From contig NZ_JBCJKP010000001.1 in NCBI RefSeq assembly GCF_039503195.1, positions 7,564,001-7,628,000 of the forward strand: 64,000 nt of DNA. Reading direction: 5' to 3'. The notes below the pieces were generated by a model. That model did no database searches, was not told where the DNA came from, and saw only the letters and a list, made by a program, of their open reading frames with translations. Below, one piece after another: positions 1 to 64,000 of this stretch. Each line of letters begins with the position of its first letter. Position 1 is the first letter of the stretch. The stretch is from Streptomyces mirabilis (lineage in GTDB: Bacteria; Actinomycetota; Actinomycetes; Streptomycetales; Streptomycetaceae). The position numbers and the translations under genes are program-made.

Positions 1-157
1 CCTTGCACAACAGATCGAAATGGAGCCGGTGCTGCTCGGTGAGCACGGCGCGCCTGGGCTGCCGTGAGCTGCGTTCCGCGACGGCGTTGGCCGCGAGGGT
101 GAGCTTGGCCCAGGCACCTGAGCCAAGCCTCCGTATCGCGGAATTCTGTGTGGCCAT
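1..157 (-). CDS. Possible 5' part of an unrecognised protein, cut by the window edge
   Basis: Reading leftwards from an ATG at 157-155 gives an open frame of 52 codons that leaves the window without a stop. The peptide begins MATQNSAIRRLGSG and becomes Ala/Arg-rich. A purine-rich GGGGG sits five bases upstream of the ATG, and third codon positions become GC-rich further into the frame, as in real Streptomyces genes. No family was recognised. It would be transcribed away from the GTPase gene, so 158-510 would be a divergent promoter region. The plus-strand frame over the same bases looks less protein-like. Confidence 0.35.
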   Translation of the reverse strand, partial: MATQNSAIRRLGSGAWAKLTLAANAVAERSSRQPRRAVLTEQHRLHFDLLCK

Positions 158-510
158 GTCAACCCCCGAATCAGGCGACCGTTCCGCCGGTCGTCGGTTG
201 TGGGGCGACAGGGAGCGGACCGGCGAGCGGTGGGCGGCGCGCTTGCCGTCTCCCAGTTTTGCCGAGCGGCTCTGATCGGCGGGGAGGCGGAGAGGAGGCG
301 CACGGAGGGAAGTGCGGGTCGCGTTTCCCGGCGCCATGCCCAACGTGTGCCCCGTGAGCGCCGCTAACAATCGTTCACTTCGCGGGGATTCCTCCCACTC
401 GTATCCTTGGTCGGCAGCCAGTCCCCGTACGAGCGCCGGTTTACGAGCCGTCCTCGTCCAGGAGCCGGTTCGTGAGCCGGAGCACGCGTCGGTGTGAAAG
501 AGGTCGCCCG
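158..510. other. Intergenic region upstream of the G3E GTPase
   Basis: About 350 bases without a convincing gene. Short plus-strand frames are rich in Arg/Ala/Ser and lack ribosome binding sites. It probably holds the promoter of the GTPase gene and perhaps of a leftward partial gene. I looked for a zinc (Zur) box, because G3E GTPases are often Zur-controlled, and saw no convincing palindrome. Confidence 0.5.
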
Positions 511-1830
511 TTGAGCCAGCCCAGCCCTCAGCAGGTCCCGATCGATCAGACCTCAGGTCGGGTCCCGATCGATCAGACCTCAGGTCGGGTCCCGATCGAT
601 CAGACCTCAGGTCGGGTCCCGATCGATCAGACCTCAGGTCGGGTCCTGATCGATCGGACATCAGGTCAGGTCCCCATCGACCGGACCGCCGGTGACCAGG
701 TCCACCTCGACGGAACTTCCGCCCGGCAGATCCCGGTCGTCGTCCTCGCCGGCTTTCTCGGCTCAGGCAAGACCACCCTGCTCAACCACCTCCTGCACCG
801 CAGCGGAGGCAGCCGCATCGGCGCCGTCGTCAACGACTTCGGGGCGATCGAGATCGATGCGATGGCCGTGGCCGGGGCGCTGGGGGACTCCACCGTCTCG
901 CTGGGGAACGGATGCCTGTGCTGCGCCGTCGACGCCAGTGAGCTCGACGAGTATCTCGGGCGGCTGACCCGGCCCTCGGCCCGTATCGACGTCATCGTCA
1001 TCGAGGCGAGCGGCCTCGCCGAGCCGCAGGAGCTCGTGCGGATGGTGCTGGCCAGTGAGCATCCGCGGATCGTCTACGGTGGGCTCGTCGAGGTGGTCGA
1101 CGCGGCCGAGTTCGACGGTACGCGCGAGAAGCATCCCGAGATCGACCGGCATCTCGCGCTCGCCGACCTCGTCGTCGTCAACAAGACCGACCGAGCCGAG
1201 GACGGCGAGCGCGTGCTGCGCACCGTACGCGGGCTTGTCGACCGGGCCGCCGTCGTGCCCGCCACCTACGGCCGCGTCGATCCCGAGTTCCTCTTCGACT
1301 GCAGGCCGAGTGAGGAGCGCATCGGGCAGCTGTCCTTCGACGACCTCCACCGGCACGACGAGAGCGGTCTCCAGGGGCACCACGACCACCTGCACTCCGC
1401 CTACGAAACCCTCTCCTTCAGCTCCGAAGTGCCGCTCGGTCCTCGGGAATTGATGGACTTCCTCGACAGCAGACCCGAGGGGCTCTACCGCATCAAGGGC
1501 TACGTCGATTTCGGCGTCGAGGACAGGGACAACCGGTACGCCGTGCATGCCGTCGGGCGGTTTCTGCGCTTCTACCCGGAGCCCTGGGCTTCTGCCGAGC
1601 CGCGCCTCACCCAGCTCGTGCTGATCGGCTCCGGCATCGACACCTCGGCTCTGGCCAAGGAGTTGGAGGCGTGCGAAAAGGACGCCCCACACGCCGACGA
1701 ACACAGCATGTGGGGCGTCCTTCGCTACGTACAGGACAGCCACGTACAGGACAGCCACGTACAGGACAGCTACCCGGAGGACAGCCACGTTCAGGACGAG
1801 GAGCCCGACGGTCTCGAAGAGACCGGTTGA
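511..1830 (+). CDS. CobW/G3E-family GTP-binding protein with repeat-bearing termini
   Basis: P-loop GTPase of the G3E family (CobW/YciC-like), thought to act as a metal chaperone or metal-homeostasis factor. After about 70 low-complexity residues the Walker A motif appears (GFLGSGKTTLLNHLL), followed by the family metal-binding motif GNGCLCCAV, an EASGLAEP segment and the guanine-recognition NKTD. A CobW C-terminal domain follows, ending near WGVLRY. The TTG at 511 is preferred because AAGAGG lies 8 bases upstream; a GTG at 472 is in frame but poorly placed. The protein has 439 residues. The N-terminus is built from 9-residue repeats (VPIDQTSGR) and the C-terminus from 5-residue repeats (HVQDS), neither usual for the family. 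The stop is one base from the end of the convergent parC. Confidence 0.88.
   Translation: MSQPSPQQVPIDQTSGRVPIDQTSGRVPIDQTSGRVPIDQTSGRVLIDRTSGQVPIDRTAGDQVHLDGTSARQIPVVVLAGFLGSGKTTLLNHLLHRSGGSRIGAVVNDFGAIEIDAMAVAGALGDSTVSLGNGCLCCAVDASELDEYLGRLTRPSARIDVIVIEASGLAEPQELVRMVLASEHPRIVYGGLVEVVDAAEFDGTREKHPEIDRHLALADLVVVNKTDRAEDGERVLRTVRGLVDRAAVVPATYGRVDPEFLFDCRPSEERIGQLSFDDLHRHDESGLQGHHDHLHSAYETLSFSSEVPLGPRELMDFLDSRPEGLYRIKGYVDFGVEDRDNRYAVHAVGRFLRFYPEPWASAEPRLTQLVLIGSGIDTSALAKELEACEKDAPHADEHSMWGVLRYVQDSHVQDSHVQDSYPEDSHVQDEEPDGLEETG
534..695 (+). repeat. Six tandem 27-bp units in the GTPase N-terminus
   Basis: Units start at 534, 561, 588, 615, 642 and 669. The first four look identical, the fifth differs at a few positions and the sixth is more diverged. 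Each is 27 bases, so the reading frame is kept and each unit adds nine residues. Each perfect unit contains GATCGATC and the near-palindrome ACCTCAGGT. The gradient of divergence suggests recent expansion at the 5' side. Confidence 0.9.
1680..1719. other. Hairpin-forming inverted repeat inside the GTPase coding region
   Basis: GGACGCCCCACA and its exact complement TGTGGGGCGTCC flank a 16-base loop. It lies in frame, just before the C-terminal repeats. It resembles the stem of an intrinsic terminator without a T tract. It may be the former gene end, with coding sequence later extended by repeats, but this is inference. Confidence 0.6.
1726..1800 (+). repeat. Five tandem 15-bp units at the GTPase C-terminus
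   Basis: Units of 15 bases (consensus CACGTACAGGACAGC) start at 1726, 1741, 1756, 1771 and 1786. The second and third are identical. In frame they encode (Y/H)VQDS repeats, giving an acidic, hydrophilic tail with several His residues. The tail ends ten codons before the stop. Confidence 0.85.
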
Positions 1831-1831
1831 T

Positions 1832-4291
1832 CTACACCGGGCCCGCCACCACCGACACCGTCTTCGCCAGCGACACTCCCGAGCCGTCACGGCGCGGGTC
1901 GATCTCCGGGAGCTCGGCCGGTGTGCCGTTCTTCTGCGCGGCCCGGGCCGGAAGCGCGCCCGCCCAGGCCAGCGAGAGGCAGTCCTCGCCCTTCAGGAAC
2001 CGCTGGCAGCGCACGCCACCCGTGGCGCGGCCCTTGCGCGGGTACTGGTCGAAGGGTGTCAGCTTGGCCGTGGTCTGGACGGAGTCGTCCAGCGTGCCGC
2101 GCGAGCCCGCCACCGTGAAGACCACCGCGTCCACCGCCGGGTCGACCGCGGTGAAGGAGATCACCTTCGCGCCCTCGGTGAGCTTGATGCCCGTCATGCC
2201 GCCCGCCGCCCGGCCCTGCGGGCGGACCTGCGAGGCCTGGTAGCGCAGCAGCTGGGCGTCGTCGGTGATGAAGACCAGGTCCTCTTCGCCGGTGCGCAGT
2301 TCGACCGCGCCGACGATCCGGTCGCCGTCCTTGAGGGTGATGACCTCCAACTCCTCCTTGTTCGAGGGGTAGTCGGGGACCACACGCTTCACGACGCCCT
2401 GTTCGGTGCCGATCGCCAGGCCGGGCGAGGACTCGTCGAGCGTCGTCAGACAGATCACCGTCTCGTCCGGCTCCAGGGAGGACAGGAACTCCGCGATCGG
2501 AGCGCCTCCGGAGAGGTTGGGCGCCGACGCTGTCTCCGGCAGCTGTGGCAGGTCGATCACACTCAGCCGGAGCAGGCGGCCCGAGGACGTGACCGCCCCG
2601 ATCTCGCCGCGGGCCGTCGCCGGCACCGCGGAGACGATCAGGTCGTGCTTGGTGCGCTTGGCGTCCTCGGCCTCCTCGAAGGGGTCGCCGTTGGCCGTAC
2701 GGGCCAGCAGGCCCGTCGAGGACAGGAGCACCCGGCACGGGTCGTCGGCCACCTGGAGCGAGACCGTCGCGGTGGGGGTGCCCGCGGACTCCAGGAGCAC
2801 CGTGCGCCGGTCGGTGCCGAACTTCTTGGCGACCGCGGCCAGTTCTCCGGAGACCAGCTTGCGCAGCTCGGCGTCCGAGTCGAGGATGCCGGTCAGCTCG
2901 TCGATCTCGCCGTTGAGCCGGTCGCGCTCCGACTCCAACTCGATGCGGTCGAACCTGGTCAGGCGGCGCAGCGGGGTGTCCAGGATGTACTGCGTCTGGA
3001 TCTCGGAGAGCGAGAAGTGCTCGATCAGGCGTTCCTTCGCCTGCGCCGAGTTGTCGCTGGAGCGGATGAGGCGGATGACCTCGTCGATGTCCAGGAGGGC
3101 GACGAGGAGGCCCTCGACCAGGTGGAGGCGGTCGCGCTTCTTGCTGCGGCGGAACTCACTGCGGCGGCGCACGACGTTGAAGCGGTGGTCGAGATAGACC
3201 TCGAGGAGTTCCTTGAGGCCCAGGGTGAGCGGCTGACCGTCCACCAACGCCACGTTGTTGATGCCGAAGGACTCCTCCATCGGCGTCAGCTTGTAGAGCT
3301 GCTCCAGGACCGCTTCCGGCACGAAGCCGTTCTTGATCTCGATGACCAGGCGCAGTCCGTGCGAGCGGTCGGTGAGGTCCTTGACGTCGGCGATGCCCTG
3401 GAGCTTCTTGGCGTTGACCAGGTCCTTGATCTTGCTGATCACCTTCTCCGGGCCGACGGTGAAGGGCAGTTCGGTGACGACGAGGCCCTTGCGGCGCGCC
3501 GTGACGTCCTCCACCGACACCGTGGCGCGGATCTTGAAGGTGCCGCGGCCCGACTCGTAGGCGTCCCTGATCCCGGTCAGGCCGACGATCCGGCCGCCCG
3601 TGGGCAGGTCTGGGCCCGGCACGTACTTCATCAGCGTGTCCAGGTCGGCGCCCGGATAGCGGATCAGGTGGCGGGCGGCCGCGATGACCTCGCCGAGGTT
3701 GTGCGGCGGCATGTTCGTCGCCATACCGACGGCGATCCCGGACGAGCCGTTGACCAGCAGGTTCGGGTACGCCGCCGGGAGGACGTCGGGCTCCTGCTCC
3801 TGGCCGTCGTAGTTCGGCGTGAAATCGACCGTGTCCTCGTCGATGGACTCGGTCATCAGTGACGTGGCGTCGGCCATCCGGCACTCGGTGTAACGCATGG
3901 CGGCCGGCGGGTCGTCATTGCCGAGCGAACCGAAGTTGCCGTGGCCGTCGACCAGCGGCAGGCGCATGGAGAACGGCTGGGCCAGGCGCACGAGTGCGTC
4001 GTAGATCGACGCGTCGCCGTGCGGGTGGAGCTTACCCATGACCTCGCCGACGACGCGGGCGCACTTCACATAGCCGCGGTCGGGGCGCAGCCCCATCTCG
4101 TTCATCTGGTACACGATGCGGCGGTGCACGGGCTTGAGGCCGTCACGGGCGTCCGGCAGGGCTCGCGAATAGATGACCGAGTACGCGTATTCGAGGAAGG
4201 AGCCCTGCATCTCGTCCACGACGTCGATGTCGAGGATCTTCTCCTCGTACGAGTCGTCGGGCGGCGGGGTCTTCGTGCTGCGGCGGGCCAT
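1832..4291 (-). CDS. parC: DNA topoisomerase IV subunit A
   Basis: Type IIA topoisomerase A subunit that cuts and reseals DNA and decatenates daughter chromosomes together with ParE. The 819-residue length fits Streptomyces ParC. The start at 4291 is chosen because AAGGAG lies 11 bases upstream and the protein then opens [11 protein letters not shown]; an upstream in-frame extension is Arg-rich and unlikely. The quinolone-region motif [13 protein letters not shown] is at about residues 90-102, and the active tyrosine lies in [11 protein letters not shown] (about Tyr134). The C-terminal half forms the DNA-wrapping domain. The ParC-type [18 protein letters not shown] separates it from GyrA. parE is not in this window. 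Confidence 0.95.
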
Positions 4292-4570
4292 CGCTGCTGC
4301 GGCTCCTTCACAGTCTCTGCCGGGGCATGAACGGGTTCTGACGCGCACCATTGTGGACCGCCGCACTGACAACGCCGACCGCGACCCGTCCATAGGGGCT
4401 CCGCGGAGCCCGGTTCCGCTCGCTCACGGTGAACGGAAGTCCGGCCTCCCACCTCAGGAATTCTCGCTCTCGGCGTACGAGGCGCGGGAACTTCGCCACC
4501 GGTCGGCGCGCTTGCATACAGTGGCAGGACCGGCAGGAATTCTGCAGTTTCCGCGATCGAAGGGACGTAC

Positions 4571-5911
4571 ATGCCCATGGGTCACACGGCCACAGCTGAG
4601 GCAGGCTCCGGCGGCCTGACAGCGACCGAGCACCGCCTGGCCAACGGCCTGCGCGTGGTGCTCTCCGAGGACCATCTGACCCCGGTCGCGGCGGTGTGCC
4701 TCTGGTACGACGTCGGCTCTCGGCACGAGGTCAAGGGCCGTACCGGCCTTGCTCACCTTTTCGAGCACCTGATGTTCCAGGGCTCCGGCCAGGTGAAGGG
4801 CAACGGCCACTTCGAACTGGTGCAGGGCGCGGGCGGCTCCCTCAACGGAACGACCAGCTTCGAGCGCACCAACTACTTCGAGACGATGCCCGCCCACCAG
4901 CTGGAGCTCGCCCTCTGGCTGGAGGCCGACCGCATGGGCTCGCTGCTGGCCGCGCTCGACGACGAGTCCATGGAGAACCAGCGGGACGTCGTCAAGAACG
5001 AGCGCCGCCAGCGTTACGACAACGTGCCCTACGGCACCGCCTTCGAGAAGCTGACCGCGCTCGCCTACCCCGAGGGCCACCCCTACCACCACACCCCGAT
5101 CGGGTCGATGGCGGACCTGGACGCGGCGACCCTGGAGGACGCCCGCGCCTTCTTCCGCACCTACTACGCGCCGAACAACGCGGTGCTCTCCGTGGTCGGG
5201 GACATCGACCCGCGGCAGACACTCGCCTGGATCGAGAAGTACTTCGGCTCCATCCCCGGGCACGACGGCAAGCCCGCCCCGCGCGACGGCTCGCTGCCCG
5301 AGGTCATCGGTGAGCAACTGCGCGAGGTCGTCGAGGAGGAGGTCCCGGCGCGCGCCCTGATGGCCGCCTACCGGCTCCCGGAGGACGGCACGCGTGCGGC
5401 CGACGCGGCCGACGTGGCGCTCACCATCCTCGGCGGCGGCGAGTCGTCCCGGCTCTACAACCGGCTCGTACGCCGCGACCGCACCGCCGTCGCGGCCGGG
5501 TTCGGCCTGCTGCGGCTCGCCGGAGCGCCCTCCCTGGGCTGGCTGGACGTGAAGACGTCCGGTGACGTCGAGGTCCCGGTGATCGAGTCCGCCGTCGACG
5601 CGGAGCTCGCCCGGTTCGCCGAGGAGGGCCCCACGGACGAGGAGATGGAGCGCGCCCAGGCCCAGTTGGAGCGCGAGTGGCTGGACCGGCTCGGTACGGT
5701 CGCCGGCCGCGCCGACGAACTGTGCCGGTACGCCGTCCTGTTCGGCGACCCGCAGCTCGCCCTGACGGCCGTACAGCGTGTCCTGGACATCACGGCCGAG
5801 GAGGTCCAGGAGGTCGCCAAGGCCCGTCTGCGCCCCGACAACCGCGCGGTGCTCGTGTACGAGCCGGTCGCTGCCGACACCACCGAAGAGGACGAGGAGG
5901 CGGCGAAGTGA
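4571..5911 (+). CDS. M16-family zinc metallopeptidase, catalytic subunit
   Basis: Pitrilysin/processing-peptidase family enzyme of 446 residues. The inverted zinc motif HLFEH is present at residues 62-66 (His62, Glu65, His66), with further conserved Glu residues downstream, so it is the catalytic partner. It is predicted cytoplasmic, as no signal peptide is seen. AGGGA lies a few bases before the ATG at 4571; a second in-frame ATG at 4577 is possible. Its stop overlaps the GTG of the next M16 gene by four bases (GTGA), implying translational coupling and a two-subunit protease of the bacterial mitochondrial-processing-peptidase type. The region 4292-4570 between it and the divergent parC must hold both promoters. 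Confidence 0.9.
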   Translation: MPMGHTATAEAGSGGLTATEHRLANGLRVVLSEDHLTPVAAVCLWYDVGSRHEVKGRTGLAHLFEHLMFQGSGQVKGNGHFELVQGAGGSLNGTTSFERTNYFETMPAHQLELALWLEADRMGSLLAALDDESMENQRDVVKNERRQRYDNVPYGTAFEKLTALAYPEGHPYHHTPIGSMADLDAATLEDARAFFRTYYAPNNAVLSVVGDIDPRQTLAWIEKYFGSIPGHDGKPAPRDGSLPEVIGEQLREVVEEEVPARALMAAYRLPEDGTRAADAADVALTILGGGESSRLYNRLVRRDRTAVAAGFGLLRLAGAPSLGWLDVKTSGDVEVPVIESAVDAELARFAEEGPTDEEMERAQAQLEREWLDRLGTVAGRADELCRYAVLFGDPQLALTAVQRVLDITAEEVQEVAKARLRPDNRAVLVYEPVAADTTEEDEEAAK

Positions 5912-7296
5912 CCGAGCTCGCCACCATGGACTTCCACCCACAGCCCCAGGCGGGTCAGCCCAAGCCCTGGGCCTTCCCGGCGCCCGAGCGCGGCACGCTG
6001 GACAACGGCCTGACCGTGCTGCGCTGCCACCGCCCCGGCCAGCAAGTCGTCGCCGTCGAGGTGCTGCTCGCCGCGCCGCTGGAGGCCGAGCCCGTGGGCC
6101 TCGACGGCGTCGCCACGATCATGGCGCGCGCCTTCTCCGAGGGCACCGACAAGCTCTCCGCGGAGGAGTTCGCCGCCGAGCTGGAGCGCTGCGGCGCCAC
6201 CCTCGACGCGCACGCCGATCACCCCGGCGTACGGCTGTCGCTCGAAGTGCCCGTCTCGCGCCTGCCCAAGGCGCTCGGGCTGCTCGCCGACGCCCTGAGG
6301 GCACCGGCGTTCGCGGAGAGCGAGGTCGAGCGCCTGGTGCGCAACCGGCTCGACGAGATCCCGCACGAGACGGCGAACCCGGCCCGGCGTGCCGCCAAGG
6401 AGCTCTCCAAGGAGCTGTTCCCGGCGACCTCGCGCATGTCGCGCCCGCGCCAGGGCACCGAGGAGACCGTCCAGAAGATCGACTCGACGACCGTACGCGC
6501 CTTCTTCGACAAGCACGTACGTCCCGCCACGTCCACCGCCGTGATTGTCGGCGACCTGACCGGCGTCGACCTCGACGCGCTGCTCGCCGAGACGCTCGGC
6601 GACTGGACCGGTTCGTCCGCCGAGCCGCGCCCCGTGCCGCCGGTGGCCGCCGACGACACCGGCCGTGTGATCATCGTGGACCGCCCCGGCGCGGTCCAGA
6701 CGCAGCTGCTCATCGGCCGTGTCGGCGCCGACCGGCACGACCGTGTGTGGCCCGCCCAGGTGCTCGGCACGTACTGCCTCGGCGGCACTCTCACCTCGCG
6801 TCTGGACCGCGTCCTGCGCGAGGAAAAGGGCTACACCTACGGTGTGCGGGCGTTCGGCCAGGTCCTGCGCGCCGCGCCGGACGGAACCGGTATCGCGATG
6901 CTCGCCATCAGCGGCTCCGTGGACACCCCGAACACCGGCCCTGCGCTCGACGACCTCTGGAAGGTGCTGCGCACCCTCGCCGCAGAGGGCCTGACGGACG
7001 CCGAGCGCGACGTCGCCGTACAGAACCTGGTGGGGGTGGCGCCCCTCAAGTTCGAGACCGCGGCGGCCGTCGCGGGCACACTCGCGGACCAGGTCGAGCA
7101 GTACCTGCCGGACGACTACCAGGCGACGCTGTACCAGCAACTCGCCGCGACGGGCACCGTGGAGGCCACCGCGGCCGCCGTGAGCGCCTTCCCGGTGGAC
7201 CGTCTGGTGACCGTCCTCGTCGGCGACGCCGCGCAGATCCAGGAGCCCGTCAAGGCCCTCGGAATCGGTGAAGTGACCGTCGTTTCGGCGGAGTAG
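5908..7296 (+). CDS. M16-family peptidase-like protein, non-catalytic partner
   Basis: 462-residue M16 homologue, translationally coupled to the preceding gene. The zinc motif is absent: the equivalent region reads TIMARAFSEG instead of HxxEH. It keeps the substrate-binding Arg/Tyr-type segment (TSRLDRVLREEKGYTYG) of the non-catalytic subunit. Such proteins pair with a catalytic M16 subunit to form the peptide-degrading chamber. The GTG at 5908 is chosen because it overlaps the upstream stop and the protein then begins with the family-like LDNGLTVL strand about 35 residues in. A strong terminator follows at 7382-7420. Confidence 0.9.
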   Translation: MTELATMDFHPQPQAGQPKPWAFPAPERGTLDNGLTVLRCHRPGQQVVAVEVLLAAPLEAEPVGLDGVATIMARAFSEGTDKLSAEEFAAELERCGATLDAHADHPGVRLSLEVPVSRLPKALGLLADALRAPAFAESEVERLVRNRLDEIPHETANPARRAAKELSKELFPATSRMSRPRQGTEETVQKIDSTTVRAFFDKHVRPATSTAVIVGDLTGVDLDALLAETLGDWTGSSAEPRPVPPVAADDTGRVIIVDRPGAVQTQLLIGRVGADRHDRVWPAQVLGTYCLGGTLTSRLDRVLREEKGYTYGVRAFGQVLRAAPDGTGIAMLAISGSVDTPNTGPALDDLWKVLRTLAAEGLTDAERDVAVQNLVGVAPLKFETAAAVAGTLADQVEQYLPDDYQATLYQQLAATGTVEATAAAVSAFPVDRLVTVLVGDAAQIQEPVKALGIGEVTVVSAE

Positions 7297-7318
7297 AGGT
7301 TCACGGAGTGGAGGTTCA
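7289..7318 (+). repeat. 15-bp tandem duplication spanning a stop codon
   Basis: CGGAGTAGAGGTTCA at 7289-7303 is followed directly by CGGAGTGGAGGTTCA at 7304-7318, one mismatch. The first unit contains the TAG stop of the M16 partner gene; in the second the codon is TGG. See the finding on stop-codon duplications. Confidence 0.8.
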
Positions 7319-7381
7319 GCGGCTCAGTGGGGGCCGGCTGTAAGCCGAGCCGCACGCGGAGCGGAAGAGCGTGACTCCGCA

Positions 7382-7420
7382 GGGCCCGGGTGACTGAAGA
7401 GTCGCCCGGGCCCCTTTTTT
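7382..7420 (+). terminator. Intrinsic terminator after the M16 pair
   Basis: GGGCCCGGGTGACT pairs with AGTCGCCCGGGCCC (one G-U pair) around a tight loop and is followed by six T residues. This is a strong, classical rho-independent terminator for the peptidase operon, separating it from the riboswitch-controlled gene. Confidence 0.9.
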
Positions 7421-7610
7421 GATCGGATTTCCGCTCGGGTCCTCGCTCGGACTTCATCCCCAAGATGTCCGTATTGGTAGGGAGGTTGCCCGTCTGCCCT
7501 GTGGCATGCACTACAAAAGCCGTGATCCGTTTGTTGATGGAAAGACGCTCCGTCTAGCGTCGGTGCGGCTGTTCGTCAGGCAGTGCGCCGCGCCCGCGGC
7601 ACCGGACAGT

Positions 7611-7768
7611 CATCGCCGAGTCCCCGTACGGCGCGAGCCAGGGGAGCCGGGGACCCACACGTAGTCCCTGGGGTGAATCGGACGCCCTCCCTGGAGGGGG
7701 TCCGTAGGAGACCTTCCTGCTCCGAACCCGTCAGCTAACCCGGTAGGCGAGAGGGAAGGAAAGGATCA
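7611..7768 (+). promoter_or_regulatory. Cyclic di-AMP riboswitch (ydaO/yuaA type)
   Basis: The leader of the M23 peptidase gene contains the conserved blocks of the ydaO-yuaA aptamer: GGGGTGAATC at about 7670-7680, a central CGTAGGAG, then CGAACCCGTCAGCTAACC with CGGTAGGCG and the purine tail GAGGGAAGGAAAGGA. Their order matches the family consensus as I know it. The class binds cyclic di-AMP and usually represses expression; in Streptomyces it precedes cell-wall hydrolases such as rpfA. The 3' purine strand also contains the likely ribosome binding site (AAGGA, about 11 bases before the ATG), so ligand binding could act on translation as well as transcription. No separate terminator hairpin is obvious between aptamer and gene. 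Bases 7421-7610 are the rest of the leader/promoter region. Confidence 0.9.
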
Positions 7769-7776
7769 GCCCCTAC

Positions 7777-8541
7777 ATGGCGTTCACCTGTGGCCCCGGG
7801 AAACACCGCCGTCCGAGCCGCGTGAAGCGCTCCACCACGAACGCCGTCGGCGTCGCCGCGCTCACCACGACCGGTGTCATCGGAACCCTGGCCGCCCCGG
7901 CACTCGCCGCGGACGCCTCCGTCGAGCAGACCGGGCTGACCCAGGCCATCACCCTCGGCGACAACGTCGCCGCCCAGATCGACGCGCAGGCCGTCGCCCA
8001 GAAGCGCGCCGCCGACGAGGCCGCCGCGCGCAAGAAGGCCGAGGAAGCCGCGCGCAAGAGGGCCGCCGAGGAGGCGAAGAAGGAACGCGAGGCCAAGGAG
8101 CGTGCCGCCCGCGCCGCCGAGCGCAAGCGCCTCAACACCTTCGTCCTGCCGATCACCGGCTCGTACATCTCCACCGGCTACAAGACCGGCGGCAGCCTCT
8201 GGTCCTCCGGCAGCCACACGGGCGTCGACTTCCACGCCGCCTCCGGGACCCCGGTCCACGCGGTCGGCTCCGGCACGGTCGTCACGGCCGGCTGGGGTGG
8301 CGCGTACGGCAACCAGATCGTCCTGAAGATGCACGACGGCACCTACACGATGTACGGCCACCTGTCGTCCATCGGTGTCTCCGTGGGGCAGACGGTCACC
8401 CCGGGCCAGCAGATCGGCCTGTCCGGCTCGACCGGGAACACCACGGGGCCGCACCTCCACTTCGAGGCCCGTACGACGGCGGAGTACGGCTCCGACATGG
8501 ACCCGGTCGCCTATCTCCGCTCGCACGGCGTGAACGTCTGA
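7777..8541 (+). CDS. Secreted M23 (LytM) peptidoglycan endopeptidase
   Basis: 254-residue exported cell-wall hydrolase. The N-terminus has basic residues, a hydrophobic stretch and an AAPALAA-type cleavage site near residue 45. A long Ala/Lys/Glu coiled coil (about residues 75-115) follows, then a C-terminal M23 domain. Zinc and catalytic motifs are HTGVDFH and GPHLHFE, with the intervening YGHLS. The family cleaves peptide cross-bridges in peptidoglycan. It stands alone between two terminators and is preceded by a c-di-AMP riboswitch, so wall remodelling is probably tied to this osmotic second messenger. Confidence 0.93.
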   Translation: MAFTCGPGKHRRPSRVKRSTTNAVGVAALTTTGVIGTLAAPALAADASVEQTGLTQAITLGDNVAAQIDAQAVAQKRAADEAAARKKAEEAARKRAAEEAKKEREAKERAARAAERKRLNTFVLPITGSYISTGYKTGGSLWSSGSHTGVDFHAASGTPVHAVGSGTVVTAGWGGAYGNQIVLKMHDGTYTMYGHLSSIGVSVGQTVTPGQQIGLSGSTGNTTGPHLHFEARTTAEYGSDMDPVAYLRSHGVNV

Positions 8542-8565
8542 CGCTCGCACAGCCCGAACGTCTGA
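8518..8565 (+). repeat. 24-bp tandem duplication spanning a stop codon
   Basis: Two 24-base units, 8518-8541 and 8542-8565, agree at 21 positions. Each ends in GAACGTCTGA. The TGA of the first is the real stop of the M23 gene and the second repeats it in the same frame. Confidence 0.8.
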
Positions 8566-8585
8566 CGACCGGCGTCAACACTTCC

Positions 8586-8615
8586 GAAGCCCCGGCTCCC
8601 CCCAGCCGGGGCTTC
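8586..8615 (+). terminator. Terminator after the M23 peptidase
   Basis: GAAGCCCCGGCT and AGCCGGGGCTTC form a 12-base-pair stem with a C-rich 6-base loop. No long T tract follows, which is common for Streptomyces terminators. Confidence 0.8.
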
Positions 8616-8753
8616 GTCGTTTCGAACGACAGTCTGTCCAAAAAATATCCATGGATTCCGGCCCGCCATCGGAAATTCCGGTTCTCTGCAATAGAGTCAC
8701 TGAACAAGCGTCAATCGACCGCGTTTCGCGGGGATTAAGGCGGAGGTCCGGTC

Positions 8754-9449
8754 ATGCGCATTCCCGCGCACTCGGTATGCACGGCGATCCGTGACGACAT
8801 CGTCGCGGGTGTCTACGAGCGCGGCAGCCGGCTCACCGAGGAACTGCTCGCGCGACGCTATGGCGTCTCGCGGGTCCCCGTGCGCGAGGCCCTGCGCACG
8901 CTGGAGGCCGAGGGCTTCGTCGTCACCCGTCGGCACGCGGGCGCGTGCGTCGCGGAGCCCACCGAGCAGGAGGCCGCGGACCTCCTCGAGATGCGCATGC
9001 TCCTGGAGCCGCTGGGCGCCGCGAGGGCCGCTCAGCGGCGCACCGAGGCCCACCTCAAGGTGCTTCGAGGCCTGGTCAGACTGGGGCAGGAGCGGGCCAG
9101 GAGGGGGAACAGCGAGGATCTGCGCTCGCTCGGCGGCTGGTTCCACGAGACCCTCGCGCAGGCCTCCGGGAGCCCCGCGCTGACCTCCACGCTGGCCCAG
9201 CTGCGGCACAAGATCGCCTGGATGTACGCGGTCGAGGCGCCGGCCAATCCGGCGGAGTCCTGGGCGGAGCACGGCGGGATCGTGGACGCGGTGGCGCGCG
9301 GCGACAGCGAGCGGGCGCGGGCCGTCACGGCGCTGCACGCCGAGCGTGCGACGGTCGCACACCGGCTGCGTTTTCCCGGCGGGGGAGATCGTCCGGAGCG
9401 TGTGAGAACTTCGCAACATCCCGTAAACATGACGGGCGTGCGTCATTAA
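8754..9449 (+). CDS. GntR-family transcriptional regulator (FCD type)
   Basis: 231 residues. The N-terminal winged helix-turn-helix is typical of GntR proteins (SRLTEELLARRYGVSRVPVREALRTLEAEGFV). The C-terminal all-helical FCD domain carries the acidic/His residues that bind metal or carboxylic acids in this subfamily. AAGGCGGAGG precedes the ATG by seven bases. It lies alone and convergent with ptsH; its target genes cannot be inferred from position. Such regulators usually control catabolic genes and themselves. Confidence 0.9.
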   Translation: MRIPAHSVCTAIRDDIVAGVYERGSRLTEELLARRYGVSRVPVREALRTLEAEGFVVTRRHAGACVAEPTEQEAADLLEMRMLLEPLGAARAAQRRTEAHLKVLRGLVRLGQERARRGNSEDLRSLGGWFHETLAQASGSPALTSTLAQLRHKIAWMYAVEAPANPAESWAEHGGIVDAVARGDSERARAVTALHAERATVAHRLRFPGGGDRPERVRTSQHPVNMTGVRH

Positions 9450-9516
9450 CACCGGCGCCGTATACAAAGAGGGGTAATTCGCGGGGGATTATTTCTGCTG
9501 CCCGCAATTGGAAAAG

Positions 9517-9553
9517 CGAAGGGCTCGCCCGATGTTTTCAGGCGAGCCCTTCG
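9517..9553. terminator. Bidirectional terminator between the GntR gene and ptsH
   Basis: CGAAGGGCTCGCC and GGCGAGCCCTTCG form a perfect 13-base-pair stem with an 11-base loop that contains TTTT. It sits between convergent genes and can serve both. Confidence 0.85.
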
Positions 9554-9631
9554 AATGTGTGCGGGGCGGGGTCTTTTGGTGCGAAGACCACTCCCGCCAT
9601 CAATTGAGGAACCCCGCTCGGGGGCTCTTTC

Positions 9632-9913
9632 TCAGACGGTCTCGGGGAGCTCCTCGAGACCCTCCGCCACCAGCTTCGCCAGCCGGTCGAGCGCGGCGTC
9701 CGCGCCCTCGGCGTCCGAGGCGAGGACGATCTCCTCGCCGCCCTGGGCGCCCAGGCCGAGGACCGCCAGCATGGAGGCCGCGTTGACGGGGTTGCCCTCC
9801 GCCTTGGCGATCGTCACGGGGATACCGGAGGCCGTGGCCGCCCGGACGAAGATGGAGGCGGGACGGGCGTGGAGGCCCTCGGCCCAGCCGACGTTGACGC
9901 GGCGCTCAGCCAT
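9632..9913 (-). CDS. ptsH: Phosphocarrier protein HPr
   Basis: 93-residue HPr of the sugar phosphotransferase system. The phosphorylated histidine is His15 in GLHARPAS, and the regulatory-serine region is NAASMLAVLGL (about Ser47). HPr takes phosphate from enzyme I and passes it to sugar-specific EIIA proteins. GAAGGG lies nine bases before the ATG. No other pts gene is adjacent, as usual in Streptomyces, where ptsH is separate from ptsI. Confidence 0.94.
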   Translation of the reverse strand: MAERRVNVGWAEGLHARPASIFVRAATASGIPVTIAKAEGNPVNAASMLAVLGLGAQGGEEIVLASDAEGADAALDRLAKLVAEGLEELPETV

Positions 9914-10009
9914 GTGATGCTGCCCTTCAGGTGTTCAGGGTTGTCTAGACCAGTGTTCCACAACGTGAAGCGAGTCCGGGAAGGGAGTTGTTCCCGTCCC
10001 GAACTCCGC

Positions 10010-10033
10010 GTCGGATCCCGGCCTGGATCCGAC
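10010..10033. repeat. Inverted repeat between ptsH and the acetyltransferase gene
   Basis: GTCGGATCC and GGATCCGAC flank six bases. It lies in the divergent promoter region 9914-10091 and could be an operator or an RNA hairpin in the acetyltransferase leader. No known regulator site was matched. Confidence 0.45.
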
Positions 10034-10091
10034 TTCGGTGTCCCTAGCCTGCCTCGCGCCGCTGTCGGACGCGAGCCGTACTCTGGGGCCC

Positions 10092-12911
10092 ATGCAGACC
10101 TCGTCGGACCGGCACGAGTACCCCTCCCACTGGGAGGCCGACGTGGTGCTGCGCGACGGCGGCACCGCCCGCATCAGGCCCATCACCGTCGACGACGCCG
10201 AGCGGCTGGTGAGCTTCTACGAGCAGGTCTCGGACGAGTCGAAGTACTACCGCTTCTTCGCGCCCTACCCGCGCCTGTCCGCCAAGGATGTCCACCGCTT
10301 CACGCACCACGACTTTGTGGACAGGGTGGGACTCGCGGCCACGGTCGGCGGCGAGTTCATCGCCACCGTACGCTATGACCGTATTAATGCCGATGGTCGG
10401 CCCGCCTCGGTACCCGCGGACGAGGCCGAGGTCGCCTTCCTCGTGCAGGACGCCCACCAGGGCCGTGGCGTCGCCTCGGCCCTCCTGGAGCACATCGCGG
10501 CCGTCGCCAGAGAGCGGGACATCCGCCGTTTCACCGCCGAGGTGCTCCCCGCCAACACCAAGATGATCAAGGTGTTCACGGACGCCGGGTACCAGCAGAA
10601 GCGGCACTTCGAGGACGGTGTCGTACACCTGGAGTTCGACCTCGAACCCACCGACCGCTCGCTCGCCGTGCAGCGCGCGCGGGAACAGCGCGCCGAGGCG
10701 CGGTCCGTGCAGCGACTGCTCGCGCCCGGCTCGGTCGCCGTCATAGGAGCGGGCCGCACCCCCGGCGGGGTGGGACGCAGCGTCCTCGACAACCTGCGCG
10801 CGGCCGGTTTCACCGGGCGGCTGTACGCCGTGAACAAGGCACTCCAGGAGAAGGAGCTCGACGGCGTCCCGGCCCACCGATCCGTCCGCGACATCGCCGA
10901 GCCCGTCGACCTCGCGGTCGTCGCCGTGCCCGCGCCGTACGTCCCCGAAGTCGTCGCGGAGTGCGGCGAGCACGGGGTGCAGGGCCTCGTGGTCGTCTCC
11001 GCCGGATACGCCGAGAGCGGCCCCGCCGGACGCGAGCGCCAGCGCGCACTCGTCCGCCAGGCGCGTACGTACGGGATGCGCATCATCGGACCGAACGCCT
11101 TCGGGGTCATCAACACCTCTCCCGAGGTGCGCCTCAACGCCTCGCTCGCGCCCGAGATGCCGCGCCCCGGGCGGATAGGCCTGTTCGCCCAGTCCGGCGC
11201 GATCGGGATCGCACTGCTCTCCCGGCTGCACCGGCGCGGCGGCGGCGTCACCGGCGTGACCGGAGTGTCCACCTTCGTCTCCTCCGGGAACCGGGCGGAC
11301 GTGTCCGGCAACGACGTACTCCAGTACTGGTACGACGACCCGGACACCGACGTCGTCCTGATGTATCTCGAATCCATCGGCAACCCGCGCAAGTTCACCC
11401 GGCTCGCCCGGCGGACGGCGGCCGCCAAGCCGCTGGTCGTGGTCCAGGGCGCGCGGCACGCCGCCGCTCCCCAGGGGCATGCCGTACGGGCCACCCGGCT
11501 GCCGCACGCCACCGTGTCCGCGCTGCTGCGGCAGGCCGGGGTGATCCGGGTCGACACGATCACCGAGCTGGTCGACGCGGGGCTTCTGCTGGCCCGCCAG
11601 CCGCTCCCCGCCGGACCCCGGGTGGCGATCCTCGGCAACTCGGAGTCCCTGGGGCTGCTGACGTTCGACGCGTGCCTCGCCGAAGGACTACGACCGCTTC
11701 CTCCGCTGGATCTCACCACGGCGGCCTCGGCGGAGGACTTCCACCGGGCGCTGACGAAAGCCCTCGCCGATGACAGGTGCGACGCCGTGGTGGTGACCGC
11801 CATACCGGCCGTGGGGGAGACGTCGGCCCAGGACGCGGCCCTGGCAAAGGCCCTGCGATCGGCCTCGGCCTCGGCCCCGGCGAAGCCGGTGCTCGTGGTG
11901 CACGTCGAGCTCGGCGGCCTCGCGGAGGCCCTGTCGGCGGCGGCCAGCACCGCACCACAGGCGGCGTCCACGGCACCCGGCACGGGCCAGGCGCCCCGTC
12001 CCGCCGAACGCCCGGCCTCCGCGGTCAGCGGCCCCTCGGAGGCGAGCCCCCGGCTCATCCCCGCCTACCCCGCCGCGGAGCGCGCCGTCCGCGCCCTCGG
12101 CGAGGCCGTGAAGTACGCCCAGTGGCGGCGCGAGGTGGCCGACCCCGGCAAGGTCCCCGAGTACGAGGACATCGACGAGAAGGGCGCCGCCGAGCAGATC
12201 GACGAGGTGCTCTCCCGGGGCTCGGGACTGACGCTCGCCCCCGAGGACGCCTGCGTGCTGCTCGGGCGGTACGGCATCGACGTACACCGGGCACTGCCCG
12301 CGCCGACACCCGACGAGGCCGCGGCGGCCGCGCGCACCCTCGGTTACCCCGTGGCCCTCAAGACCACCGCACCGCACCTGAGACACCGCGCCGACCTGGG
12401 CGGCGTACGCCTGGATCTGACGGACGAGGCGCAACTGAGGAGGGCGTACACGGAGTTGACCGACCTCTTCGGAACGCCGGAGGTGCTGCGCCCGGTCGTG
12501 CAGGGCATGGCGCCGCGCGGGGTCGACACGGTCGTACGGGCCGTCATCGACCCGGCCGCCGGAGCGGTGCTCTCGTTCGGCCTGGCCGGAGCCGCGTCGG
12601 AGCTGCTCGGGGACACCGCACACCGGCTGGTTCCGGTCACCGACCGGGACGCGAGCTCGCTGGTCCGGTCGATCCGGACGGCGCCGCTCCTGTTCGGCTG
12701 GCGTGGCTCGGCGCCGGTCGACACCGTGGCCCTCGAAGAGCTGATGCTGCGTGTCTCGCGGCTGGTCGACGACCACCCGGAGGTCGTCGCCGTCTCCCTG
12801 GAGCCGGTGGTGGTCGCCCCGCGCGGCCTGAGCGTGCTCGGCGCCACCGTGCGGCTGGCCCGCGCCCCCGTCCGCGACGACCTCGGCCCCCGCACGCTTC
12901 CCGTGGTCTGA
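10092..12911 (+). CDS. Pat-type protein lysine acetyltransferase (GNAT fused to acyl-CoA synthetase-like domains)
   Basis: 939 residues. A GNAT acetyltransferase domain lies at the N-terminus (about 20-190; acetyl-CoA loop QDAHQGRGVASALL). It is followed by a CoA-binding Rossmann domain (IGAGRTPGGVGRSVL), succinyl-CoA-ligase-like domains, an Ala/Pro-rich linker near 630-660 and a C-terminal ATP-grasp domain. Enzymes with this layout acetylate and switch off acetyl-CoA synthetase (Streptomyces PatA). The region holding the catalytic His of NDP-forming synthetases appears not to keep it (VRATRLPHATVS), so the synthetase part is probably regulatory. The ATG at 10092 is chosen over an upstream GTG at 10038 because the family-like DVVLRDGGTARIRPI follows directly. 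Confidence 0.88.
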   Translation: MQTSSDRHEYPSHWEADVVLRDGGTARIRPITVDDAERLVSFYEQVSDESKYYRFFAPYPRLSAKDVHRFTHHDFVDRVGLAATVGGEFIATVRYDRINADGRPASVPADEAEVAFLVQDAHQGRGVASALLEHIAAVARERDIRRFTAEVLPANTKMIKVFTDAGYQQKRHFEDGVVHLEFDLEPTDRSLAVQRAREQRAEARSVQRLLAPGSVAVIGAGRTPGGVGRSVLDNLRAAGFTGRLYAVNKALQEKELDGVPAHRSVRDIAEPVDLAVVAVPAPYVPEVVAECGEHGVQGLVVVSAGYAESGPAGRERQRALVRQARTYGMRIIGPNAFGVINTSPEVRLNASLAPEMPRPGRIGLFAQSGAIGIALLSRLHRRGGGVTGVTGVSTFVSSGNRADVSGNDVLQYWYDDPDTDVVLMYLESIGNPRKFTRLARRTAAAKPLVVVQGARHAAAPQGHAVRATRLPHATVSALLRQAGVIRVDTITELVDAGLLLARQPLPAGPRVAILGNSESLGLLTFDACLAEGLRPLPPLDLTTAASAEDFHRALTKALADDRCDAVVVTAIPAVGETSAQDAALAKALRSASASAPAKPVLVVHVELGGLAEALSAAASTAPQAASTAPGTGQAPRPAERPASAVSGPSEASPRLIPAYPAAERAVRALGEAVKYAQWRREVADPGKVPEYEDIDEKGAAEQIDEVLSRGSGLTLAPEDACVLLGRYGIDVHRALPAPTPDEAAAAARTLGYPVALKTTAPHLRHRADLGGVRLDLTDEAQLRRAYTELTDLFGTPEVLRPVVQGMAPRGVDTVVRAVIDPAAGAVLSFGLAGAASELLGDTAHRLVPVTDRDASSLVRSIRTAPLLFGWRGSAPVDTVALEELMLRVSRLVDDHPEVVAVSLEPVVVAPRGLSVLGATVRLARAPVRDDLGPRTLPVV

Positions 12912-12967
12912 GCCGTACCGGTCCCGTGGTCTGAGCCGTGCCGGTCCGTCGTCCGAGCCGTGCCGGC
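12900..12967 (+). repeat. Three tandem ~23-bp units starting at a stop codon
   Basis: Units at 12900-12922, 12923-12945 and 12946-12967 share the core GGTCTGAGCCGT. The first contains the TGA stop of the acetyltransferase gene. The second differs at one position and the third at several. Confidence 0.8.
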
Positions 12968-13060
12968 GCCCGCCGCCGTCGAGGATTCGTTCTGATCCGT
13001 CCACGACAGACACCCGCGAGCGGTGCCTCGCAGTCAGTGGGCCACCGTAGGATGGACGTC

Positions 13061-13648
13061 ATGGCCAAGACCAGTACGACGACCCAGGGGCTGCGAGCGG
13101 CGATCGAGCGCAGCGGCTACTACCCGGCCCTCGTGGCCGAGGCGGTGGAGGCCGCGATCGGCGGCGACACCATCCGGTCGTACCTGGTCCACCAGGAGAC
13201 GACGTTCGACGCCAACGAGGTGCGCCGGCACGTGACCGTGCTCGTCCTCACCGGTAACCGCTTCATCGTGAGCCACACCGACGAGCAGAACGCGGACACG
13301 ACCTCACCGACGCCGTACGCCACGACCTCGACCGAGTCCGTGAAACTCGGCCGGATCTCGTCGGTCGTCGTCAGCCGGGTCGTCGCCAACCCCGAGTCGT
13401 ACACGCCGGGCACGCTGCCCCGCGAGGTCGTCCTGACCATCGGCTGGGGCGCGGTCTCCCGCATCGACCTGGAGCCCGCGGCCTGCGGCGACCCCAACTG
13501 CGAGGCGGACCACGGCTACACGGGCAACTCGACGGCGGACGACCTGAGCCTGCGCGTCAGCGAGGCCGGGGACGGCCCGGAGACGGTGCGCCAGGCCCTC
13601 GCCTTCGCGCAGTCCCTCTCCGAGGCGACCGCGGACATCACCCGCTGA
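13061..13648 (+). CDS. DUF5998-family conserved actinobacterial protein
   Basis: 195-residue soluble protein of unknown function, conserved across actinomycetes next to the phosphodiesterase and thymidine kinase genes. It contains a CGDPNCEADHG segment that could bind metal. It lacks a signal peptide or membrane segments. The ATG at 13061 is preceded by AGGA seven bases away; an ATG at 13052 is in frame but overlaps that site. Its TGA overlaps the ATG of the next gene (TGATG), indicating coupled translation. Confidence 0.75.
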   Translation: MAKTSTTTQGLRAAIERSGYYPALVAEAVEAAIGGDTIRSYLVHQETTFDANEVRRHVTVLVLTGNRFIVSHTDEQNADTTSPTPYATTSTESVKLGRISSVVVSRVVANPESYTPGTLPREVVLTIGWGAVSRIDLEPAACGDPNCEADHGYTGNSTADDLSLRVSEAGDGPETVRQALAFAQSLSEATADITR

Positions 13649-14835
13649 TGGCGCTGCCCACCTGGGACCACCCGGAACCGCTGGCCATCGATTCCGCGCC
13701 CGTCCCCGAGTACGGCGCGGGCTCGCTCGCCGATCTGCTGCCCACGCTCGCCGCCGGCATGGGCGTCCCCGGTATGAACACGGCCATACCGGAACTGACC
13801 GAGGCCGACCGGAACTGCATCTTCCTGATCGACGGTCTCGGCTGGGAGCAGCTGAAGGCGCACCCGGACGAGGCCCCCTTCATGAGCTCCCTCCTCGGAA
13901 GCTCACGCGGCGGCACCGGCCGCCCGATCACGGCCGGCTACCCGGCGACCACCGCGAGTTCCCTGGCCTCCGTCGGCACGGGTCTGCCGCCCGGCGCGCA
14001 CGGCCTGCCCGGCTACACCGTGCGCAACCCGAGGACCGGCGAGCTGATGAACCAGCTGCGCTGGAGCCCCTGGACGGAACCCCGCGCCTGGCAGCCGTAC
14101 CCCACCGTCTTCCAGCTCGCGGACGCGGCGGGCGTGCACACGGCCCAGGTCTCGTCCCCGACCTTCCAGAACACCCCGCTCACGAAGATCGCCCTGAGCG
14201 GCGGAACGTTCCACGGGCGGCTGTCCGGCGAGGAGCGCATGGACCTCGCGGCCGAACAACTGGCCGCCGGCGACCGCTCGTTGGTGTACACCTACTACGC
14301 CGAGGTGGACGGCAAGGGCCACCGCTTCGGCGTCGACTCGGACCCCTGGCGCGGCCAGCTGATGTACGTCGACCGCCTGGTCCAGCGCCTCGCGGAGCAA
14401 CTGCCGCCGCGCGCGGCGCTGTACGTCACCGCCGACCACGGCATGATCGACATCCCCTTCGACGAGCAGCACCGCATCGACTTCGACGAGGACTGGGAGC
14501 TGCGCGCGGGAGTCGCCCTGCTGGGCGGCGAGGCCCGGGCCCGGCATGTGTACGCCGTCCCTGGTGCCGAGGCGGACGTCCTGACCTGTTGGCGAGAGGT
14601 CCTCGGCGAGCAGTTCTGGGTGGCTTCACGCGACGAGGCGATCGCGGCGGGCTGGTTCGGGCCGCAGGTCGACGAACGGGTGTACGCCCGGATCGGCGAC
14701 GTCGTGGCGGCGGCCTGCGACGACGTCCTGATCGTCGCGACCGAGCGGGAGCCGAAGGAGTCGGCGATGGTCGGCAACCACGGTTCGATGGCACCGGTGG
14801 AGCAGCACGTTCCGCTCCTGGAAGTACGTACCTGA
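13648..14835 (+). CDS. Alkaline phosphatase/nucleotide pyrophosphatase superfamily protein
   Basis: 395-residue metal-dependent phosphoesterase of the type I phosphodiesterase/nucleotide pyrophosphatase fold. Visible motifs are the N-terminal FLIDGLGWEQL metal site, a catalytic Thr/Ser segment within GYPATTASSLASVGTGLPPGAHG, the YYAEVDGKGHRFG block and VTADHGMIDIP with the metal-binding Asp-His. No signal peptide is visible, so it is probably cytoplasmic. It is translationally coupled to the DUF5998 gene; the natural substrate is unknown. Confidence 0.85.
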   Translation: MALPTWDHPEPLAIDSAPVPEYGAGSLADLLPTLAAGMGVPGMNTAIPELTEADRNCIFLIDGLGWEQLKAHPDEAPFMSSLLGSSRGGTGRPITAGYPATTASSLASVGTGLPPGAHGLPGYTVRNPRTGELMNQLRWSPWTEPRAWQPYPTVFQLADAAGVHTAQVSSPTFQNTPLTKIALSGGTFHGRLSGEERMDLAAEQLAAGDRSLVYTYYAEVDGKGHRFGVDSDPWRGQLMYVDRLVQRLAEQLPPRAALYVTADHGMIDIPFDEQHRIDFDEDWELRAGVALLGGEARARHVYAVPGAEADVLTCWREVLGEQFWVASRDEAIAAGWFGPQVDERVYARIGDVVAAACDDVLIVATEREPKESAMVGNHGSMAPVEQHVPLLEVRT

Positions 14836-14896
14836 CCCCTCCCCGGCCGTCGCTCCTCCGCCCGCCTCCCTTCTTGTCGAAAGGTCTCAACTCCCC

Positions 14897-15544
14897 ATGC
14901 CCGAGCTGGTGTTCTTCTCCGGAACGATGGACTGCGGGAAGTCGACGCTGGCTCTCCAGATCGAGCACAACCGCTCGGCCCGGGGCCTGCAGGGCATGAT
15001 CTTCACGCGTGACGACCGCGCGGGGGAGGGCAAGCTCTCCTCGCGCCTCGGCCTGGTCACGGACGCCGTGGAGGTCGCGGACGACCAGGACCTGTACGCG
15101 CACCTCGTCCACCATCTCTCCCAGGGCGGCCGGGCGGACTACGTGATCGCGGACGAGGCGCAGTTCCTGGCCCCCGGCCAGATAGACCAACTGGCCCGGG
15201 TGGTCGACGACCTGGGGGTCGACGTCTTCGCGTTCGGCATCACCACCGACTTCCGCTCCAAGCTCTTCCCCGGCTCCCAGCGGCTCGTGGAGCTCGCCGA
15301 CCGGGTCGAGGTCCTCCAGGTCGAGGCCCTGTGCTGGTGCGGCGCCCGTGCCACCCACAACGCCCGCACGATAGGCGGCGAAATGGTCGTCGAGGGCGCC
15401 CAGGTGGTCGTCGGCGACGTCAATCAGGCGGAGGACATCGGTTACGAGGTCCTGTGCCGTCGACACCACCGGCGCCGGATGACGGCGTCGACGGCCCGCG
15501 CGGGCGCCCTCTCGCCCGACGTACTGCCGATCGCCTCCGCCTGA
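14897..15544 (+). CDS. tdk: Thymidine kinase
   Basis: 215-residue type II thymidine kinase of the pyrimidine salvage pathway (thymidine + ATP to dTMP). The P-loop is GTMDCGKST at residues 9-17. The catalytic Glu lies in ADEAQFL. The zinc-binding lasso has the pair CWCG and a later CRRHHR. GAAAGG lies about 13 bases upstream of the ATG. It is the last gene of the acetyltransferase-to-tdk run and converges on the VOC gene. Confidence 0.94.
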   Translation: MPELVFFSGTMDCGKSTLALQIEHNRSARGLQGMIFTRDDRAGEGKLSSRLGLVTDAVEVADDQDLYAHLVHHLSQGGRADYVIADEAQFLAPGQIDQLARVVDDLGVDVFAFGITTDFRSKLFPGSQRLVELADRVEVLQVEALCWCGARATHNARTIGGEMVVEGAQVVVGDVNQAEDIGYEVLCRRHHRRRMTASTARAGALSPDVLPIASA

Positions 15545-15564
15545 CTCTCAGCGCGCAGCGTGGG

Positions 15565-16368
15565 TCATCGCTCGGTGCGGATCACCGAGAACACCGCGCC
15601 CTCCGGGTCCGCCACCGTGGCCACCCGTCCGTAGGGCGAGTCGTGGGCCGCCTTGAGGAGGTGTCCGCCGAGGTCGGTGGCCTGGGCGACGGCCTCGTCC
15701 ACGTCCGCGACCTCGAAGTACGTCAGCCAGTGCGCGCCGCGGTCGCGGGGCAGGCCGTGGCCCACGCCGTGAATGCCTGCCACCGGGCGGCCGTCGATGC
15801 GCAGGGTCATGTAGTCGAAGTCGGCCGAGACCACCGGCTCCGGCTCGTGTCCGAAGACCCCCTGGTAGAACTTGACGACGCTCTCGGTGTCGCGGGTCAC
15901 CAACTCGATCCAGGCGGGGGTGCCGTGCACCCCGTGGAGCGCCGTGCCCAGATGGGCCGCCGCCTGCCAGACCCCGAAGACGGCGCCCGTGGGGTCCGAG
16001 GCGATCAGCAGCCGCCCGGCCTCTCCGGCGTCCAGGGGACCCACGCCCACGGTGCCGCCGCAGTGCCGTACCGACTCGGCGGTGTGGTTCACGTCCTCCG
16101 AGGCGAAGTACGGCGTCCAGGCGATCGGCAGATGCCGGTCGGGTGGCATCTGGCCGATTCCCGCCACCTCGTGGCCGTCGAGCAGGGCCCGCGCGTACGG
16201 GCCGAGCTGCCGTGGGCCCGGTTGGAACTCCCAGCCGAACAGCCCTCCGTAGAACTCCTGGGTCGTGGCCATCCCGTGCACCATCAGGCTCACCCAGCAG
16301 GGCACGCCGGGTGCGTGCCGAGCGTTCGTGGTGCCGTTCGGGCCGGCCGACTCCCGTGCCTCGGTCAT
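15565..16368 (-). CDS. VOC (glyoxalase/dioxygenase-fold) protein with two domains
   Basis: 267 residues with two tandem vicinal-oxygen-chelate domains (about 15-130 and 145-260). Each begins with a substrate-facing strand (CWVSLMVHGM and AWIELVTRDT) and ends with a DPTGAVFGVWQ or DPEGAVFSVIR block. Similar Streptomyces proteins are annotated as hydroxylases or glyoxalases without a proven reaction. The ATG at 16368 is chosen because AGGAG lies nine bases upstream; a GTG two codons earlier is possible. Confidence 0.8.
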   Translation of the reverse strand: MTEARESAGPNGTTNARHAPGVPCWVSLMVHGMATTQEFYGGLFGWEFQPGPRQLGPYARALLDGHEVAGIGQMPPDRHLPIAWTPYFASEDVNHTAESVRHCGGTVGVGPLDAGEAGRLLIASDPTGAVFGVWQAAAHLGTALHGVHGTPAWIELVTRDTESVVKFYQGVFGHEPEPVVSADFDYMTLRIDGRPVAGIHGVGHGLPRDRGAHWLTYFEVADVDEAVAQATDLGGHLLKAAHDSPYGRVATVADPEGAVFSVIRTER

Positions 16369-16692
16369 CGTCACTCTCTCCTCGGCCCCTCGCGGTGGCC
16401 GTTCACCTTCCGCCTACCAACACGCGTATCGCAATCGCGCGCGTGCACGCCCCGTGCCGATGCTCGCACCACCCGTCACCCTGCGCGCCCCGGCGGCGCC
16501 ATCGTGTAGTGGTCCACTGCCGGAGAATGCCCGATGAGCCGTTTCCCATCCGTTTCCGCGCGATTGCCGGGGAGTGTCCATCGGTTGTACAGCATGTGCC
16601 CGATCCCGTACGCCGGGTGATCGGACCTGTCCGGCCGAGCAGAGTAGCCGGACCTGGACGCCGGGGCCACCCCGTACGCAAGGATGGTGGCC
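16369..16692. other. Divergent intergenic region
   Basis: About 320 bases between the VOC gene and the sulfurtransferase gene. It should hold both promoters. Small frames here lack coding character, and I see no convincing operator or RNA element. Confidence 0.5.
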
Positions 16693-17544
16693 ATGAACGC
16701 CATCATCTCCGCATCCGAACTCGCGAGCGACCTGGTGGGACCGAACCCGCCGGTCGTGCTCGACATCCGCTGGCAGCTCTCCACGGCGACGGCCGCCGGG
16801 GCCGCCCCCTTCGACGGCCGAGCCGCCTACGCGGCAGGGCACATCCCCGGCGCGGTCTTCGTCGACCTGGACGCCGAACTGGCCGGGGAGCCGGGCGAGG
16901 GCGGCCGCCATCCGCTGCCCGACCTGGAGGTCTTCGGCGAGGCGATGCGGGCCGCCGGGGTGTCCGAGGACCGGGATGTCGTCGTGTACGACGGGGGCGT
17001 GGGGTGGGCCGCCGCGCGGGCCTGGTGGCTGCTGGGCTGGACGGGGCATCCGTCGGTGCGCGTGCTTGACGGCGGGCTGGCCGTCTGGAGCGGGCCGGTG
17101 TCCTCGGAGGTCCCCGAGCCCGCCCGCGGAACCTTCGAGCCGGTCGCGGGCGCCCGGCCGCTGCTGGACGCGGACGGGGCCGCCGCGCTCGCCCGTACGG
17201 GGCTGCTGCTCGACGCCCGGGCCGGTGAGCGCTATCGGGGCGAGGTCGAGCCGATCGACCCCGTGGGCGGGCACATCCCGGGCGCGGTCTCGGCGCCGAC
17301 CACGGAGAACGTCACGGAGACCGGCGAGTTGCGGCCATCGAGCGAGCTCGCGGAGCGCTTCAAGTCCCTCGGTGTGACCGGCACTTCGGAGGTCGGCGTC
17401 TACTGCGGCTCGGGCGTGTCCGCCGCCCACGAGGTACTGGCGCTCGCCGTCGCGGGCATCCCGGCCGCGCTGTATGTGGGTTCCTGGTCGGAGTGGTCGC
17501 GGGACGGCGGCCGTCCGATCGCGGTGGGCCCCGACCCCCAGTAA
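16693..17544 (+). CDS. Two-domain rhodanese-like sulfurtransferase
   Basis: 283 residues with two rhodanese domains. The N-terminal one is the inactive type (DIRWQL...GRAAYAAGHIPGAVFVDLD). The C-terminal one has the active-site loop CGSGVSA with the cysteine that carries sulfane sulfur. This fits thiosulfate/3-mercaptopyruvate sulfurtransferases. The ATG at 16693 is preferred because AAGGA is eight bases upstream; an ATG at 16684 overlaps that site. Confidence 0.9.
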   Translation: MNAIISASELASDLVGPNPPVVLDIRWQLSTATAAGAAPFDGRAAYAAGHIPGAVFVDLDAELAGEPGEGGRHPLPDLEVFGEAMRAAGVSEDRDVVVYDGGVGWAAARAWWLLGWTGHPSVRVLDGGLAVWSGPVSSEVPEPARGTFEPVAGARPLLDADGAAALARTGLLLDARAGERYRGEVEPIDPVGGHIPGAVSAPTTENVTETGELRPSSELAERFKSLGVTGTSEVGVYCGSGVSAAHEVLALAVAGIPAALYVGSWSEWSRDGGRPIAVGPDPQ

Positions 17545-17610
17545 CGGCAACTCGCGGCCGGCCCCGAGTAACGGCAACTCGCGGTGGACCCCGACCCCGA
17601 GTAACGGCAA
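17524..17610 (+). repeat. Tandem repeats running on from the sulfurtransferase stop codon
   Basis: The gene end, including AGTAACGGCAACTCGCGG with the TAA stop, occurs twice, and a third shorter copy (CCGAGTAACGGCAA) runs into the terminator stem. The flanking GTGG(G/A)CCCCGACCCC is shared by the first and last copies. Confidence 0.75.
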
Positions 17611-17647
17611 AGGGGCCCGCTCCAGCGTGGCGCGGGCCCCTTTGCCG
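17605..17647. terminator. Bidirectional terminator between the sulfurtransferase gene and sepH
   Basis: CGGCAAAGGGGCCCGC and GCGGGCCCCTTTGCCG form a perfect 16-base-pair stem around an 11-base loop. It lies between convergent genes. The outer stem arm is formed by the last copy of the preceding repeat. Confidence 0.9.
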
Positions 17648-17656
17648 TACAACTGA

Positions 17657-18712
17657 CTAGTCCTGCTTCTTTCGTCGCGTCCCGAAGACGATCTCGTCCC
17701 AGCTCGGGACCGCCGCTCTGCGGCCCGGGCGGACGCCGTCGGCCTCGGCCTGGCGGTCGGTCGCGCCGACGAGACGGTCGCGGTGGCTGCCGACCGAGCG
17801 CGGCATGAGCACGTCCGCGTAGGCGGACCCGGCACCGGCCGAGGCCGCGGGGGCCGGGGGCTCCTCCGCCTCGGGCTCGGTGGGTGGCTCCTCCGTCGCC
17901 GGGAGCTCCGCGGTGGCGGGCCGCTCGGGCACCACCATGTCGCCCCGGAAACTGGGCACCGCTTCCAGGAGGCTGGTGAGCGAGTCGCGGTCGCTCACAC
18001 TCTCCTCGATCGGCTCGGGAGAGGGTCCGGGCAGGCTCGGGCGCTCCATCTGCCGGTCCAGGGCACGGTCCAGCGGGCGGTCGCGCGGTAGCCGTGCGAT
18101 ACGCGGGACGAACGGGAAGCTCGGCTCGGGCGCCGCGAGGTCGTCGGACTCGCCGATCAGCGAGCGCGCCTCGTCGTCGACGGCCTGGACGAGCCGCCGG
18201 GGCGGGTCGTACGTCCAGCTCGCCGAGTGCGGCTCGCCCGCGACCCGGTAGACCAACAGCACTTCCCACGTGCCGTCGTCACGACGCCACGAGTCCCACT
18301 GGACGGTGTCCTTCTCCGCGCCCCGGATCAGCAGCCGTTCCTGGACGGCCTCACCGAGTTGGGGTCCGGCGTTCTCACCGGGGCGGCGGACAGGAGTCTT
18401 CCGGGCCCGCTCGGCCATGAACGCACGCTCGGCGAGCACGGGGCCCTCGAAGCGACGCACCCGGTCGACGGGGATTCCCGCGAGCTGGGCGACTTCCTCC
18501 GCGGAGGCGCCGGCACGTATCCGTGCCTGGATGTCTCGGGGGCGGAGATGGCTCTCCACCTCGATCTCGATCTGGCCGAGGCGGGGACGGTCGCCGCGAA
18601 CAGCGGCGCGCAGACGCTCGTCAATCGGAAGCGTGTACTCCGTGCTGTCCGCAGCCTTCAGCACCAGCCGTGTGCCGTCGTTAGAGACGGCCACGACACG
18701 CAGTTCGGGCAT
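17657..18712 (-). CDS. sepH: Septation protein SepH (DUF3071)
   Basis: 351-residue actinobacterial cell-division protein. In Streptomyces, SepH binds and stimulates FtsZ assembly during sporulation septation. The N-terminal conserved domain (about 1-190) contains a helix-turn-helix-like segment (AEEVAQLAGIPVDRVRRFEG). The rest is a Pro/Glu-rich disordered tail ending in a basic segment. The ATG at 18712 follows GGGAGG by about five bases and gives the family-typical MPELRVVAVSNDGTRLVL start. Confidence 0.92.
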   Translation of the reverse strand: MPELRVVAVSNDGTRLVLKAADSTEYTLPIDERLRAAVRGDRPRLGQIEIEVESHLRPRDIQARIRAGASAEEVAQLAGIPVDRVRRFEGPVLAERAFMAERARKTPVRRPGENAGPQLGEAVQERLLIRGAEKDTVQWDSWRRDDGTWEVLLVYRVAGEPHSASWTYDPPRRLVQAVDDEARSLIGESDDLAAPEPSFPFVPRIARLPRDRPLDRALDRQMERPSLPGPSPEPIEESVSDRDSLTSLLEAVPSFRGDMVVPERPATAELPATEEPPTEPEAEEPPAPAASAGAGSAYADVLMPRSVGSHRDRLVGATDRQAEADGVRPGRRAAVPSWDEIVFGTRRKKQD

Positions 18713-19183
18713 GGGGACCTCCCGGGTGGTGCCTGCCGACGTCACGTGCGTCGCTGCTTCCGCTAGTCGAGTGTGGCCTGCCCGGGTGCAGCCTGCCACA
18801 ACCTTGCCGAGTTGCCCGGCGTGTCGGGCACGGGCCCGGGGTCGCCGTTATGGCACGGTTACCTATTCGCAACGCTAAGTGACGAACTCCATCACCCTGT
18901 GCAACGAGCCCCCTCCCGGCGGTCCTGTCAGGCCCCGGACACCCTGGCGGGAGTCCGGACCCAGGGCTCGCAACAGTACTCCATTCGGGCCATGTGCGTG
19001 GATCGGCACGCCGCCCAACTTCTAGTGAGGGGTGCTAGTTGGCCGTCCGCTGTGCCGTATGAGTGACCTTGAAACGTGTCGTACTTCACGTAATCGCCAG
19101 AAACGGAACTAAACGTTTCGCCTGTCCGTCCCTTTCTCGTGCAAGCGGTCGAGAAGTACGGGAAAGGCAGGCAAGGTCCGGGG
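18713..19183. other. Divergent intergenic region with small inverted repeats
   Basis: About 470 bases between sepH and the plus-strand membrane-protein gene. GAAACG occurs at 19071 and again at 19100, where it pairs with CGTTTC at 19114-19119 around an 8-base loop. CTAGTGAGGGGTGCTAG lies near 19022. These could be operators or leader hairpins. No conserved RNA family was recognised. Confidence 0.45.
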
Positions 19184-19960
19184 ATGCACGAGAAGTCGGA
19201 TACCGGCGAGGAACCGGGGGCGAAGGAAGGGGCGCCGAGGAGGAAGCGGGTGGACCTGAGCCTTCCGCAAGTGGCGGGCAGCGCCGTGGCCGCGGTGGTG
19301 GCGGCCAAATTCGCCTCCTACTTCGGGGTGTACGGGACGATCCTGGGCGCCGGAGTGGTCAGCGCGATCGCCACCTGTGGGGGCACCGTCTTCCAGCACT
19401 TCTTCAAGCGCACCGGCGAACAGCTCCGCGATGTCACGGTCCAGGCGAAACCGAGGCCCGAGCAGGCTCCGGTACCGGGGGCGTTCACCGAGGGCACCGT
19501 CTATCGCGCCCGGGTCAAGAGCTGGAAGCGTCCGGTGGTCGCGGCGGCGCTCGTCTTCGGCGTCACGATGGCGGGGATCACGACGTACGAGCTGGTGTCG
19601 GGGCAGAGCTTCAGCGGCGACGGCACGAGCACCACTGTCGGTGACGCCCTCAAGAGCGGTGGCTCCGGCTCCCACTCGACGCCCGGTACGACACCTTCGA
19701 GTCCTTCGAGCGGTTCCTCGTCCAGGGAGCCGTCGGTCACCGACAGCACTCCCGGCACCGGAGACGGCTTCGGCACCGGCGCCACTCAGGGTGACGGCCG
19801 TGCCGCGTCCCCTACGCCGACGCCGAGTTCCAGTGCCGCTTCGCAGGCGCCGGCCGACTCCCCGGCGCCCACGGACGGTTCGTCTACGAGCCCAGCACCC
19901 GGCGCAGGTAGTCGTTCCCAAAGCGGCGATCCGGGTCAAGGCGGTCCCGCAGCGCCGTGA
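19184..19960 (+). CDS. Membrane protein with Ser/Thr/Pro-rich tail, function unknown
   Basis: 258 residues. A basic N-terminus is followed by a glycine/alanine hydrophobic segment (about 30-65), then a cytoplasmic-looking stretch, a second hydrophobic segment (about 108-128, VVAAALVFGVTMAGITTYEL) and a 110-residue Ser/Thr/Pro/Gly-rich tail, probably outside the membrane. AAGG is eight bases before the ATG. The last 77 bases of the gene overlap the convergent oxidase gene, so the tail composition is constrained by both strands. Confidence 0.7.
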   Translation: MHEKSDTGEEPGAKEGAPRRKRVDLSLPQVAGSAVAAVVAAKFASYFGVYGTILGAGVVSAIATCGGTVFQHFFKRTGEQLRDVTVQAKPRPEQAPVPGAFTEGTVYRARVKSWKRPVVAAALVFGVTMAGITTYELVSGQSFSGDGTSTTVGDALKSGGSGSHSTPGTTPSSPSSGSSSREPSVTDSTPGTGDGFGTGATQGDGRAASPTPTPSSSAASQAPADSPAPTDGSSTSPAPGAGSRSQSGDPGQGGPAAP

Positions 19961-21203
19961 ACTCGCCGAAGCGCGGATACACCTTCGAGAAGTACTCCGC
20001 GTCGCGGGTGTGCACCTTGCCCCAGTGCGGGCGGCCCTCGTGCGCCGTGAAGATCCGCTCGGCCGCGGTGAAGTACGCCTGATAGGGCGTACCCCTGAAC
20101 ATGTGGACGGCGATGTAGGCGCTCTCCCGCCCGGACGCGGTGGAGAGCGCGATGTCGTCCGCGGGGGCCGTGCGCACCTCGACGGGGAAGCTGACCCGCA
20201 GGGACGAGCGGTCGACCATCGTCTTCAGCTCGCGCAGCGTCTCGACGAGCGCCTCGCGCGGAACGGCGTACTCCATCTCCACGAAGCGCACCCGGCGCGG
20301 AGAGGTGAAGACCTTGTAGGGAATGTCGGTGTAGGTCCGCGCGGACAGGGCCCGGCTGGAGATCTTGGCGATCGTCGGGATGGTGGTGGGCGCGGCGCGG
20401 CCGACCAGATTGGCCACCTGGAAGACCCCGTTGGAGAGGAACTCGTCCTCGATCCAGCCGGCGATCTGCCCGATCGGCCTCTCGGGGCCGGCGCTGCGGT
20501 TGTTGCGCTTGGTGTTGCAGTTGCCGGTGTGCGGGAACCAGTAGAACTCGAAGTGCTCGTTCTCGGTGAAGAGTTCGTCGAAGTCGGCGGTGACCTTGTC
20601 GAAGGTCATCGGCTCCTCGCGGGCCGTGAGCAGAAAAATGGGCTCTACGGAGAAGGTGATCGCGGTGACGATCCCCAGGGCGCCGATGCCCACCCGGGCC
20701 GCCGCGAAGACATCGGGGTTCTCCTCCTCGGAGCAGCTGAGGAGCGAACCGTCCGCGGTGACCAGCTCAAGTCCCTTGATCTGCGCGGCGATCGAGGCCG
20801 AGTCGCGGCCCGTGCCGTGCGTTCCGGTGCTGGTCGCGCCCGAGACCGTCTGCTCCATGATGTCGCCCATGTTCGTGAGCGACAGCCCCTCGCGCGCGAG
20901 AGCCACATTGAGACGCTTGAGCGGGGTGCCCGCCTCAACGGTGACGGTCCCGGCCCCGCGGTCGATGTTGCGGATGCCGGTCAACAGTTGAGGGCGGATC
21001 AACACGCCGTCGGTCGCGGCGGCGGCGGTGAAGGAGTGCCCGGTGCCGACGGCCTTGACCCTCAGACCGTCGTCGGCCGCCTTGCGTACGGCCGCGGAGA
21101 GCTCCTCGACCGAAGCGGGGGCGACCTCCCGTACGGGACGGGCGGTGACGTTCCCCGCCCAGTTACGCCACGTGCCGCTCTTCCCGCTCACTGTGGTGCT
21201 CAT
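19884..21203 (-). CDS. D-arabinono-1,4-lactone oxidase-type FAD oxidoreductase
   Basis: 439 residues. The N-terminal PCMH-type FAD-binding domain contains VGTGHSF and the TSTGTHGTG block. The C-terminal domain of the aldonolactone oxidase family ends HWGKVHTRDAEYF...YPRFGEF...DPDRRFGNDYLRRVLG. The family oxidises sugar-1,4-lactones with oxygen. Its start lies 41 bases inside the end of the MFS transporter gene, so the two are probably co-translated, suggesting uptake or efflux of a related compound. The 3' end overlaps the convergent gene by 77 bases. Confidence 0.88.
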   Translation of the reverse strand: MSTTVSGKSGTWRNWAGNVTARPVREVAPASVEELSAAVRKAADDGLRVKAVGTGHSFTAAAATDGVLIRPQLLTGIRNIDRGAGTVTVEAGTPLKRLNVALAREGLSLTNMGDIMEQTVSGATSTGTHGTGRDSASIAAQIKGLELVTADGSLLSCSEEENPDVFAAARVGIGALGIVTAITFSVEPIFLLTAREEPMTFDKVTADFDELFTENEHFEFYWFPHTGNCNTKRNNRSAGPERPIGQIAGWIEDEFLSNGVFQVANLVGRAAPTTIPTIAKISSRALSARTYTDIPYKVFTSPRRVRFVEMEYAVPREALVETLRELKTMVDRSSLRVSFPVEVRTAPADDIALSTASGRESAYIAVHMFRGTPYQAYFTAAERIFTAHEGRPHWGKVHTRDAEYFSKVYPRFGEFTALRDRLDPDRRFGNDYLRRVLGS

Positions 21204-22440
21204 GGGTCCCCTCCCGCTGCGGAACCGGCCTGCTCAGCCGGCGATACCCGAGGAATCCGACCGCGACCGCGACGGCTCCGGACACCGCCGGAACCCCGTA
21301 CCCGGCCTTCGCGCCGGCGGCGTCGATCACCCAGCCGGCAACGGAGGAGCCGAGCGCGACCCCGACCGCGAGTCCGGTGCTCACCCAGGTCATGCCCTCG
21401 GTCAGTTTCGCGCGTGGTACGTGCTGTTCGATGAGGGACATCGTCGTGATCATCGTGGGAGCGATGGACAGGCCCGCAACGAACAGCGCCACGGCCAGAA
21501 ACGGCAAGTTTCCGACCAGTAGCAGGGGGATCATACTCACGGCCATGGCGCATATGCCCAGCAGCCACCGACGTTCGGGCGCCCCCTTGAAGTGCAGCAG
21601 TCCGAACACGGCTCCCGCCGCGCAGGAACCCGCCGCATAGAGGGCCAGGACCACGCTCGCGGCGCCCTTGTGGCCCTGTTCCTCCGCGAAGGCCACGGTG
21701 ACCACGTCCACGGCCCCGAAGATGGCTCCGGTCGCCACGAACGTGGCCACCAGGACCTGGAGTCCGGCCGCGCGCAGCGCCGAACCGCTGGTGTGGTGCT
21801 CACGCGGGTGCGGCACGGGCTCGGTCGCGCGCTGGGAGGTCAGCCAGAAGACGCCCACCGCCAGGAAGCAGGCGGCGAGCAGTGGTCCGGCCTCCGGGAA
21901 CCACACCGTGGACAGGCCGATGGAGAGGATCGGCCCGAAGATGAAGCAGATCTCGTCCACCACGGACTCGAACGAGTACGCGGTGTGCAACTGCGGGGTG
22001 CCTCCGTAGAGGGTCGCCCAGCGGGCCCGGATCATCGCGCCGATGCTCGGGACGCAGCCGATCCCGGCCGCGCAGAGGAACAGCGCCCAGTCCGGCCACT
22101 CGAAGCGCGCGGCCAGCAGCAGCCCGGCGGCCGCCGCGAGCGCGAACAGGGTGACGGGGCGCAGCACCCGCCGCTGGCCGTGCCGGTCCACCATCCGGGA
22201 GACCTGTGGGCCCATCACCGCGGCGGCGAGCGCCGTGGTCGCCGACAGCGCGCCCGCGAGCCCGTAGCGCCCGGTGAGCTGGGAGATCATCGTCACCACG
22301 CCGATGCCCATCATCGACAGGGGCATCCGGCCGAGGAAGCCCGCGGCGGAGAAGCCCTTGGAGCCGGGGGAGGCGAACAGGGCGCGGTACGGGCTGGGCA
22401 CGAAGGGTCTCCGGTGGGCTCGGCCCGGCCGCACGGTCAC
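21163..22440 (-). CDS. Major facilitator superfamily transporter
   Basis: 425 residues with about twelve hydrophobic segments and the MFS-A-like loop motif DRHGQRRVLRP between helices 2 and 3. The C-terminus is charged and histidine-rich (HEHHSEREERH). The GTG at 22440 is used; the N-terminus is basic. The substrate is unknown. It is upstream of, and overlapping, the sugar-lactone oxidase gene. The 149-base gap to hemH holds the divergent promoters. Confidence 0.85.
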   Translation of the reverse strand: MTVRPGRAHRRPFVPSPYRALFASPGSKGFSAAGFLGRMPLSMMGIGVVTMISQLTGRYGLAGALSATTALAAAVMGPQVSRMVDRHGQRRVLRPVTLFALAAAAGLLLAARFEWPDWALFLCAAGIGCVPSIGAMIRARWATLYGGTPQLHTAYSFESVVDEICFIFGPILSIGLSTVWFPEAGPLLAACFLAVGVFWLTSQRATEPVPHPREHHTSGSALRAAGLQVLVATFVATGAIFGAVDVVTVAFAEEQGHKGAASVVLALYAAGSCAAGAVFGLLHFKGAPERRWLLGICAMAVSMIPLLLVGNLPFLAVALFVAGLSIAPTMITTMSLIEQHVPRAKLTEGMTWVSTGLAVGVALGSSVAGWVIDAAGAKAGYGVPAVSGAVAVAVGFLGYRRLSRPVPQREGTHEHHSEREERHVA

Positions 22441-22589
22441 CGCGTGCGGTCGGACGCCGGTAAGGCGTGTAGATGGCCGATACAGCTTACGGGTTAGGTG
22501 GCCCTAACGCACTCCTTCGCGTACTCCCCGATTCCGCTTGTCATGTGGCTGTTGTCCGGCTGTCAGCGACGGATGGCAGGATCGGACAC

Positions 22590-23717
22590 ATGCCAGATGT
22601 GCTCGACGCCTCCCCCTACGACGCCCTGCTCCTGCTCTCGTTCGGCGGCCCCGAGGGCCCGGACGACGTGGTTCCGTTCCTGGAGAACGTGACGCGGGGG
22701 AGAGGCATCCCCAAGGAACGGCTGAAGGAAGTGGGGCAGCACTACTTCCTGTTCGGCGGGGTCAGCCCGATCAACAACCAGAACCGTGCCCTGCTGGACG
22801 CCCTCCGCAAGGATTTCGCGGACCACGGCCTGGACCTGCCCGTGTACTGGGGCAACCGCAACTGGGCGCCGTACCTGACCGACACCCTGCGCGAGATGGT
22901 CGCCGACGGCCGCCGCCGCGTCCTCGTCCTCGCCACCAGCGCGTACGCCTCGTACTCGGGCTGCCGGCAGTACCGCGAGGACCTCGCCGGCGCCCTGGCG
23001 GCCCTCGAGGCCGAGGGTCTGGAGCTGCCGAAGATCGACAAACTGCGGCACTACTTCAACCACCCCGGCTTCGTGGAGCCCATGATCGAGGGCGTCCTGC
23101 AGTCCCTCGCCGAGCTCCCCGAGGACGTACGGGCGGGCGCGCACCTCGCCTTCACCACGCACTCCATCCCCACCGCCGCCGCCGACACCTCCGGCCCGGC
23201 CGAGGACCACGGCGACGGCGGCGCCTACGTCAAGCAGCACCTGGACGTGGCGAAGCTGATCGCCGACGCGGTGCGCGAGGAGACCGGGATCGAGCACCCC
23301 TGGCAGCTCGTGTACCAGTCGCGCTCCGGAGCCCCGCACATCCCGTGGCTCGAACCCGACATCTGCGACCACCTGGAGGAGCTGCACGGGGCCGGGGTAC
23401 CGGCCGTCGTGATGGCCCCCATCGGGTTCGTCTCGGACCACATGGAGGTGCTGTACGACCTCGACACGGAGGCGACGGCCAAGGCGGAGGAGCTGGGTCT
23501 GCCCGTGCGCCGCTCGGCCACCGTGGGCGCCGACCCCCGCTTCGCCGCGGCGATCCGCGACCTCGTCCTGGAGCGCGCCGCGACGGAGAACGGGCTGCAG
23601 GTGACACCCTGCGCCCTGGGCGCGCTCGGCGCGAGCCACGGCCTGTGCCCTGTGGGCTGCTGCCCGGCCCGCGCCCCCAAGCCCGCCGCCGCGGGCGCCG
23701 ACAGCCCGTACGCCTGA
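22590..23717 (+). CDS. hemH: Coproporphyrin ferrochelatase
   Basis: 375-residue ferrochelatase (HemH/CpfC) that inserts iron in the coproporphyrin-dependent haem pathway of Gram-positive bacteria. Conserved segments are [14 protein letters not shown], the FTTHSIPT block with the catalytic His, and [10 protein letters not shown]. Actinobacterial enzymes carry a [2Fe-2S] cluster; candidate ligands are Cys125 (YSGCRQY) and the C-terminal Cys353/Cys357/Cys358 (LCPVGCC). The ATG at 22590 matches the family start. The next gene begins nine bases after the stop. Confidence 0.93.
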
Positions 23718-23725
23718 GGAGCCCC

Positions 23726-24541
23726 GTGATCGAGCCCTTGCACACCGAACTGCTCCAGCTCGCCCACGACGCCGCCCGCCGCGCCGGTGAGCTGCTGCGG
23801 GACGGCCGCCCGGCGGACCTCACGGTCGCCGCCACCAAGTCCAGCCCGATCGACGTCGTCACCGAGATGGACATCGCCGCCGAGAAGCTGATCACCGACC
23901 TGATCTCCCAGCACCGCCCCCACGACGGCTTCCTCGGCGAGGAGGGCGCCTCCAGCGAGGGCACCAGCGGCATCCGCTGGGTCGTCGACCCGCTCGACGG
24001 CACGGTGAACTACCTCTACGGGCTGCCGACCTGGGCGGTGTCCATCGCGGCCGAACAGAACGGCGAGACCGTCGTCGGTGTCGTCGCGGCACCGATGCGC
24101 GGCGAGACCTACAGCGCCGTGCGAGGCAGGGGCGCCCGGGCCACCGGGGCCTGGGTCGGCGAGCGCCGGCTGGCCTGCCGCCCGTCGCCGCCCCTGGACC
24201 AGGCCCTGGTCTCGACCGGTTTCAACTACGTGACCGGGGTCAAGGTCCACCAGGCCGAGGTCGCCCACCGGCTGATCCCCCTCCTGCGCGACATCCGGCG
24301 CAGCGGTTCGGCGGCCGTCGACCTGTGCGACGTCGCCGCGGGCCGCCTCGACGGCTACTACGAGCGCGGTCTGCACCCCTGGGACCTCGCGGCGGGCGAC
24401 CTGATCGCCCGTGAGGCGGGCGCCCTGACCGGTGGACGCCCCGGAGAGCGCCCCGGAGGCGATCTGGCGGTCGCGGCCTCCCCGGGCGTCTTCGAGCCCC
24501 TCCAGCGGCTTCTGGAGGAGTTCGGCGCCTGGCACGACTGA
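23726..24541 (+). CDS. Inositol monophosphatase family protein
   Basis: 271-residue magnesium-dependent sugar phosphatase. Metal-binding motifs are EEGAS (about residues 71-75), DPLDGTVNY and WDLAAGDLIAREAGA. GAGGAG precedes the GTG start by six bases, and only eight bases separate it from hemH, so they form an operon. Family members act on inositol-1-phosphate or related sugar phosphates; the exact substrate is not visible from sequence. Confidence 0.9.
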   Translation: MIEPLHTELLQLAHDAARRAGELLRDGRPADLTVAATKSSPIDVVTEMDIAAEKLITDLISQHRPHDGFLGEEGASSEGTSGIRWVVDPLDGTVNYLYGLPTWAVSIAAEQNGETVVGVVAAPMRGETYSAVRGRGARATGAWVGERRLACRPSPPLDQALVSTGFNYVTGVKVHQAEVAHRLIPLLRDIRRSGSAAVDLCDVAAGRLDGYYERGLHPWDLAAGDLIAREAGALTGGRPGERPGGDLAVAASPGVFEPLQRLLEEFGAWHD

Positions 24542-24616
24542 GGACACCCACCGTTCCCGCCGCGTACGGCACCCTGTGCGTGCAGCGGCTACGGAATTCG
24601 GTACGCACAACAACGG

Positions 24617-24655
24617 AGCGGGGCCCCGGCACTGGATCGATGCCGGGGCCCCGCT
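24617..24655. terminator. Bidirectional terminator downstream of the hemH operon
   Basis: AGCGGGGCCCCGGCA and TGCCGGGGCCCCGCT form a perfect 15-base-pair stem with a 9-base loop, between convergent genes. Confidence 0.88.
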
Positions 24656-24669
24656 CTCGTACGAACTGC

Positions 24670-24843
24670 TCAGACGCGCGACGCGCCGACCTCCACACCG
24701 TGCTCGGCGGCAAGGCGGCGCAGGTCCTCGAGCTCGGCCTGCTCGACCTCCGCGAGGAAGTCGTCGCCTGTTTCGCGAGCCCGCGTCAGGTCGGACTCGG
24801 TCGCCCTTATGCGCTGCAGAAGTCCTGCGGTGAATGCGTCCAT
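24670..24843 (-). CDS. Small acidic helical protein (57 residues)
   Basis: Starts at an ATG (24843) with GAGGGG seven bases upstream. The sequence MDAFTAGLLQRIRATESDL continues with alternating Glu/Ala/Leu/Arg and is predicted to be almost entirely helical, possibly coiled coil. No known domain was recognised. It is divergent from cutR, as similar small genes often are in Streptomyces, but a functional link is not shown. Confidence 0.7.
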   Translation of the reverse strand: MDAFTAGLLQRIRATESDLTRARETGDDFLAEVEQAELEDLRRLAAEHGVEVGASRV

Positions 24844-25259
24844 GCTGCGCCCCCTCGTCCTGGGTCGTGGGTCGGTGGCACGGGGGTGTGCCGTTGGGAA
24901 GGGGCGATCACGTCTCCAGAGGGTGCCCAGCGCTGCCCGGGCTGGGCGGCGACGGTGCCGGACACCCACGCCCGCTCTGCGGAAGCGGTTGGACGTACCA
25001 CAAGGTGGCTTGCCACATGCAGAGCGTGATCGCGGGGTGTAAAGCCGTCCTCCCCCCGCTCCCTTCCGTAGAAACCTCAACCCGACGAGAAAATCTCGCA
25101 TTCCCGGGCCCCGAGACCGTCGTACCGGGCGCCTGTCACCCGTCTTACAGCCGGTTTACGGCCGAAAAGGGCAGGATGGAAGCCTTACCCATGCTGGACC
25201 CCCCTGCCCACGTGTGCCGAAGAGGCGCTACGCGGGTGGACAGAGGAAGGACAAGCGAC
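24844..25259. other. Intergenic region upstream of cutR
   Basis: About 415 bases. Near 25144 the imperfect direct repeat TTACAGCCGG / TTTACGGCCG occurs, a plausible site for an OmpR-family regulator such as CutR, but this is inference. Short open frames here lack coding character. Confidence 0.4.
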
Positions 25260-25913
25260 GTGCGCGTACTCGTCGTCGAGGACGAGCAGCTGCTCGCCGA
25301 TGCGGTGGCCACCGGACTGCGCCGGGAGGCCATGGCCGTCGACGTCGTGTACGACGGTGCGGCCGCCCTGGAGCGCATCGGCGTCAACGACTACGACGTG
25401 GTCGTCCTCGACCGCGACCTCCCGCTCGTGCACGGCGACGACGTCTGCCGCAAGATCGTCGAGCTCGGCATGCCCACGCGCGTGCTGATGCTCACCGCCT
25501 CCGGCGACGTCAGCGACCGTGTCGAGGGCCTGGAGATCGGCGCCGACGACTACCTCCCCAAGCCGTTCGCGTTCAGCGAGCTGACGGCACGCGTGCGTGC
25601 TCTCGGGCGTCGTACGAGCGTGCCGCTGCCGCCCGTCCTGGAGCGCGCCGGGATCAAGCTCGACCCCAACCGGCGCGAGGTCTTCCGCGACGGCAAGGAG
25701 GTCCAGCTCGCGCCCAAGGAGTTCGCCGTCCTGGAGGTGCTGCTGCGCAGCGAGGGCGCCGTCGTCTCCGCCGAGCAGCTCCTGGAGAAGGCCTGGGACG
25801 AGAACACGGACCCCTTCACCAACGTCGTCCGTGTCACTGTCATGACCTTGCGCCGCAAGCTCGGGGAACCCCCGGTCATCGTCACGGTGCCCGGCTCCGG
25901 CTACCGGATCTGA
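25260..25913 (+). CDS. cutR: Response regulator CutR
   Basis: 217-residue OmpR/PhoB-type response regulator. The receiver domain has the acidic pocket VVEDE, the phospho-acceptor Asp in VVLDRDLPL and the Lys in YLPKPF. The C-terminal winged helix ends RVTVMTLRRKLGEPPVI. The length and sequence style match Streptomyces CutR. The GTG at 25260 follows GGAAGG. The partner kinase CutS starts six bases after the stop. CutRS responds to envelope stress and affects antibiotic production in Streptomyces (family knowledge). Confidence 0.92.
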   Translation: MRVLVVEDEQLLADAVATGLRREAMAVDVVYDGAAALERIGVNDYDVVVLDRDLPLVHGDDVCRKIVELGMPTRVLMLTASGDVSDRVEGLEIGADDYLPKPFAFSELTARVRALGRRTSVPLPPVLERAGIKLDPNRREVFRDGKEVQLAPKEFAVLEVLLRSEGAVVSAEQLLEKAWDENTDPFTNVVRVTVMTLRRKLGEPPVIVTVPGSGYRI

Positions 25914-25919
25914 TCCGCG

Positions 25920-27143
25920 GTGGCCACGACGCCCGCGCCCCCCACGGCGCCTCCGAAGCCCACCTGGGACCCCCGAAGGGCGGAGCCCCCGTTCCCCTGG
26001 CTGCGCCCGACCATCCGCATACGGCTCACGCTGCTGTACGGCGGCATGTTCCTGATCGCCGGCATCATGCTGCTGTCGATCATCTATCTGCTCGCGGCGC
26101 AGGCCCTGAACACGGGCGCCGAGCCGCTCTTCAAGATCGTCAGCGGTACGTCGATCAAGGTGAGCAGCGACAATTGCCCCGCCGTCCAGGCGGGCAACCT
26201 GTCACTCGACGAGTTCAACGTCGCGATCAGCAACTGCATCGACCACCAGCGTCAGACGGCCCTGGACGACCTGCTCAGCCGCTCCCTGCTCGCCCTGCTC
26301 GGCCTCGCGATCATCGCCTTCGCCTTCGGTTACGCGATGGCGGGCCGCGTCCTGTCGCCGCTCGGCCGGATCACCCGCACCGCACGCGCGGTGGCGGGCT
26401 CGGACCTCTCCCGGCGGATCGAGCTGGACGGCCCCGACGACGAGCTGAAGGAGCTGGCCGACACCTTCGACGACATGCTGGAGCGGCTGCAGCGGGCCTT
26501 CACCGCCCAACAGCGGTTCGTCGGCAACGCCTCGCACGAACTGCGCACTCCGCTCGCGATCAACCGCACGCTCCTCGAAGTGCACCTGTCCGACCCCGGA
26601 GCCCCGGTGGAGCTCCAGCAGCTCGGCAAGACGCTGCTCGCCACCAACGAGCGCAGCGAGCAGCTCGTCGAGGGCCTGTTGCTGCTCGCCCGCAGCGACA
26701 ACCAGATCGTCGAGCGCAAGCCCGTGGACCTCGCCGAGGTCGCCACACAGGCCGTCGACCAGGTGCACGCCGAGGCCGCGGCCAAGGGTGTGGCGATCCG
26801 CGGGGAGCGCGCCGCGGCGGTCGTCCAGGGCAACGGCGTCCTGCTGGAGCGGATCGCCCTGAACCTCGTCCAGAACGCGGTGCGGTACAACGTGCCGGAG
26901 GGCGGCTGGGTCGAGGTCACGACGCAGGTCCAGCACGGCCAGGCGGTACTGGTGGTCACGAACACGGGTCCGGTGGTTCCCGCGTACGAGATCGACAACC
27001 TTTTTGAGCCTTTCCGGCGGCTGCGCACGGAGCGCACGGGCAGCGACAAGGGCGTGGGCCTCGGCCTTTCCATCGCCCGGTCGGTGGCCCGCGCACACGG
27101 GGGCCATATCGCGGCAGAGCCGCGCGAGGGGGAGGGCTCGTGA
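25920..27143 (+). CDS. cutS: Sensor histidine kinase CutS, C-terminus altered by a probable frameshift
   Basis: 407 residues as read. A Pro-rich N-terminus is followed by transmembrane helix 1 (about 38-62), an extracellular sensor loop with two cysteines (SSDNCP and ISNCID), helix 2 (about 122-144), HAMP, a HisKA domain with phospho-His in NASHELRTPL and HATPase_c with N and G boxes (LVQNAVRYN, GVGLGLSIA). The frame ends EPREGEGS, but the other frame continues as GLVMRVTLPI and stops at 27166, the expected last strand of the ATPase domain. One more G in the GGGGG run at 27128-27132 would restore it. The two cysteines may form a redox-sensitive disulfide. Confidence 0.9.
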   Translation: MATTPAPPTAPPKPTWDPRRAEPPFPWLRPTIRIRLTLLYGGMFLIAGIMLLSIIYLLAAQALNTGAEPLFKIVSGTSIKVSSDNCPAVQAGNLSLDEFNVAISNCIDHQRQTALDDLLSRSLLALLGLAIIAFAFGYAMAGRVLSPLGRITRTARAVAGSDLSRRIELDGPDDELKELADTFDDMLERLQRAFTAQQRFVGNASHELRTPLAINRTLLEVHLSDPGAPVELQQLGKTLLATNERSEQLVEGLLLLARSDNQIVERKPVDLAEVATQAVDQVHAEAAAKGVAIRGERAAAVVQGNGVLLERIALNLVQNAVRYNVPEGGWVEVTTQVQHGQAVLVVTNTGPVVPAYEIDNLFEPFRRLRTERTGSDKGVGLGLSIARSVARAHGGHIAAEPREGEGS

Positions 27144-27238
27144 TGCGTGTCACCCTGCCGATCTGAGACCATGTCGCGGACACGCGGCGATGTTCGCTTT
27201 GCGCGGAATTTTCTGGTCGCCCATCCGGGAGACTCATG

Positions 27239-27252
27239 TGTGATCGATCACA
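27239..27252. promoter_or_regulatory. Perfect 14-bp palindrome, candidate operator
   Basis: TGTGATCGATCACA reads the same on both strands. Its half-site TGTGA is that of CRP/FNR-type regulators, but the spacer is 4 rather than 6 bases. It lies about 310 bases before the DUF4193 start and just after cutS. Confidence 0.45.
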
Positions 27253-27378
27253 AGGGCGAATTTCTGGCCTTCTACTCTCCGTGGTCACGCAGGCTGTCGT
27301 AAAGCCGGGAAAATCCGGGTTTTCGAGGGTCTAGATCACGGGAAGTACACGGTGGGACGCCTTTGAAGTGGGCCCTTC

Positions 27379-27394
27379 GGACCGTGTACGGTCC
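27379..27394. repeat. Inverted repeat in the DUF4193 leader
   Basis: GGACCG and CGGTCC flank TGTA. It could be an operator or a small hairpin in a leader transcript. Confidence 0.4.
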
Positions 27395-27558
27395 GCATCG
27401 CCATCCAAGCCGATCACTCATGAGGAGTCCGGTTGGGTGTCGATTGAGTAACAGACCTTGATGTGAGGCAAAATCTCCGCCTCAGGTCGGGCACAAGTCC
27501 GGCCTCTCACGCGTTACGTGCGCTGAGACACCGCAGACACCCAGAGGGGGAGAGCGAC

Positions 27559-27855
27559 ATGGCAACGGATTACGACACCCCACGCAAGACCGACGACGAC
27601 GTCGACTCGGACAGCCTTGAAGAACTGAAGGCTCGCCGGAACGACAAGTCGACGTCGTCGGTCGACGTAGACGAGTTCGAGGCCGCAGAAGGCCTGGAGC
27701 TGCCCGGAGCCGACCTCTCGAACGAGGAGCTGGCCGTCCGGGTGCTGCCCAAGCAGCAGGACGAGTTCACTTGCATGAGCTGCTTCCTGGTGCACCACCG
27801 CAGCCAGCTGGCCCGCGAGAAGAACGGTCAGCCGATCTGCCGCGACTGCGACTGA
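27559..27855 (+). CDS. DUF4193 zinc-ribbon-like protein
   Basis: 98-residue actinobacterial protein. The first two thirds are acidic and probably disordered (DDDVDSDSLEELKARR). The C-terminus has two CxxC pairs (TCMSCFLVHHRSQL and ICRDCD), expected to bind one zinc. GGGGGAGAG precedes the ATG. The family is conserved in actinomycetes, sometimes considered RNA-polymerase- or ribosome-associated, but its function is not established. Long leader suggests high or regulated expression. Confidence 0.85.
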   Translation: MATDYDTPRKTDDDVDSDSLEELKARRNDKSTSSVDVDEFEAAEGLELPGADLSNEELAVRVLPKQQDEFTCMSCFLVHHRSQLAREKNGQPICRDCD

Positions 27856-27868
27856 GGCAGGGTCGGCC

Positions 27869-28840
27869 GTGACTGGCTCGACCCCACCTTGGAAGCGCCG
27901 CTTCCTCTCACGGGCAGCGGACGAAGGGCCCTCAGACGGCCCTGAAGGCGTGCGTGACGACGAGCGGGGCTCATCCCGACCAGGATCAGCCTCGCTCGAG
28001 CGGGCGCCCGCCACAGCGCCGACAGGCGCCTTCGAGCGGGCCGGCGAGGTGAAGCCGGCCGACGATCCGGAACCGTCCGACGGTTCGGTTCCGGCGGACG
28101 TCGCCGTTCCCGCCACCGGCCGCCGTGCGGCCGGCCTTCGGGACGGGGTCAGAAAGGGCGTCCAGAAGGGCGGCAGCAGAGCCAGGGCGGGCCTGGTCCA
28201 CCTCGCCGACCGGATCATCGAGATCGCGCCGCGTGTCCCCGTACGGGACCTCGCGACCCTCCGCAGGCAGTTCCCGGGACTCACCCCCGAACAGCTCGCG
28301 GACAAGCTCGTCGCGGGTGCGGCCAACGCGACGTCCACGGTGGGCGCCGGGATCGGTGCCGCCGCGATGCTGCCGGTGCCGCCCGCGATGCCGACCGAGC
28401 TGGCCGCGGAGATCACCGGCGTCGCCGCGATCGAGCTGAAACTGATCGCCGAGCTCCACGAGGTCTACGGCCTGCGGCCGCCGGGCAACCTCAAACAGCG
28501 CAGTACCGGGTATCTGAACTCCTGGTCCTCCGAGCGCGGGATCGACGTGACCAAACCGTCGACGGTCAACGCCGCGTTGGGCGGCCAGATGAAGCGCGAG
28601 CTGCGCCAGCAGATCATGAAACGCATGGTCCGGGATCTGCCGAACCTGATGCCGTTCATGGTGGGCGCGGCGGTGGGGGCGGTCATGAACCGCCGGGACA
28701 CCAAACGCCTGGCGGCGCGTATCCGCAAGGACCTGCGCAAGTCCCAGGTGCCGTGGGACGCGCTCGCGGAGCTGCCGCCCCTGGAGAAGCCGGCGGATCC
28801 CCTGCGGTTGGGGGAGATCCCCAAGGAACTGGGGCACTGA
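27869..28840 (+). CDS. Conserved hypothetical protein, possibly membrane-associated
   Basis: 323 residues. The first ~95 are a charged, disordered, Glu/Pro/Ser-rich region. A conserved part follows with LRDGVRKGVQKG, a possible helical HLADRIIEIAPRVPVRDLATLRRQFPGLTPEQLADKLV segment split by turns, and a Gly/Ala-rich hydrophobic stretch (STVGAGIGAAAMLPVPPAMP) that could insert in membrane. A further short hydrophobic stretch (MVGAAVGAVMN) precedes a basic segment. The GTG at 27869 is 13 bases after the DUF4193 stop, with GCAGGG upstream. No family was firmly recognised. Confidence 0.7.
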   Translation: MTGSTPPWKRRFLSRAADEGPSDGPEGVRDDERGSSRPGSASLERAPATAPTGAFERAGEVKPADDPEPSDGSVPADVAVPATGRRAAGLRDGVRKGVQKGGSRARAGLVHLADRIIEIAPRVPVRDLATLRRQFPGLTPEQLADKLVAGAANATSTVGAGIGAAAMLPVPPAMPTELAAEITGVAAIELKLIAELHEVYGLRPPGNLKQRSTGYLNSWSSERGIDVTKPSTVNAALGGQMKRELRQQIMKRMVRDLPNLMPFMVGAAVGAVMNRRDTKRLAARIRKDLRKSQVPWDALAELPPLEKPADPLRLGEIPKELGH

Positions 28841-28944
28841 GCCCCGCCCGGCACCGCCCGTCCGCGCCTGTCGGGACCAGCGGTGGGGCAGGGGTCACCG
28901 GCTCGTGGTGGGCCGGGAGCAATGGATGCGAAGGCGCACTGCCC

Positions 28945-28979
28945 GTGGAGCGGCGTGCGCCGGTGCGTAACCGCTCCAC
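28945..28979. terminator. Hairpin between convergent genes, probable terminator
   Basis: GTGGAGCGG and CCGCTCCAC form a 9-base-pair stem with a 17-base loop. It is positioned between the convergent hypothetical and DUF3093 genes and has no T tract. Confidence 0.5.
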
Positions 28980-29031
28980 GAAAGCGCACCGTCGCGCGCC
29001 GTGGTGGTGCGGGGCGCGACTTCTTCTGGGG

Positions 29032-29493
29032 CTATGCCGTGGCCCGAGCCGCATCGAGTGCCGCGATCAGGCGCTCCGGCTCCCTCGTCGACAGGTACAG
29101 GTACGGCGTGGGGTCGGCCGGGTCGGTGACCTGGACGCGGAGGGCCGTGGGGATGTATGCCCGCAGGAGCATGAAGGCGCGCGGGTCCGCCTTGTACGTG
29201 CGCCAGGCGCGCGCCTCCTCCTGGTCCATGATCTCCGCGTCGCCCAGGGCCGCGACCGGGATCTTCGCCTCGCCCGCGATCAGGGAGTCACCGACGACCC
29301 GGATGCGGATCGACCCGTACGCACTCGCCACGACGGCCGAGACCGCGGTGCCGCCGACCAGCGCGCCCAGCAGCGGCAGCGTGCCGAAGGGGAGGAAGAC
29401 CAGGGCCATCGCTATCCCGATCAGGAAGCAGATCGCCCACCAGCTGCGGGGGGCGGTGAGGCGTTCTTCGTACGGGGAGGCGGAGAGCTGCAT
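29032..29493 (-). CDS. DUF3093 membrane protein
   Basis: 153 residues. Two adjacent transmembrane helices (about 20-60) are joined by a very short turn; a soluble C-terminal domain with RIRVVGDSLIAGEAKIP and the conserved ADPRAFMLLRAYIP block follows. The family is actinobacterial, of unknown function. It is divergent from the thioesterase gene with a 58-base gap. Confidence 0.85.
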   Translation of the reverse strand: MQLSASPYEERLTAPRSWWAICFLIGIAMALVFLPFGTLPLLGALVGGTAVSAVVASAYGSIRIRVVGDSLIAGEAKIPVAALGDAEIMDQEEARAWRTYKADPRAFMLLRAYIPTALRVQVTDPADPTPYLYLSTREPERLIAALDAARATA

Positions 29494-29551
29494 GAAGCCA
29501 AGCTTGGCACGGTGCGAAGACTTGGTGGACGCGCGGGTAAGGTCTGCGGCT

Positions 29552-30136
29552 GTGAGTCGTACTTCCGCAGCTCTGCAGCCTCCCGCCGACGCCGCCGCGC
29601 CGGTGCGGCACCCCGACGCGCCCGCCCCCGGCGAGCTCCTCGGCGCCCACTACGAAGAGTGCTTCGGGTGTGGCGGGGAGCAGTCGCACGGACTGCACCT
29701 GGAGGCTCGCGCGGGGGAGGGCGTCACCGTCACGGCGGAGTTCACGGTACGGCCCGCCCACCAGGGCGCCCCGGGGCTCGCGCACGGCGGGGTGCTCGCC
29801 ACCGCGCTCGACGAGACGCTCGGCTCGCTGAACTGGCTGCTGCGCACCATCGCGGTCACCGGCCGCCTGGAGACCGACTTCGCCCTGCCTGTTCCCGTGG
29901 ACACGGTGCTGTACCTGGAGGCCGAGGTCACGGCGGTGGCCGGCCGCAAGATCTACTCGACCGCCACTGGTCGGATCGGTGGCCCGGACGGCCCCGTCGC
30001 CGTTCGCGCGGACGCCCTCTTCGTCGAGGTCAAGGTCGACCACTTCATCGACAACGGCCGCCCGGCGGAGATCCGGGCCGCCATGAACGAACCGGACCAG
30101 ATCCGCCGTGTCCGTGCCTTCGAGGTGAACCCGTGA
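29552..30136 (+). CDS. PaaI-type hot-dog-fold thioesterase
   Basis: 194 residues, one hot-dog domain. It has CFGCGGEQSHGLHLEA near the start, then the HQGAPGLAHGGVLATALDE substrate/active-site region. The family hydrolyses acyl-CoA thioesters; the CFGCG segment is typical of a subset of unknown substrate. The GTG at 29552 has AAGG upstream. Its stop overlaps the start of dut by four bases (GTGA), so they are co-translated. Confidence 0.82.
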   Translation: MSRTSAALQPPADAAAPVRHPDAPAPGELLGAHYEECFGCGGEQSHGLHLEARAGEGVTVTAEFTVRPAHQGAPGLAHGGVLATALDETLGSLNWLLRTIAVTGRLETDFALPVPVDTVLYLEAEVTAVAGRKIYSTATGRIGGPDGPVAVRADALFVEVKVDHFIDNGRPAEIRAAMNEPDQIRRVRAFEVNP

Positions 30137-30657
30137 CCCGCGAGCCCCGTCAAGAACTCGCCGTGCTGATCCGCCGCGTCGACCCGGACGTACCGCTTCC
30201 CGAGTACGCGCAGCCCGGTGACGCGGGAGCCGATCTGCGGACCACCGAGAGTCGTGAACTGAAGCCGGGCGAGCGCGCCGTACTGCCCACGGGTGTGTCC
30301 ATCGCGCTGCCCGAGGGGTACGCGGCCTTCGTGCACCCGCGTTCCGGGCTGGCCGCCCGCTGCGGTGTCGCCCTCGTGAATGCCCCGGGGACGGTTGATG
30401 CCGGGTACCGTGGGGAGATCAAGGTGATCGTGGTGAATCTCGACCCGCGCGAGTCGGTGCGGTTCGAGCGCTTCGACCGGATTGCTCAACTGGTCGTCCA
30501 GCAGGTCGAGAAGGTCCGCTTCCAGGAGGTCGCGGAACTCCCCGACTCGGCGCGGGCCGCAGGGGGCTTCGGGTCCACTGGCGGTCATGTCGCTGTGGGC
30601 GGCACAACGGGTGGGAATCGATACGCTTCGGTCGTATCCGACCGGGAAGGACAGTGA
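30133..30657 (+). CDS. dut: dUTP diphosphatase
   Basis: 174 residues. All five trimeric dUTPase motifs are visible: PGDAGADL, PRSGLA, GTVDAGYRGEI, RIAQLVV and the C-terminal GGFGSTG. The enzyme converts dUTP to dUMP, preventing uracil incorporation and supplying thymidylate synthesis. A ~20-residue Gly-rich tail after motif 5 is longer than in many dUTPases. The DUF3710 gene begins two bases after the stop. Confidence 0.95.
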   Translation: MTREPRQELAVLIRRVDPDVPLPEYAQPGDAGADLRTTESRELKPGERAVLPTGVSIALPEGYAAFVHPRSGLAARCGVALVNAPGTVDAGYRGEIKVIVVNLDPRESVRFERFDRIAQLVVQQVEKVRFQEVAELPDSARAAGGFGSTGGHVAVGGTTGGNRYASVVSDREGQ

Positions 30658-30658
30658 C

Positions 30659-31420
30659 GTGTTCGGACGTCGCAAGAAGGGCAGTGCCGCCGAGGACGCG
30701 GCGGGCGAGGCCGAGCAGGTCGTCGACAGTGTCGACACTGAGGCGGACGAGGCGGAGCGGGAGCGCGTGAGGCTCGAGCCGGAGCCGCGGCCCGACGGAC
30801 CCTGGGACGACTCGGAGGTGCGGGACCCCGCCGAGGGCCGCGTGGACCTGGGTGGTCTCTTCGTGCCCGGAGTCGACGGCATGGAGCTGCGGGTCGAGGT
30901 CGCGGGCGACGCGATCGTCGCGGCCACCGTCGTCCTCAAGGACAGCGCCATCCAGTTGCAGGCCTTCGCCGCCCCCAAGCGTGAGGGCATCTGGGGCGAG
31001 GTGCGCGAGGAGATCGCCACCGGCATCACCCAGCAGGGGGGTGTCATCGACGAGGTCGAGGGCCCCCTGGGCTGGGAGCTGCGGGCGCAGGTGCCGGTGC
31101 AGCTGCCGGACGGCACGGGTGGTTTCCAGGTCGTGCGGTTCGTCGGCGTGGACGGGCCCCGCTGGTTCCTGCGTGGAGTGATCTCCGGGCAGGGCGCCGT
31201 GCAGCCGCAGGCCGCGGGCCTGCTGGAGCAGATCTTCCGGGACACGGTCGTCGTACGCGGCGAGGGTCCGATGGCCCCGCGCGACCCGATCGTCCTGAAG
31301 CTGCCGAACGACGCGCAGATGGTGCCCGAGGGTGTCCAGCAGGAGGAGCAGAGCGGTTCCCGCTTCTCCGGAGGCATGGGACAACTGCAGCGCGGACCGG
31401 AGATCACCGAGGTCCGCTAG
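30659..31420 (+). CDS. DUF3710 family protein
   Basis: 253 residues. A short basic N-terminus (MFGRRKKG) is followed by an acidic linker, then the conserved domain from about residue 60 (DLGGLFVPGVDGMELRVE; FAAPKREGIWGEVREEI; GPRWFLRGVISGQGA). The family is conserved in actinomycetes directly downstream of dut; function unknown. GGAAGG lies eight bases before the GTG. It ends the thioesterase-dut-DUF3710 operon, with a terminator at 31469. Confidence 0.85.
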   Translation: MFGRRKKGSAAEDAAGEAEQVVDSVDTEADEAERERVRLEPEPRPDGPWDDSEVRDPAEGRVDLGGLFVPGVDGMELRVEVAGDAIVAATVVLKDSAIQLQAFAAPKREGIWGEVREEIATGITQQGGVIDEVEGPLGWELRAQVPVQLPDGTGGFQVVRFVGVDGPRWFLRGVISGQGAVQPQAAGLLEQIFRDTVVVRGEGPMAPRDPIVLKLPNDAQMVPEGVQQEEQSGSRFSGGMGQLQRGPEITEVR

Positions 31421-31468
31421 AGCCTGTCCGCCGGACACTCCGCGGGCAGAACAGCCACACGGCTTCAA

Positions 31469-31500
31469 AGGGCCGCATCCCTCGACGAGGGATGCGGCCC
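31469..31500 (+). terminator. Terminator of the dut operon
   Basis: GGGCCGCATCCCTCG pairs with CGAGGGATGCGGCCC around a very small loop, preceded by A residues and followed by CTTCG. Confidence 0.85.
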
Positions 31501-31544
31501 CTTCGTGTGCGCGGACCCTTCGGCGGGTTCTCGTGCGAGATCCC

Positions 31545-31573
31545 TTGACGGACAGTTGGTCTGTACCTATGGT
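31545..31573 (+). promoter_or_regulatory. Predicted promoter with operator-like spacer for the lyase gene
   Basis: TTGACG (31545-31550), a 17-base spacer and TATGGT (31568-31573) match a housekeeping-sigma promoter. The spacer contains TTGGTCTGTACC, and GGTCT recurs at 31571. Streptomyces polysaccharide-degradation genes often carry related direct repeats or DasR-type TGGTCTAGACCA boxes in this place; the match is partial. Confidence 0.5.
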
Positions 31574-31640
31574 CTCGGCCCAGCGCCTATGTTCATGCAG
31601 GCGTTCATCGTTCACATACGAGAACGGATGGCCCCCCACC

Positions 31641-32819
31641 ATGCGCCGTACCGCACTCCTCGTCACCGTCACCGCCCTCGTCGCGGGCGCCCTCGTCTGG
31701 CCCGCCGCCCGACAGGCCGACGCCGCCCCCGTCACCTTCGCGCACCCCGGAGTCACGGTCTCCAAGAGCCAGCTGGACTTCGCCCGCACCCAGGTCAACG
31801 CCGGGGCCCAGCCCTGGAAGGCCGCGTACGACCAGATGATGGCGAGCAAGTACGCCGACCTGAACCGCGTCCCGAAGCCCCGCGCGACCGTGGAGTGCGG
31901 CTCCTACTCCAACCCCAACTACGGCTGCACGGACGAGCGCGAGGACGCGATGGCCGCGTACACCGACGCCCTCGCCTGGTACATCACCCGCGACGACCGG
32001 TACGCGAAGAAGTCGATCGCCCTGATGGACGCCTGGTCGGCCGTGATCAAGGAGCACACCAACAGCAACGCGCCCCTGCAGACCGGCTGGGCCGGCTCCT
32101 CCTGGCCCAAGGCCGCCGAGCTCATCAAGTACACCTACACCGGTACCTGGGCCAACTCCGGCCGCTTCGCGACCATGCTGCGCACCGTCTACCTCCCCGA
32201 GGTCATCAACGGCTCCAACTCCAACGGGAACTGGGAACTGTCGATGATGGAGGCCGCCGTCGGCATCTCCGTCTTCCTCGAGGACCGGACGTCGTACGAC
32301 AAGGCCATCGCGAAGTTCCGGACCCGTACGGCCGCGTACGTCTACCTCTCCTCCGACGGCGCGCTGCCCAAGACCGTGCCGAGCCAGAACCTCGACACCA
32401 CCGCGAAGATCGTCAACTACTGGCAGGGGCAGTCCACCTTCGTCACGGGCCTCACTCAGGAGACCTGCCGCGACTTCACGCACACCGGGTACGGCATCTC
32501 GGCCATCTCGCACATCGCCGAGACCAGCCGGATCCAGGGGGAGGACCTGTACGGCACCGATGTCGGCGAGCGGCTGCGGCAGGCGCTCGGATTCCAGTCG
32601 AAGTACCAGCTGGGTGAGGCGGTGCCGAGCTGGCTGTGTGGTGGTTCCCTCACCCTCGGGCTGGGTCCGGTGACCGAGACCGGCTACAACGCCCTGCACA
32701 ACCGCCTGGGCATCGCCATGACCAACACCCAGAAGCTGACCGAGCAGAACCGGCCGTCCGGCAGCAACAACCTCTTCGTCGCCTGGGAGACTCTCACCGA
32801 CGGGGACAACCCCAACTGA
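31641..32819 (+). CDS. Secreted alginate lyase family protein
   Basis: 392 residues. The N-terminus MRRTALLVTVTALVAGALVW is a classic Sec signal peptide, with cleavage expected after QADA (about residue 28). The mature protein has the alpha/alpha-toroid type of the alginate-lyase (PL5-like) family; motifs include NSNGNWELSMMEAAVGI, FTHTGYGI and conserved Tyr/His residues. It should act outside the cell on an acidic polysaccharide, but the true substrate is uncertain. The ATG at 31641 gives the best signal peptide. Confidence 0.82.
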   Translation: MRRTALLVTVTALVAGALVWPAARQADAAPVTFAHPGVTVSKSQLDFARTQVNAGAQPWKAAYDQMMASKYADLNRVPKPRATVECGSYSNPNYGCTDEREDAMAAYTDALAWYITRDDRYAKKSIALMDAWSAVIKEHTNSNAPLQTGWAGSSWPKAAELIKYTYTGTWANSGRFATMLRTVYLPEVINGSNSNGNWELSMMEAAVGISVFLEDRTSYDKAIAKFRTRTAAYVYLSSDGALPKTVPSQNLDTTAKIVNYWQGQSTFVTGLTQETCRDFTHTGYGISAISHIAETSRIQGEDLYGTDVGERLRQALGFQSKYQLGEAVPSWLCGGSLTLGLGPVTETGYNALHNRLGIAMTNTQKLTEQNRPSGSNNLFVAWETLTDGDNPN

Positions 32820-32833
32820 CGCCCTCTCCGGCC

Positions 32834-32863
32834 GGGCGCCCCGGTGCCGTCACCGGGGCGCCC
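32834..32863 (+). terminator. Hairpin after the lyase gene
   Basis: GGGCGCCCCGGTG and CACCGGGGCGCCC form a perfect 13-base-pair stem with a 4-base loop, 15 bases after the stop codon. Confidence 0.8.
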
Positions 32864-32905
32864 GCACGGCGGGGGAGACAATCGCCCGGCTGACCGGGGA
32901 GGGAC

Positions 32906-33604
32906 ATGAGCCAGGTCGAGGTCGCCACGAAGACCATGGTGCGCGTCGAGAACGTGCATCGCTGGTACGGCGGTGGAGCCGACGTCGTACCCGCCCTGCG
33001 CGGAGTCTCCTTCGACGTGCCACGTGGCGAACTCGTCGCCCTCACCGGCCGCCCCGGGTCCGGCAGGACCACACTCCTCAACCTGGTGGGCGGGCTCGAC
33101 GAACCGGACGCGGGGCGGATCACCGTCGACGGGCTGGCACTGGAGGGGCTCGGCGAGGACGGCCTGCTGGAACTGCGCCGGGACCGGATCGGCTTCGTCT
33201 TCCAGCCCCTCGGGCTCATCCCGCTGCTCACCGTCGCCGAGAACGTCGGTGTGCCGCTGCGGCTGCGCGGGGTCGGGGAGCACGCGCGCGAGGAGCGGAT
33301 CACGCGACTGCTCTCCCTCGTCGGGCTCACCGACCACGCGGCGCGCCGACCCGGGGAGCTCACTCCGGGGCAGCAACAGCGCGTGGCGATCGCGCGCGCC
33401 CTCGCGGGCGACCCCGCGCTTCTCGTCGCCGACGAGTTCGCGGCCGGACTCGACGCGGCGACCGGCCGTGCCCTGATGGAGCTGCTGCGCACACTCGTCC
33501 ACGGCGAACAGGTGACGGCGCTGGTCGCCCCCTCCCGGGCGACCCCGCTCGACCTGGCCGATCGGGTCCTGGAGCTCTGCGACGGAGAGATCGTCGAGCA
33601 CTGA
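32906..33604 (+). CDS. Orphan MacB/LolD-type ABC ATPase with degenerate motifs
   Basis: 232 residues resembling the ATPase of MacB/FtsE/LolD exporters. Several catalytic motifs deviate: Walker A is GRPGSGRTT, so the invariant Lys is Arg54; the signature is LTPGQQQR instead of LSGGQ; the H-loop His is replaced (VAPSRA). The Q-loop (FVFQPLGL) and the Walker B Asp-Glu (LLVADEFAAGLD) remain. No permease gene is adjacent. GGGAGGG precedes the ATG. It may be a weak or inactive ATPase with a regulatory role; ATP hydrolysis should not be assumed. Confidence 0.85.
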   Translation: MSQVEVATKTMVRVENVHRWYGGGADVVPALRGVSFDVPRGELVALTGRPGSGRTTLLNLVGGLDEPDAGRITVDGLALEGLGEDGLLELRRDRIGFVFQPLGLIPLLTVAENVGVPLRLRGVGEHAREERITRLLSLVGLTDHAARRPGELTPGQQQRVAIARALAGDPALLVADEFAAGLDAATGRALMELLRTLVHGEQVTALVAPSRATPLDLADRVLELCDGEIVEH

Positions 33605-33775
33605 GTCGAGTGCGGGGCCGAGCAGGGCCCGGACCAGCGCATCCGGGTGGTGTCGAGCGACGCATCAGGGTTGCGTCAAAGACGGCCGTCCGCCGACTCC
33701 CCACCCCATTTGTCGAGATTGTTGGCCGTAAGGTCGACGCTGCGTATACAGCGGTGACAGGAAGACAATGGGGCC

Positions 33776-36313
33776 ATGGGACGCGGCAAGCTTCGGATCT
33801 ACCTCGGTGCGGCACCGGGCGTCGGCAAGACGTACGCGATGCTCTCCGAGGCGCACCGCCGGGTGGAGCGGGGCACCGACTGCGTCGTCGCCTTCGTGGA
33901 ACACCACCACCGGCCGCGCACCGAGGTGATGCTGCACGGCCTGGAGCAGATTCCGCGCAAGCATCTCGACTACCGCGGCTCCGCCTTCACCGAGATGGAC
34001 GTGGACGCCGTACTGCTCCGCGCCCCGGCCGTCGCCCTGGTGGACGAACTCGCGCACACCAATGTCCCCGGTTCCCGCAACGCCAAGCGCTGGCAGGACG
34101 TGGAAGAGCTGCTCGCCGCCGGGATCGACGTCGTCTCCACCGTCAACATCCAGCACCTGGAGTCACTGGGCGACGTCGTGGAGTCCATCACGGGCGTACG
34201 GCAGCGCGAGACGGTGCCGGACGAGGTCGTACGGCGGGCGGACCAGATCGAGCTGGTCGACATGTCGCCGCCCGCGCTGCGCCGTCGTATGGCGCACGGC
34301 AACATCTACAAGCCGGACAAGGTCGACGCGGCGCTGTCCAACTACTTCCGGCCCGGCAACCTGACCGCGCTGCGCGAGCTGGCGCTGCTGTGGGTGGCCG
34401 ACCGGGTCGACGAGTACCTGACCGAGTACCGCAGTGAGCACCGGGTCTCGAAGATCTGGGGTTCGCGGGAGCGGATCGTGGTCGGGCTGACCGGTGGTCC
34501 CGAGGGGCGCACACTGATCCGCCGGGCCGCGCGGCTCGCGGAGAAGGGCGCGGGCGGCGAGGTCATGGCCGTCTACATAGCCCGCAGCGACGGACTGACC
34601 TCCGCCTCGCCCAAGGAACTGGCGGTCCAACGCACACTGGTGGAGGACCTGGGCGGCACCTTCCACCACGTCGTCGGCGACGACATACCGGTCGCGCTGC
34701 TCGACTTCGCGCGCGGGGTGAACGCCACCCAGATCGTGCTGGGCTCCTCGCGCCGCAAGACCTGGCAGTACGTCTTCGGGCCCGGCGTCGGCGCCACCGT
34801 CGCCCGGGAGTCGGGCCCCGACCTGGACGTCCACATCGTCACCCACGAGGAGGTCGCCAAGGGGCGCGGGCTACCGGTCGCCCGGGGCGCGCGGCTCGGC
34901 CGCTCCCGGATCATCTGGGGCTGGGTGGTCGGCGTGGGCGGCCCGGTGGCGCTGGCCCTGCTGCTGAACACCATCGACCTCGGCCTCGCCAACGACATGC
35001 TGCTGTTCCTGACGGTGACGGTCGCGGCGGCGCTGCTCGGCGGGCTCTTCCCGGCCCTCGCCTCGGCGGCCTTCGGATCGCTGCTGCTGAACTACTTCTA
35101 CACGCCGCCACTGCACCGGCTGACGATCGCCGACCCGAAGAACATCGTCGCCATCGCGATCTTCGTCGGGGTCGCCGTCTCCGTGGCCTCCGTCGTGGAC
35201 CTCGCCGCCCGGCGTACGCACCAGGCGGCCCGGCTGCGCGCCGAGTCGGAGATCCTCTCCTTCCTCGCGGGCAGCGTGCTGCGCGGCGAGACCAGCCTGG
35301 AGGCCCTGCTGGAGCGGGTCCGGGAGACCTTCGGCATGGAGTCCGTCGCCCTGCTGGAGCGGGCCGGCGACGTCGACCCGTGGACGTGCGCGGGCAGCGT
35401 GGGCCCCCGGTCGCCGAAGCGGCCCGAGGACGCGGACGTGGACATGCCGGTCGGCGACCACATGGCGCTCGCCCTCTCCGGACGCGTCCTGCCCGCCTCC
35501 GACCGTCGGGTGCTCGCCGCCTTCGCCGCCCAGGCCGCGGTCGTCCTGGACCGCCAGCGCCTCCAGCACGAGGCCGACCAGGCCAAGGAGCTGGCCGAGG
35601 GCAATCGCATCCGCACCGCGCTGCTCGCCGCGGTGAGCCACGACCTGCGGACCCCGCTGGCCGCGATCAAGGCCGCCGTGTCCTCGCTGCGGTCCGACGA
35701 CGTGGCCTGGTCGGAGGAGGACCGGGCGGAGCTCCTGGAGGCGATCGAGGAGGGCGCCGACCGGCTCGACCACCTCGTGGGCAACCTGCTCGACATGTCC
35801 CGCCTGCAGACCGGCACGGTCACCCCGCTGATCCGCGAGATCGACCTGGACGAGGTGGTCCCGATGGCGCTGGGCGGCGTACCGGAGGGCAGTGCCGAGC
35901 TGGACATCCCCGAGACGCTCCCCATGGTCGCCGTCGACCCCGGTCTGCTGGAGCGCGCGGTCGCCAACCTCGTCGAGAACGCCGTCAAGTACAGCCCCAT
36001 CGACGAACCGGTCCTGGTGTCCGCGAGCGCCATGGCGAACCGGGTGGAAGTACGGGTGGTGGACCGTGGCCCCGGCGTCCCCGACGAGGCCAAGGACCGC
36101 ATCTTCGCGCCCTTCCAGCGCTACGGCGACGCTCCCCGCGGCGCGGGCGTCGGCCTCGGCCTCGCGGTCGCCCGCGGCTTCGCCGAGGCGATGGGCGGCA
36201 CACTGAACGCCGAGGACACGCCTGGCGGCGGACTCACCATGGTGCTCACGGTCCGGGCGGTGGACAGCCTGCCCGACCTGGCCACGGCAACAGCAGAAAG
36301 GCAGGCTTCATGA
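33776..36313 (+). CDS. kdpD: Sensor histidine kinase KdpD
   Basis: 845 residues with the full KdpD layout. The N-terminal KdpD domain has Walker A GAAPGVGKTYAM. A universal-stress-protein-like domain follows (about 230-360), then four closely spaced transmembrane helices (about 385-480), a GAF-like region, HisKA with SHDLRTPLAAIK and HATPase_c with GVGLGLAVARGFAEAMGG. It senses potassium limitation/turgor and phosphorylates KdpE. Its stop overlaps the kdpE start (ATGA). No kdpFABC genes are adjacent on either side. Confidence 0.94.
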   Translation: MGRGKLRIYLGAAPGVGKTYAMLSEAHRRVERGTDCVVAFVEHHHRPRTEVMLHGLEQIPRKHLDYRGSAFTEMDVDAVLLRAPAVALVDELAHTNVPGSRNAKRWQDVEELLAAGIDVVSTVNIQHLESLGDVVESITGVRQRETVPDEVVRRADQIELVDMSPPALRRRMAHGNIYKPDKVDAALSNYFRPGNLTALRELALLWVADRVDEYLTEYRSEHRVSKIWGSRERIVVGLTGGPEGRTLIRRAARLAEKGAGGEVMAVYIARSDGLTSASPKELAVQRTLVEDLGGTFHHVVGDDIPVALLDFARGVNATQIVLGSSRRKTWQYVFGPGVGATVARESGPDLDVHIVTHEEVAKGRGLPVARGARLGRSRIIWGWVVGVGGPVALALLLNTIDLGLANDMLLFLTVTVAAALLGGLFPALASAAFGSLLLNYFYTPPLHRLTIADPKNIVAIAIFVGVAVSVASVVDLAARRTHQAARLRAESEILSFLAGSVLRGETSLEALLERVRETFGMESVALLERAGDVDPWTCAGSVGPRSPKRPEDADVDMPVGDHMALALSGRVLPASDRRVLAAFAAQAAVVLDRQRLQHEADQAKELAEGNRIRTALLAAVSHDLRTPLAAIKAAVSSLRSDDVAWSEEDRAELLEAIEEGADRLDHLVGNLLDMSRLQTGTVTPLIREIDLDEVVPMALGGVPEGSAELDIPETLPMVAVDPGLLERAVANLVENAVKYSPIDEPVLVSASAMANRVEVRVVDRGPGVPDEAKDRIFAPFQRYGDAPRGAGVGLGLAVARGFAEAMGGTLNAEDTPGGGLTMVLTVRAVDSLPDLATATAERQAS

Positions 36314-36993
36314 CCAGGGTGCTCGTGGTCGACGACGAGCCGCAGATCGTACGTGCCCTCGTGATCAACCTGAAGGCACGGCACTACGAGGTCGACGCGG
36401 CCGCCGACGGCGCCGGCGCGCTCCAGCTCGCCGCCGCCCGCCATCCCGATGTCGTCGTTCTCGACCTCGGGCTGCCCGACATGGACGGCGTAGAGGTGAT
36501 CAAGGGGCTGCGCGGCTGGACCCGGGTGCCGATCCTGGTGCTCTCGGCCCGGCACTCCTCGGACGAGAAGGTCGAGGCGCTCGACGCGGGCGCCGACGAC
36601 TACGTCACCAAGCCCTTCGGCATGGACGAACTGCTGGCCCGGTTGCGGGCCGCCGTGCGCCGCGCGGAGCCGACCGGGGGCGGCGAGGACGACGTCGTCG
36701 TCGACACCGAGGACTTCACGGTCGACCTGGCCGCCAAGAAGGTCAACCGGGAGGGACGGGACGTACGGCTCACCCCCACGGAGTGGCACCTGCTGGAGGT
36801 GCTGGTGCGCAACACCGGCCGCCTGGTCAGCCAGAAGCAGCTGCTCCAGGAGGTGTGGGGACCGTCGTACGGCACCGAGACGAACTACCTGCGGGTCTAC
36901 ATGGCACAGCTGCGCCGCAAGCTGGAGGTGGACCCCTCGCATCCTCGGCACTTCGTCACGGAGCCGGGGATGGGATACCGGTTCGAGAAGTAG
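36310..36993 (+). CDS. kdpE: Response regulator KdpE
   Basis: 227 residues. The receiver has VVDDE, phospho-Asp in VVLDLGLPD and Lys in YVTKPFG. The OmpR-type winged helix ends YLRVYMAQLRRKLEVDP...PGMGYRFE, typical of KdpE. Translationally coupled to kdpD by a four-base overlap. Its usual target is the kdpFABC promoter, which is not in this window, so it acts at a distance or on the nearby potassium genes. Confidence 0.93.
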   Translation: MTRVLVVDDEPQIVRALVINLKARHYEVDAAADGAGALQLAAARHPDVVVLDLGLPDMDGVEVIKGLRGWTRVPILVLSARHSSDEKVEALDAGADDYVTKPFGMDELLARLRAAVRRAEPTGGGEDDVVVDTEDFTVDLAAKKVNREGRDVRLTPTEWHLLEVLVRNTGRLVSQKQLLQEVWGPSYGTETNYLRVYMAQLRRKLEVDPSHPRHFVTEPGMGYRFEK

Positions 36994-37110
36994 TCCCCGC
37001 GGGAAGGGGTACACAGTGGGTAGGGGTGCAGGAAGGGTACAGGTGCGCGGAAGAGCACTCGTGGGCGCACGCGTTCATCCGACGTCAGTGCTCCCCGGTA
37101 CGCTTTCGGT

Positions 37111-37509
37111 ATGAGTGCTGTTCCTCGTTCCGAAAAGCCGGCGGGCCGGTTCCGGCGCATGATCGACCGGCTCTCCTCGTCCCAGGAGGACCTGGAGTCC
37201 GAGGAGCTGCGCGAGGACTCCGAGACCGCGGGCTGTACCCGGATCGGTGACTGCCACGACCGGCAGATCGTCACGGTTACTGGTACGTTGCGCACGGTCA
37301 CTCTGCGCCCACGGGCCGGAGTCCCGGCCCTGGAGGCCGAGCTGTTCGACGGTTCGGCCGCCCTGGACGTGGTGTGGCTCGGCAGACGCTCCATCGTGGG
37401 CATAGAGCCGGGACGCAAGTTGATCGCCTCGGGCCGGATCTCGATGAGCCGGGGCCGTAGGGTGCTGTTCAATCCGAAGTACGAACTCAGACCCCTTGGA
37501 CGGGAGTAG
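37111..37509 (+). CDS. OB-fold nucleic-acid-binding domain protein
   Basis: 132 residues. After a charged N-terminus, an OB-fold spans about 48-130 (RQIVTVTGTLRTVTLRP; VPALEAELFDGSAALDVVWLGRR; IAGSG-like ASGRISMSRGRRVLFNP). Such small OB proteins are conserved in actinomycetes beside DUF3159 genes; ligand and role are unknown. The DUF3159 gene starts three bases after the stop. Confidence 0.82.
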   Translation: MSAVPRSEKPAGRFRRMIDRLSSSQEDLESEELREDSETAGCTRIGDCHDRQIVTVTGTLRTVTLRPRAGVPALEAELFDGSAALDVVWLGRRSIVGIEPGRKLIASGRISMSRGRRVLFNPKYELRPLGRE

Positions 37510-37512
37510 CCG

Positions 37513-38280
37513 GTGACGTCGCTCGACAAGCCGACCGAAGACGCCCAGGCCGCCCAGCAGGATGCGCGGGCGGTGACCGAGGCCGCACTCTTCGAGGCGT
37601 TCGGCGGCGTGCGGGGCATGGTCGAGACGGTGGTGCCCGGCCTGCTCTTCGTCACCATCTTCACGATCAACAAGAACCTGCACTGGTCGGCGATCGCCGC
37701 CCTCGGGGTGTCCCTGCTGCTGGTCGTGGTCCGCCTCGCGATGCGGGGCACCGTCAAGCACGCCTTCAGCGGCGTCTTCGGCGTCGCCTTCGGTGTGGTC
37801 TTCGCGATGATGACGGGCAACGCCAAGGACTTCTATCTGCCGGGCATGCTCTACACGCTCGGCCTGGCCATCGCCTACATCGTCACGACCCTCGCGGGCA
37901 TGCCTCTGATCGGTCTGATCCTCGGTCCGGTGTTCAAGGAGAACCTCTCCTGGCGCACCCGCAACCCCGGCCGCAAGAAGGCGTACGCGAAGGCCAGTTG
38001 GGCCTGGGGTCTGATCCTGCTCGCCAAGTGCGCGATCCTCTTCCCGCTCTACTGGTGGGCCAACACGGCACAACTGGGCTGGGTCCTGATCACGCTGAAG
38101 ATCCCGCCCTTCCTCCTCGCCGTCTGGCTGACCTGGGTGTTCCTGGCCAAGGCCCCCGCCCCCATCGACGTGTTCGCCGAGATGGAGGCGGAGGAGCAGG
38201 CCGAGAAGGAGCGCAAGGCCGCCCTCGGGAACGAGTCCGGTGACGAGGCCACGGCCGGCCGTCACCGCCGCGACGCGTAG
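37513..38280 (+). CDS. DUF3159 integral membrane protein
   Basis: 255 residues. About six hydrophobic segments lie between residues 40 and 215, with a conserved GVRGMVETVVPGLLFVTIF at the first. The C-terminus is cytoplasmic, acidic and basic mixed (EMEAEEQAEKERKAALG). The family is actinobacterial with unknown function, always near the OB-fold gene. The GTG start follows three bases after the OB-fold stop, so they form one operon, adjacent to the TrkA genes. Confidence 0.85.
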   Translation: MTSLDKPTEDAQAAQQDARAVTEAALFEAFGGVRGMVETVVPGLLFVTIFTINKNLHWSAIAALGVSLLLVVVRLAMRGTVKHAFSGVFGVAFGVVFAMMTGNAKDFYLPGMLYTLGLAIAYIVTTLAGMPLIGLILGPVFKENLSWRTRNPGRKKAYAKASWAWGLILLAKCAILFPLYWWANTAQLGWVLITLKIPPFLLAVWLTWVFLAKAPAPIDVFAEMEAEEQAEKERKAALGNESGDEATAGRHRRDA

Positions 38281-38283
38281 GGG

Positions 38284-38334
38284 TTCCCCGTACGACGTAG
38301 TTCCCCGCACCACGTAGTTCCCCGTACGACGTCG
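38284..38334 (+). repeat. Three tandem 17-bp units after the DUF3159 gene
   Basis: TTCCCCGTACGACGTAG, TTCCCCGCACCACGTAG and TTCCCCGTACGACGTCG follow each other without gaps, starting three bases after the stop codon. The last unit runs into the palindrome at 38325. Confidence 0.85.
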
Positions 38335-38372
38335 GGGGCGCCCGGAGATCTCCGGGCGCCCCCGACGTCGTA
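38325..38372. terminator. Perfect 48-bp palindrome between convergent genes
   Basis: The sequence is exactly self-complementary over 48 bases, centred at 38348/38349 (GGAGATCTCC). It should act as a bidirectional terminator for the DUF3159 and TrkA operons. Zero loop and such a length make it an unusually stable hairpin. Confidence 0.85.
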
Positions 38373-38391
38373 TCGGAGCTGTCGGAGCCGA

Positions 38392-39069
38392 CTAGCTCGT
38401 CGCGTCGTCGCGGCGGACCGAGAGCAGGTCCTCGAGCTGTTCCTCGCGGGCCTGGGCGGCGACGAAGAGAAGTTCGTCGCCCGCCTCCAGGGAGTCCTCC
38501 TGGGAGGGCGTGAGGACGCGGGTGCCGCGGATGATCGTGACCAGGGACGTGTCCTCGGGCCACTCCACGTCGCCGACCTGCGTGCCGGCCAGGGCCGACT
38601 CCGGCGGGAGGGTCAGCTCGACCAGGTTCGCGTCGCCGTGGCTGAAGCGCAGCAGCCGGACCAGGTCGCCGACGCTCACGGCCTCCTCGACCAGGGCCGA
38701 CATCAGACGCGGGGTGGAGACCGCCACGTCCACGCCCCAGGCCTCGTTGAACAGCCACTCGTTCTTCGGGTTGTTCACGCGGGCGACGACGCGCGGGACG
38801 CCGTACTCGGTCTTCGCGAGCAGTGAGACGACCAGGTTGACCTTGTCGTCACCGGTGGCCGCGATGACCACGTTGCAGCGCTGCAGCGCCGCCTCGTCCA
38901 GCGAGGTGATCTCGCAGGCGTCGGCGAGCAGCCACTCCGCCTGCGGGACGCGCTCGACCGAGATGGCGGTCGGCGCCTTGTCGATCAGCAGAATCTCGTG
39001 CCCGTTCTCCAGGAGCTCGCCCGCGATGGAGCGACCGACGGCACCGGCACCGGCAATGGCGACCCTCAT
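38392..39069 (-). CDS. TrkA-family potassium-uptake regulatory protein (second of pair)
   Basis: 225 residues. The RCK_N Rossmann domain opens MRVAIAGAGAVGRSIAGELL, with acidic ILLIDKAP after strand 2. The RCK_C domain (about 140-215) contains LVELTLPPESALAGTQVGDV. Such proteins bind nucleotides, and in some cases c-di-AMP, and gate potassium transporters. The start overlaps the stop of the upstream TrkA gene by one base. Probably forms hetero-oligomers with it. Confidence 0.9.
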   Translation of the reverse strand: MRVAIAGAGAVGRSIAGELLENGHEILLIDKAPTAISVERVPQAEWLLADACEITSLDEAALQRCNVVIAATGDDKVNLVVSLLAKTEYGVPRVVARVNNPKNEWLFNEAWGVDVAVSTPRLMSALVEEAVSVGDLVRLLRFSHGDANLVELTLPPESALAGTQVGDVEWPEDTSLVTIIRGTRVLTPSQEDSLEAGDELLFVAAQAREEQLEDLLSVRRDDATS

Positions 39070-39740
39070 CAGTGACCGCTCTCCTCTTCGGGGCCCTCGG
39101 CGAACGACGCCTCGACCTTCTCGACGTCGTCCGTGCTCATCATCACGTGCACCAGGTCGCCCTCCTGCAGCACCGTCTGAGAGGTGGGCAGGATCGCCTC
39201 GCCCAGCCGCGTGAGGAACGCCACACGCACCCCGGTTTCGTCCTGGAGGCGGCTGATCTTGTGGCCGACCCAGGCGGCGGAGGCGTGCACCTCGGCGAGC
39301 TGCACCCCGCCGGTGGGGTCGCGCCACAGCGGCTCGGCACCCGAGGGGAGAAGCCGCCGCAGCATCTGGTCGGCCGTCCAGCGGACGGTGGCGACGGTCG
39401 GGATGCCCAGGCGCTGGTAGACCTCGGCGCGGCGCGGGTCGTAGATGCGCGCCGCGACGTTCTCGATGCCGAACATCTCCCGGGCCACCCGGGCGGCGAT
39501 GATGTTCGAGTTGTCACCGCTGGAGACGGCGGCGAAGGCGCCTGCCTCCTCGATGCCCGCTTCGCGCAGGGTGTCCTGGTCGAAGCCGACTCCCGTGACA
39601 CGACGGCCGCCGAAGCCGGAGCCCAGGCGTCGGAAGGCGGTGGGGTCCTGATCGATCACAGCGACCGTGTGCCCCTGTTGCTCCAGGGTCTGGGCCAGAG
39701 CGGAACCCACTCTTCCGCAGCCCATGATGACGATGTGCAC
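39069..39740 (-). CDS. TrkA-family potassium-uptake regulatory protein (first of pair)
   Basis: 223 residues. RCK_N opens MHIVIMGCGRVGSALAQTLE with VAVIDQDP. The C-terminal RCK_C part is GVQLAEVHASAAWVGHKISRLQ...LPTSQTVLQEGDLVHVMM. Translated together with the second TrkA gene. The pair is divergent from the KimA-type transporter, suggesting that they control its activity or that of a Trk/Ktr channel elsewhere. Confidence 0.9.
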   Translation of the reverse strand: MHIVIMGCGRVGSALAQTLEQQGHTVAVIDQDPTAFRRLGSGFGGRRVTGVGFDQDTLREAGIEEAGAFAAVSSGDNSNIIAARVAREMFGIENVAARIYDPRRAEVYQRLGIPTVATVRWTADQMLRRLLPSGAEPLWRDPTGGVQLAEVHASAAWVGHKISRLQDETGVRVAFLTRLGEAILPTSQTVLQEGDLVHVMMSTDDVEKVEASFAEGPEEESGH

Positions 39741-39867
39741 GACCGTCCTTCCGAATGTAAATGGTTACGGCTCAGGCTAAACAGGGTCTCAGACCGCCGC
39801 CCAAGCTACACACGCGCGGTCGATCAGGGGCACCTCTTGTGCACGTTCGCCTGTGCGTTCTCGGGGA

Positions 39868-39963
39868 TCAGTGGCGATGGAAGCTGCGCACGCTGAGAAG
39901 AGTCAGGATTCCGAGGCCGACGAGTCCTGCGGTGGCGCCGATGAGCTCAGCGGTCACGTGCAT
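39868..39963 (-). CDS. 31-residue single-pass membrane microprotein
   Basis: An ATG at 39963-39961 is preceded by a perfect GGAGG four bases away. The 31 codons encode MHVTAELIGATAGLVGLGIL followed by TLLSVRSFHRH and a TGA. It is one hydrophobic helix with a basic, His-containing end, like KdpF or other transporter-associated microproteins in form. It lies between the TrkA pair and the KimA-type gene, in the same direction as the TrkA genes and 127 bases before their start. Function is unknown; a transporter-subunit role is inference. Confidence 0.72.
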   Translation of the reverse strand: MHVTAELIGATAGLVGLGILTLLSVRSFHRH

Positions 39964-40122
39964 GGAACCTCCATAGTGGGACAAACAGGGGCTTTGTCAT
40001 ATAGGCATGCGGAAGTGTGAGGCCGCGGAATCCGCAACGGGGCCCCTCCCCGTTTTCACTCGGAGAGCAGATGTCGAGCGGCGGGTGGGCGACCCCCCGT
40101 TCGAACGCTTACGATCCTCTGC

Positions 40123-42174
40123 GTGTCCAAACTGACCGACGTGCCCAAACGGATCTTGATCGGGCGCGCACTGCGCAGTGACCGGCTTGGGGAAACCCTG
40201 CTGCCGAAGCGCATCGCACTCCCCGTCTTCGCATCCGACCCGCTCTCCTCCGTGGCCTACGCACCCGGGGAAGTGCTTCTGGTTCTCTCCATCGCGGGCG
40301 TGTCGGCCTACCACTTCAGCCCCTGGATCGCGCTCGCGGTCGTCGTGCTGATGTTCACGGTGGTCGCTTCCTACCGGCAGAACGTGCACGCCTACCCCAG
40401 TGGTGGCGGCGACTACGAGGTGGCCACCACCAACCTCGGCCCCAGGGCCGGCCTCACCGTCGCCAGCGCGCTGCTCGTCGACTACGTCCTCACCGTCGCC
40501 GTGTCGATCTCGTCCGGCATCGAGAACCTCGGCTCCGCCATCCCCTTCGTGGTCGAGCACAAGGTGCTGTGCGCCGTCGTCGTCATCGTGCTGCTCACGC
40601 TGATGAACCTGCGCGGAGTCAAGGAGTCCGGAAAGCTCTTCGCGATTCCGACGTACGTCTTCGTCGCGGGCGTCTTCATCATGATCGCGTGGGGCGCCTT
40701 CCGCGGGCTCGTCCTGAACGACACCATGCGCGCGCCGACCGCCGGCTACCACATCAAGGCCGAGCACCAGGGGCTCGCGGGCTTCGCGCTCGTCTTCCTG
40801 CTGCTGCGCGCCTTCTCGTCCGGCTGCGCGGCGCTCACCGGCGTCGAGGCGATCTCCAACGGTGTCCCCGCCTTCCGCAAGCCCAAGTCGAAGAACGCCG
40901 CGACCACGCTCGCGGCGATGGGCCTGCTCGCCGTCACCATGTTCTGCGGCATCATCGCCCTGGCCATGTCGACCAAGGTTCGGATGGCCGAGAACCCGGC
41001 CACCGACCTGATCCACAACGGCGTCCCGATCGGCTCCGGCTACGTCCAGAACCCGGTGATCTCGCAGGTCGCCGAGGCCGTCTTCGGCAAGGGCAGCTTC
41101 CTGTTCATCGTGCTCGCGGCCGCCACCGCGCTGGTCCTGTTCCTCGCGGCCAACACCGCGTACAACGGCTTCCCGCTGCTCGGCTCGATCCTCGCCCAGG
41201 ACCGCTATCTGCCGCGCCAGCTGCACACCCGCGGCGACCGCCTCGCCTTCTCGAACGGCATCGTCCTGCTCGCGGGCGCCGCCACACTCCTGGTCGTCAT
41301 CTACGGCGCCGACTCGACCCGGCTGATCCAGCTCTACATCGTCGGCGTCTTCGTCTCCTTCACGCTCAGCCAGACCGGCATGGTCCGGCACTGGAACCGC
41401 CACCTGCGCACCGAGAAGGACCCGGCCAAGCGCAGCCACATGATCCGCTCCCGCGCGATCAACGCCTTCGGCGCCTTCTTCACCGGCCTTGTGCTGGTCG
41501 TCGTCCTCGTCACCAAGTTCACGCACGGCGCCTGGGTCGCCCTGCTCGGCATGGTGATCTTCTACGCGACGATGAGCGCGATCCGTAAGCACTACGACCG
41601 CGTCGCCGAGGAGATCGCCGCACCCGAGGGCCCCTCCGACGACAGCGTCCGCCCCTCCCGCGTCCACTCCGTCGTGCTGATCTCCAAGATCCACCGCCCG
41701 ACCCTGCGTGCCCTCGCCTACGCCAAACTGATGCGCTCCGACACCCTGGAAGCGCTCAGCGTCAACGTCGACCCGGCCGAGACCAAGGCCCTGCGCGAGG
41801 AGTGGGAGCGGCGCGGCATCGACGTACCGCTGAAGGTCCTCGACTCGCCGTACCGCGAGATCACCCGGCCCGTCATCGAGTACGTGAAGGGCCTGCGCCG
41901 GGAGTCCCCGCGCGACGCGGTCTCGGTCATCATCCCCGAGTACGTGGTCGGCCACTGGTACGAGCATCTGCTGCACAACCAGAGCGCGCTGCGGCTCAAG
42001 GGCCGGCTGCTGTTCACGCCCGGTGTGATGGTCACCTCAGTGCCCTACCAGCTGGAGTCCTCGGAGGTCGCGAGGAACCGGGCCCGCAAGCGGCAGGAGT
42101 GGAACGCGCCGGGTGCGGTGCGCCGGGGTCCCGCGGAGGAGCGCCCGAAGGAGTCCTCGAACACCAAGGGCTGA
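40123..42174 (+). CDS. KimA-type APC-superfamily potassium transporter
   Basis: 683 residues with about twelve transmembrane segments in the first 450, then a ~230-residue cytoplasmic domain. The N-terminal region (KRILIGRALRSDRLGE; FASDPLSSVAYAPGEVLLVL; YRQNVHAYPSGGGDYEV; LLVDYVLTVAVSISSG) closely follows Bacillus KimA (YdaO), a proton-coupled high-affinity K+ importer inhibited by c-di-AMP. It is divergent from two TrkA/RCK genes, supporting potassium transport. The GTG at 40123 is used. Annotated generically as amino-acid permease in many genomes, which the context argues against. Confidence 0.82.
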   Translation: MSKLTDVPKRILIGRALRSDRLGETLLPKRIALPVFASDPLSSVAYAPGEVLLVLSIAGVSAYHFSPWIALAVVVLMFTVVASYRQNVHAYPSGGGDYEVATTNLGPRAGLTVASALLVDYVLTVAVSISSGIENLGSAIPFVVEHKVLCAVVVIVLLTLMNLRGVKESGKLFAIPTYVFVAGVFIMIAWGAFRGLVLNDTMRAPTAGYHIKAEHQGLAGFALVFLLLRAFSSGCAALTGVEAISNGVPAFRKPKSKNAATTLAAMGLLAVTMFCGIIALAMSTKVRMAENPATDLIHNGVPIGSGYVQNPVISQVAEAVFGKGSFLFIVLAAATALVLFLAANTAYNGFPLLGSILAQDRYLPRQLHTRGDRLAFSNGIVLLAGAATLLVVIYGADSTRLIQLYIVGVFVSFTLSQTGMVRHWNRHLRTEKDPAKRSHMIRSRAINAFGAFFTGLVLVVVLVTKFTHGAWVALLGMVIFYATMSAIRKHYDRVAEEIAAPEGPSDDSVRPSRVHSVVLISKIHRPTLRALAYAKLMRSDTLEALSVNVDPAETKALREEWERRGIDVPLKVLDSPYREITRPVIEYVKGLRRESPRDAVSVIIPEYVVGHWYEHLLHNQSALRLKGRLLFTPGVMVTSVPYQLESSEVARNRARKRQEWNAPGAVRRGPAEERPKESSNTKG

Positions 42175-42313
42175 CGGCCCTGCCACCGCAGGGGCTGACA
42201 GCTTTGTGGTGAGCGGCCGGGCAACGTCCACGTAGACTGGTGGGCTGTTGTCCGGCCGTTCGCGGTTCCGCGACCCCTTCCTCATCCCCTTTCGCATCTG
42301 GAGTCACCCCGCC

Positions 42314-43642
42314 ATGCAGGCAGAACCGAAGAAATCGCTGGTGGGGGAGGAGTACGAGGTCGAGATCGGCCCCGTGGCCCATGGCGGGCACTGCATCGCC
42401 CGTACGGCCGAGGGCCAGGTCCTCTTCGTCCGGCACGCCCTGCCCGGCGAGCACGTCGTCGCGCGTGTCACGGAGGGCGAGGAGGGCGCGCGCTACCTGC
42501 GCGCGGACGCGGTGACGATCCTCTCGGCCTCCAAGGACCGCGTCGAAGCCCCCTGCCCCTACGCCGGCCCCGGCCGCTGCGGCGGCTGCGACTGGCAGCA
42601 CGCCAAGCCGGGCGCGCAGCGCCGCCTCAAGGGGGAGGTCATCGCCGAGCAGCTGCAGCGGCTCGCGGGCCTCACGCCCGAGGAGGCGGGCTGGGACGGC
42701 ACGGTGATGCCCGCCGAGGGCGACAAGCTGCCCGCCGGCGAGGTCCCGGCCTGGCGCACGCGCGTCCAATACGCCGTGGACGCGGACGGCAACGCCGGAC
42801 TGCGCCGCCACCGCTCGCACGAGGTCGAGCCCATCGAACACTGCATGATCGCGGCGCCGGGCGTGAGTGAACTCGGCATCGAGGAGCGCGACTGGTCCGG
42901 CATGGCCTCGGTCGACGCGATCGCCGCGACCGGCTCCCAGGACCGCATGGTCATCCTGGAGCCCCGCCCCGGCGCCCGCCTGCCCCTCGTGGAACTCGAC
43001 AAGCCCGTTTCCGTGATGCGCGTCGAGGAGCACGACGGTGGCATCCACCGCGTCCACGGCCGCGCGTTCGTGCGCGAGCGGGCCGACGGCCGTACGTACC
43101 GTGTCGGCAGCGGCGGCTTCTGGCAGGTCCACCCGATGGCGGCCGACACCCTGGTCAAGGCCGTCATGCAGGGCCTGATGCCGCGCAAGGGCGAGATGGC
43201 GCTCGACCTGTACTGCGGCGTCGGCCTCTTCGCGGGCGCCCTCGCGGACCGCCTCGGCGACAAGGGCGCGGTCCTCGGCATCGAGGCCGGCAAGCGCGCG
43301 GTCGAGGACGCCCGGCACAACCTCACCGCCTTCGACCGGGTCCGCATCGAACAGGGCAAGGTCGAGTCGGTCCTCCCGCGCACCGGCATCACCGAGGTCG
43401 ACCTCATCGTCCTCGACCCGCCTCGCGCCGGCGCCGGCAAGAAGACGGTCGAGCACCTCTCCTCCCTGGGCGCCCGCCGCATCGCCTACGTCGCCTGCGA
43501 CCCGGCGGCGCTCGCCCGCGACCTCGGGTACTTCCGCGACGGCGGGTACAAGGTGCGGACGTTGCGGGCGTTCGATCTCTTCCCGATGACGTCGCACGTG
43601 GAGTGCGTGGCGATCCTGGAGCCGGTGAAGAAGGACGACTGA
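42314..43642 (+). CDS. TRAM-domain class I SAM-dependent RNA (uracil-5-) methyltransferase
   Basis: 442 residues of the RlmD/TrmA family that forms 5-methyluridine in rRNA or tRNA. The TRAM RNA-binding domain lies at about 8-75. A cysteine cluster (CPYAGPGRCGGCDW with a later Cys) may bind [4Fe-4S]. SAM motif I is LDLYCGVGLFAG; the active site is VLDPPRAGAG and VACDPAALARDL with the catalytic Cys. The target base is not clear. It is the last core gene before the peptide cluster and converges on the ligase gene. Confidence 0.9.
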   Translation: MQAEPKKSLVGEEYEVEIGPVAHGGHCIARTAEGQVLFVRHALPGEHVVARVTEGEEGARYLRADAVTILSASKDRVEAPCPYAGPGRCGGCDWQHAKPGAQRRLKGEVIAEQLQRLAGLTPEEAGWDGTVMPAEGDKLPAGEVPAWRTRVQYAVDADGNAGLRRHRSHEVEPIEHCMIAAPGVSELGIEERDWSGMASVDAIAATGSQDRMVILEPRPGARLPLVELDKPVSVMRVEEHDGGIHRVHGRAFVRERADGRTYRVGSGGFWQVHPMAADTLVKAVMQGLMPRKGEMALDLYCGVGLFAGALADRLGDKGAVLGIEAGKRAVEDARHNLTAFDRVRIEQGKVESVLPRTGITEVDLIVLDPPRAGAGKKTVEHLSSLGARRIAYVACDPAALARDLGYFRDGGYKVRTLRAFDLFPMTSHVECVAILEPVKKDD

Positions 43643-43760
43643 CCTGCTGGTCGTCCTGAACCGCCGAGGCGTGGCGGGCCGGGGATGCTCGACCTGTTCT
43701 TCGAAGTCCACCGAGGCAGGCGCGGAGCGGACGCGGAATCCGTCCCGCACCCCGGCACCG

Positions 43761-45347
43761 TCAGCGTCGTGACGCGGCGATCCGTGCGCGCAGTGCCTTC
43801 TTGTCGACCTTCCCCATCGGTGTGCGCGGAAGCTGCGGCATCGGAATCAGCCGGTCGGGGATCTTGTAGGTCGCCAGGCCGCGGCCTCTGAGGAACTCCT
43901 TCATGGCGGACGGGCGGACGTCCGCCTCGTTGAGGACGACGAAGGCGTACGTCCGCTCGCCGAGCACGGTGTCCGCCACGCCGATCACGGCCGCGTCCTG
44001 CACGGCGGGGTGGGTGCGCAGTTGCCGCTCCACCTCCTCCGCGGAGACCTTCTCGCCGGCCCGGTTGATGACGTCCTTGATCCTGCCGACGATCATGATG
44101 TTGCCGTCCGGCCTGCGCCGGACGAGGTCGCCGGTGCGGAAGAAACCGTCCGGTGTGAACGACCGGGCGTTCTCCTCGGGAGCCCGGTAGTACCCGCGGA
44201 TCGTGTACGGACCGCGCACCTGCATCTCGCCGGCCTCCCCGTCGGGCACCGGGTTCCCGGACTCGTCGACGATCCGGACCTCGTCGCCCGGTGACATCGG
44301 GCGGCCGTCCGTGTTCACGGCCACCTCCTCCGGGTCGTCGAGCCGGGTGTGGGTCAGCAGCCCCTCGCTGATGCCGTACCACCGCTGGATCCGGCAGCCC
44401 AGCTCCTGGGCCGCGCGGCGCGCCAGGGCCGGGTCGAGCGGGGCACTGCCCACCTGGATCAGCAGGCGGGACGGTTCGCCGGGCGGTCGTCCGGAATCGG
44501 CCCACAGCCGCAGCACCGAGGGCACGACCGTGGTCACGGTGACTGCCTCGCGGCGGATCAGCGAGAAGACGTCGTCGGGCCGTACGCTCGACGTGAGTAC
44601 CGCCTTCCCTCCCATCAGGAGACTGCCGAACACGCCCGGACAGGCGAGGGCCGCCTGGTGCGCGACCGGGTTGACGGCGAGGTACACCACCTCCGGACCC
44701 ACCCGCATCGCCTCCGCGCTGGCCCGCATGACGTACGTGTAGTCGTCGTGGGTCCGGGGAATCAGCTTCGGCAGTCCGGTGGTGCCCCCGGAGAGCAGGA
44801 ACAGCGCGGGGTCGGACGCGTCCACCCTGGGCAGCGCGACGTCCTGGGCGTCCAGCGACTCCAGCGAAACGAACTCCTGGCCGTCGCCGCTGACGATCAC
44901 GTGCGGGACCGACGGGATCTCCCGGGCGATCGTACGGAAGTCGAACCCGCCGAACTCGTCCTTCACCACATAGGCGACAGCCCCGGAGTGAGCGCACAGA
45001 TGCGCGATCTCGGCCCTGCGGTGACCGGGCAGCGCCAGCACCGGGATCGCTCCGGCCCGCAGCAGCGCGAAGACCAGGACGACGAACTCCGGGATGTTGG
45101 GGAGGTGCACCACCACCCGATCCAGGGGCCTGATGCCCAGTCCGATCAGGCCGCCCGCCAACCGGTCCGCCCGCCGGGACAGCTCCGCGTAGGTCATCCG
45201 GCGTTCGCCGCACACCACGGCCACGCGATCGGCGTTCCGTTCGCACGACTCGTGCAACAAGTCACCGATCGGCCGGCCGAGCCAGACCCCTGTCCGGCGC
45301 AGGTCCGCCGCGAGCTGTTCAGGCCAGTGCACAAAACCGTCAAGCAT
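43761..45347 (-). CDS. Stand-alone aryl-acid AMP ligase (DhbE/EntE-like)
   Basis: 528 residues. Adenylation core motifs are LSGGTTGLPKLIPRTHDDY, YGISEGL and FFRTGDLVRRRPDGN, ending PRTPMGKVDKKALR. It resembles ligases that activate 2,3-dihydroxybenzoate, salicylate, picolinates and quinoxaline/quinaldic acids. The pocket segment reads VAHQAALACPG; DHB ligases have HN at that point, so DHB is unlikely. There is no fused carrier domain. The ATG at 45347 has AAGGGA nine bases upstream. In the quinomycin pathway such an enzyme loads the aryl chromophore onto a carrier protein supplied in trans (family knowledge). Confidence 0.88.
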   Translation of the reverse strand: MLDGFVHWPEQLAADLRRTGVWLGRPIGDLLHESCERNADRVAVVCGERRMTYAELSRRADRLAGGLIGLGIRPLDRVVVHLPNIPEFVVLVFALLRAGAIPVLALPGHRRAEIAHLCAHSGAVAYVVKDEFGGFDFRTIAREIPSVPHVIVSGDGQEFVSLESLDAQDVALPRVDASDPALFLLSGGTTGLPKLIPRTHDDYTYVMRASAEAMRVGPEVVYLAVNPVAHQAALACPGVFGSLLMGGKAVLTSSVRPDDVFSLIRREAVTVTTVVPSVLRLWADSGRPPGEPSRLLIQVGSAPLDPALARRAAQELGCRIQRWYGISEGLLTHTRLDDPEEVAVNTDGRPMSPGDEVRIVDESGNPVPDGEAGEMQVRGPYTIRGYYRAPEENARSFTPDGFFRTGDLVRRRPDGNIMIVGRIKDVINRAGEKVSAEEVERQLRTHPAVQDAAVIGVADTVLGERTYAFVVLNEADVRPSAMKEFLRGRGLATYKIPDRLIPMPQLPRTPMGKVDKKALRARIAASRR

Positions 45348-45708
45348 GATCGCGTTCCCTTTCGGCGGGTCGGTCGAAGCGTGGATCGAGGGGGGCGCGA
45401 AGGTCCGGGTGGAGCCGCGGGTGCGCTCCGTCCGTCCGGGCCGCGGGACGGCGGACGCGGGGTGGAGGGCGCGTGCCTTCTCACGGTGGCGGGCGGTGTC
45501 CGGTGTGGTGGTGTGCTGCGTCCGCGTGCGAGGTGAGCCCGGTGCCGTGCGGCGGCGTGCCCGCGGTCCTTGTGTTCCTTGGCATCGTCGGCGGCGCGTT
45601 CCACCGCGCCCCGATCTCTTGCCGACATCTGTCGAGGGCCCCGCGAATCGGCGGCGAGTGGAAAACATGGTGCGGACGGAACGACGGCCGGCCAGGAAGG
45701 CGGAGTGG
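45348..45708. other. Divergent promoter region of the cluster
   Basis: About 360 bases between the ligase gene and the thioesterase gene. It contains the short inverted repeat CGACATCTGTCG at 45623-45634, a possible operator. No gene is supported. It should drive both arms of the cluster. Confidence 0.55.
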
Positions 45709-46454
45709 ATGAGCCGGATACGGGAACGCGGCTGGGTGCGGTCGATGATCGCCGGTGACCCTGCCGGCGTCCGGGTGGTGTGCTTCCCGCACTCGGGGGA
45801 TCGGGAGTCGCCTTCGGCGAGTGGTCCGCCGCGGTGCCGCCCGGTGTGTCGCTGATGGCCGTCCAGTACCCGGGCCGCGGCGACCGCTTCGGAGAAGAGC
45901 CCGTGGACGACGTGGCCGCGATGGCCGGCTGCGTGGCGGCGGAGCTGCTGCGGTTGCCGCCGGGCGACCACGTGCTGTTCGGGCACAGTCTCGGGGCGCT
46001 GGTCGCCTACGAGACCGCCCTGCTGCTGCGGGACGCCGGTGAGGAACCCCGGGCGCTCTGCGTGTCCGCCGCACTGCCGCCCGGATCCATGACCAACAGG
46101 GGTGTCCACCTGGCGCCCGACGACGAGTTCTGGTCGACCCTGTGCGCGCTGGGCGGCATCGAGCCCGCGGTCGCCGAGAACGCCGAGCTGCGCGACCTCC
46201 TCCTGCCCGTCATCCGCTCGGACCTGCGGGCCCACGCGACCTACCGGCCCCGCCCCGGCACCCGTCCGCTGTCCTGTCCCGTGCGCAGCTACCACGGCGC
46301 GGGCGACCCGCTGGTGGAGCAGGACCAGCTGGCGGGGTGGGCGAGCGTCACCTCCGGCGGCTTTTCGGGGACCGTGCGGCCGGGCGGGCACTTCCACGTG
46401 ACGACCGACGTCGCGGAACTCGTCGCGGACGTGCTGAGCCAGGGCCCGAGGTGA
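45709..46454 (+). pseudogene. Type II thioesterase, interrupted by a one-base frameshift
   Basis: Alpha/beta hydrolase that removes wrong or stalled acyl groups from NRPS carrier domains, or releases precursor amino acids. The 5' part (MSRIRERGWVRSMIAGDPAG, then VRVVCFPHSG) is in one frame; the rest (GGSGVAFGEWSAAVPPGVSL onward, with GHSLGALVAYE and HFH) is in another. One added G in the GGGGG run at 45795-45799 would give the family sequence VCFPHSGGSG. The start at 45709 has GGAG upstream. If real, the downstream frame could start only at 45780, losing the first strand, so the enzyme would be crippled. A sequence error is equally possible. Confidence 0.85.
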
Positions 46455-46461
46455 GGCGGCC

Positions 46462-47496
46462 TTGACCACCATCGCCGTGATCCCCGGTGACGGCATCGGT
46501 CCCGAGGTGATCGAGCCGGCGCTGGACGTCCTCGACGCCCTCCGCCTCGGGACGCGTACGGACGTCCTGGACCACGTCAACGCGGAGACCTACCTGCGCA
46601 CCGGAACCGCGCTGACCGGAGCCGACCTCGACCGGATCAGGTCCAGCCAGGCGGCGCTCCTCGGCGCGGTCGGGGACCCCCGGCTCAGCGACACCGCGTA
46701 CGTGCGTACGGTCCTCACCACCCTGCGCCTCGAACTCGACCTCTACGTCAACTACCGGCCCGCCAGGCTCCTGCACGACAGGCTCAGTCCGCTGCGCGAC
46801 CCGGCCCGCCGGCCGATCGACTGCGTGATCGTCAGGGAGAACATCGAGGGGCTCTACAGCGGCATCGGCGGCGGTACGCGCACCGGTACCCCCCAGGAGA
46901 TCGCCATCGACGTGGACCTCAGTACCCACCAAGGCGTCTCACGGGTGCTGGAGTTCGCGTTCTCCGTGGCGCGCAGGTCGGTGTGCCTCGTCGACAAGGC
47001 CAACGCCGTCCGCAACGGCGGACAGCTGTGGCAGCGGTGCTGGAGCGAGGCCATCGCACGGCACCCGCACGTCGAGACGTCCCACCTCTACGTGGACACC
47101 GCCGCCCTGCGACTGGCCACCGATCCGACCGCCTTCGACGTCGTCGTCACCAACAACTCCTACGGCGACATCCTGAGCGACCTCACGGCCGCGCTGGCCG
47201 GCGGCCTCGGCGTGGCGGCGTCGGCGAACCTCAACCCCGTGACCGGACAAGGGCTCTTCGAGCCCGTGCACGGCAGCGCCCCGGACATCGCGGGTACCCG
47301 CACCGCCAACCCGTTCGGCGCGATCCTCTCCGTGGCCCTGCTGGTCGAGCACCTGGGCCGGACCGAGGAGGCGGACGCGGTCCGCCGGGCGGTCGCCGCG
47401 GCCGTCGCGGCGGGCCGCGTCACCCCCGATCTCGGCGGGTCCCTGAGTACGAAAGAGGCCGGCACCGCGGTCCTGACGGAACTGCGGCGGCCGTAG
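46462..47496 (+). CDS. Isopropylmalate/isocitrate dehydrogenase-like enzyme
   Basis: 344 residues of the beta-decarboxylating dehydrogenase family. Motifs are IPGDGIGPEV at the N-terminus, CVIVRENIEGLYSGIGG, DKANAVRNGG, NNSYGDILSDLTAALAGG (metal Asp) and FEPVHGSAPDIAG (NAD-binding). It is only seven bases after the thioesterase stop, so it belongs to the cluster and not to leucine synthesis. The TTG at 46462 with GAGG five bases before is the most likely start. In quinoxaline-type clusters a homologue is believed to take part in converting the kynurenine-derived intermediate, probably oxidising a beta-hydroxy acid. Confidence 0.88.
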   Translation: MTTIAVIPGDGIGPEVIEPALDVLDALRLGTRTDVLDHVNAETYLRTGTALTGADLDRIRSSQAALLGAVGDPRLSDTAYVRTVLTTLRLELDLYVNYRPARLLHDRLSPLRDPARRPIDCVIVRENIEGLYSGIGGGTRTGTPQEIAIDVDLSTHQGVSRVLEFAFSVARRSVCLVDKANAVRNGGQLWQRCWSEAIARHPHVETSHLYVDTAALRLATDPTAFDVVVTNNSYGDILSDLTAALAGGLGVAASANLNPVTGQGLFEPVHGSAPDIAGTRTANPFGAILSVALLVEHLGRTEEADAVRRAVAAAVAAGRVTPDLGGSLSTKEAGTAVLTELRRP

Positions 47497-47562
47497 CGAG
47501 GTGCGGACGCGGACACGACCCGACAACCGCCGGCGGAGCAACGGACGAGGGGCAAGGACGGT

Positions 47563-48939
47563 ATGAACGCGAACGACACGGACCGCACGGACGGGAACCC
47601 GGAGACCGTCATCGTGGGGGCCGGTCTGGTGGGCGTGGTCACGGCTCTCTACCTGGCGCCCCGCTTCGGACCGGTCACCCTGCTGGAGAAACGGGCGGAC
47701 CCCAGGCGGAACTCCGGTGGACAACGCCGGTCACTGGTCGTGATGCTGTCGGCGCGCGGCTGGCGCGCCCTGTCGGACCTGGGAGTCGCGGACGCCGTGC
47801 GCCGCATATGCGTCCCCCTGCACGGACGCTGCGGGCACCTGCCCGACGGCCGGACGCGCATGACCCCCTACAGCCGGGACGGACAGCCCATCTGGGCGGT
47901 GGAGCGCCGGCGGCTGCACCACATCCTGCTGGACGCCGCCGAGGCGACCCCCGGTGTGCGCCTCCGCTTCGGGCAGCGCGTGGGCTCGGTGGACCTGGAC
48001 GAACCCGCGGTGGTGGTGGAGGACCGGCACGGCTCGCACCGGCTGACGTGCCGCCGGGTCCTCGGCTGCGACGGCGCGCACTCCGCCGCCCGGGCCGCCC
48101 TGGAGGCGCGCGGCACCCGGGCCGAGGTGCGCACGCTGGACCTGGCCTACCAGGAGATCGACGTACCGGCAGGCCGGCTGGACCCGACCATCACGCACTA
48201 CTGGCCCTCCGGGAAGGCGATGTTCGCCGCGCACCCCCTGCCGTCGGGGAAGCTATCGGGCTCCTTGTTCATGCGCCTCGACGGCCCCGCCCCGTCCTAC
48301 GCGGCGGCCCGCGGCGGCCAGGACCTGTACGAGACGTTCGCCGCCCACTTCCCCGAGCTGACCGGGATCATCCCCGACATCGCGGAACAGCTCGCCACCA
48401 AGGCCGTCTCGACCCTCACGGCCGTCCGCTGCGACCGATGGGTCTGGCGAGACACCTTCGCGCTGCTCGGTGATTCCTGTCATGCGATGGCGCCCTTCAT
48501 GGGGCACGGCATGAACTGCGGTTTCGAGGACGCCCGGGTCCTCGTCGACTGCCTCGACGCCGCCGCGGACCGGGCGGCGGGCCTGGCAGCCTACGAGAAG
48601 TCGCGGATCGAGGACGCCGACGCGATCTCCCGGCTCTCCTACCGGCACTACTTCACGATGGCCGGCCCACCGCGCGAGGAGACCGCTGCGGAGGTGCTGC
48701 GCGGGCGGCTGACGGTGCTGTTCCCCGACCGGTTCGTTCCGCTGTACGAGCGGTGCGCCTTCACCGAGGAGAGCTACGCCTCCGTACTGCGTGACGACCA
48801 GCGTCTGGACCGGCTCCTGGCGGATCTGTTGGCCCGGTACGGCACCGAGCTGGTCTCGGCGTCCGACGACCGACTGCGCGCCTGCATCCCTTCCCCCACC
48901 CCGACCACCGCCACCCCGGAGGACTCCGTATGTTCGTGA
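47563..48939 (+). CDS. Kynurenine 3-monooxygenase-like FAD monooxygenase
   Basis: 458 residues. The N-terminal dinucleotide fold VIVGAGLVGVVTALYLA is followed by RRSLVVMLSARGWRALSDLG, LGCDGAHSAAR and LLGDSCHAMAPFMGHGMNCG. The block SRIEDADAISRLSYRHY near residue 355 is the hallmark of kynurenine monooxygenases. It lacks the C-terminal membrane helix of eukaryotic enzymes. It should hydroxylate or epoxidise a kynurenine-type aromatic ring with NAD(P)H and oxygen. Start ATG 47563 has AAGGA upstream. Its stop overlaps the next gene by ten bases. Confidence 0.9.
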   Translation: MNANDTDRTDGNPETVIVGAGLVGVVTALYLAPRFGPVTLLEKRADPRRNSGGQRRSLVVMLSARGWRALSDLGVADAVRRICVPLHGRCGHLPDGRTRMTPYSRDGQPIWAVERRRLHHILLDAAEATPGVRLRFGQRVGSVDLDEPAVVVEDRHGSHRLTCRRVLGCDGAHSAARAALEARGTRAEVRTLDLAYQEIDVPAGRLDPTITHYWPSGKAMFAAHPLPSGKLSGSLFMRLDGPAPSYAAARGGQDLYETFAAHFPELTGIIPDIAEQLATKAVSTLTAVRCDRWVWRDTFALLGDSCHAMAPFMGHGMNCGFEDARVLVDCLDAAADRAAGLAAYEKSRIEDADAISRLSYRHYFTMAGPPREETAAEVLRGRLTVLFPDRFVPLYERCAFTEESYASVLRDDQRLDRLLADLLARYGTELVSASDDRLRACIPSPTPTTATPEDSVCS

Positions 48940-49268
48940 TCCTGTTCAAGTCGCGCCTGTCCGAGCAGGCCGGCGAGGACTACTACGCCACCGAGGAGCG
49001 GATGCAGGAGCGGGTCCGCGCCATTGCCGGGTCCGACCCGGTGGAGGTCAAGCACTACACCGGGGAGGACGGCGAACGTCTCGCCGTCATGATGTGGCGG
49101 GACGGGGAGACGCTGGACAAGTGGCGCTGCGACCCCGAGCACCAGGTGGCGCAGCGACTGGGCAGGAAACACTGGTACGCCGCCTACGAGCTGACCGTCG
49201 CCGAGGTGGTCCGGACCAGCGCGCACGGCAACGAAAGCCCGGCCGCGGCGGCGGAGGGGCCGCGCTAG
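48930..49268 (+). CDS. Small ABM-fold (antibiotic biosynthesis monooxygenase-like) protein
   Basis: 112 residues of the dimeric alpha-beta barrel type: MFVILFKSRL...YYATEERMQERV...VEVKHYTGEDGERLAVMMW...W..DPEHQVAQRLGRKHWYAAYELTVAEVV. Members include cofactor-free oxygenases and structural helper proteins. The ATG at 48930 has GGAGG seven bases before and lies inside the end of the monooxygenase gene. It probably assists chromophore oxidation. Its own reaction is not predictable. Confidence 0.8.
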   Translation: MFVILFKSRLSEQAGEDYYATEERMQERVRAIAGSDPVEVKHYTGEDGERLAVMMWRDGETLDKWRCDPEHQVAQRLGRKHWYAAYELTVAEVVRTSAHGNESPAAAAEGPR

Positions 49269-49527
49269 CAGGCGGACTACGGCCGTTGGAACGCGTGGAA
49301 CGCGTGGAACGCGCGGACCTGTGACCGAAAGATGTCCGAGGGCAGTCTGAAGCGGGCCGGACGGACGTTGGCCGGGGCGGTGTGGCGGAGTTGTTTCGGG
49401 TGTTGGCCTATTCCTTTTCGATCTCTGGCGAACATCTTTCATGCCAGTTGTTCGAGCGCATGGGCCGCGACAAGTATCGGCACGGCGAGGCCATTGACCA
49501 GGAAACCACTTTGCTGGGGGCATCTGG
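49269..49527 (+). other. Intergenic region upstream of NRPS1
   Basis: About 260 bases between the ABM gene and NRPS1. Three tandem TGGAACGCG units occur at 49285-49311. From about 49380 the base composition falls well below the neighbours. A frame from 49382 reads plausibly for ~50 residues but has AT-rich third positions and runs out of frame into NRPS1, so it is not called as a gene. The region may contain a separate NRPS promoter. Confidence 0.5.
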
Positions 49528-52500
49528 ATGGGTTGTACCGGCGTCACATCCGCGCAGGAAGCCATGTGGCTCGCGCAGGAATTCACTCCGGACGTACCGA
49601 ACAACGTGGCGACTCTCTGGGACATCGACGGTGACCTGGACACCGTCCTGCTCGCCGCGGCCCTGGGGGCGGCGGTGGCGGAAGCCGACGCGCTGAAGGT
49701 GAACTTCCGCCGCGACGACCACGGGCTGCGGCCGGTCGCCCGGGACCTCGGGGCGTGGGAGCCGTTCCGCCTCGATGTCGGCGACGCCGCCGACCCCGCC
49801 GACGCGGCCCGCGCCGTCGTCGCCGATCTCGTGCGCCGGCCCTTCGACCTGACCGAGGACGCGCTGCTGCGGATCGGCTCGATCCGGCTGGGCCCCGGCC
49901 GCCACCTGCTCGTGCTCGTCTTCCACCACATCCTCACCGACGCGTTCGGCGTTCTCACCCTGCTGTCCCGGCGGATCGCCGAGATCTACCGCGCGCTGCG
50001 CGCCGGCTCCGCGTTGCCGGAGGGCGCCCCGAACCCGGCGGGGGACGCCGCGGCGAAGGACGCCGTCTACCGGGACTCGCAGCGGTTCGCCGACGCCGAG
50101 CGGTTCTGGCGCGACTACCTCGCCGAAGACCTGCCCGCCGCCCGTCTGCCCGCCGGTGTCCGTCCGGGCACCGACGCCCCCACCGGGGGGCCCGGCTACT
50201 GGGACGGCCTCACCGCACCGCAGGGGATGGCCACCCGCACCGCGACGGTCCCGGCCGTCGAACTCGCCGCCTGGGAACACGCCTCCGCCGCGGCGGGTAC
50301 CTCGGTGCCCGACCTGATCGCCTCGGCCGCCACCGCGTTCCTGCGGCACATGTGCGGTCTGTCCGAGCAGCTGCTGACCATCACCGTCAATCACCGCGTC
50401 GGCGCACTGCGCCGCTCGCTCGGCCTCCTCTCCAACCGGGTGCCGCTGCGCTCGCGGGTGGACCCCGCGGCCGACTTCGTGGAACTGGCTGAGGCGCTCG
50501 GCCGGGAGCGGCGCCGTGTCCTGCGCCACGCCCGGCACGACATATCCCTGATCAAACGGGCCACCGGCCACGCCGGCGACGCGCGCAGCCCGTTCGGCGC
50601 GGTCGTCAACGTGCTCCCCTCCGTCGAAGCACTCGACCTGGCGGGCGCCACAGCCCACTTCGCCGGTGGCACCTTCGGCGTGATCGACGAGGTGATGGTC
50701 TGCGTCTACACCGACGGAAGGGCCGACAGCGACCTGTACGTCCGCTTCGACGCGCCGCGCGCGGAGTACGACGACCAGGACATCGCCGGGCTCGCCGAGC
50801 GGTTCGTGACGTTCCTGCGCGGGGCCCTCGCCAACCCGCACGCCCCGGTCGGGACCGTCTCCGCGCTGCACCCCGCCGAACGCCGCGCGCTGCTCACCGA
50901 GTACGCCGGACCCACGGTGACCTCACCGCCGACGACCCTGACCGAACTGCTGGACCGACAGGCCCGCGCCACCCCGGACGCGGTCGCGGTGACCTTCGAG
51001 GACACCCGGGTGACCTACCGGGAACTGGCCGAGCGGTCTGGCCGGCTGGCCCGCCTGCTGACCGAGCGCGGCGCCGGGCCCGAGCGGTTCGTCGCGGTCG
51101 CCGTGCCCCGCTCCCTGGAACTGGTCGTCGCCCTGGTCGCGGTGCTCAGGGCGGGCGCCGCCTACGTCCCCGTCGACCCTGACTACCCGGCCGCGCGGGT
51201 CGAGTTCATGCTCGCCGACGCCGGGCCCGCGCTGCTGCTGACGGTCAAGGACACCGCGGACCGGCTGCCCCGGACGGACGTCCCCGTGGTCATGGTCGAC
51301 GACGCCCCGCTCACCGAAGAGCCCGTCAGGTCCGCCCCGCACCGGGTCGACCACCCCGCATACATGATCTACACGTCGGGATCGACCGGACGGCCCAAGG
51401 GCGCCGTCGTCACGCACGCGGCGATCGTCAACCGGCTGCTCTGGATGCAGGATCGCTTCCGGCTCGACGGTTCCGACCGGGTCCTGCAGAAGACGTCCGC
51501 CTCGTTCGACGTGTCCGTCTGGGAGTTCTTCTGGCCGCTGATCACCGGCGCCACCCTGGTGGTCGCCCGGCCGGACGGGCACCGCGACCCGGACTACCTG
51601 GCCGAGGTGATCCAGCGGGCCGGCGTCACGACCGCGCACTTCGTCCCGTCGATGCTGGCCGAGTTCGTCACCGAGGAGACGGCTGCCGCGTGCACCGGTC
51701 TGCGCCGCGTCGTGTGCAGCGGAGAGGCGCTGCCGGCCGAGCTGGCCGCGCGGTTCCACCGGACCTTCGGCGTGCCGCTGCACAACCTGTACGGGCCGAC
51801 CGAGGCAGCCGTGGACGTCACCGCGTGGCAGTACCGGCCCGGGGCGCGGACGATACCGATCGGCACCCCGATCTGGAACACCGCGCTCTACGTCCTCGAC
51901 AGCCGGCTGCGACCGCTGCCGCCCGGCGTCTTCGGCGACCTCTACATCGCGGGCGCCGGACTCGCCCGGGGCTACCACGACCGTCGGGCCCTGACCGCCG
52001 AGCGCTTCGTGGCCTGCCCGTTCGGGGAACCCGGGCGGCGCATGTACCGGACCGGCGACCTGGCCCGCTGGAACGCCGACGGCGAACTGGAGTTCGCCGG
52101 CCGCGCCGACCACCAGGTGAAGATCCGCGGCTTCCGGGTCGAGCCGCAGGAGATCGAGGACACGCTGACCGACCACCCGGGAGTGCTCAGGGCGGCCGTC
52201 GTCGCCCGGCCCGGCCGAGCCGCGGACGGAGCCGCGCAGCTCGTCGCCTACGTCGTCCCGGCCACCTCCGGCGGCAACGGCGGGACCGGCACCGAATGGG
52301 ACCTGCACGCCGGCCTGGACATCGCCGAGCTGCGGGGCTTCGTCGCGGCCCGGCTGCCCGCCCACCTGGTGCCCGCCGCCTTCGTCGCGCTGGACCGGAT
52401 GCCGTTGACCGCGAACGGCAAGCTGGACCGGGCCGGCCTGCCCGAGCCGGAGGTCACCGGCCGTGCCCACCGGCCGCCCCGGACCGGTGACGAGAGCCTC

Positions 52501-55500
52501 CTGGCCGCAGCGTTCGCCGAGGTGCTCGGCCTGAGCCACATCGGGGTCGACGACGACTTCTTCACTCTGGGCGGCGACAGCATCCGGGCGATCCAGGTGG
52601 TGGGCCGAGCCCGCGCCGGCGGTCTCGCGCTCACCCCGCGCACCGTGTTCGAGTGCCGCACCGTCGCCGCGCTCGCGCAGGCCGCGACCCGCGACACCGC
52701 ACCGGTGGCCCTCGCCGAGCTCGAGGGCGGGGGCGTCGGTCTGCTGCCGCTGCCTCCCATGGCCCGGCTGTACGCCGAGCGAGGCCCCGGCCTGGACCGC
52801 CTCGCCCAGTGGCTGGTACTGGAACTGCCCGCAGCCGTCGACCTCCCCGGCCTCACCGCGGCCGTGCGCGCCGTCCTCGACCGGCACGACGTCCTGCGCT
52901 CACGGCTGACGGACGACGGCCTGCTGGTGCGGCCACCCGGCACTCCGGACACCGGCGGATTCATCGACCGGGTCGACTGCCCCGGGGACTGGGGCGGCGA
53001 GGAGTGGCAGACCCTGCTGCGCGCAAAGGCCGCCGAGGCCGTACGGCACATCGACGCCCGGGCCGGGCGGATGCTCCGGCTGGTCTGGTTCCCGGGGGCC
53101 GCGGGCGGGCCCGGACGGCTGCTGGTCGTGGCCCACCACCTGGTCGTGGACGGCATGTCCTGGCGGGTGCTGCTGCCCGACCTGGCCACCGCCTGGCGCC
53201 AGGTCCAGGAAGGCCGGCCCCCCGCGTTGCCGCGGGTGGGCACCTCCCTGCGCCGATGGCTGCACGCCCTGGCCGACGAAGCGGCCCGCCCCGGACGGGT
53301 GGCGGAGGCGTCGTTGTGGCGCGACCTGCTCGAGGCACCCGTCGCACCCGTGGGCTCCCGGCCGCTTGACCCCGGGCGAGACCTCACCTCCACCACGGAC
53401 ACCGTCCGGGTGGAGCTCCCGGCCGACCTCACGGACGCGATACTGACCTCCGTCCCCGCGGCCTACCGCAGCGGCGCGGACGACGTCCTGCTCACCGCCC
53501 TGGTCCTCGCGCTGGCCCGGGAACGGCGGGGTCTCACCGACGGCACGACGGTCGTACGGCTGGAAGGGCACGGGCGGCAGGAGGAGCTGGTGCCGGGCGC
53601 GGACCTGTCCCGCACGGCCGGCTGGTTCACCACGGTCACCCCCGTACGCGTCGACGTCTCGGGGATCGACGTCGACGCCGCGATCACCGGAGGAGCCGCC
53701 GCCGGTGACGCCCTCAAGCGGGTGAAGGAGCAGCGGCGGGCCCTGCCCGACCAGGGCATCGGCTACACCCTGCTGCGCTACCTCAACGACGACACCGCGG
53801 CGCTGCTGAGCCCGTACCCGGCGGACGACATCGGATTCAACTTCCTGGGCCGTTTCACCTTCGAACGCCCGGAGCCGGCGCCCGGCGAGGACCCCACCCG
53901 CGGCCCCGGATGGACCCCGGCGCCCGAATGCGCCGAGGTGGTCGCCGCACCCGCCGCGGACATGCCGGCGCCCAGCGCGCTCGAACTGAACGCCCTGGTC
54001 ACCGGCACCGGCGACGACGCGCGCCTCACCGCCCTGTTCACCTTCGCCACCGGAGTGCTGACCGCCGACGAGGTCCGCGCCCTGTCCGGCACCTGGTGCG
54101 CCGCACTGCGCGGCCTGCGGAGCCTGGTCGCGTCCGGCGGGCGGGGACTGACCCCGTCCGACGTCCCGCTGGTCACCGTCGGCCAGGAGGAACTGGACGG
54201 CTGGCAACAGCGCTTCGGGCGCGTCAGCGACGTATGGCCGCTCACGCCGTTGCAGGACGGGCTGCTGTATCACACGATGCTCGCGCAGAGCGCGTCCGAG
54301 GCGTACCAGACGCAGTTCGTGTTCCGGCTCGAAGGCGCGGTCGACCCGGCGCGCCTGCGGGCCGCGGGCCAGGCCCTGCTCGACCGGCACCCGAACCTGC
54401 GGGTCGCGTTCCGGCCGAGCGCCACCGGTGAGCCCGTGCAGGTCGTCGTGGACGACGTCCCGCTGCCCTGGCGGCACCTCGACCTCACCGGCGAGGCCGA
54501 CGCCGCCACCCGGCTGGAGGAGATCCTCGCCGAGGAGCGGGACGCCCGCTTCCGCCCGGAGAGCCCGCCGCTGCTGCGCCTGACCCTCGTCACGCTCGGC
54601 CCCCAACACGCCGAACTGGCCCTCACCGCCCACCACGTGCTGCTCGACGGCTGGTCGGTGCCGCTCGTCGAGCGCGAGCTGATGCAGCTGTACGGGGCCG
54701 ACGGCGTCGACACCGCGTCGGCGCGCCCGCACGGCTACCGGGACTTCCTGAGCTGGCTGTCACGGCAGGACACGGCACGCTCCGCCCGCGCGTGGGCCGA
54801 GGAACTCGCCGGTGTGGCCGAGCCGACCCTGCTGGCGCCCGCGACGCCCGGGGCCCGGTCGGCCGGCAGCGGCAGCGGGCAGATCGACGTGCCGCTCACC
54901 GGCGAGGACACCACCAGGCTGGCGCGCCGGGCCGCGGAGTGGGGCGTCACCCCCAACACCCTGGTGCAGGGCGCCTGGGCCATGGTGCTCGCGCAGCTCA
55001 CCGGCCGCGAGGACGTGCTGTTCGGCGCCACGGTCGCGGGCCGGCCCTCCGGGCTGCCGGGCGCGGACACCATGACCGGCCTGTTCATCAACACGGTGCC
55101 CGTGCGGGTGCGATGCACGCCGGCCGACCCGGTCCCGGAGGTGCTCGGCCGGCTCCAGGACGCCCAGGCGAGGCTGTTGGACCATCACCATCTGGGGCTC
55201 GCCGACATCCAGCGAGCGACCGGGCTGAACGCGCTGTTCGACACGCTGGTGGTGTTCGAGTCGTTCCCCGTCGACCGGTCCGGCCGCTCGGCGGCGGGCG
55301 CGTCGGCGCAACCGGTGGTGAGCGGTATCCGCCCGTACGCCCCGCCGCACTACCCGCTGACCGTGATCGCGGCGGCCGACCCGCTGTTGCGGATCTCCTT
55401 CCAGTACCGGCGCAACGCATTCGAGCGGACCGCCGTGGAGGCGCTCGCCGACCGGCTGGTGCGGGTGCTGCGGCAGATCGCCGCCGGTCCGCGGACCACC

Positions 55501-57324
55501 GTCGGCGCGCTCGACGTGCTGTCCGACGCCGAACGTGAACAGGTGCTGCACGGCTGGAACGACACCACGGTCCCGCCCCCCGAGCGGACCGTCCCCGAGC
55601 TGATCGCGGCGCGGGCGGCGGCGACGCCGGACACGGTCTGCGTCGAGTTCCGCGGGCACCGGCTGACCTTCCGGGAGCTGGACGAACGGGCCGGCCGGCT
55701 GGCGCACTGGCTGGCCGGGCAGGGGGTGGGCCCGGAGTCCCGGGTCGTGGTGCTGCTGCCCCGTTCGGCCGACCTGGTGGTGGCCCTGCTGGCCGTGTGG
55801 AAGGCCGGCGGCACGTATGTGCCGGTGGATCCGGAGTATCCGGCCGCCCGGGTGCGGGCCGTGGTCGAGGACAGCGCACCGGTGCTGCTCCTCGACGAGG
55901 AACGGCTGGCCGGGGTGGACCTGTCCGACCGGTCCCCCCACCCTGCCCACGGCCCGCGCGTTCCGGCCGGCGCCGACCACGCCGCCTACGTCATCTACAC
56001 CTCCGGCTCCACTGGCACACCCAAGGGCGTGGTGGTCCGGCACGGTGCGCTGGCGATCCTGCTGACCGGTATGCGGGATCGATTCGCCTTCACGCCGGAC
56101 GACGGGCTGCTGGCCTGCGCCACCGTCGCGTTCGACATCGCCGCGCTGGAACTCTTCCTTCCCCTGCTCGCCGGCGGCCGGGTGGTACTGGCCGGCAAGG
56201 ACGACATCACCCAGCCGACGGCACTGCTCGACCTCGTCGAACGGTCCGGCGTCACCGTCATGCAGGCCACCCCCGCGCTCTGGCAGAGCCTGGTCACCCA
56301 CGCGCCGGCCTGTCTGACCGGGCTGCGGGTGATCTCCACCGGCGAGGCCCTGCCCCTGGCGCTCGCCGAAACCCTGTGCCGGCACGCCGCCGAGGTCACC
56401 AACCTCTACGGCCCGACCGAGACCACCGTCTACGCCACCGCCGCCCGTCTGCTCCCCGGCCACTGCGGCATGCCTCCCTCGGTCGGCGGCCCGGTCGCCG
56501 GCACCCGGATCCTCGTACTGGACCGCACACTGCGCCCGGTGCCGCCCGGCGCTGCCGGTGACCTCTGGATCGCCGGCGAGGGCCTGGCCCGCGGCTACCA
56601 CGACAGGCCGGGCATGACCGCGGAGCGGTTCGTGGCCTGCCCGTTCGGGCCACCGGGCGAGCGGATGTACCGCAGCGGGGATCTCGCCCGCTGGACGGTC
56701 ACGGGTGAGGTGGAGTACCTCGGCCGCTCCGACCACCAGATCAAACTGCGCGGCTTCCGGATCGAGCCCGCCGAGATCGAGCACACCCTGACCCGCCACC
56801 CCGCGGTCCGCCGGGCGGTCGTCATCGACCGTGAGGACCGGCCGGGCGACCGCCGGCTGGTGGCGTACGTGGTCCCGGAGACCGGCACCGAGCCGCCCAC
56901 CACGGAACTCCTGCGGGAGGCGGTCGGAGAGCGGCTGCCGGCCCATATGATCCCGGCCGCGTTCGTGACGCTCACGGAACTGCCGCTGACGCCCAACGGC
57001 AAACTCGACCGTTCCGCCCTGCCCCGCCCGGAGTTCGGCGGGGACGAGTACCGGGCTCCGCGCTCGCCCCGGGAACAGACGCTGTGCGCGCTGTTCGCCG
57101 AGGTCCTGGGCGCCGAGCGGATCGGTCTCGACGACGACTTCTTCGTCCTGGGCGGCCATTCACTGATGGCCACCCGACTGGTGGCCCGGGTACGCGCCGA
57201 AATGGGCGTGGAAATCCCGATGCGCGTTCTGTTCACCGCCCCGACCGTCGCCGAACTGACCGACCGCTGGAACGAGATGTCGGCCTCCACCCGAATGCCG
57301 CTGCGGAGAATGACCGAAAGGTAG
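49528..57324 (+). CDS. NRPS1: C-A(Ser)-T-E-C-A(Gly/Ala-like)-T
   Basis: 2598 residues, two modules. C1 is EntF-like and has HHILTDA at 133-139 where the consensus ends in DG. A1 (about 475-985) has TSGSTGRPKG near 616 and a pocket I read as D-V-W-H-V-S-L-V-D, a serine code; its region FDVSVWEFFWPL to NLYGPTEAAVDV is close to EntF. T1 carries Ser1018 (GGDS). An epimerisation domain follows (HHLVVDG at 1203, GFNFLGRF), so D-Ser is expected. C2 (HHVLLDG at 1702) joins it to A2, read as D-I-L-Q-I-T-L-V-Y, nearest to Gly-type codes. T2 has Ser2545 (GGHS). No thioesterase. The aryl carrier is not included, so it must come in trans. Confidence 0.93.
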   Translation: MGCTGVTSAQEAMWLAQEFTPDVPNNVATLWDIDGDLDTVLLAAALGAAVAEADALKVNFRRDDHGLRPVARDLGAWEPFRLDVGDAADPADAARAVVADLVRRPFDLTEDALLRIGSIRLGPGRHLLVLVFHHILTDAFGVLTLLSRRIAEIYRALRAGSALPEGAPNPAGDAAAKDAVYRDSQRFADAERFWRDYLAEDLPAARLPAGVRPGTDAPTGGPGYWDGLTAPQGMATRTATVPAVELAAWEHASAAAGTSVPDLIASAATAFLRHMCGLSEQLLTITVNHRVGALRRSLGLLSNRVPLRSRVDPAADFVELAEALGRERRRVLRHARHDISLIKRATGHAGDARSPFGAVVNVLPSVEALDLAGATAHFAGGTFGVIDEVMVCVYTDGRADSDLYVRFDAPRAEYDDQDIAGLAERFVTFLRGALANPHAPVGTVSALHPAERRALLTEYAGPTVTSPPTTLTELLDRQARATPDAVAVTFEDTRVTYRELAERSGRLARLLTERGAGPERFVAVAVPRSLELVVALVAVLRAGAAYVPVDPDYPAARVEFMLADAGPALLLTVKDTADRLPRTDVPVVMVDDAPLTEEPVRSAPHRVDHPAYMIYTSGSTGRPKGAVVTHAAIVNRLLWMQDRFRLDGSDRVLQKTSASFDVSVWEFFWPLITGATLVVARPDGHRDPDYLAEVIQRAGVTTAHFVPSMLAEFVTEETAAACTGLRRVVCSGEALPAELAARFHRTFGVPLHNLYGPTEAAVDVTAWQYRPGARTIPIGTPIWNTALYVLDSRLRPLPPGVFGDLYIAGAGLARGYHDRRALTAERFVACPFGEPGRRMYRTGDLARWNADGELEFAGRADHQVKIRGFRVEPQEIEDTLTDHPGVLRAAVVARPGRAADGAAQLVAYVVPATSGGNGGTGTEWDLHAGLDIAELRGFVAARLPAHLVPAAFVALDRMPLTANGKLDRAGLPEPEVTGRAHRPPRTGDESLLAAAFAEVLGLSHIGVDDDFFTLGGDSIRAIQVVGRARAGGLALTPRTVFECRTVAALAQAATRDTAPVALAELEGGGVGLLPLPPMARLYAERGPGLDRLAQWLVLELPAAVDLPGLTAAVRAVLDRHDVLRSRLTDDGLLVRPPGTPDTGGFIDRVDCPGDWGGEEWQTLLRAKAAEAVRHIDARAGRMLRLVWFPGAAGGPGRLLVVAHHLVVDGMSWRVLLPDLATAWRQVQEGRPPALPRVGTSLRRWLHALADEAARPGRVAEASLWRDLLEAPVAPVGSRPLDPGRDLTSTTDTVRVELPADLTDAILTSVPAAYRSGADDVLLTALVLALARERRGLTDGTTVVRLEGHGRQEELVPGADLSRTAGWFTTVTPVRVDVSGIDVDAAITGGAAAGDALKRVKEQRRALPDQGIGYTLLRYLNDDTAALLSPYPADDIGFNFLGRFTFERPEPAPGEDPTRGPGWTPAPECAEVVAAPAADMPAPSALELNALVTGTGDDARLTALFTFATGVLTADEVRALSGTWCAALRGLRSLVASGGRGLTPSDVPLVTVGQEELDGWQQRFGRVSDVWPLTPLQDGLLYHTMLAQSASEAYQTQFVFRLEGAVDPARLRAAGQALLDRHPNLRVAFRPSATGEPVQVVVDDVPLPWRHLDLTGEADAATRLEEILAEERDARFRPESPPLLRLTLVTLGPQHAELALTAHHVLLDGWSVPLVERELMQLYGADGVDTASARPHGYRDFLSWLSRQDTARSARAWAEELAGVAEPTLLAPATPGARSAGSGSGQIDVPLTGEDTTRLARRAAEWGVTPNTLVQGAWAMVLAQLTGREDVLFGATVAGRPSGLPGADTMTGLFINTVPVRVRCTPADPVPEVLGRLQDAQARLLDHHHLGLADIQRATGLNALFDTLVVFESFPVDRSGRSAAGASAQPVVSGIRPYAPPHYPLTVIAAADPLLRISFQYRRNAFERTAVEALADRLVRVLRQIAAGPRTTVGALDVLSDAEREQVLHGWNDTTVPPPERTVPELIAARAAATPDTVCVEFRGHRLTFRELDERAGRLAHWLAGQGVGPESRVVVLLPRSADLVVALLAVWKAGGTYVPVDPEYPAARVRAVVEDSAPVLLLDEERLAGVDLSDRSPHPAHGPRVPAGADHAAYVIYTSGSTGTPKGVVVRHGALAILLTGMRDRFAFTPDDGLLACATVAFDIAALELFLPLLAGGRVVLAGKDDITQPTALLDLVERSGVTVMQATPALWQSLVTHAPACLTGLRVISTGEALPLALAETLCRHAAEVTNLYGPTETTVYATAARLLPGHCGMPPSVGGPVAGTRILVLDRTLRPVPPGAAGDLWIAGEGLARGYHDRPGMTAERFVACPFGPPGERMYRSGDLARWTVTGEVEYLGRSDHQIKLRGFRIEPAEIEHTLTRHPAVRRAVVIDREDRPGDRRLVAYVVPETGTEPPTTELLREAVGERLPAHMIPAAFVTLTELPLTPNGKLDRSALPRPEFGGDEYRAPRSPREQTLCALFAEVLGAERIGLDDDFFVLGGHSLMATRLVARVRAEMGVEIPMRVLFTAPTVAELTDRWNEMSASTRMPLRRMTER

Positions 57325-57332
57325 GAAAGACC

Positions 57333-60300
57333 ATGACCCCCCTGTCGTACGCGCAGCGGCGAATGTGGTTCATCAACCGCTTCGAAGGCCCTTCCTCCAC
57401 CTACAACATCCCGCTGCTCCTGCGTTGCCACGGCCCGCTCGACACGGTCGCGCTGCGGGCGGCTTTCCGTGACGTGATGATCCGCCACGAGGTCCTGCGT
57501 ACCGTCTTCGCGGAGACCGACGGCCAGCCGTACCAGCGTGTTCTCGACCCTGACGAGATCGAACTGCCCTGGCAGGACTGGGGCCGGGTGGCCCCCGGGC
57601 GGATACCCGGCGTGGTGGGGTCGGTGAGCGGCAGCTGGATCGACCTGTCGACGGACGTGCCGCTGCGCGGCTGCGTCCTCCAGAGCGGCGACGAGGAATT
57701 CCTGGTCGTCCTGGTGATCCACCACATCGCCGGCGACGGCGGCTCGCTGGCCCCGCTGGCACGTGACGTGTCGACGGCCTACCGGGCCCGGGTGACCGGC
57801 ACGGCACCGGACTGGTCCGAACTGCCCGTGCAGTACTCGGACTACGCGCTGTGGCAGCACGAAATGCTGGGCGACGAAAAGGATCCGGACAGCGTTGTCA
57901 CGGTGCAGAGCGCCTATTGGCGCGAGGAACTGGCTGGTGTGTCCAAGCCCCTTCCCCTGCCCCTGGACCGGCCCCGTCCCGAGGTGGCGAGTTTCCGGGG
58001 CGGATCGGTTCCGGTCGGCTTGCCCGCCGAACTGCGCGCCGGGGTCGACAAGTTGGCGCAAACCCATGGAGTCACGACGTCGATCGTGCTCCAGGCCGCC
58101 TTGGTGACGTTGCTGCATCGGCTGGGAGGAGGCAAGGATGTGACCGTCGGCTCGCCGATCGCGGGCCGTACGGAGGAGGCACTGAATGAACTCGTGGGGT
58201 TCTTCGTCAATACCTGGACGCTGCGCGTGCAGGTGGCCGCGGACCAGCCTTTCGAGCGGGTGCTGGAACAGGTACGGAAGAAGGCGCTTGCCGCCTATGA
58301 TCATCAGGACGTGCCGTTCGAGCGGCTCGTAGAGCTGTTGCGGCCGGAACGGTCGACCGCGCATCACCCCCTGTTCCAGGTCGTGCTGGCGTGGCAGAAC
58401 AACACCCCACCGCACTTGGACCTGCCGGGTCTCACCGTGACGATGGAACCGCTGCCCACCGGCAGCGCGAAGTTCGACCTGTTCTTCAACCTGGCGCCGG
58501 ACGAGTCCACCGGCTCCGTCGTCGGTGAGATCGAGTACGCCACCGACCTCTTCGACCGCTCCACGGTGGAGGAGATCGCGGCACGGTTCGTGGCCGTCGT
58601 CGAGGAGGTCGTGGCCGACCCGAGAACCCCCGTCGGCGCAGCGGGCGAGGCCGGGCCCGGTCGGTCCGGCGGCACTCTCGACGCCGCCGAACGCCGGAAG
58701 ATCCTCGTCGAGTGGAACGACACGGCCCGCCCGGTCCACTGTCCGGGACCGGTCCACCTGCTCTTCGAGGAGCAGGCCGCACGCCGCCCGGACGCCACCG
58801 CCCTGCGCTGGACCGGCGGCACCATGACGTACGGCGAGCTGAACCGGTGGGCGAACCGCGTCGCCTGGGACCTCAAGGAACGCGGCGTCGGCCCGGAGAC
58901 CGTCGTCGGCGTCGGCGTCCCCCGCGGCCCGGTCATGATCGCCGCCGTCCTGGGCGTGCTCAAGGCGGGCGGCGCCTATCTGCCGCTCGAACCGGCGCTG
59001 CCCGCCGACCGCGTGGCCGGCATGCTCGCCGACGCCGGGTGCTCCCTCGTGCTGTCCACGCCGGACACCGAACGCTGGGCCCTGCCGGACGGCGTCCGCC
59101 TCGTCGAGCTCACCGCCGCCCGGTCGCCCGGCCCCGACCACGATCCGGAACCGGCCGCGGGCCCGGACAACACCGCGTACATCATCTTCACCTCCGGCAG
59201 CACCGGGAAGCCGAAGGGCGTCGCGGTCACCCACCGCCCGGTGCACAACCTGCTCGACTGGTGCTACCGCACTTTCGCGTTCGGCCCCGACGACGTCGCC
59301 CTGTGCGTCACGTCGCTCGGCTTCGACCTCTCCGTCTTCGACGTCTTCGGCCTGCTCGGCTGCGGCGGTGGCGTCTACATCGCGGACGCTGTCCAGCAGC
59401 GCGACCCCCAGCTGCTCCTGGACGTCCTGCTCACGGAACCGATCACCTTCTGGGACTCGGTGCCCACCACCCTCAACCAGGTCGCCTCCTTGCTCACGGA
59501 GGACGGCGGGTACGAGGGCACCGACGACCTGCGCCTGGTGTTCCTCTCCGGCGACTACACCCCGCTGTCGCTGCCCGACGAGGTCCGCCGGGTGTTCACC
59601 GGCGCGGAGATCGTCAGCCTCGGCGGTGCCACCGAGGCGACGGTGTGGTCCAACTACTTCCGGGTCCGGGAGATCGACCCGGCCTGGCGCAGCATTCCGT
59701 ACGGCCGTCCCATCGACAACGCCCGCTACTACGTGCTCGACGAGAACATGGAGCCGTGCCCCGTCGGCGTCGAGGGCGACCTGTACATCGGCGGGGACTG
59801 CCTCTGCGTCGGCTACGTCAACCGGCCCGAGCTGACCGCGGAACGTTTCGTCCGCGACCCGTTCAGCGCGCGTGAGGGCGACAGGCTGTACCGCACCGGC
59901 GACCGCGCCAGTTTCTTCCCGGACGGCAACATCTGCTTCCTCGGCCGCGCCGACAACCAGGTCAAGCTGCGCGGATTCCGCGTCGAGCCCGGCGAGATCG
60001 AACACACCCTGGTCCGGCACCCGGCCGTCCGCCAGGCCATCGTCACCGCCCGCGAGGACCGGCCCGGTGACCTGCGGCTGGTCGCCTACGTCGTCCCGGA
60101 CACCGGCGCCCTGCGGCCCGACGGCGACGCCGACGCACAGGTGGGGGAGTGGCAGGAGGTCTACGACCAGGCCTACTCCCACGACAACGGACACGGATTC
60201 GGTGAGGACTTCACCGGCTGGAACAGCTCCTTCACCGGCGAGCCGATCCCGCTCGACGAGATGCGGGACTGGCGCGACGCCGCCGTGGAACGCGTCCTGT

Positions 60301-63300
60301 GCTGGTCGCCCGAGCGCGTCCTCGAACTCGGCGTCGGCACCGGACTCCTGCTCGCGCACATCGCCGGCCGGGTGGAGGAGTACTGGGCCACCGACTTCTC
60401 CCAGGCCGTGATCGACCGGCTCAGTGACCAGGTGACCCGGGCCGGCCTGGCCGACCGGGTCCGGCTGCGCCGCCAGGCCGCCGACGACCTCACCGGACTG
60501 CCCCGGGGCACATTCGACACCGTGGTGCTCAACTCGGTCGTGCAGTACTTCCCCGACGAGCGCTACCTCGCCCGGGTCCTGGACGGCGCCTGGGAACTGC
60601 TCGCGCCGGGCGGCCGGATCGTCCTCGGCGACATCCGGCGGGCGTCCTCCCTGCGCACGCTCCAGACGGGCGTCCAGCGGACGAAGCACCCCGATGCGGC
60701 ACCGGCCGTACTGCGCACCACGGTCGACCAGGCCGTCCTGCTGGAGAAGGAACTGGTGGTCGACCCCGAGTCGTTCCTGCGCTGGGCGGACCGGGCCGGG
60801 GCGGCCGGTGCCGACATCCGCGCCAAGAACGGCACCCACCACAACGAGCTGACCCGGCACCGCTACGAGGTCGTGCTGCACAAGCCGGGCACGGCACCGG
60901 CGGACGCCCCGCGACGGCTCGACGTCGTCCCCACCCTGACCTGGGAGGGCGACCTCGGCCGGCTCGCCGACCGGTTACGTGACCGGTCCGAGCCGGCGGT
61001 GCGGATCACCGGAATCCCGAACGCCCGCCTCACCGAGGAGGCCGCGGCGGCCCGCGCCCTCGGCCTCGACGACTCCGCGGCGCCCGAACTGCCCCCGCTC
61101 GACCCCGCCGAGATCCGGGCCTGGGCCGCCCGGCACGGCTGGGACGCGGTGCCGACCTGGTCGGCCGACGCGGTCGACCTGCTCGACGTGATCGTGCTGT
61201 GCGACGGCCCGGCCGCCGGCACCACCCTCACCGGCACATACCTGCCGGTAACCGACGGACGCACCCCGGCGAACGACCCCGCGGCCGCCGCCGCCGTCAC
61301 GGCGCTGCTGCCCGCCCTGCGCGGCCATCTGCGGGAGACCTTGCCCGAGTACATGGTCCCGGCCGCCATCGTGCCCATCGCCGCCGTGCCGCTGACCGAC
61401 AACGGCAAGCCCGACCGGCGCGCCCTGCCCGTGCCCGACTACGTGGTCGGCGGCGGCCGGGCTCCCTCCACCCCGGAGGAGGAGTCGCTGTGCGCGCTGT
61501 TCGCCGCGGTACTCGGACTCGACCAGGTCGGCGTGGACGACAACTTCTTCACCGTCGGCGGCCACTCGCTCCTGGCCACCCGGCTGGTCAGCCGTATCCG
61601 TGCCGAGCACGGTGTGGAGATCCCCATCCGGGTCGTCTTCCAGTCGCCCACCGTCGCCGAACTGGCGGCCCACCTGAACACCCTGAGCAACGTCCGCCCG
61701 CCGCTCCGTCCCCAGGTCCGGCCCGAACGGCTGCCGCTGTCGTACGCCCAGCAGCGGCTGTGGTTCATCCACCGCTTCGAGGGACCCTCGGCGACCTACA
61801 ACGTCACGCTGGCTCTGCGCATGCGCGGCGAACTCGACGCGGCGGCCCTGCGCCGCGCCGTGCACGACGTCGTCGTGCGGCACGAATCGCTGCGCACCGT
61901 CTTCGGCGAGGCGGACGGACAGCCGTACCAGCGCATCCTGGAACCGGCCGTGGTCGAGGTCCCGTGGGAGGAGCGCGAGATCACCGAGGCCGAGCTGCCC
62001 GGCGCCCTGCGGGCGGCGGCGCGCCGTCCGTTCGACCTGGCGGCCGAGACCCCCATCCGCTCCTGGCTGCTGCGGACCGGCGAGCGCGAGGCGGTGTTCC
62101 TGATCGGCGCACACCACATCGCCGCCGACGGCTGGTCCGCCCTCCCGCTGGCCCAGGACCTCACCACCGCGTACGAGGCCCGCCGCGCAGGCCGGGTGCC
62201 CCAGTGGGAACCGCTTCCCGTGCAGTACGCCGACTACACCCTCTGGCAGCGGGAACTGCTGGGCGACACCGACACCCCGGGCAGCCTCTACCGGCGGCAG
62301 CTGGACTACTGGACCACCCAGCTGGCCGGCCTGCCCGAGACCGTCTCGCCGCCCGCCGACCGGCCCCGGCCCGCCGCGGCGTCGTACGCCGGCGACCTGG
62401 TGCCGCTCGCACTCGACCCGCAGCTCACCGACGGCGTGCGCAGGCTGGCCCGGGAGACCGGTGCCACGGTGTCGATGGTGCTCCAGGCGGCCCTTGCCGC
62501 GCTGCTCACCAGGCTCGGCGCGGGCACGGACGTGTCGATCGGCTCGCCCATCGCCGGACGCACCGACGAAGCGCTCAACCGGTTGGTCGGCTTCTTCGTC
62601 AACACGTGGGTGTTGCGCGCGGACACCTCGGGCGACCCCTCCTTCGCCGAGCTCGTCGGCCGGGTCCGCGAGAGCAGCCTCGCCGCCTACGACCACCAGG
62701 ACATCCCCTTCGAGCACCTGGTCGAGAAGCTCAACCCGGTCCGCTCGCCCGCCCACCACCCGCTGTTCCAGGTGTGCCTGGCGCTCCAGAACAACGCGCG
62801 GCCGGAGTTCCACCTGGCGGGCCTGACCGTGACCGAGGAGCCGTTCTCCCCGGGCACCTCCCGCTTCGACCTGTTCATCAGCGTCACCGAACAGGACGAG
62901 GACGGCGCGCCGGCCCGTATCGGGGGCTTCGCGGAGTACGCCACCGAGCTGTTCGACGCCGGGACGGTCAGCACGCTGCTCGACCGCTGGCTGCACTTCC
63001 TGCGCCAGGTGGTCGCCGCGCCGGAGACGCCCATCGGATCCGTCGGCGTCCTGGCCGAGCACGAGCGCGCCGCGCTCAGCGGCTGGGGCGGCGGAGGCCG
63101 GGACGCCCGGTTCGACGCCGGCACCCTTCCCGAGCGGTTCGCCGCCACGGCCGCGGCGACCCCGGACGCGACCGCGCTGGTCTCCGCGGACGGCACACTC
63201 GCCTGGACCTACGCCGAACTGGACCGCTGGGCCAACCGCCTCGCCCACCACTTCCGGGCCCGCGGCGCCCGCCCGGACAGCCGCGTCGCGCTCGTGCTGG

Positions 63301-64000
63301 AACGCTCGCCGCTGCTGGTCGCCGCCGTCCTCGGCGTCCTCAAGACCGGCGCCGCCTACGTGCCGGTCGACCCCACCTACCCGCCCGAGCGCATCGACTA
63401 CCTGCTCGCGGACCTCGCCCCGGCGGTCACCGTGTACGAGGACCTCGCCGAGGAGGATCTCGACGGGCTGCCCGACTCGCCGCCCGAGACGGAGGGCGTC
63501 GGCGAGTCCGCTGTCGCCTACGTGATGTACACCTCGGGTTCCACCGGACGACCCAAGGGCGTGGAGGTGACCCACCGGAACGTCGTCGACCTCGCGCTCG
63601 ACGGCTGCTTCGGCACCGGCGCCCACCACCGCGTCCTCCTCCACTCGCCGCACACCTTCGACGCGTCGACGTACGAGATGTGGGTGCCGCTGCTCGGCGG
63701 CGGCACGGCCGTGGTGGCTCGCGCCGGCCGGCCGGACACCGCGGAACTCGCCCGGGTGATCACCGAGCGGGAGGTGACGGGGCTGTGGCTGACCGCCGGA
63801 CTGTTCGCCGTGATGGCCGAACAGCACGCCGAGTGCTTCGGCGCCGTCCAGGAGGTGTGGGCGGGCGGCGACGTCCTCTCGCCGACCGCCGTCCGCGCGG
63901 TGCTCGACGCCTGTCCCGGCGTCATCGTGGTCAACGGCTACGGCCCGACCGAGACCACCACGTTCGCCTCCCGGCACCGGGTGGCCTCTGCCGCGGAGTG
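57333..64000 (+). CDS. NRPS2 (partial): C-A[N-MT]-T-C-A(Val-like)...
   Basis: Open from an ATG at 57333 (AGGAAAG upstream, eight bases after NRPS1) to the window end, 2222 codons and still running. C3 has HHIAGDG at 130. A3 (TSGSTGKPKG near 620) has pocket D-L-F-D-F-S-L-V-W, partly like Cys codes, with the Cys-type blocks FLSGDYTPLSLPDE and SLGGATEATVWSN. A methyltransferase (about 935-1230; LELGVGTGLLLAHI) is inserted before the A10 motif NGKPDRR (1357), the usual N-methylation layout. T3 has Ser1412. C4 has HHIAADG at 1594. A4 (TSGSTG at 2067) reads D-A-Y-W-W-G-G-T-F, Val-like. A second methyltransferase and a thioesterase are expected beyond 64000. Confidence 0.92.
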   Translation, partial: MTPLSYAQRRMWFINRFEGPSSTYNIPLLLRCHGPLDTVALRAAFRDVMIRHEVLRTVFAETDGQPYQRVLDPDEIELPWQDWGRVAPGRIPGVVGSVSGSWIDLSTDVPLRGCVLQSGDEEFLVVLVIHHIAGDGGSLAPLARDVSTAYRARVTGTAPDWSELPVQYSDYALWQHEMLGDEKDPDSVVTVQSAYWREELAGVSKPLPLPLDRPRPEVASFRGGSVPVGLPAELRAGVDKLAQTHGVTTSIVLQAALVTLLHRLGGGKDVTVGSPIAGRTEEALNELVGFFVNTWTLRVQVAADQPFERVLEQVRKKALAAYDHQDVPFERLVELLRPERSTAHHPLFQVVLAWQNNTPPHLDLPGLTVTMEPLPTGSAKFDLFFNLAPDESTGSVVGEIEYATDLFDRSTVEEIAARFVAVVEEVVADPRTPVGAAGEAGPGRSGGTLDAAERRKILVEWNDTARPVHCPGPVHLLFEEQAARRPDATALRWTGGTMTYGELNRWANRVAWDLKERGVGPETVVGVGVPRGPVMIAAVLGVLKAGGAYLPLEPALPADRVAGMLADAGCSLVLSTPDTERWALPDGVRLVELTAARSPGPDHDPEPAAGPDNTAYIIFTSGSTGKPKGVAVTHRPVHNLLDWCYRTFAFGPDDVALCVTSLGFDLSVFDVFGLLGCGGGVYIADAVQQRDPQLLLDVLLTEPITFWDSVPTTLNQVASLLTEDGGYEGTDDLRLVFLSGDYTPLSLPDEVRRVFTGAEIVSLGGATEATVWSNYFRVREIDPAWRSIPYGRPIDNARYYVLDENMEPCPVGVEGDLYIGGDCLCVGYVNRPELTAERFVRDPFSAREGDRLYRTGDRASFFPDGNICFLGRADNQVKLRGFRVEPGEIEHTLVRHPAVRQAIVTAREDRPGDLRLVAYVVPDTGALRPDGDADAQVGEWQEVYDQAYSHDNGHGFGEDFTGWNSSFTGEPIPLDEMRDWRDAAVERVLCWSPERVLELGVGTGLLLAHIAGRVEEYWATDFSQAVIDRLSDQVTRAGLADRVRLRRQAADDLTGLPRGTFDTVVLNSVVQYFPDERYLARVLDGAWELLAPGGRIVLGDIRRASSLRTLQTGVQRTKHPDAAPAVLRTTVDQAVLLEKELVVDPESFLRWADRAGAAGADIRAKNGTHHNELTRHRYEVVLHKPGTAPADAPRRLDVVPTLTWEGDLGRLADRLRDRSEPAVRITGIPNARLTEEAAAARALGLDDSAAPELPPLDPAEIRAWAARHGWDAVPTWSADAVDLLDVIVLCDGPAAGTTLTGTYLPVTDGRTPANDPAAAAAVTALLPALRGHLRETLPEYMVPAAIVPIAAVPLTDNGKPDRRALPVPDYVVGGGRAPSTPEEESLCALFAAVLGLDQVGVDDNFFTVGGHSLLATRLVSRIRAEHGVEIPIRVVFQSPTVAELAAHLNTLSNVRPPLRPQVRPERLPLSYAQQRLWFIHRFEGPSATYNVTLALRMRGELDAAALRRAVHDVVVRHESLRTVFGEADGQPYQRILEPAVVEVPWEEREITEAELPGALRAAARRPFDLAAETPIRSWLLRTGEREAVFLIGAHHIAADGWSALPLAQDLTTAYEARRAGRVPQWEPLPVQYADYTLWQRELLGDTDTPGSLYRRQLDYWTTQLAGLPETVSPPADRPRPAAASYAGDLVPLALDPQLTDGVRRLARETGATVSMVLQAALAALLTRLGAGTDVSIGSPIAGRTDEALNRLVGFFVNTWVLRADTSGDPSFAELVGRVRESSLAAYDHQDIPFEHLVEKLNPVRSPAHHPLFQVCLALQNNARPEFHLAGLTVTEEPFSPGTSRFDLFISVTEQDEDGAPARIGGFAEYATELFDAGTVSTLLDRWLHFLRQVVAAPETPIGSVGVLAEHERAALSGWGGGGRDARFDAGTLPERFAATAAATPDATALVSADGTLAWTYAELDRWANRLAHHFRARGARPDSRVALVLERSPLLVAAVLGVLKTGAAYVPVDPTYPPERIDYLLADLAPAVTVYEDLAEEDLDGLPDSPPETEGVGESAVAYVMYTSGSTGRPKGVEVTHRNVVDLALDGCFGTGAHHRVLLHSPHTFDASTYEMWVPLLGGGTAVVARAGRPDTAELARVITEREVTGLWLTAGLFAVMAEQHAECFGAVQEVWAGGDVLSPTAVRAVLDACPGVIVVNGYGPTETTTFASRHRVASAAE

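Follow-up and report, generated by a model that had tools for sequence, protein, structure and literature searches.

The window (the whole stretch of 64,000 nucleotides from Streptomyces mirabilis that was analysed) ends inside a biosynthetic locus that opens with an aryl-acid ligase gene and runs through two NRPS genes. The features are listed below, with numbering continued beyond position 64000 where a gene passes the window end.

42248-43642, left flank: TRAM/RNA methyltransferase, considered not to belong to the cluster
43761..45347, minus strand: aryl-acid (quinoxaline-2-carboxylate) AMP ligase of the Ecm1/TrsA/Qui16 type, 528 aa (Pfam AMP-binding)
45709..46454, plus strand: type II thioesterase of the Ecm2/TrsQ/Qui14 type (Pfam Thioesterase, 128 bits on 45780-46451)
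46462..47496, plus strand: isopropylmalate-dehydrogenase (IPMDH)-like enzyme of the Ecm3/TrsP/Qui13 type (Pfam Iso_dh, 306 bits)
47563..48939, plus strand: FAD monooxygenase, kynurenine-monooxygenase-like, of the Ecm4/TrsO/Qui12 type (Pfam FAD_binding_3, 102 bits)
48930..49268, plus strand: ABM-fold protein, 112 aa, overlapping the end of the FAD gene (Pfam ABM, PDB 2go8, fold search)
49528..57324, plus strand: NRPS1, 2598 aa, C-A-T-E-C-A-T (Pfam: three condensation-type domains (C, E, C), two A, two T; motifs)
57333..66737 (continued numbering), plus strand: NRPS2, 3134 aa, C-A(MT)-T-C-A(MT)-T-TE (Pfam: two C, two A, two MT, two T, one TE; motifs)
76865-77803 (continued numbering): TrxR-like enzyme (disulfide oxidoreductase)
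79742-80455 (continued numbering): thioacetal methyltransferase of the Ecm18 type

The preliminary description had located the seven genes from ligase to NRPS2 at these places and regarded them as the left part of a cluster, which indeed continues for about 19 kb beyond the window end. The genes it proposed should lie to the right were all found: a second N-methyltransferase module and a thioesterase domain, an MbtH protein, a tryptophan dioxygenase, a P450, a UvrA-like protein and the thioredoxin-reductase-like enzyme. Also to the right are a tryptophan-loading A-T protein and the Ecm18-type methyltransferase. The A-T protein, MbtH, P450, Trp 2,3-dioxygenase and an esterase are present as in the ecm, trs and qui clusters, and the locus also contains an ABC exporter pair, a gene for a 460-aa protein and a last FAD-oxidase-like ORF. 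Pfam scans covered the cluster ORFs except MbtH, the ABC ATPase, the methyltransferase and the last FAD-oxidase-like ORF, which were identified otherwise; the MbtH call relies on its motif and its conservation in relatives rather than on a family search. No further NRPS modules were found near the cluster, the next condensation domain on the same contig lying more than 500 kb beyond NRPS2, and no isochorismate or salicylate genes were detected among the ORFs scanned, which included part of those in the flanks.

For the ligase, the ATG at 45347 was taken as the start, giving 528 aa, which equals the length of Qui16 as listed in Table 1 of PMC3578932. A minus-strand ORF of 939 aa (43761-46580) was rejected as the ligase reading frame because it is too long. 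The protein scored 554 bits against NCBIfam DHB_AMP_lig, under the equivalog cut-off of 723.55, and is DHB-AMP-ligase-like. Similarly, the dehydrogenase scored under the NCBIfam leuB cut-offs; it is 82-98% identical to bis-intercalator-type relatives. The FAD enzyme had 126 homologues at E <= 1e-3 among 7994 candidates scored, and its nearest named homologue (95%) is from Streptomyces. In the PLSDB plasmid collection no quinoxaline-type FAD enzyme was found, the six records matched showing 30-35% identity.

The FAD enzyme and the IPMDH-like enzyme have been assigned to the quinoxaline branch of chromophore formation (PMC4052310), and both are present here. In the cluster ORFs covered by the Pfam scans, no aminotransferase of the 3-hydroxyquinaldate branch (TioG/Swb1) was detected. 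The cap is therefore predicted to be quinoxaline-2-carboxylate, which narrows the earlier proposal of a quinoxaline or quinoline acid to its first half.

The two-protein layout C-A-T-E-C-A-T plus C-A-MT-T-C-A-MT-T-TE equals that given for Qui7/Qui6 in PMC3578932. The adenylation signatures, in each of which the last K was appended and not read from the sequence, were DVWHVSLVDK (module 1), DILQITLVYK (module 2), DLFDFSLVWK (module 3), DAYWWGGTFK (module 4) and DAWVMTGVGK (A-T protein). We take the four module codes to stand for Ser, Ala, Cys and Val, respectively; the module 2 assignment depends on identity with S. echinatus and not on a tested code. Accordingly, NRPS1 is predicted to incorporate Ser (epimerised) and Ala, and NRPS2 N-Me-Cys and N-Me-Val. 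The best PDB match of NRPS2 was 5wmm (deposited as NRPS; presumably TioS), with 1251 bits over module 4.

Both the disulfide oxidoreductase and the methyltransferase that mark the echinomycin (thioacetal) subtype are present. The methyltransferase shares 200 of 225 aligned residues with PDB 4nec, which we take to be Ecm18, and the UvrA-like protein shares 737 of 793 with PDB 7sh1 (Ecm16). A triostin-only reading, which arose from a first ORF/Pfam pass lacking the thioacetal methyltransferase, was dropped when that gene was found at 79742.

Among known clusters, the locus is collinear with its counterparts in S. echinatus, S. cupreus, S. narbonensis and a further Streptomyces genome (G285), the last of which matched in gene order with 98-100% identity per protein. 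In S. echinatus CECT 3313 (G393; loci L025, L125, L126), a species named as an echinomycin producer in PMC10192343, all compared genes occur in the same order and orientation with 89-97% identity per protein, and four of the five adenylation signatures are equal, the module 3 signature differing at one position. For ecm of S. lasaliensis/lasalocidi, where the comparison covers the two solved proteins above and the published table, the gene order is the same if the ecm numbers follow it (PMC3578932 Table 1; PMC10192343), but the ABC exporter pair present here is absent from ecm according to PMC3578932. The trs (triostin) and qui (echinomycin) clusters have the same gene set in the PMC3578932 table, including the methyltransferase, the ABC exporter and a Qui9-type protein, but their gene order is unlike the one found here, and the dioxygenase of the present cluster is of another subtype, with 33-35% identity to those of loci with qui-like order (L031-L033). 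The thiocoraline (tio) and SW-163 (swb) clusters share the early Trp steps and the NRPS layout (PMC4052310), but they follow the 3-hydroxyquinaldate branch with its aminotransferase.

Taken together, the locus is very probably a complete ecm-type echinomycin (quinomycin A) biosynthetic cluster, with echinomycin itself, beyond mere triostin, as the predicted product. The quinomycin-type depsipeptide class, the four-residue assembly line, the tryptophan-derived cap and the ecm-like gene order proposed in the preliminary description all hold. The cluster is of an already known type.

Gene content, order, domain layout and identity to relatives were read from the DNA, and the reactions are taken from the ecm, trs and qui literature, except the role of the ABM-fold protein, which is proposed by this analysis alone. 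The A-T protein, aided by MbtH, would load L-Trp, whose beta carbon would be hydroxylated by the P450, and the type II thioesterase would free beta-hydroxy-Trp. The dioxygenase would then open the indole, and the esterase may deformylate the product. Together with the dehydrogenase, and probably also with the ABM-fold protein, the FAD enzyme would produce quinoxaline-2-carboxylate, which the ligase would activate. NRPS1 and NRPS2 would add D-Ser, Ala, N-Me-Cys and N-Me-Val, and the NRPS2 thioesterase domain would dimerise and cyclise two chains. The TrxR-like enzyme would make the disulfide and the Ecm18-type methyltransferase would convert it to the thioacetal, while the UvrA-like protein and the ABC exporter would shield the producer.

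One step of this pathway may be affected in the present assembly. Compared with each of the seven aligned relatives, the type II thioesterase gene carries a frameshift close to its 5' end; the frame is open in S. echinatus CECT 3313. Because of this shift, the downstream frame is open solely over 45780-46454, the upstream start ATG lying at 45709. Unless the shift is a sequencing error, it could hinder the release of beta-hydroxy-Trp. That the cluster is silent or crippled for this reason appears unlikely. The other compared genes are full-length and 98-100% identical to those of G285, assembly errors also typically show up as a length difference of one base in a short run, and thioesterases of this kind are often partly replaceable.

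The identity of the product was also weighed. Production of mainly triostin A, the disulfide, through poor expression of the methyltransferase is improbable; it has been proposed for S. triostinicus, whose main product is triostin A although the methyltransferase gene is there, with the promoter suggested as the cause (PMC3578932). Here, however, the reading frame of the gene is uninterrupted from end to end and 93% identical to its S. echinatus counterpart. As in that species, the gene is flanked by the ABC permease gene on one side and the gene for the 460-aa protein on the other. The preliminary description had also suggested that the small residue at position 2 and the oxidation set may define a new congener. 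This is not supported, because the adenylation signatures match those of S. echinatus with one difference and the Ecm18-type methyltransferase is present. The module 3 difference speaks for a changed residue at one of positions 2, 3 and 4, but that variant is common to eight of nine relatives, the module 4 signature is identical in all nine and the module 2 signature in six (one change in ADI96-02, two each in the trs-like A3M-1-3 and S. diastatochromogenes), making such a congener very unlikely. A 3-hydroxyquinaldate-type (thiocoraline/SW-163) cluster, despite the shared early genes and NRPS layout, is extremely unlikely given the quinoxaline-branch enzymes and the lack of an aminotransferase among the cluster ORFs scanned. 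Five other loci encode a related A-T protein without such an FAD enzyme; no FAD, dehydrogenase or ABM genes were found in the stretches fetched for any of them, and the one scanned (G238) had an aminotransferase.

Within this predicted echinomycin cluster, the ABM-fold gene, which would occupy the ecm5 slot of the numbering, drew our attention. Its product scored 15.9 bits against Pfam ABM, below the cut-off of 23.1, but matched YqjZ (PDB 2go8) in sequence (E 4e-8). A structural model of moderate confidence (pLDDT 68.6), which informs on the fold alone and not on an active site, gave ABM proteins as top Foldseek matches, in agreement with the sequence match. The gene adjoins the FAD gene in all 22 quinoxaline-type loci examined and lies beside none of 31 more distant FAD homologues. 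Some clusters in which no bis-intercalator NRPS can be recognised also carry the FAD-ABM-dehydrogenase unit, and at least one of them encodes a tryptophan halogenase together with a luciferase-like monooxygenase. In the open-access literature, the protein is missing from the published pathway schemes examined, and no paper was found linking echinomycin with ecm5 or an antibiotic biosynthesis monooxygenase, or quinoxaline-2-carboxylic acid with a halogenase.

We give roughly even chances to the idea that quinoxaline-2-carboxylate formation depends on the ABM-fold protein as a so far overlooked partner, which would either assist the FAD enzyme during the oxidative rearrangement or catalyse the cyclisation or oxidative aromatisation that the literature calls spontaneous. 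The FAD enzyme, dehydrogenase and ABM-fold protein would then form a portable quinoxaline unit, and the clusters without a recognisable bis-intercalator NRPS may make unknown, possibly halogenated, quinoxalines. The cluster would be a further source of the already known antitumour antibiotic echinomycin, which binds DNA. The split in ABM-fold gene occurrence offers a testable answer to which protein, if any, performs the quinoxaline steps called spontaneous, and the gene may serve as a genomic marker separating quinoxaline from quinaldate clusters and finding further quinoxaline clusters.

The cluster begins in the window (positions 7564001-7628000 of contig 1, in a genome of 11.1 Mb in two contigs) and was followed into 40 kb of right flank, numbered on from the window as 64001-104000. 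Pfam and NCBIfam scans confirmed every item that the preliminary description had listed for the window. The ligase gene lies on the minus strand and the remaining listed window genes on the plus strand.

Genes of the cluster in the window and its right flank (NRPS domain orders from Pfam and motif positions; minus strand marked)
43761-45347, minus: aryl-acid ligase
45709-46454: type II thioesterase
46462-47496: isopropylmalate-dehydrogenase-like (IPMDH-like) dehydrogenase
47563-48939: FAD enzyme
48930-49268: ABM-fold protein, 112 aa
49528-57324: NRPS1, with starter C, A, T, E, C, A and T
57333-66737: NRPS2, with C, A, T, C, A, T and TE, each A carrying an MT insertion
66784-66996: MbtH
67186-67689: Trans_reg_C regulator
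68058-68753, minus: Trp 2,3-dioxygenase
68941-70128: P450
70135-71895, minus: Trp-type A-T didomain
71986-73188, minus: erythromycin-esterase-like protein
73257-74081, minus: MerR regulator
74189-76567: UvrA-like protein
76865-77803: TrxR-like protein
77866-78849: ABC ATPase (named by eye)
78846-79664: ABC permease
79742-80455: SAM methyltransferase
80496-81878: 460-aa protein without a Pfam family
81944-83329: FAD-oxidase-like ORF (named by eye)

The starter C domain of NRPS1 carries HHILTDA where HHxxxDG is usual, and the next condensation domain past NRPS2 lies more than 500 kb away on contig 1. Another large NRPS locus on this contig (8190483-8224782; ORFs of 1558, 6347 and 4552 aa) contains many condensation domains. 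The erythromycin-esterase-like protein was taken, by place and size, as the esterase Ecm14/TrsF/Qui3. The 460-aa protein is 64% identical to a Streptomyces diastatochromogenes protein encoded between UvrA and the methyltransferase, a position that corresponds to the Qui9/TrsL place in the published table.

PMC4052310 and PMC3578932 place the FAD enzyme and the dehydrogenase in the quinoxaline branch; for the quinaldate branch they name an aminotransferase. The window contains both quinoxaline-branch genes, and the cluster ORFs that were scanned include no aminotransferase. In the methyltransferase, 200 of 225 aligned residues agree with PDB 4nec, an entry for a putative SAM-dependent methyltransferase that we take to be Ecm18, and the UvrA-like protein shares 737 of 793 with Ecm16 (PDB 7sh1). 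Close homologues of the methyltransferase (74-93%) occurred in 10 of 14 records searched, namely the 10 with bis-intercalator-type clusters; the other four gave weaker matches only, the best-scoring at 46% identity. Adenylation signatures were read via alignment to gramicidin synthetase A. Those of modules 1, 2 and 4 and of the A-T protein are identical to the S. echinatus signatures, and that of module 3 has one residue changed. S. echinatus is named as a producer of echinomycin (PMC10192343). Taken together, these features predict echinomycin as the product, and the class proposed in the preliminary description was right: the cluster is complete and an ordinary one of the echinomycin type. 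The type II thioesterase gene is intact in all seven relatives aligned but carries a frameshift near the 5' end here, through either mutation or an assembly error, and this strain may or may not produce the compound.

A search with the FAD enzyme gave 126 homologues at E <= 1e-3, and a quinoxaline-type FAD enzyme (E <= 1e-100) was found in 7 of 392 genus genomes sampled, the window's own included. Within the genome collection, the window's gene order is shared by loci L024-L030 as far as they extend, and the qui12-qui18 order occurs in L031-L033. Seven ecm-like relatives were compared, some as stretches without the left end, which separate locus comparisons cover. S. echinatus, S. cupreus, S. 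narbonensis and genome G285 are collinear (87-100% identity per protein); identity is lower (69-92%) in strains I6 and ADI96-02 and in S. typhae. The terminal FAD-oxidase-like ORF is kept in five of the seven: it had no match in ADI96-02 or in the fetched stretch of S. typhae, where MbtH, the esterase and both ABC genes also had none. The best NRPS1 and NRPS2 matches in Streptomyces sp. I6 are partial, starting from residues 1410 and 612, and these genes may therefore be interrupted or split in that record.

The ABM-fold protein matches Pfam ABM weakly (15.9 bits against a cut-off of 23.1). Among PDB sequences, YqjZ (2go8, E 4e-8) is the one match at E <= 1, and ABM proteins rank first in a fold search with its AlphaFold2 model (pLDDT 68.6). 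The small gene is absent from the published gene table and scheme consulted, and an open-access literature search found no description of its role in quinoxaline clusters. Table 1 of PMC3578932 gives no qui homologue for ecm5, ecm10 or ecm15; provided that ecm numbers follow gene order, the ABM-fold gene would stand in the place of ecm5 and the MerR gene in that of ecm15.

All 22 loci whose FAD enzyme is at least 54% identical (L024-L036, L104-L110, L217 and L218, including the window as L106 and some assemblies twice) have an ABM-fold gene directly adjoining the FAD gene, and the dehydrogenase gene is present too. Neither was found in any of the 31 loci where the FAD enzyme is 31-45% identical (L037, 21 kb; L197-L216 and L219-L228, 1.5-kb flanks), and 66 further distant loci (L038-L103) gave no ABM match at E <= 1e-4. 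These counts cover the loci named, part of the 126 homologues. For the sets of 22 and 31 loci three ABM queries were used, two of them the proteins of L034 and L035, which the query from the window likewise recovers (55-56%). Because ABM-like proteins (28-37% identity) also occur elsewhere in these genomes, the ABM fold alone is no marker.

The unit of FAD enzyme, ABM-fold protein and dehydrogenase also occurs in loci where no bis-intercalator NRPS is recognisable. Streptantibioticus ferralitis (40 kb read of a 43.9-kb contig; L155/L156), Streptomyces sp. CB02056 (60 kb; L157/L158) and genome G326 (60 kb; L160-L162) carry it with a Trp-type A-T protein and a P450, and in part with thioesterase, dioxygenase and regulator genes. 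No bis-intercalator-type NRPS was seen in these stretches; in G326, an NRPS-like ORF that shares 38% identity with part of NRPS2 lies about 14 kb away. The S. ferralitis unit adjoins a tryptophan halogenase (homologue in G326, 77%), a luciferase-like monooxygenase (homologues in G326 and CB02056) and a second P450, and unknown halogenated quinoxalines are possible products of the three loci. In Lentzea flava (L153/L154), the FAD enzyme (64%), dehydrogenase (77%) and ABM protein (55%) adjoin an A-domain-like protein, an MbtH-like match and NRPS-like fragments; judged by sequence, this is a divergent quinoxaline cluster.

A-T protein relatives (at least 59%) occur in 12 of the 392 genus genomes, seven of which are the seven with the FAD enzyme. 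The other five (G346, G238, G225, G017 and G152) showed no FAD, dehydrogenase or ABM genes in the 8-40 kb fetched, and in G238 an aminotransferase gene lies between the P450 and thioesterase genes. The G238 locus (L190/L191), with Trp-type A-T, P450, ligase, aminotransferase and tryptophan halogenase, is likely a halogenated quinaldate-type cluster.

In the loci compared, the quinoxaline-type FAD, ABM-fold and dehydrogenase genes thus go together like a single unit belonging to the quinoxaline branch. PMC3578932 describes decarboxylation, cyclisation and oxidative aromatisation as spontaneous. We hypothesize that the ABM-fold protein may help in those steps or in the FAD step.
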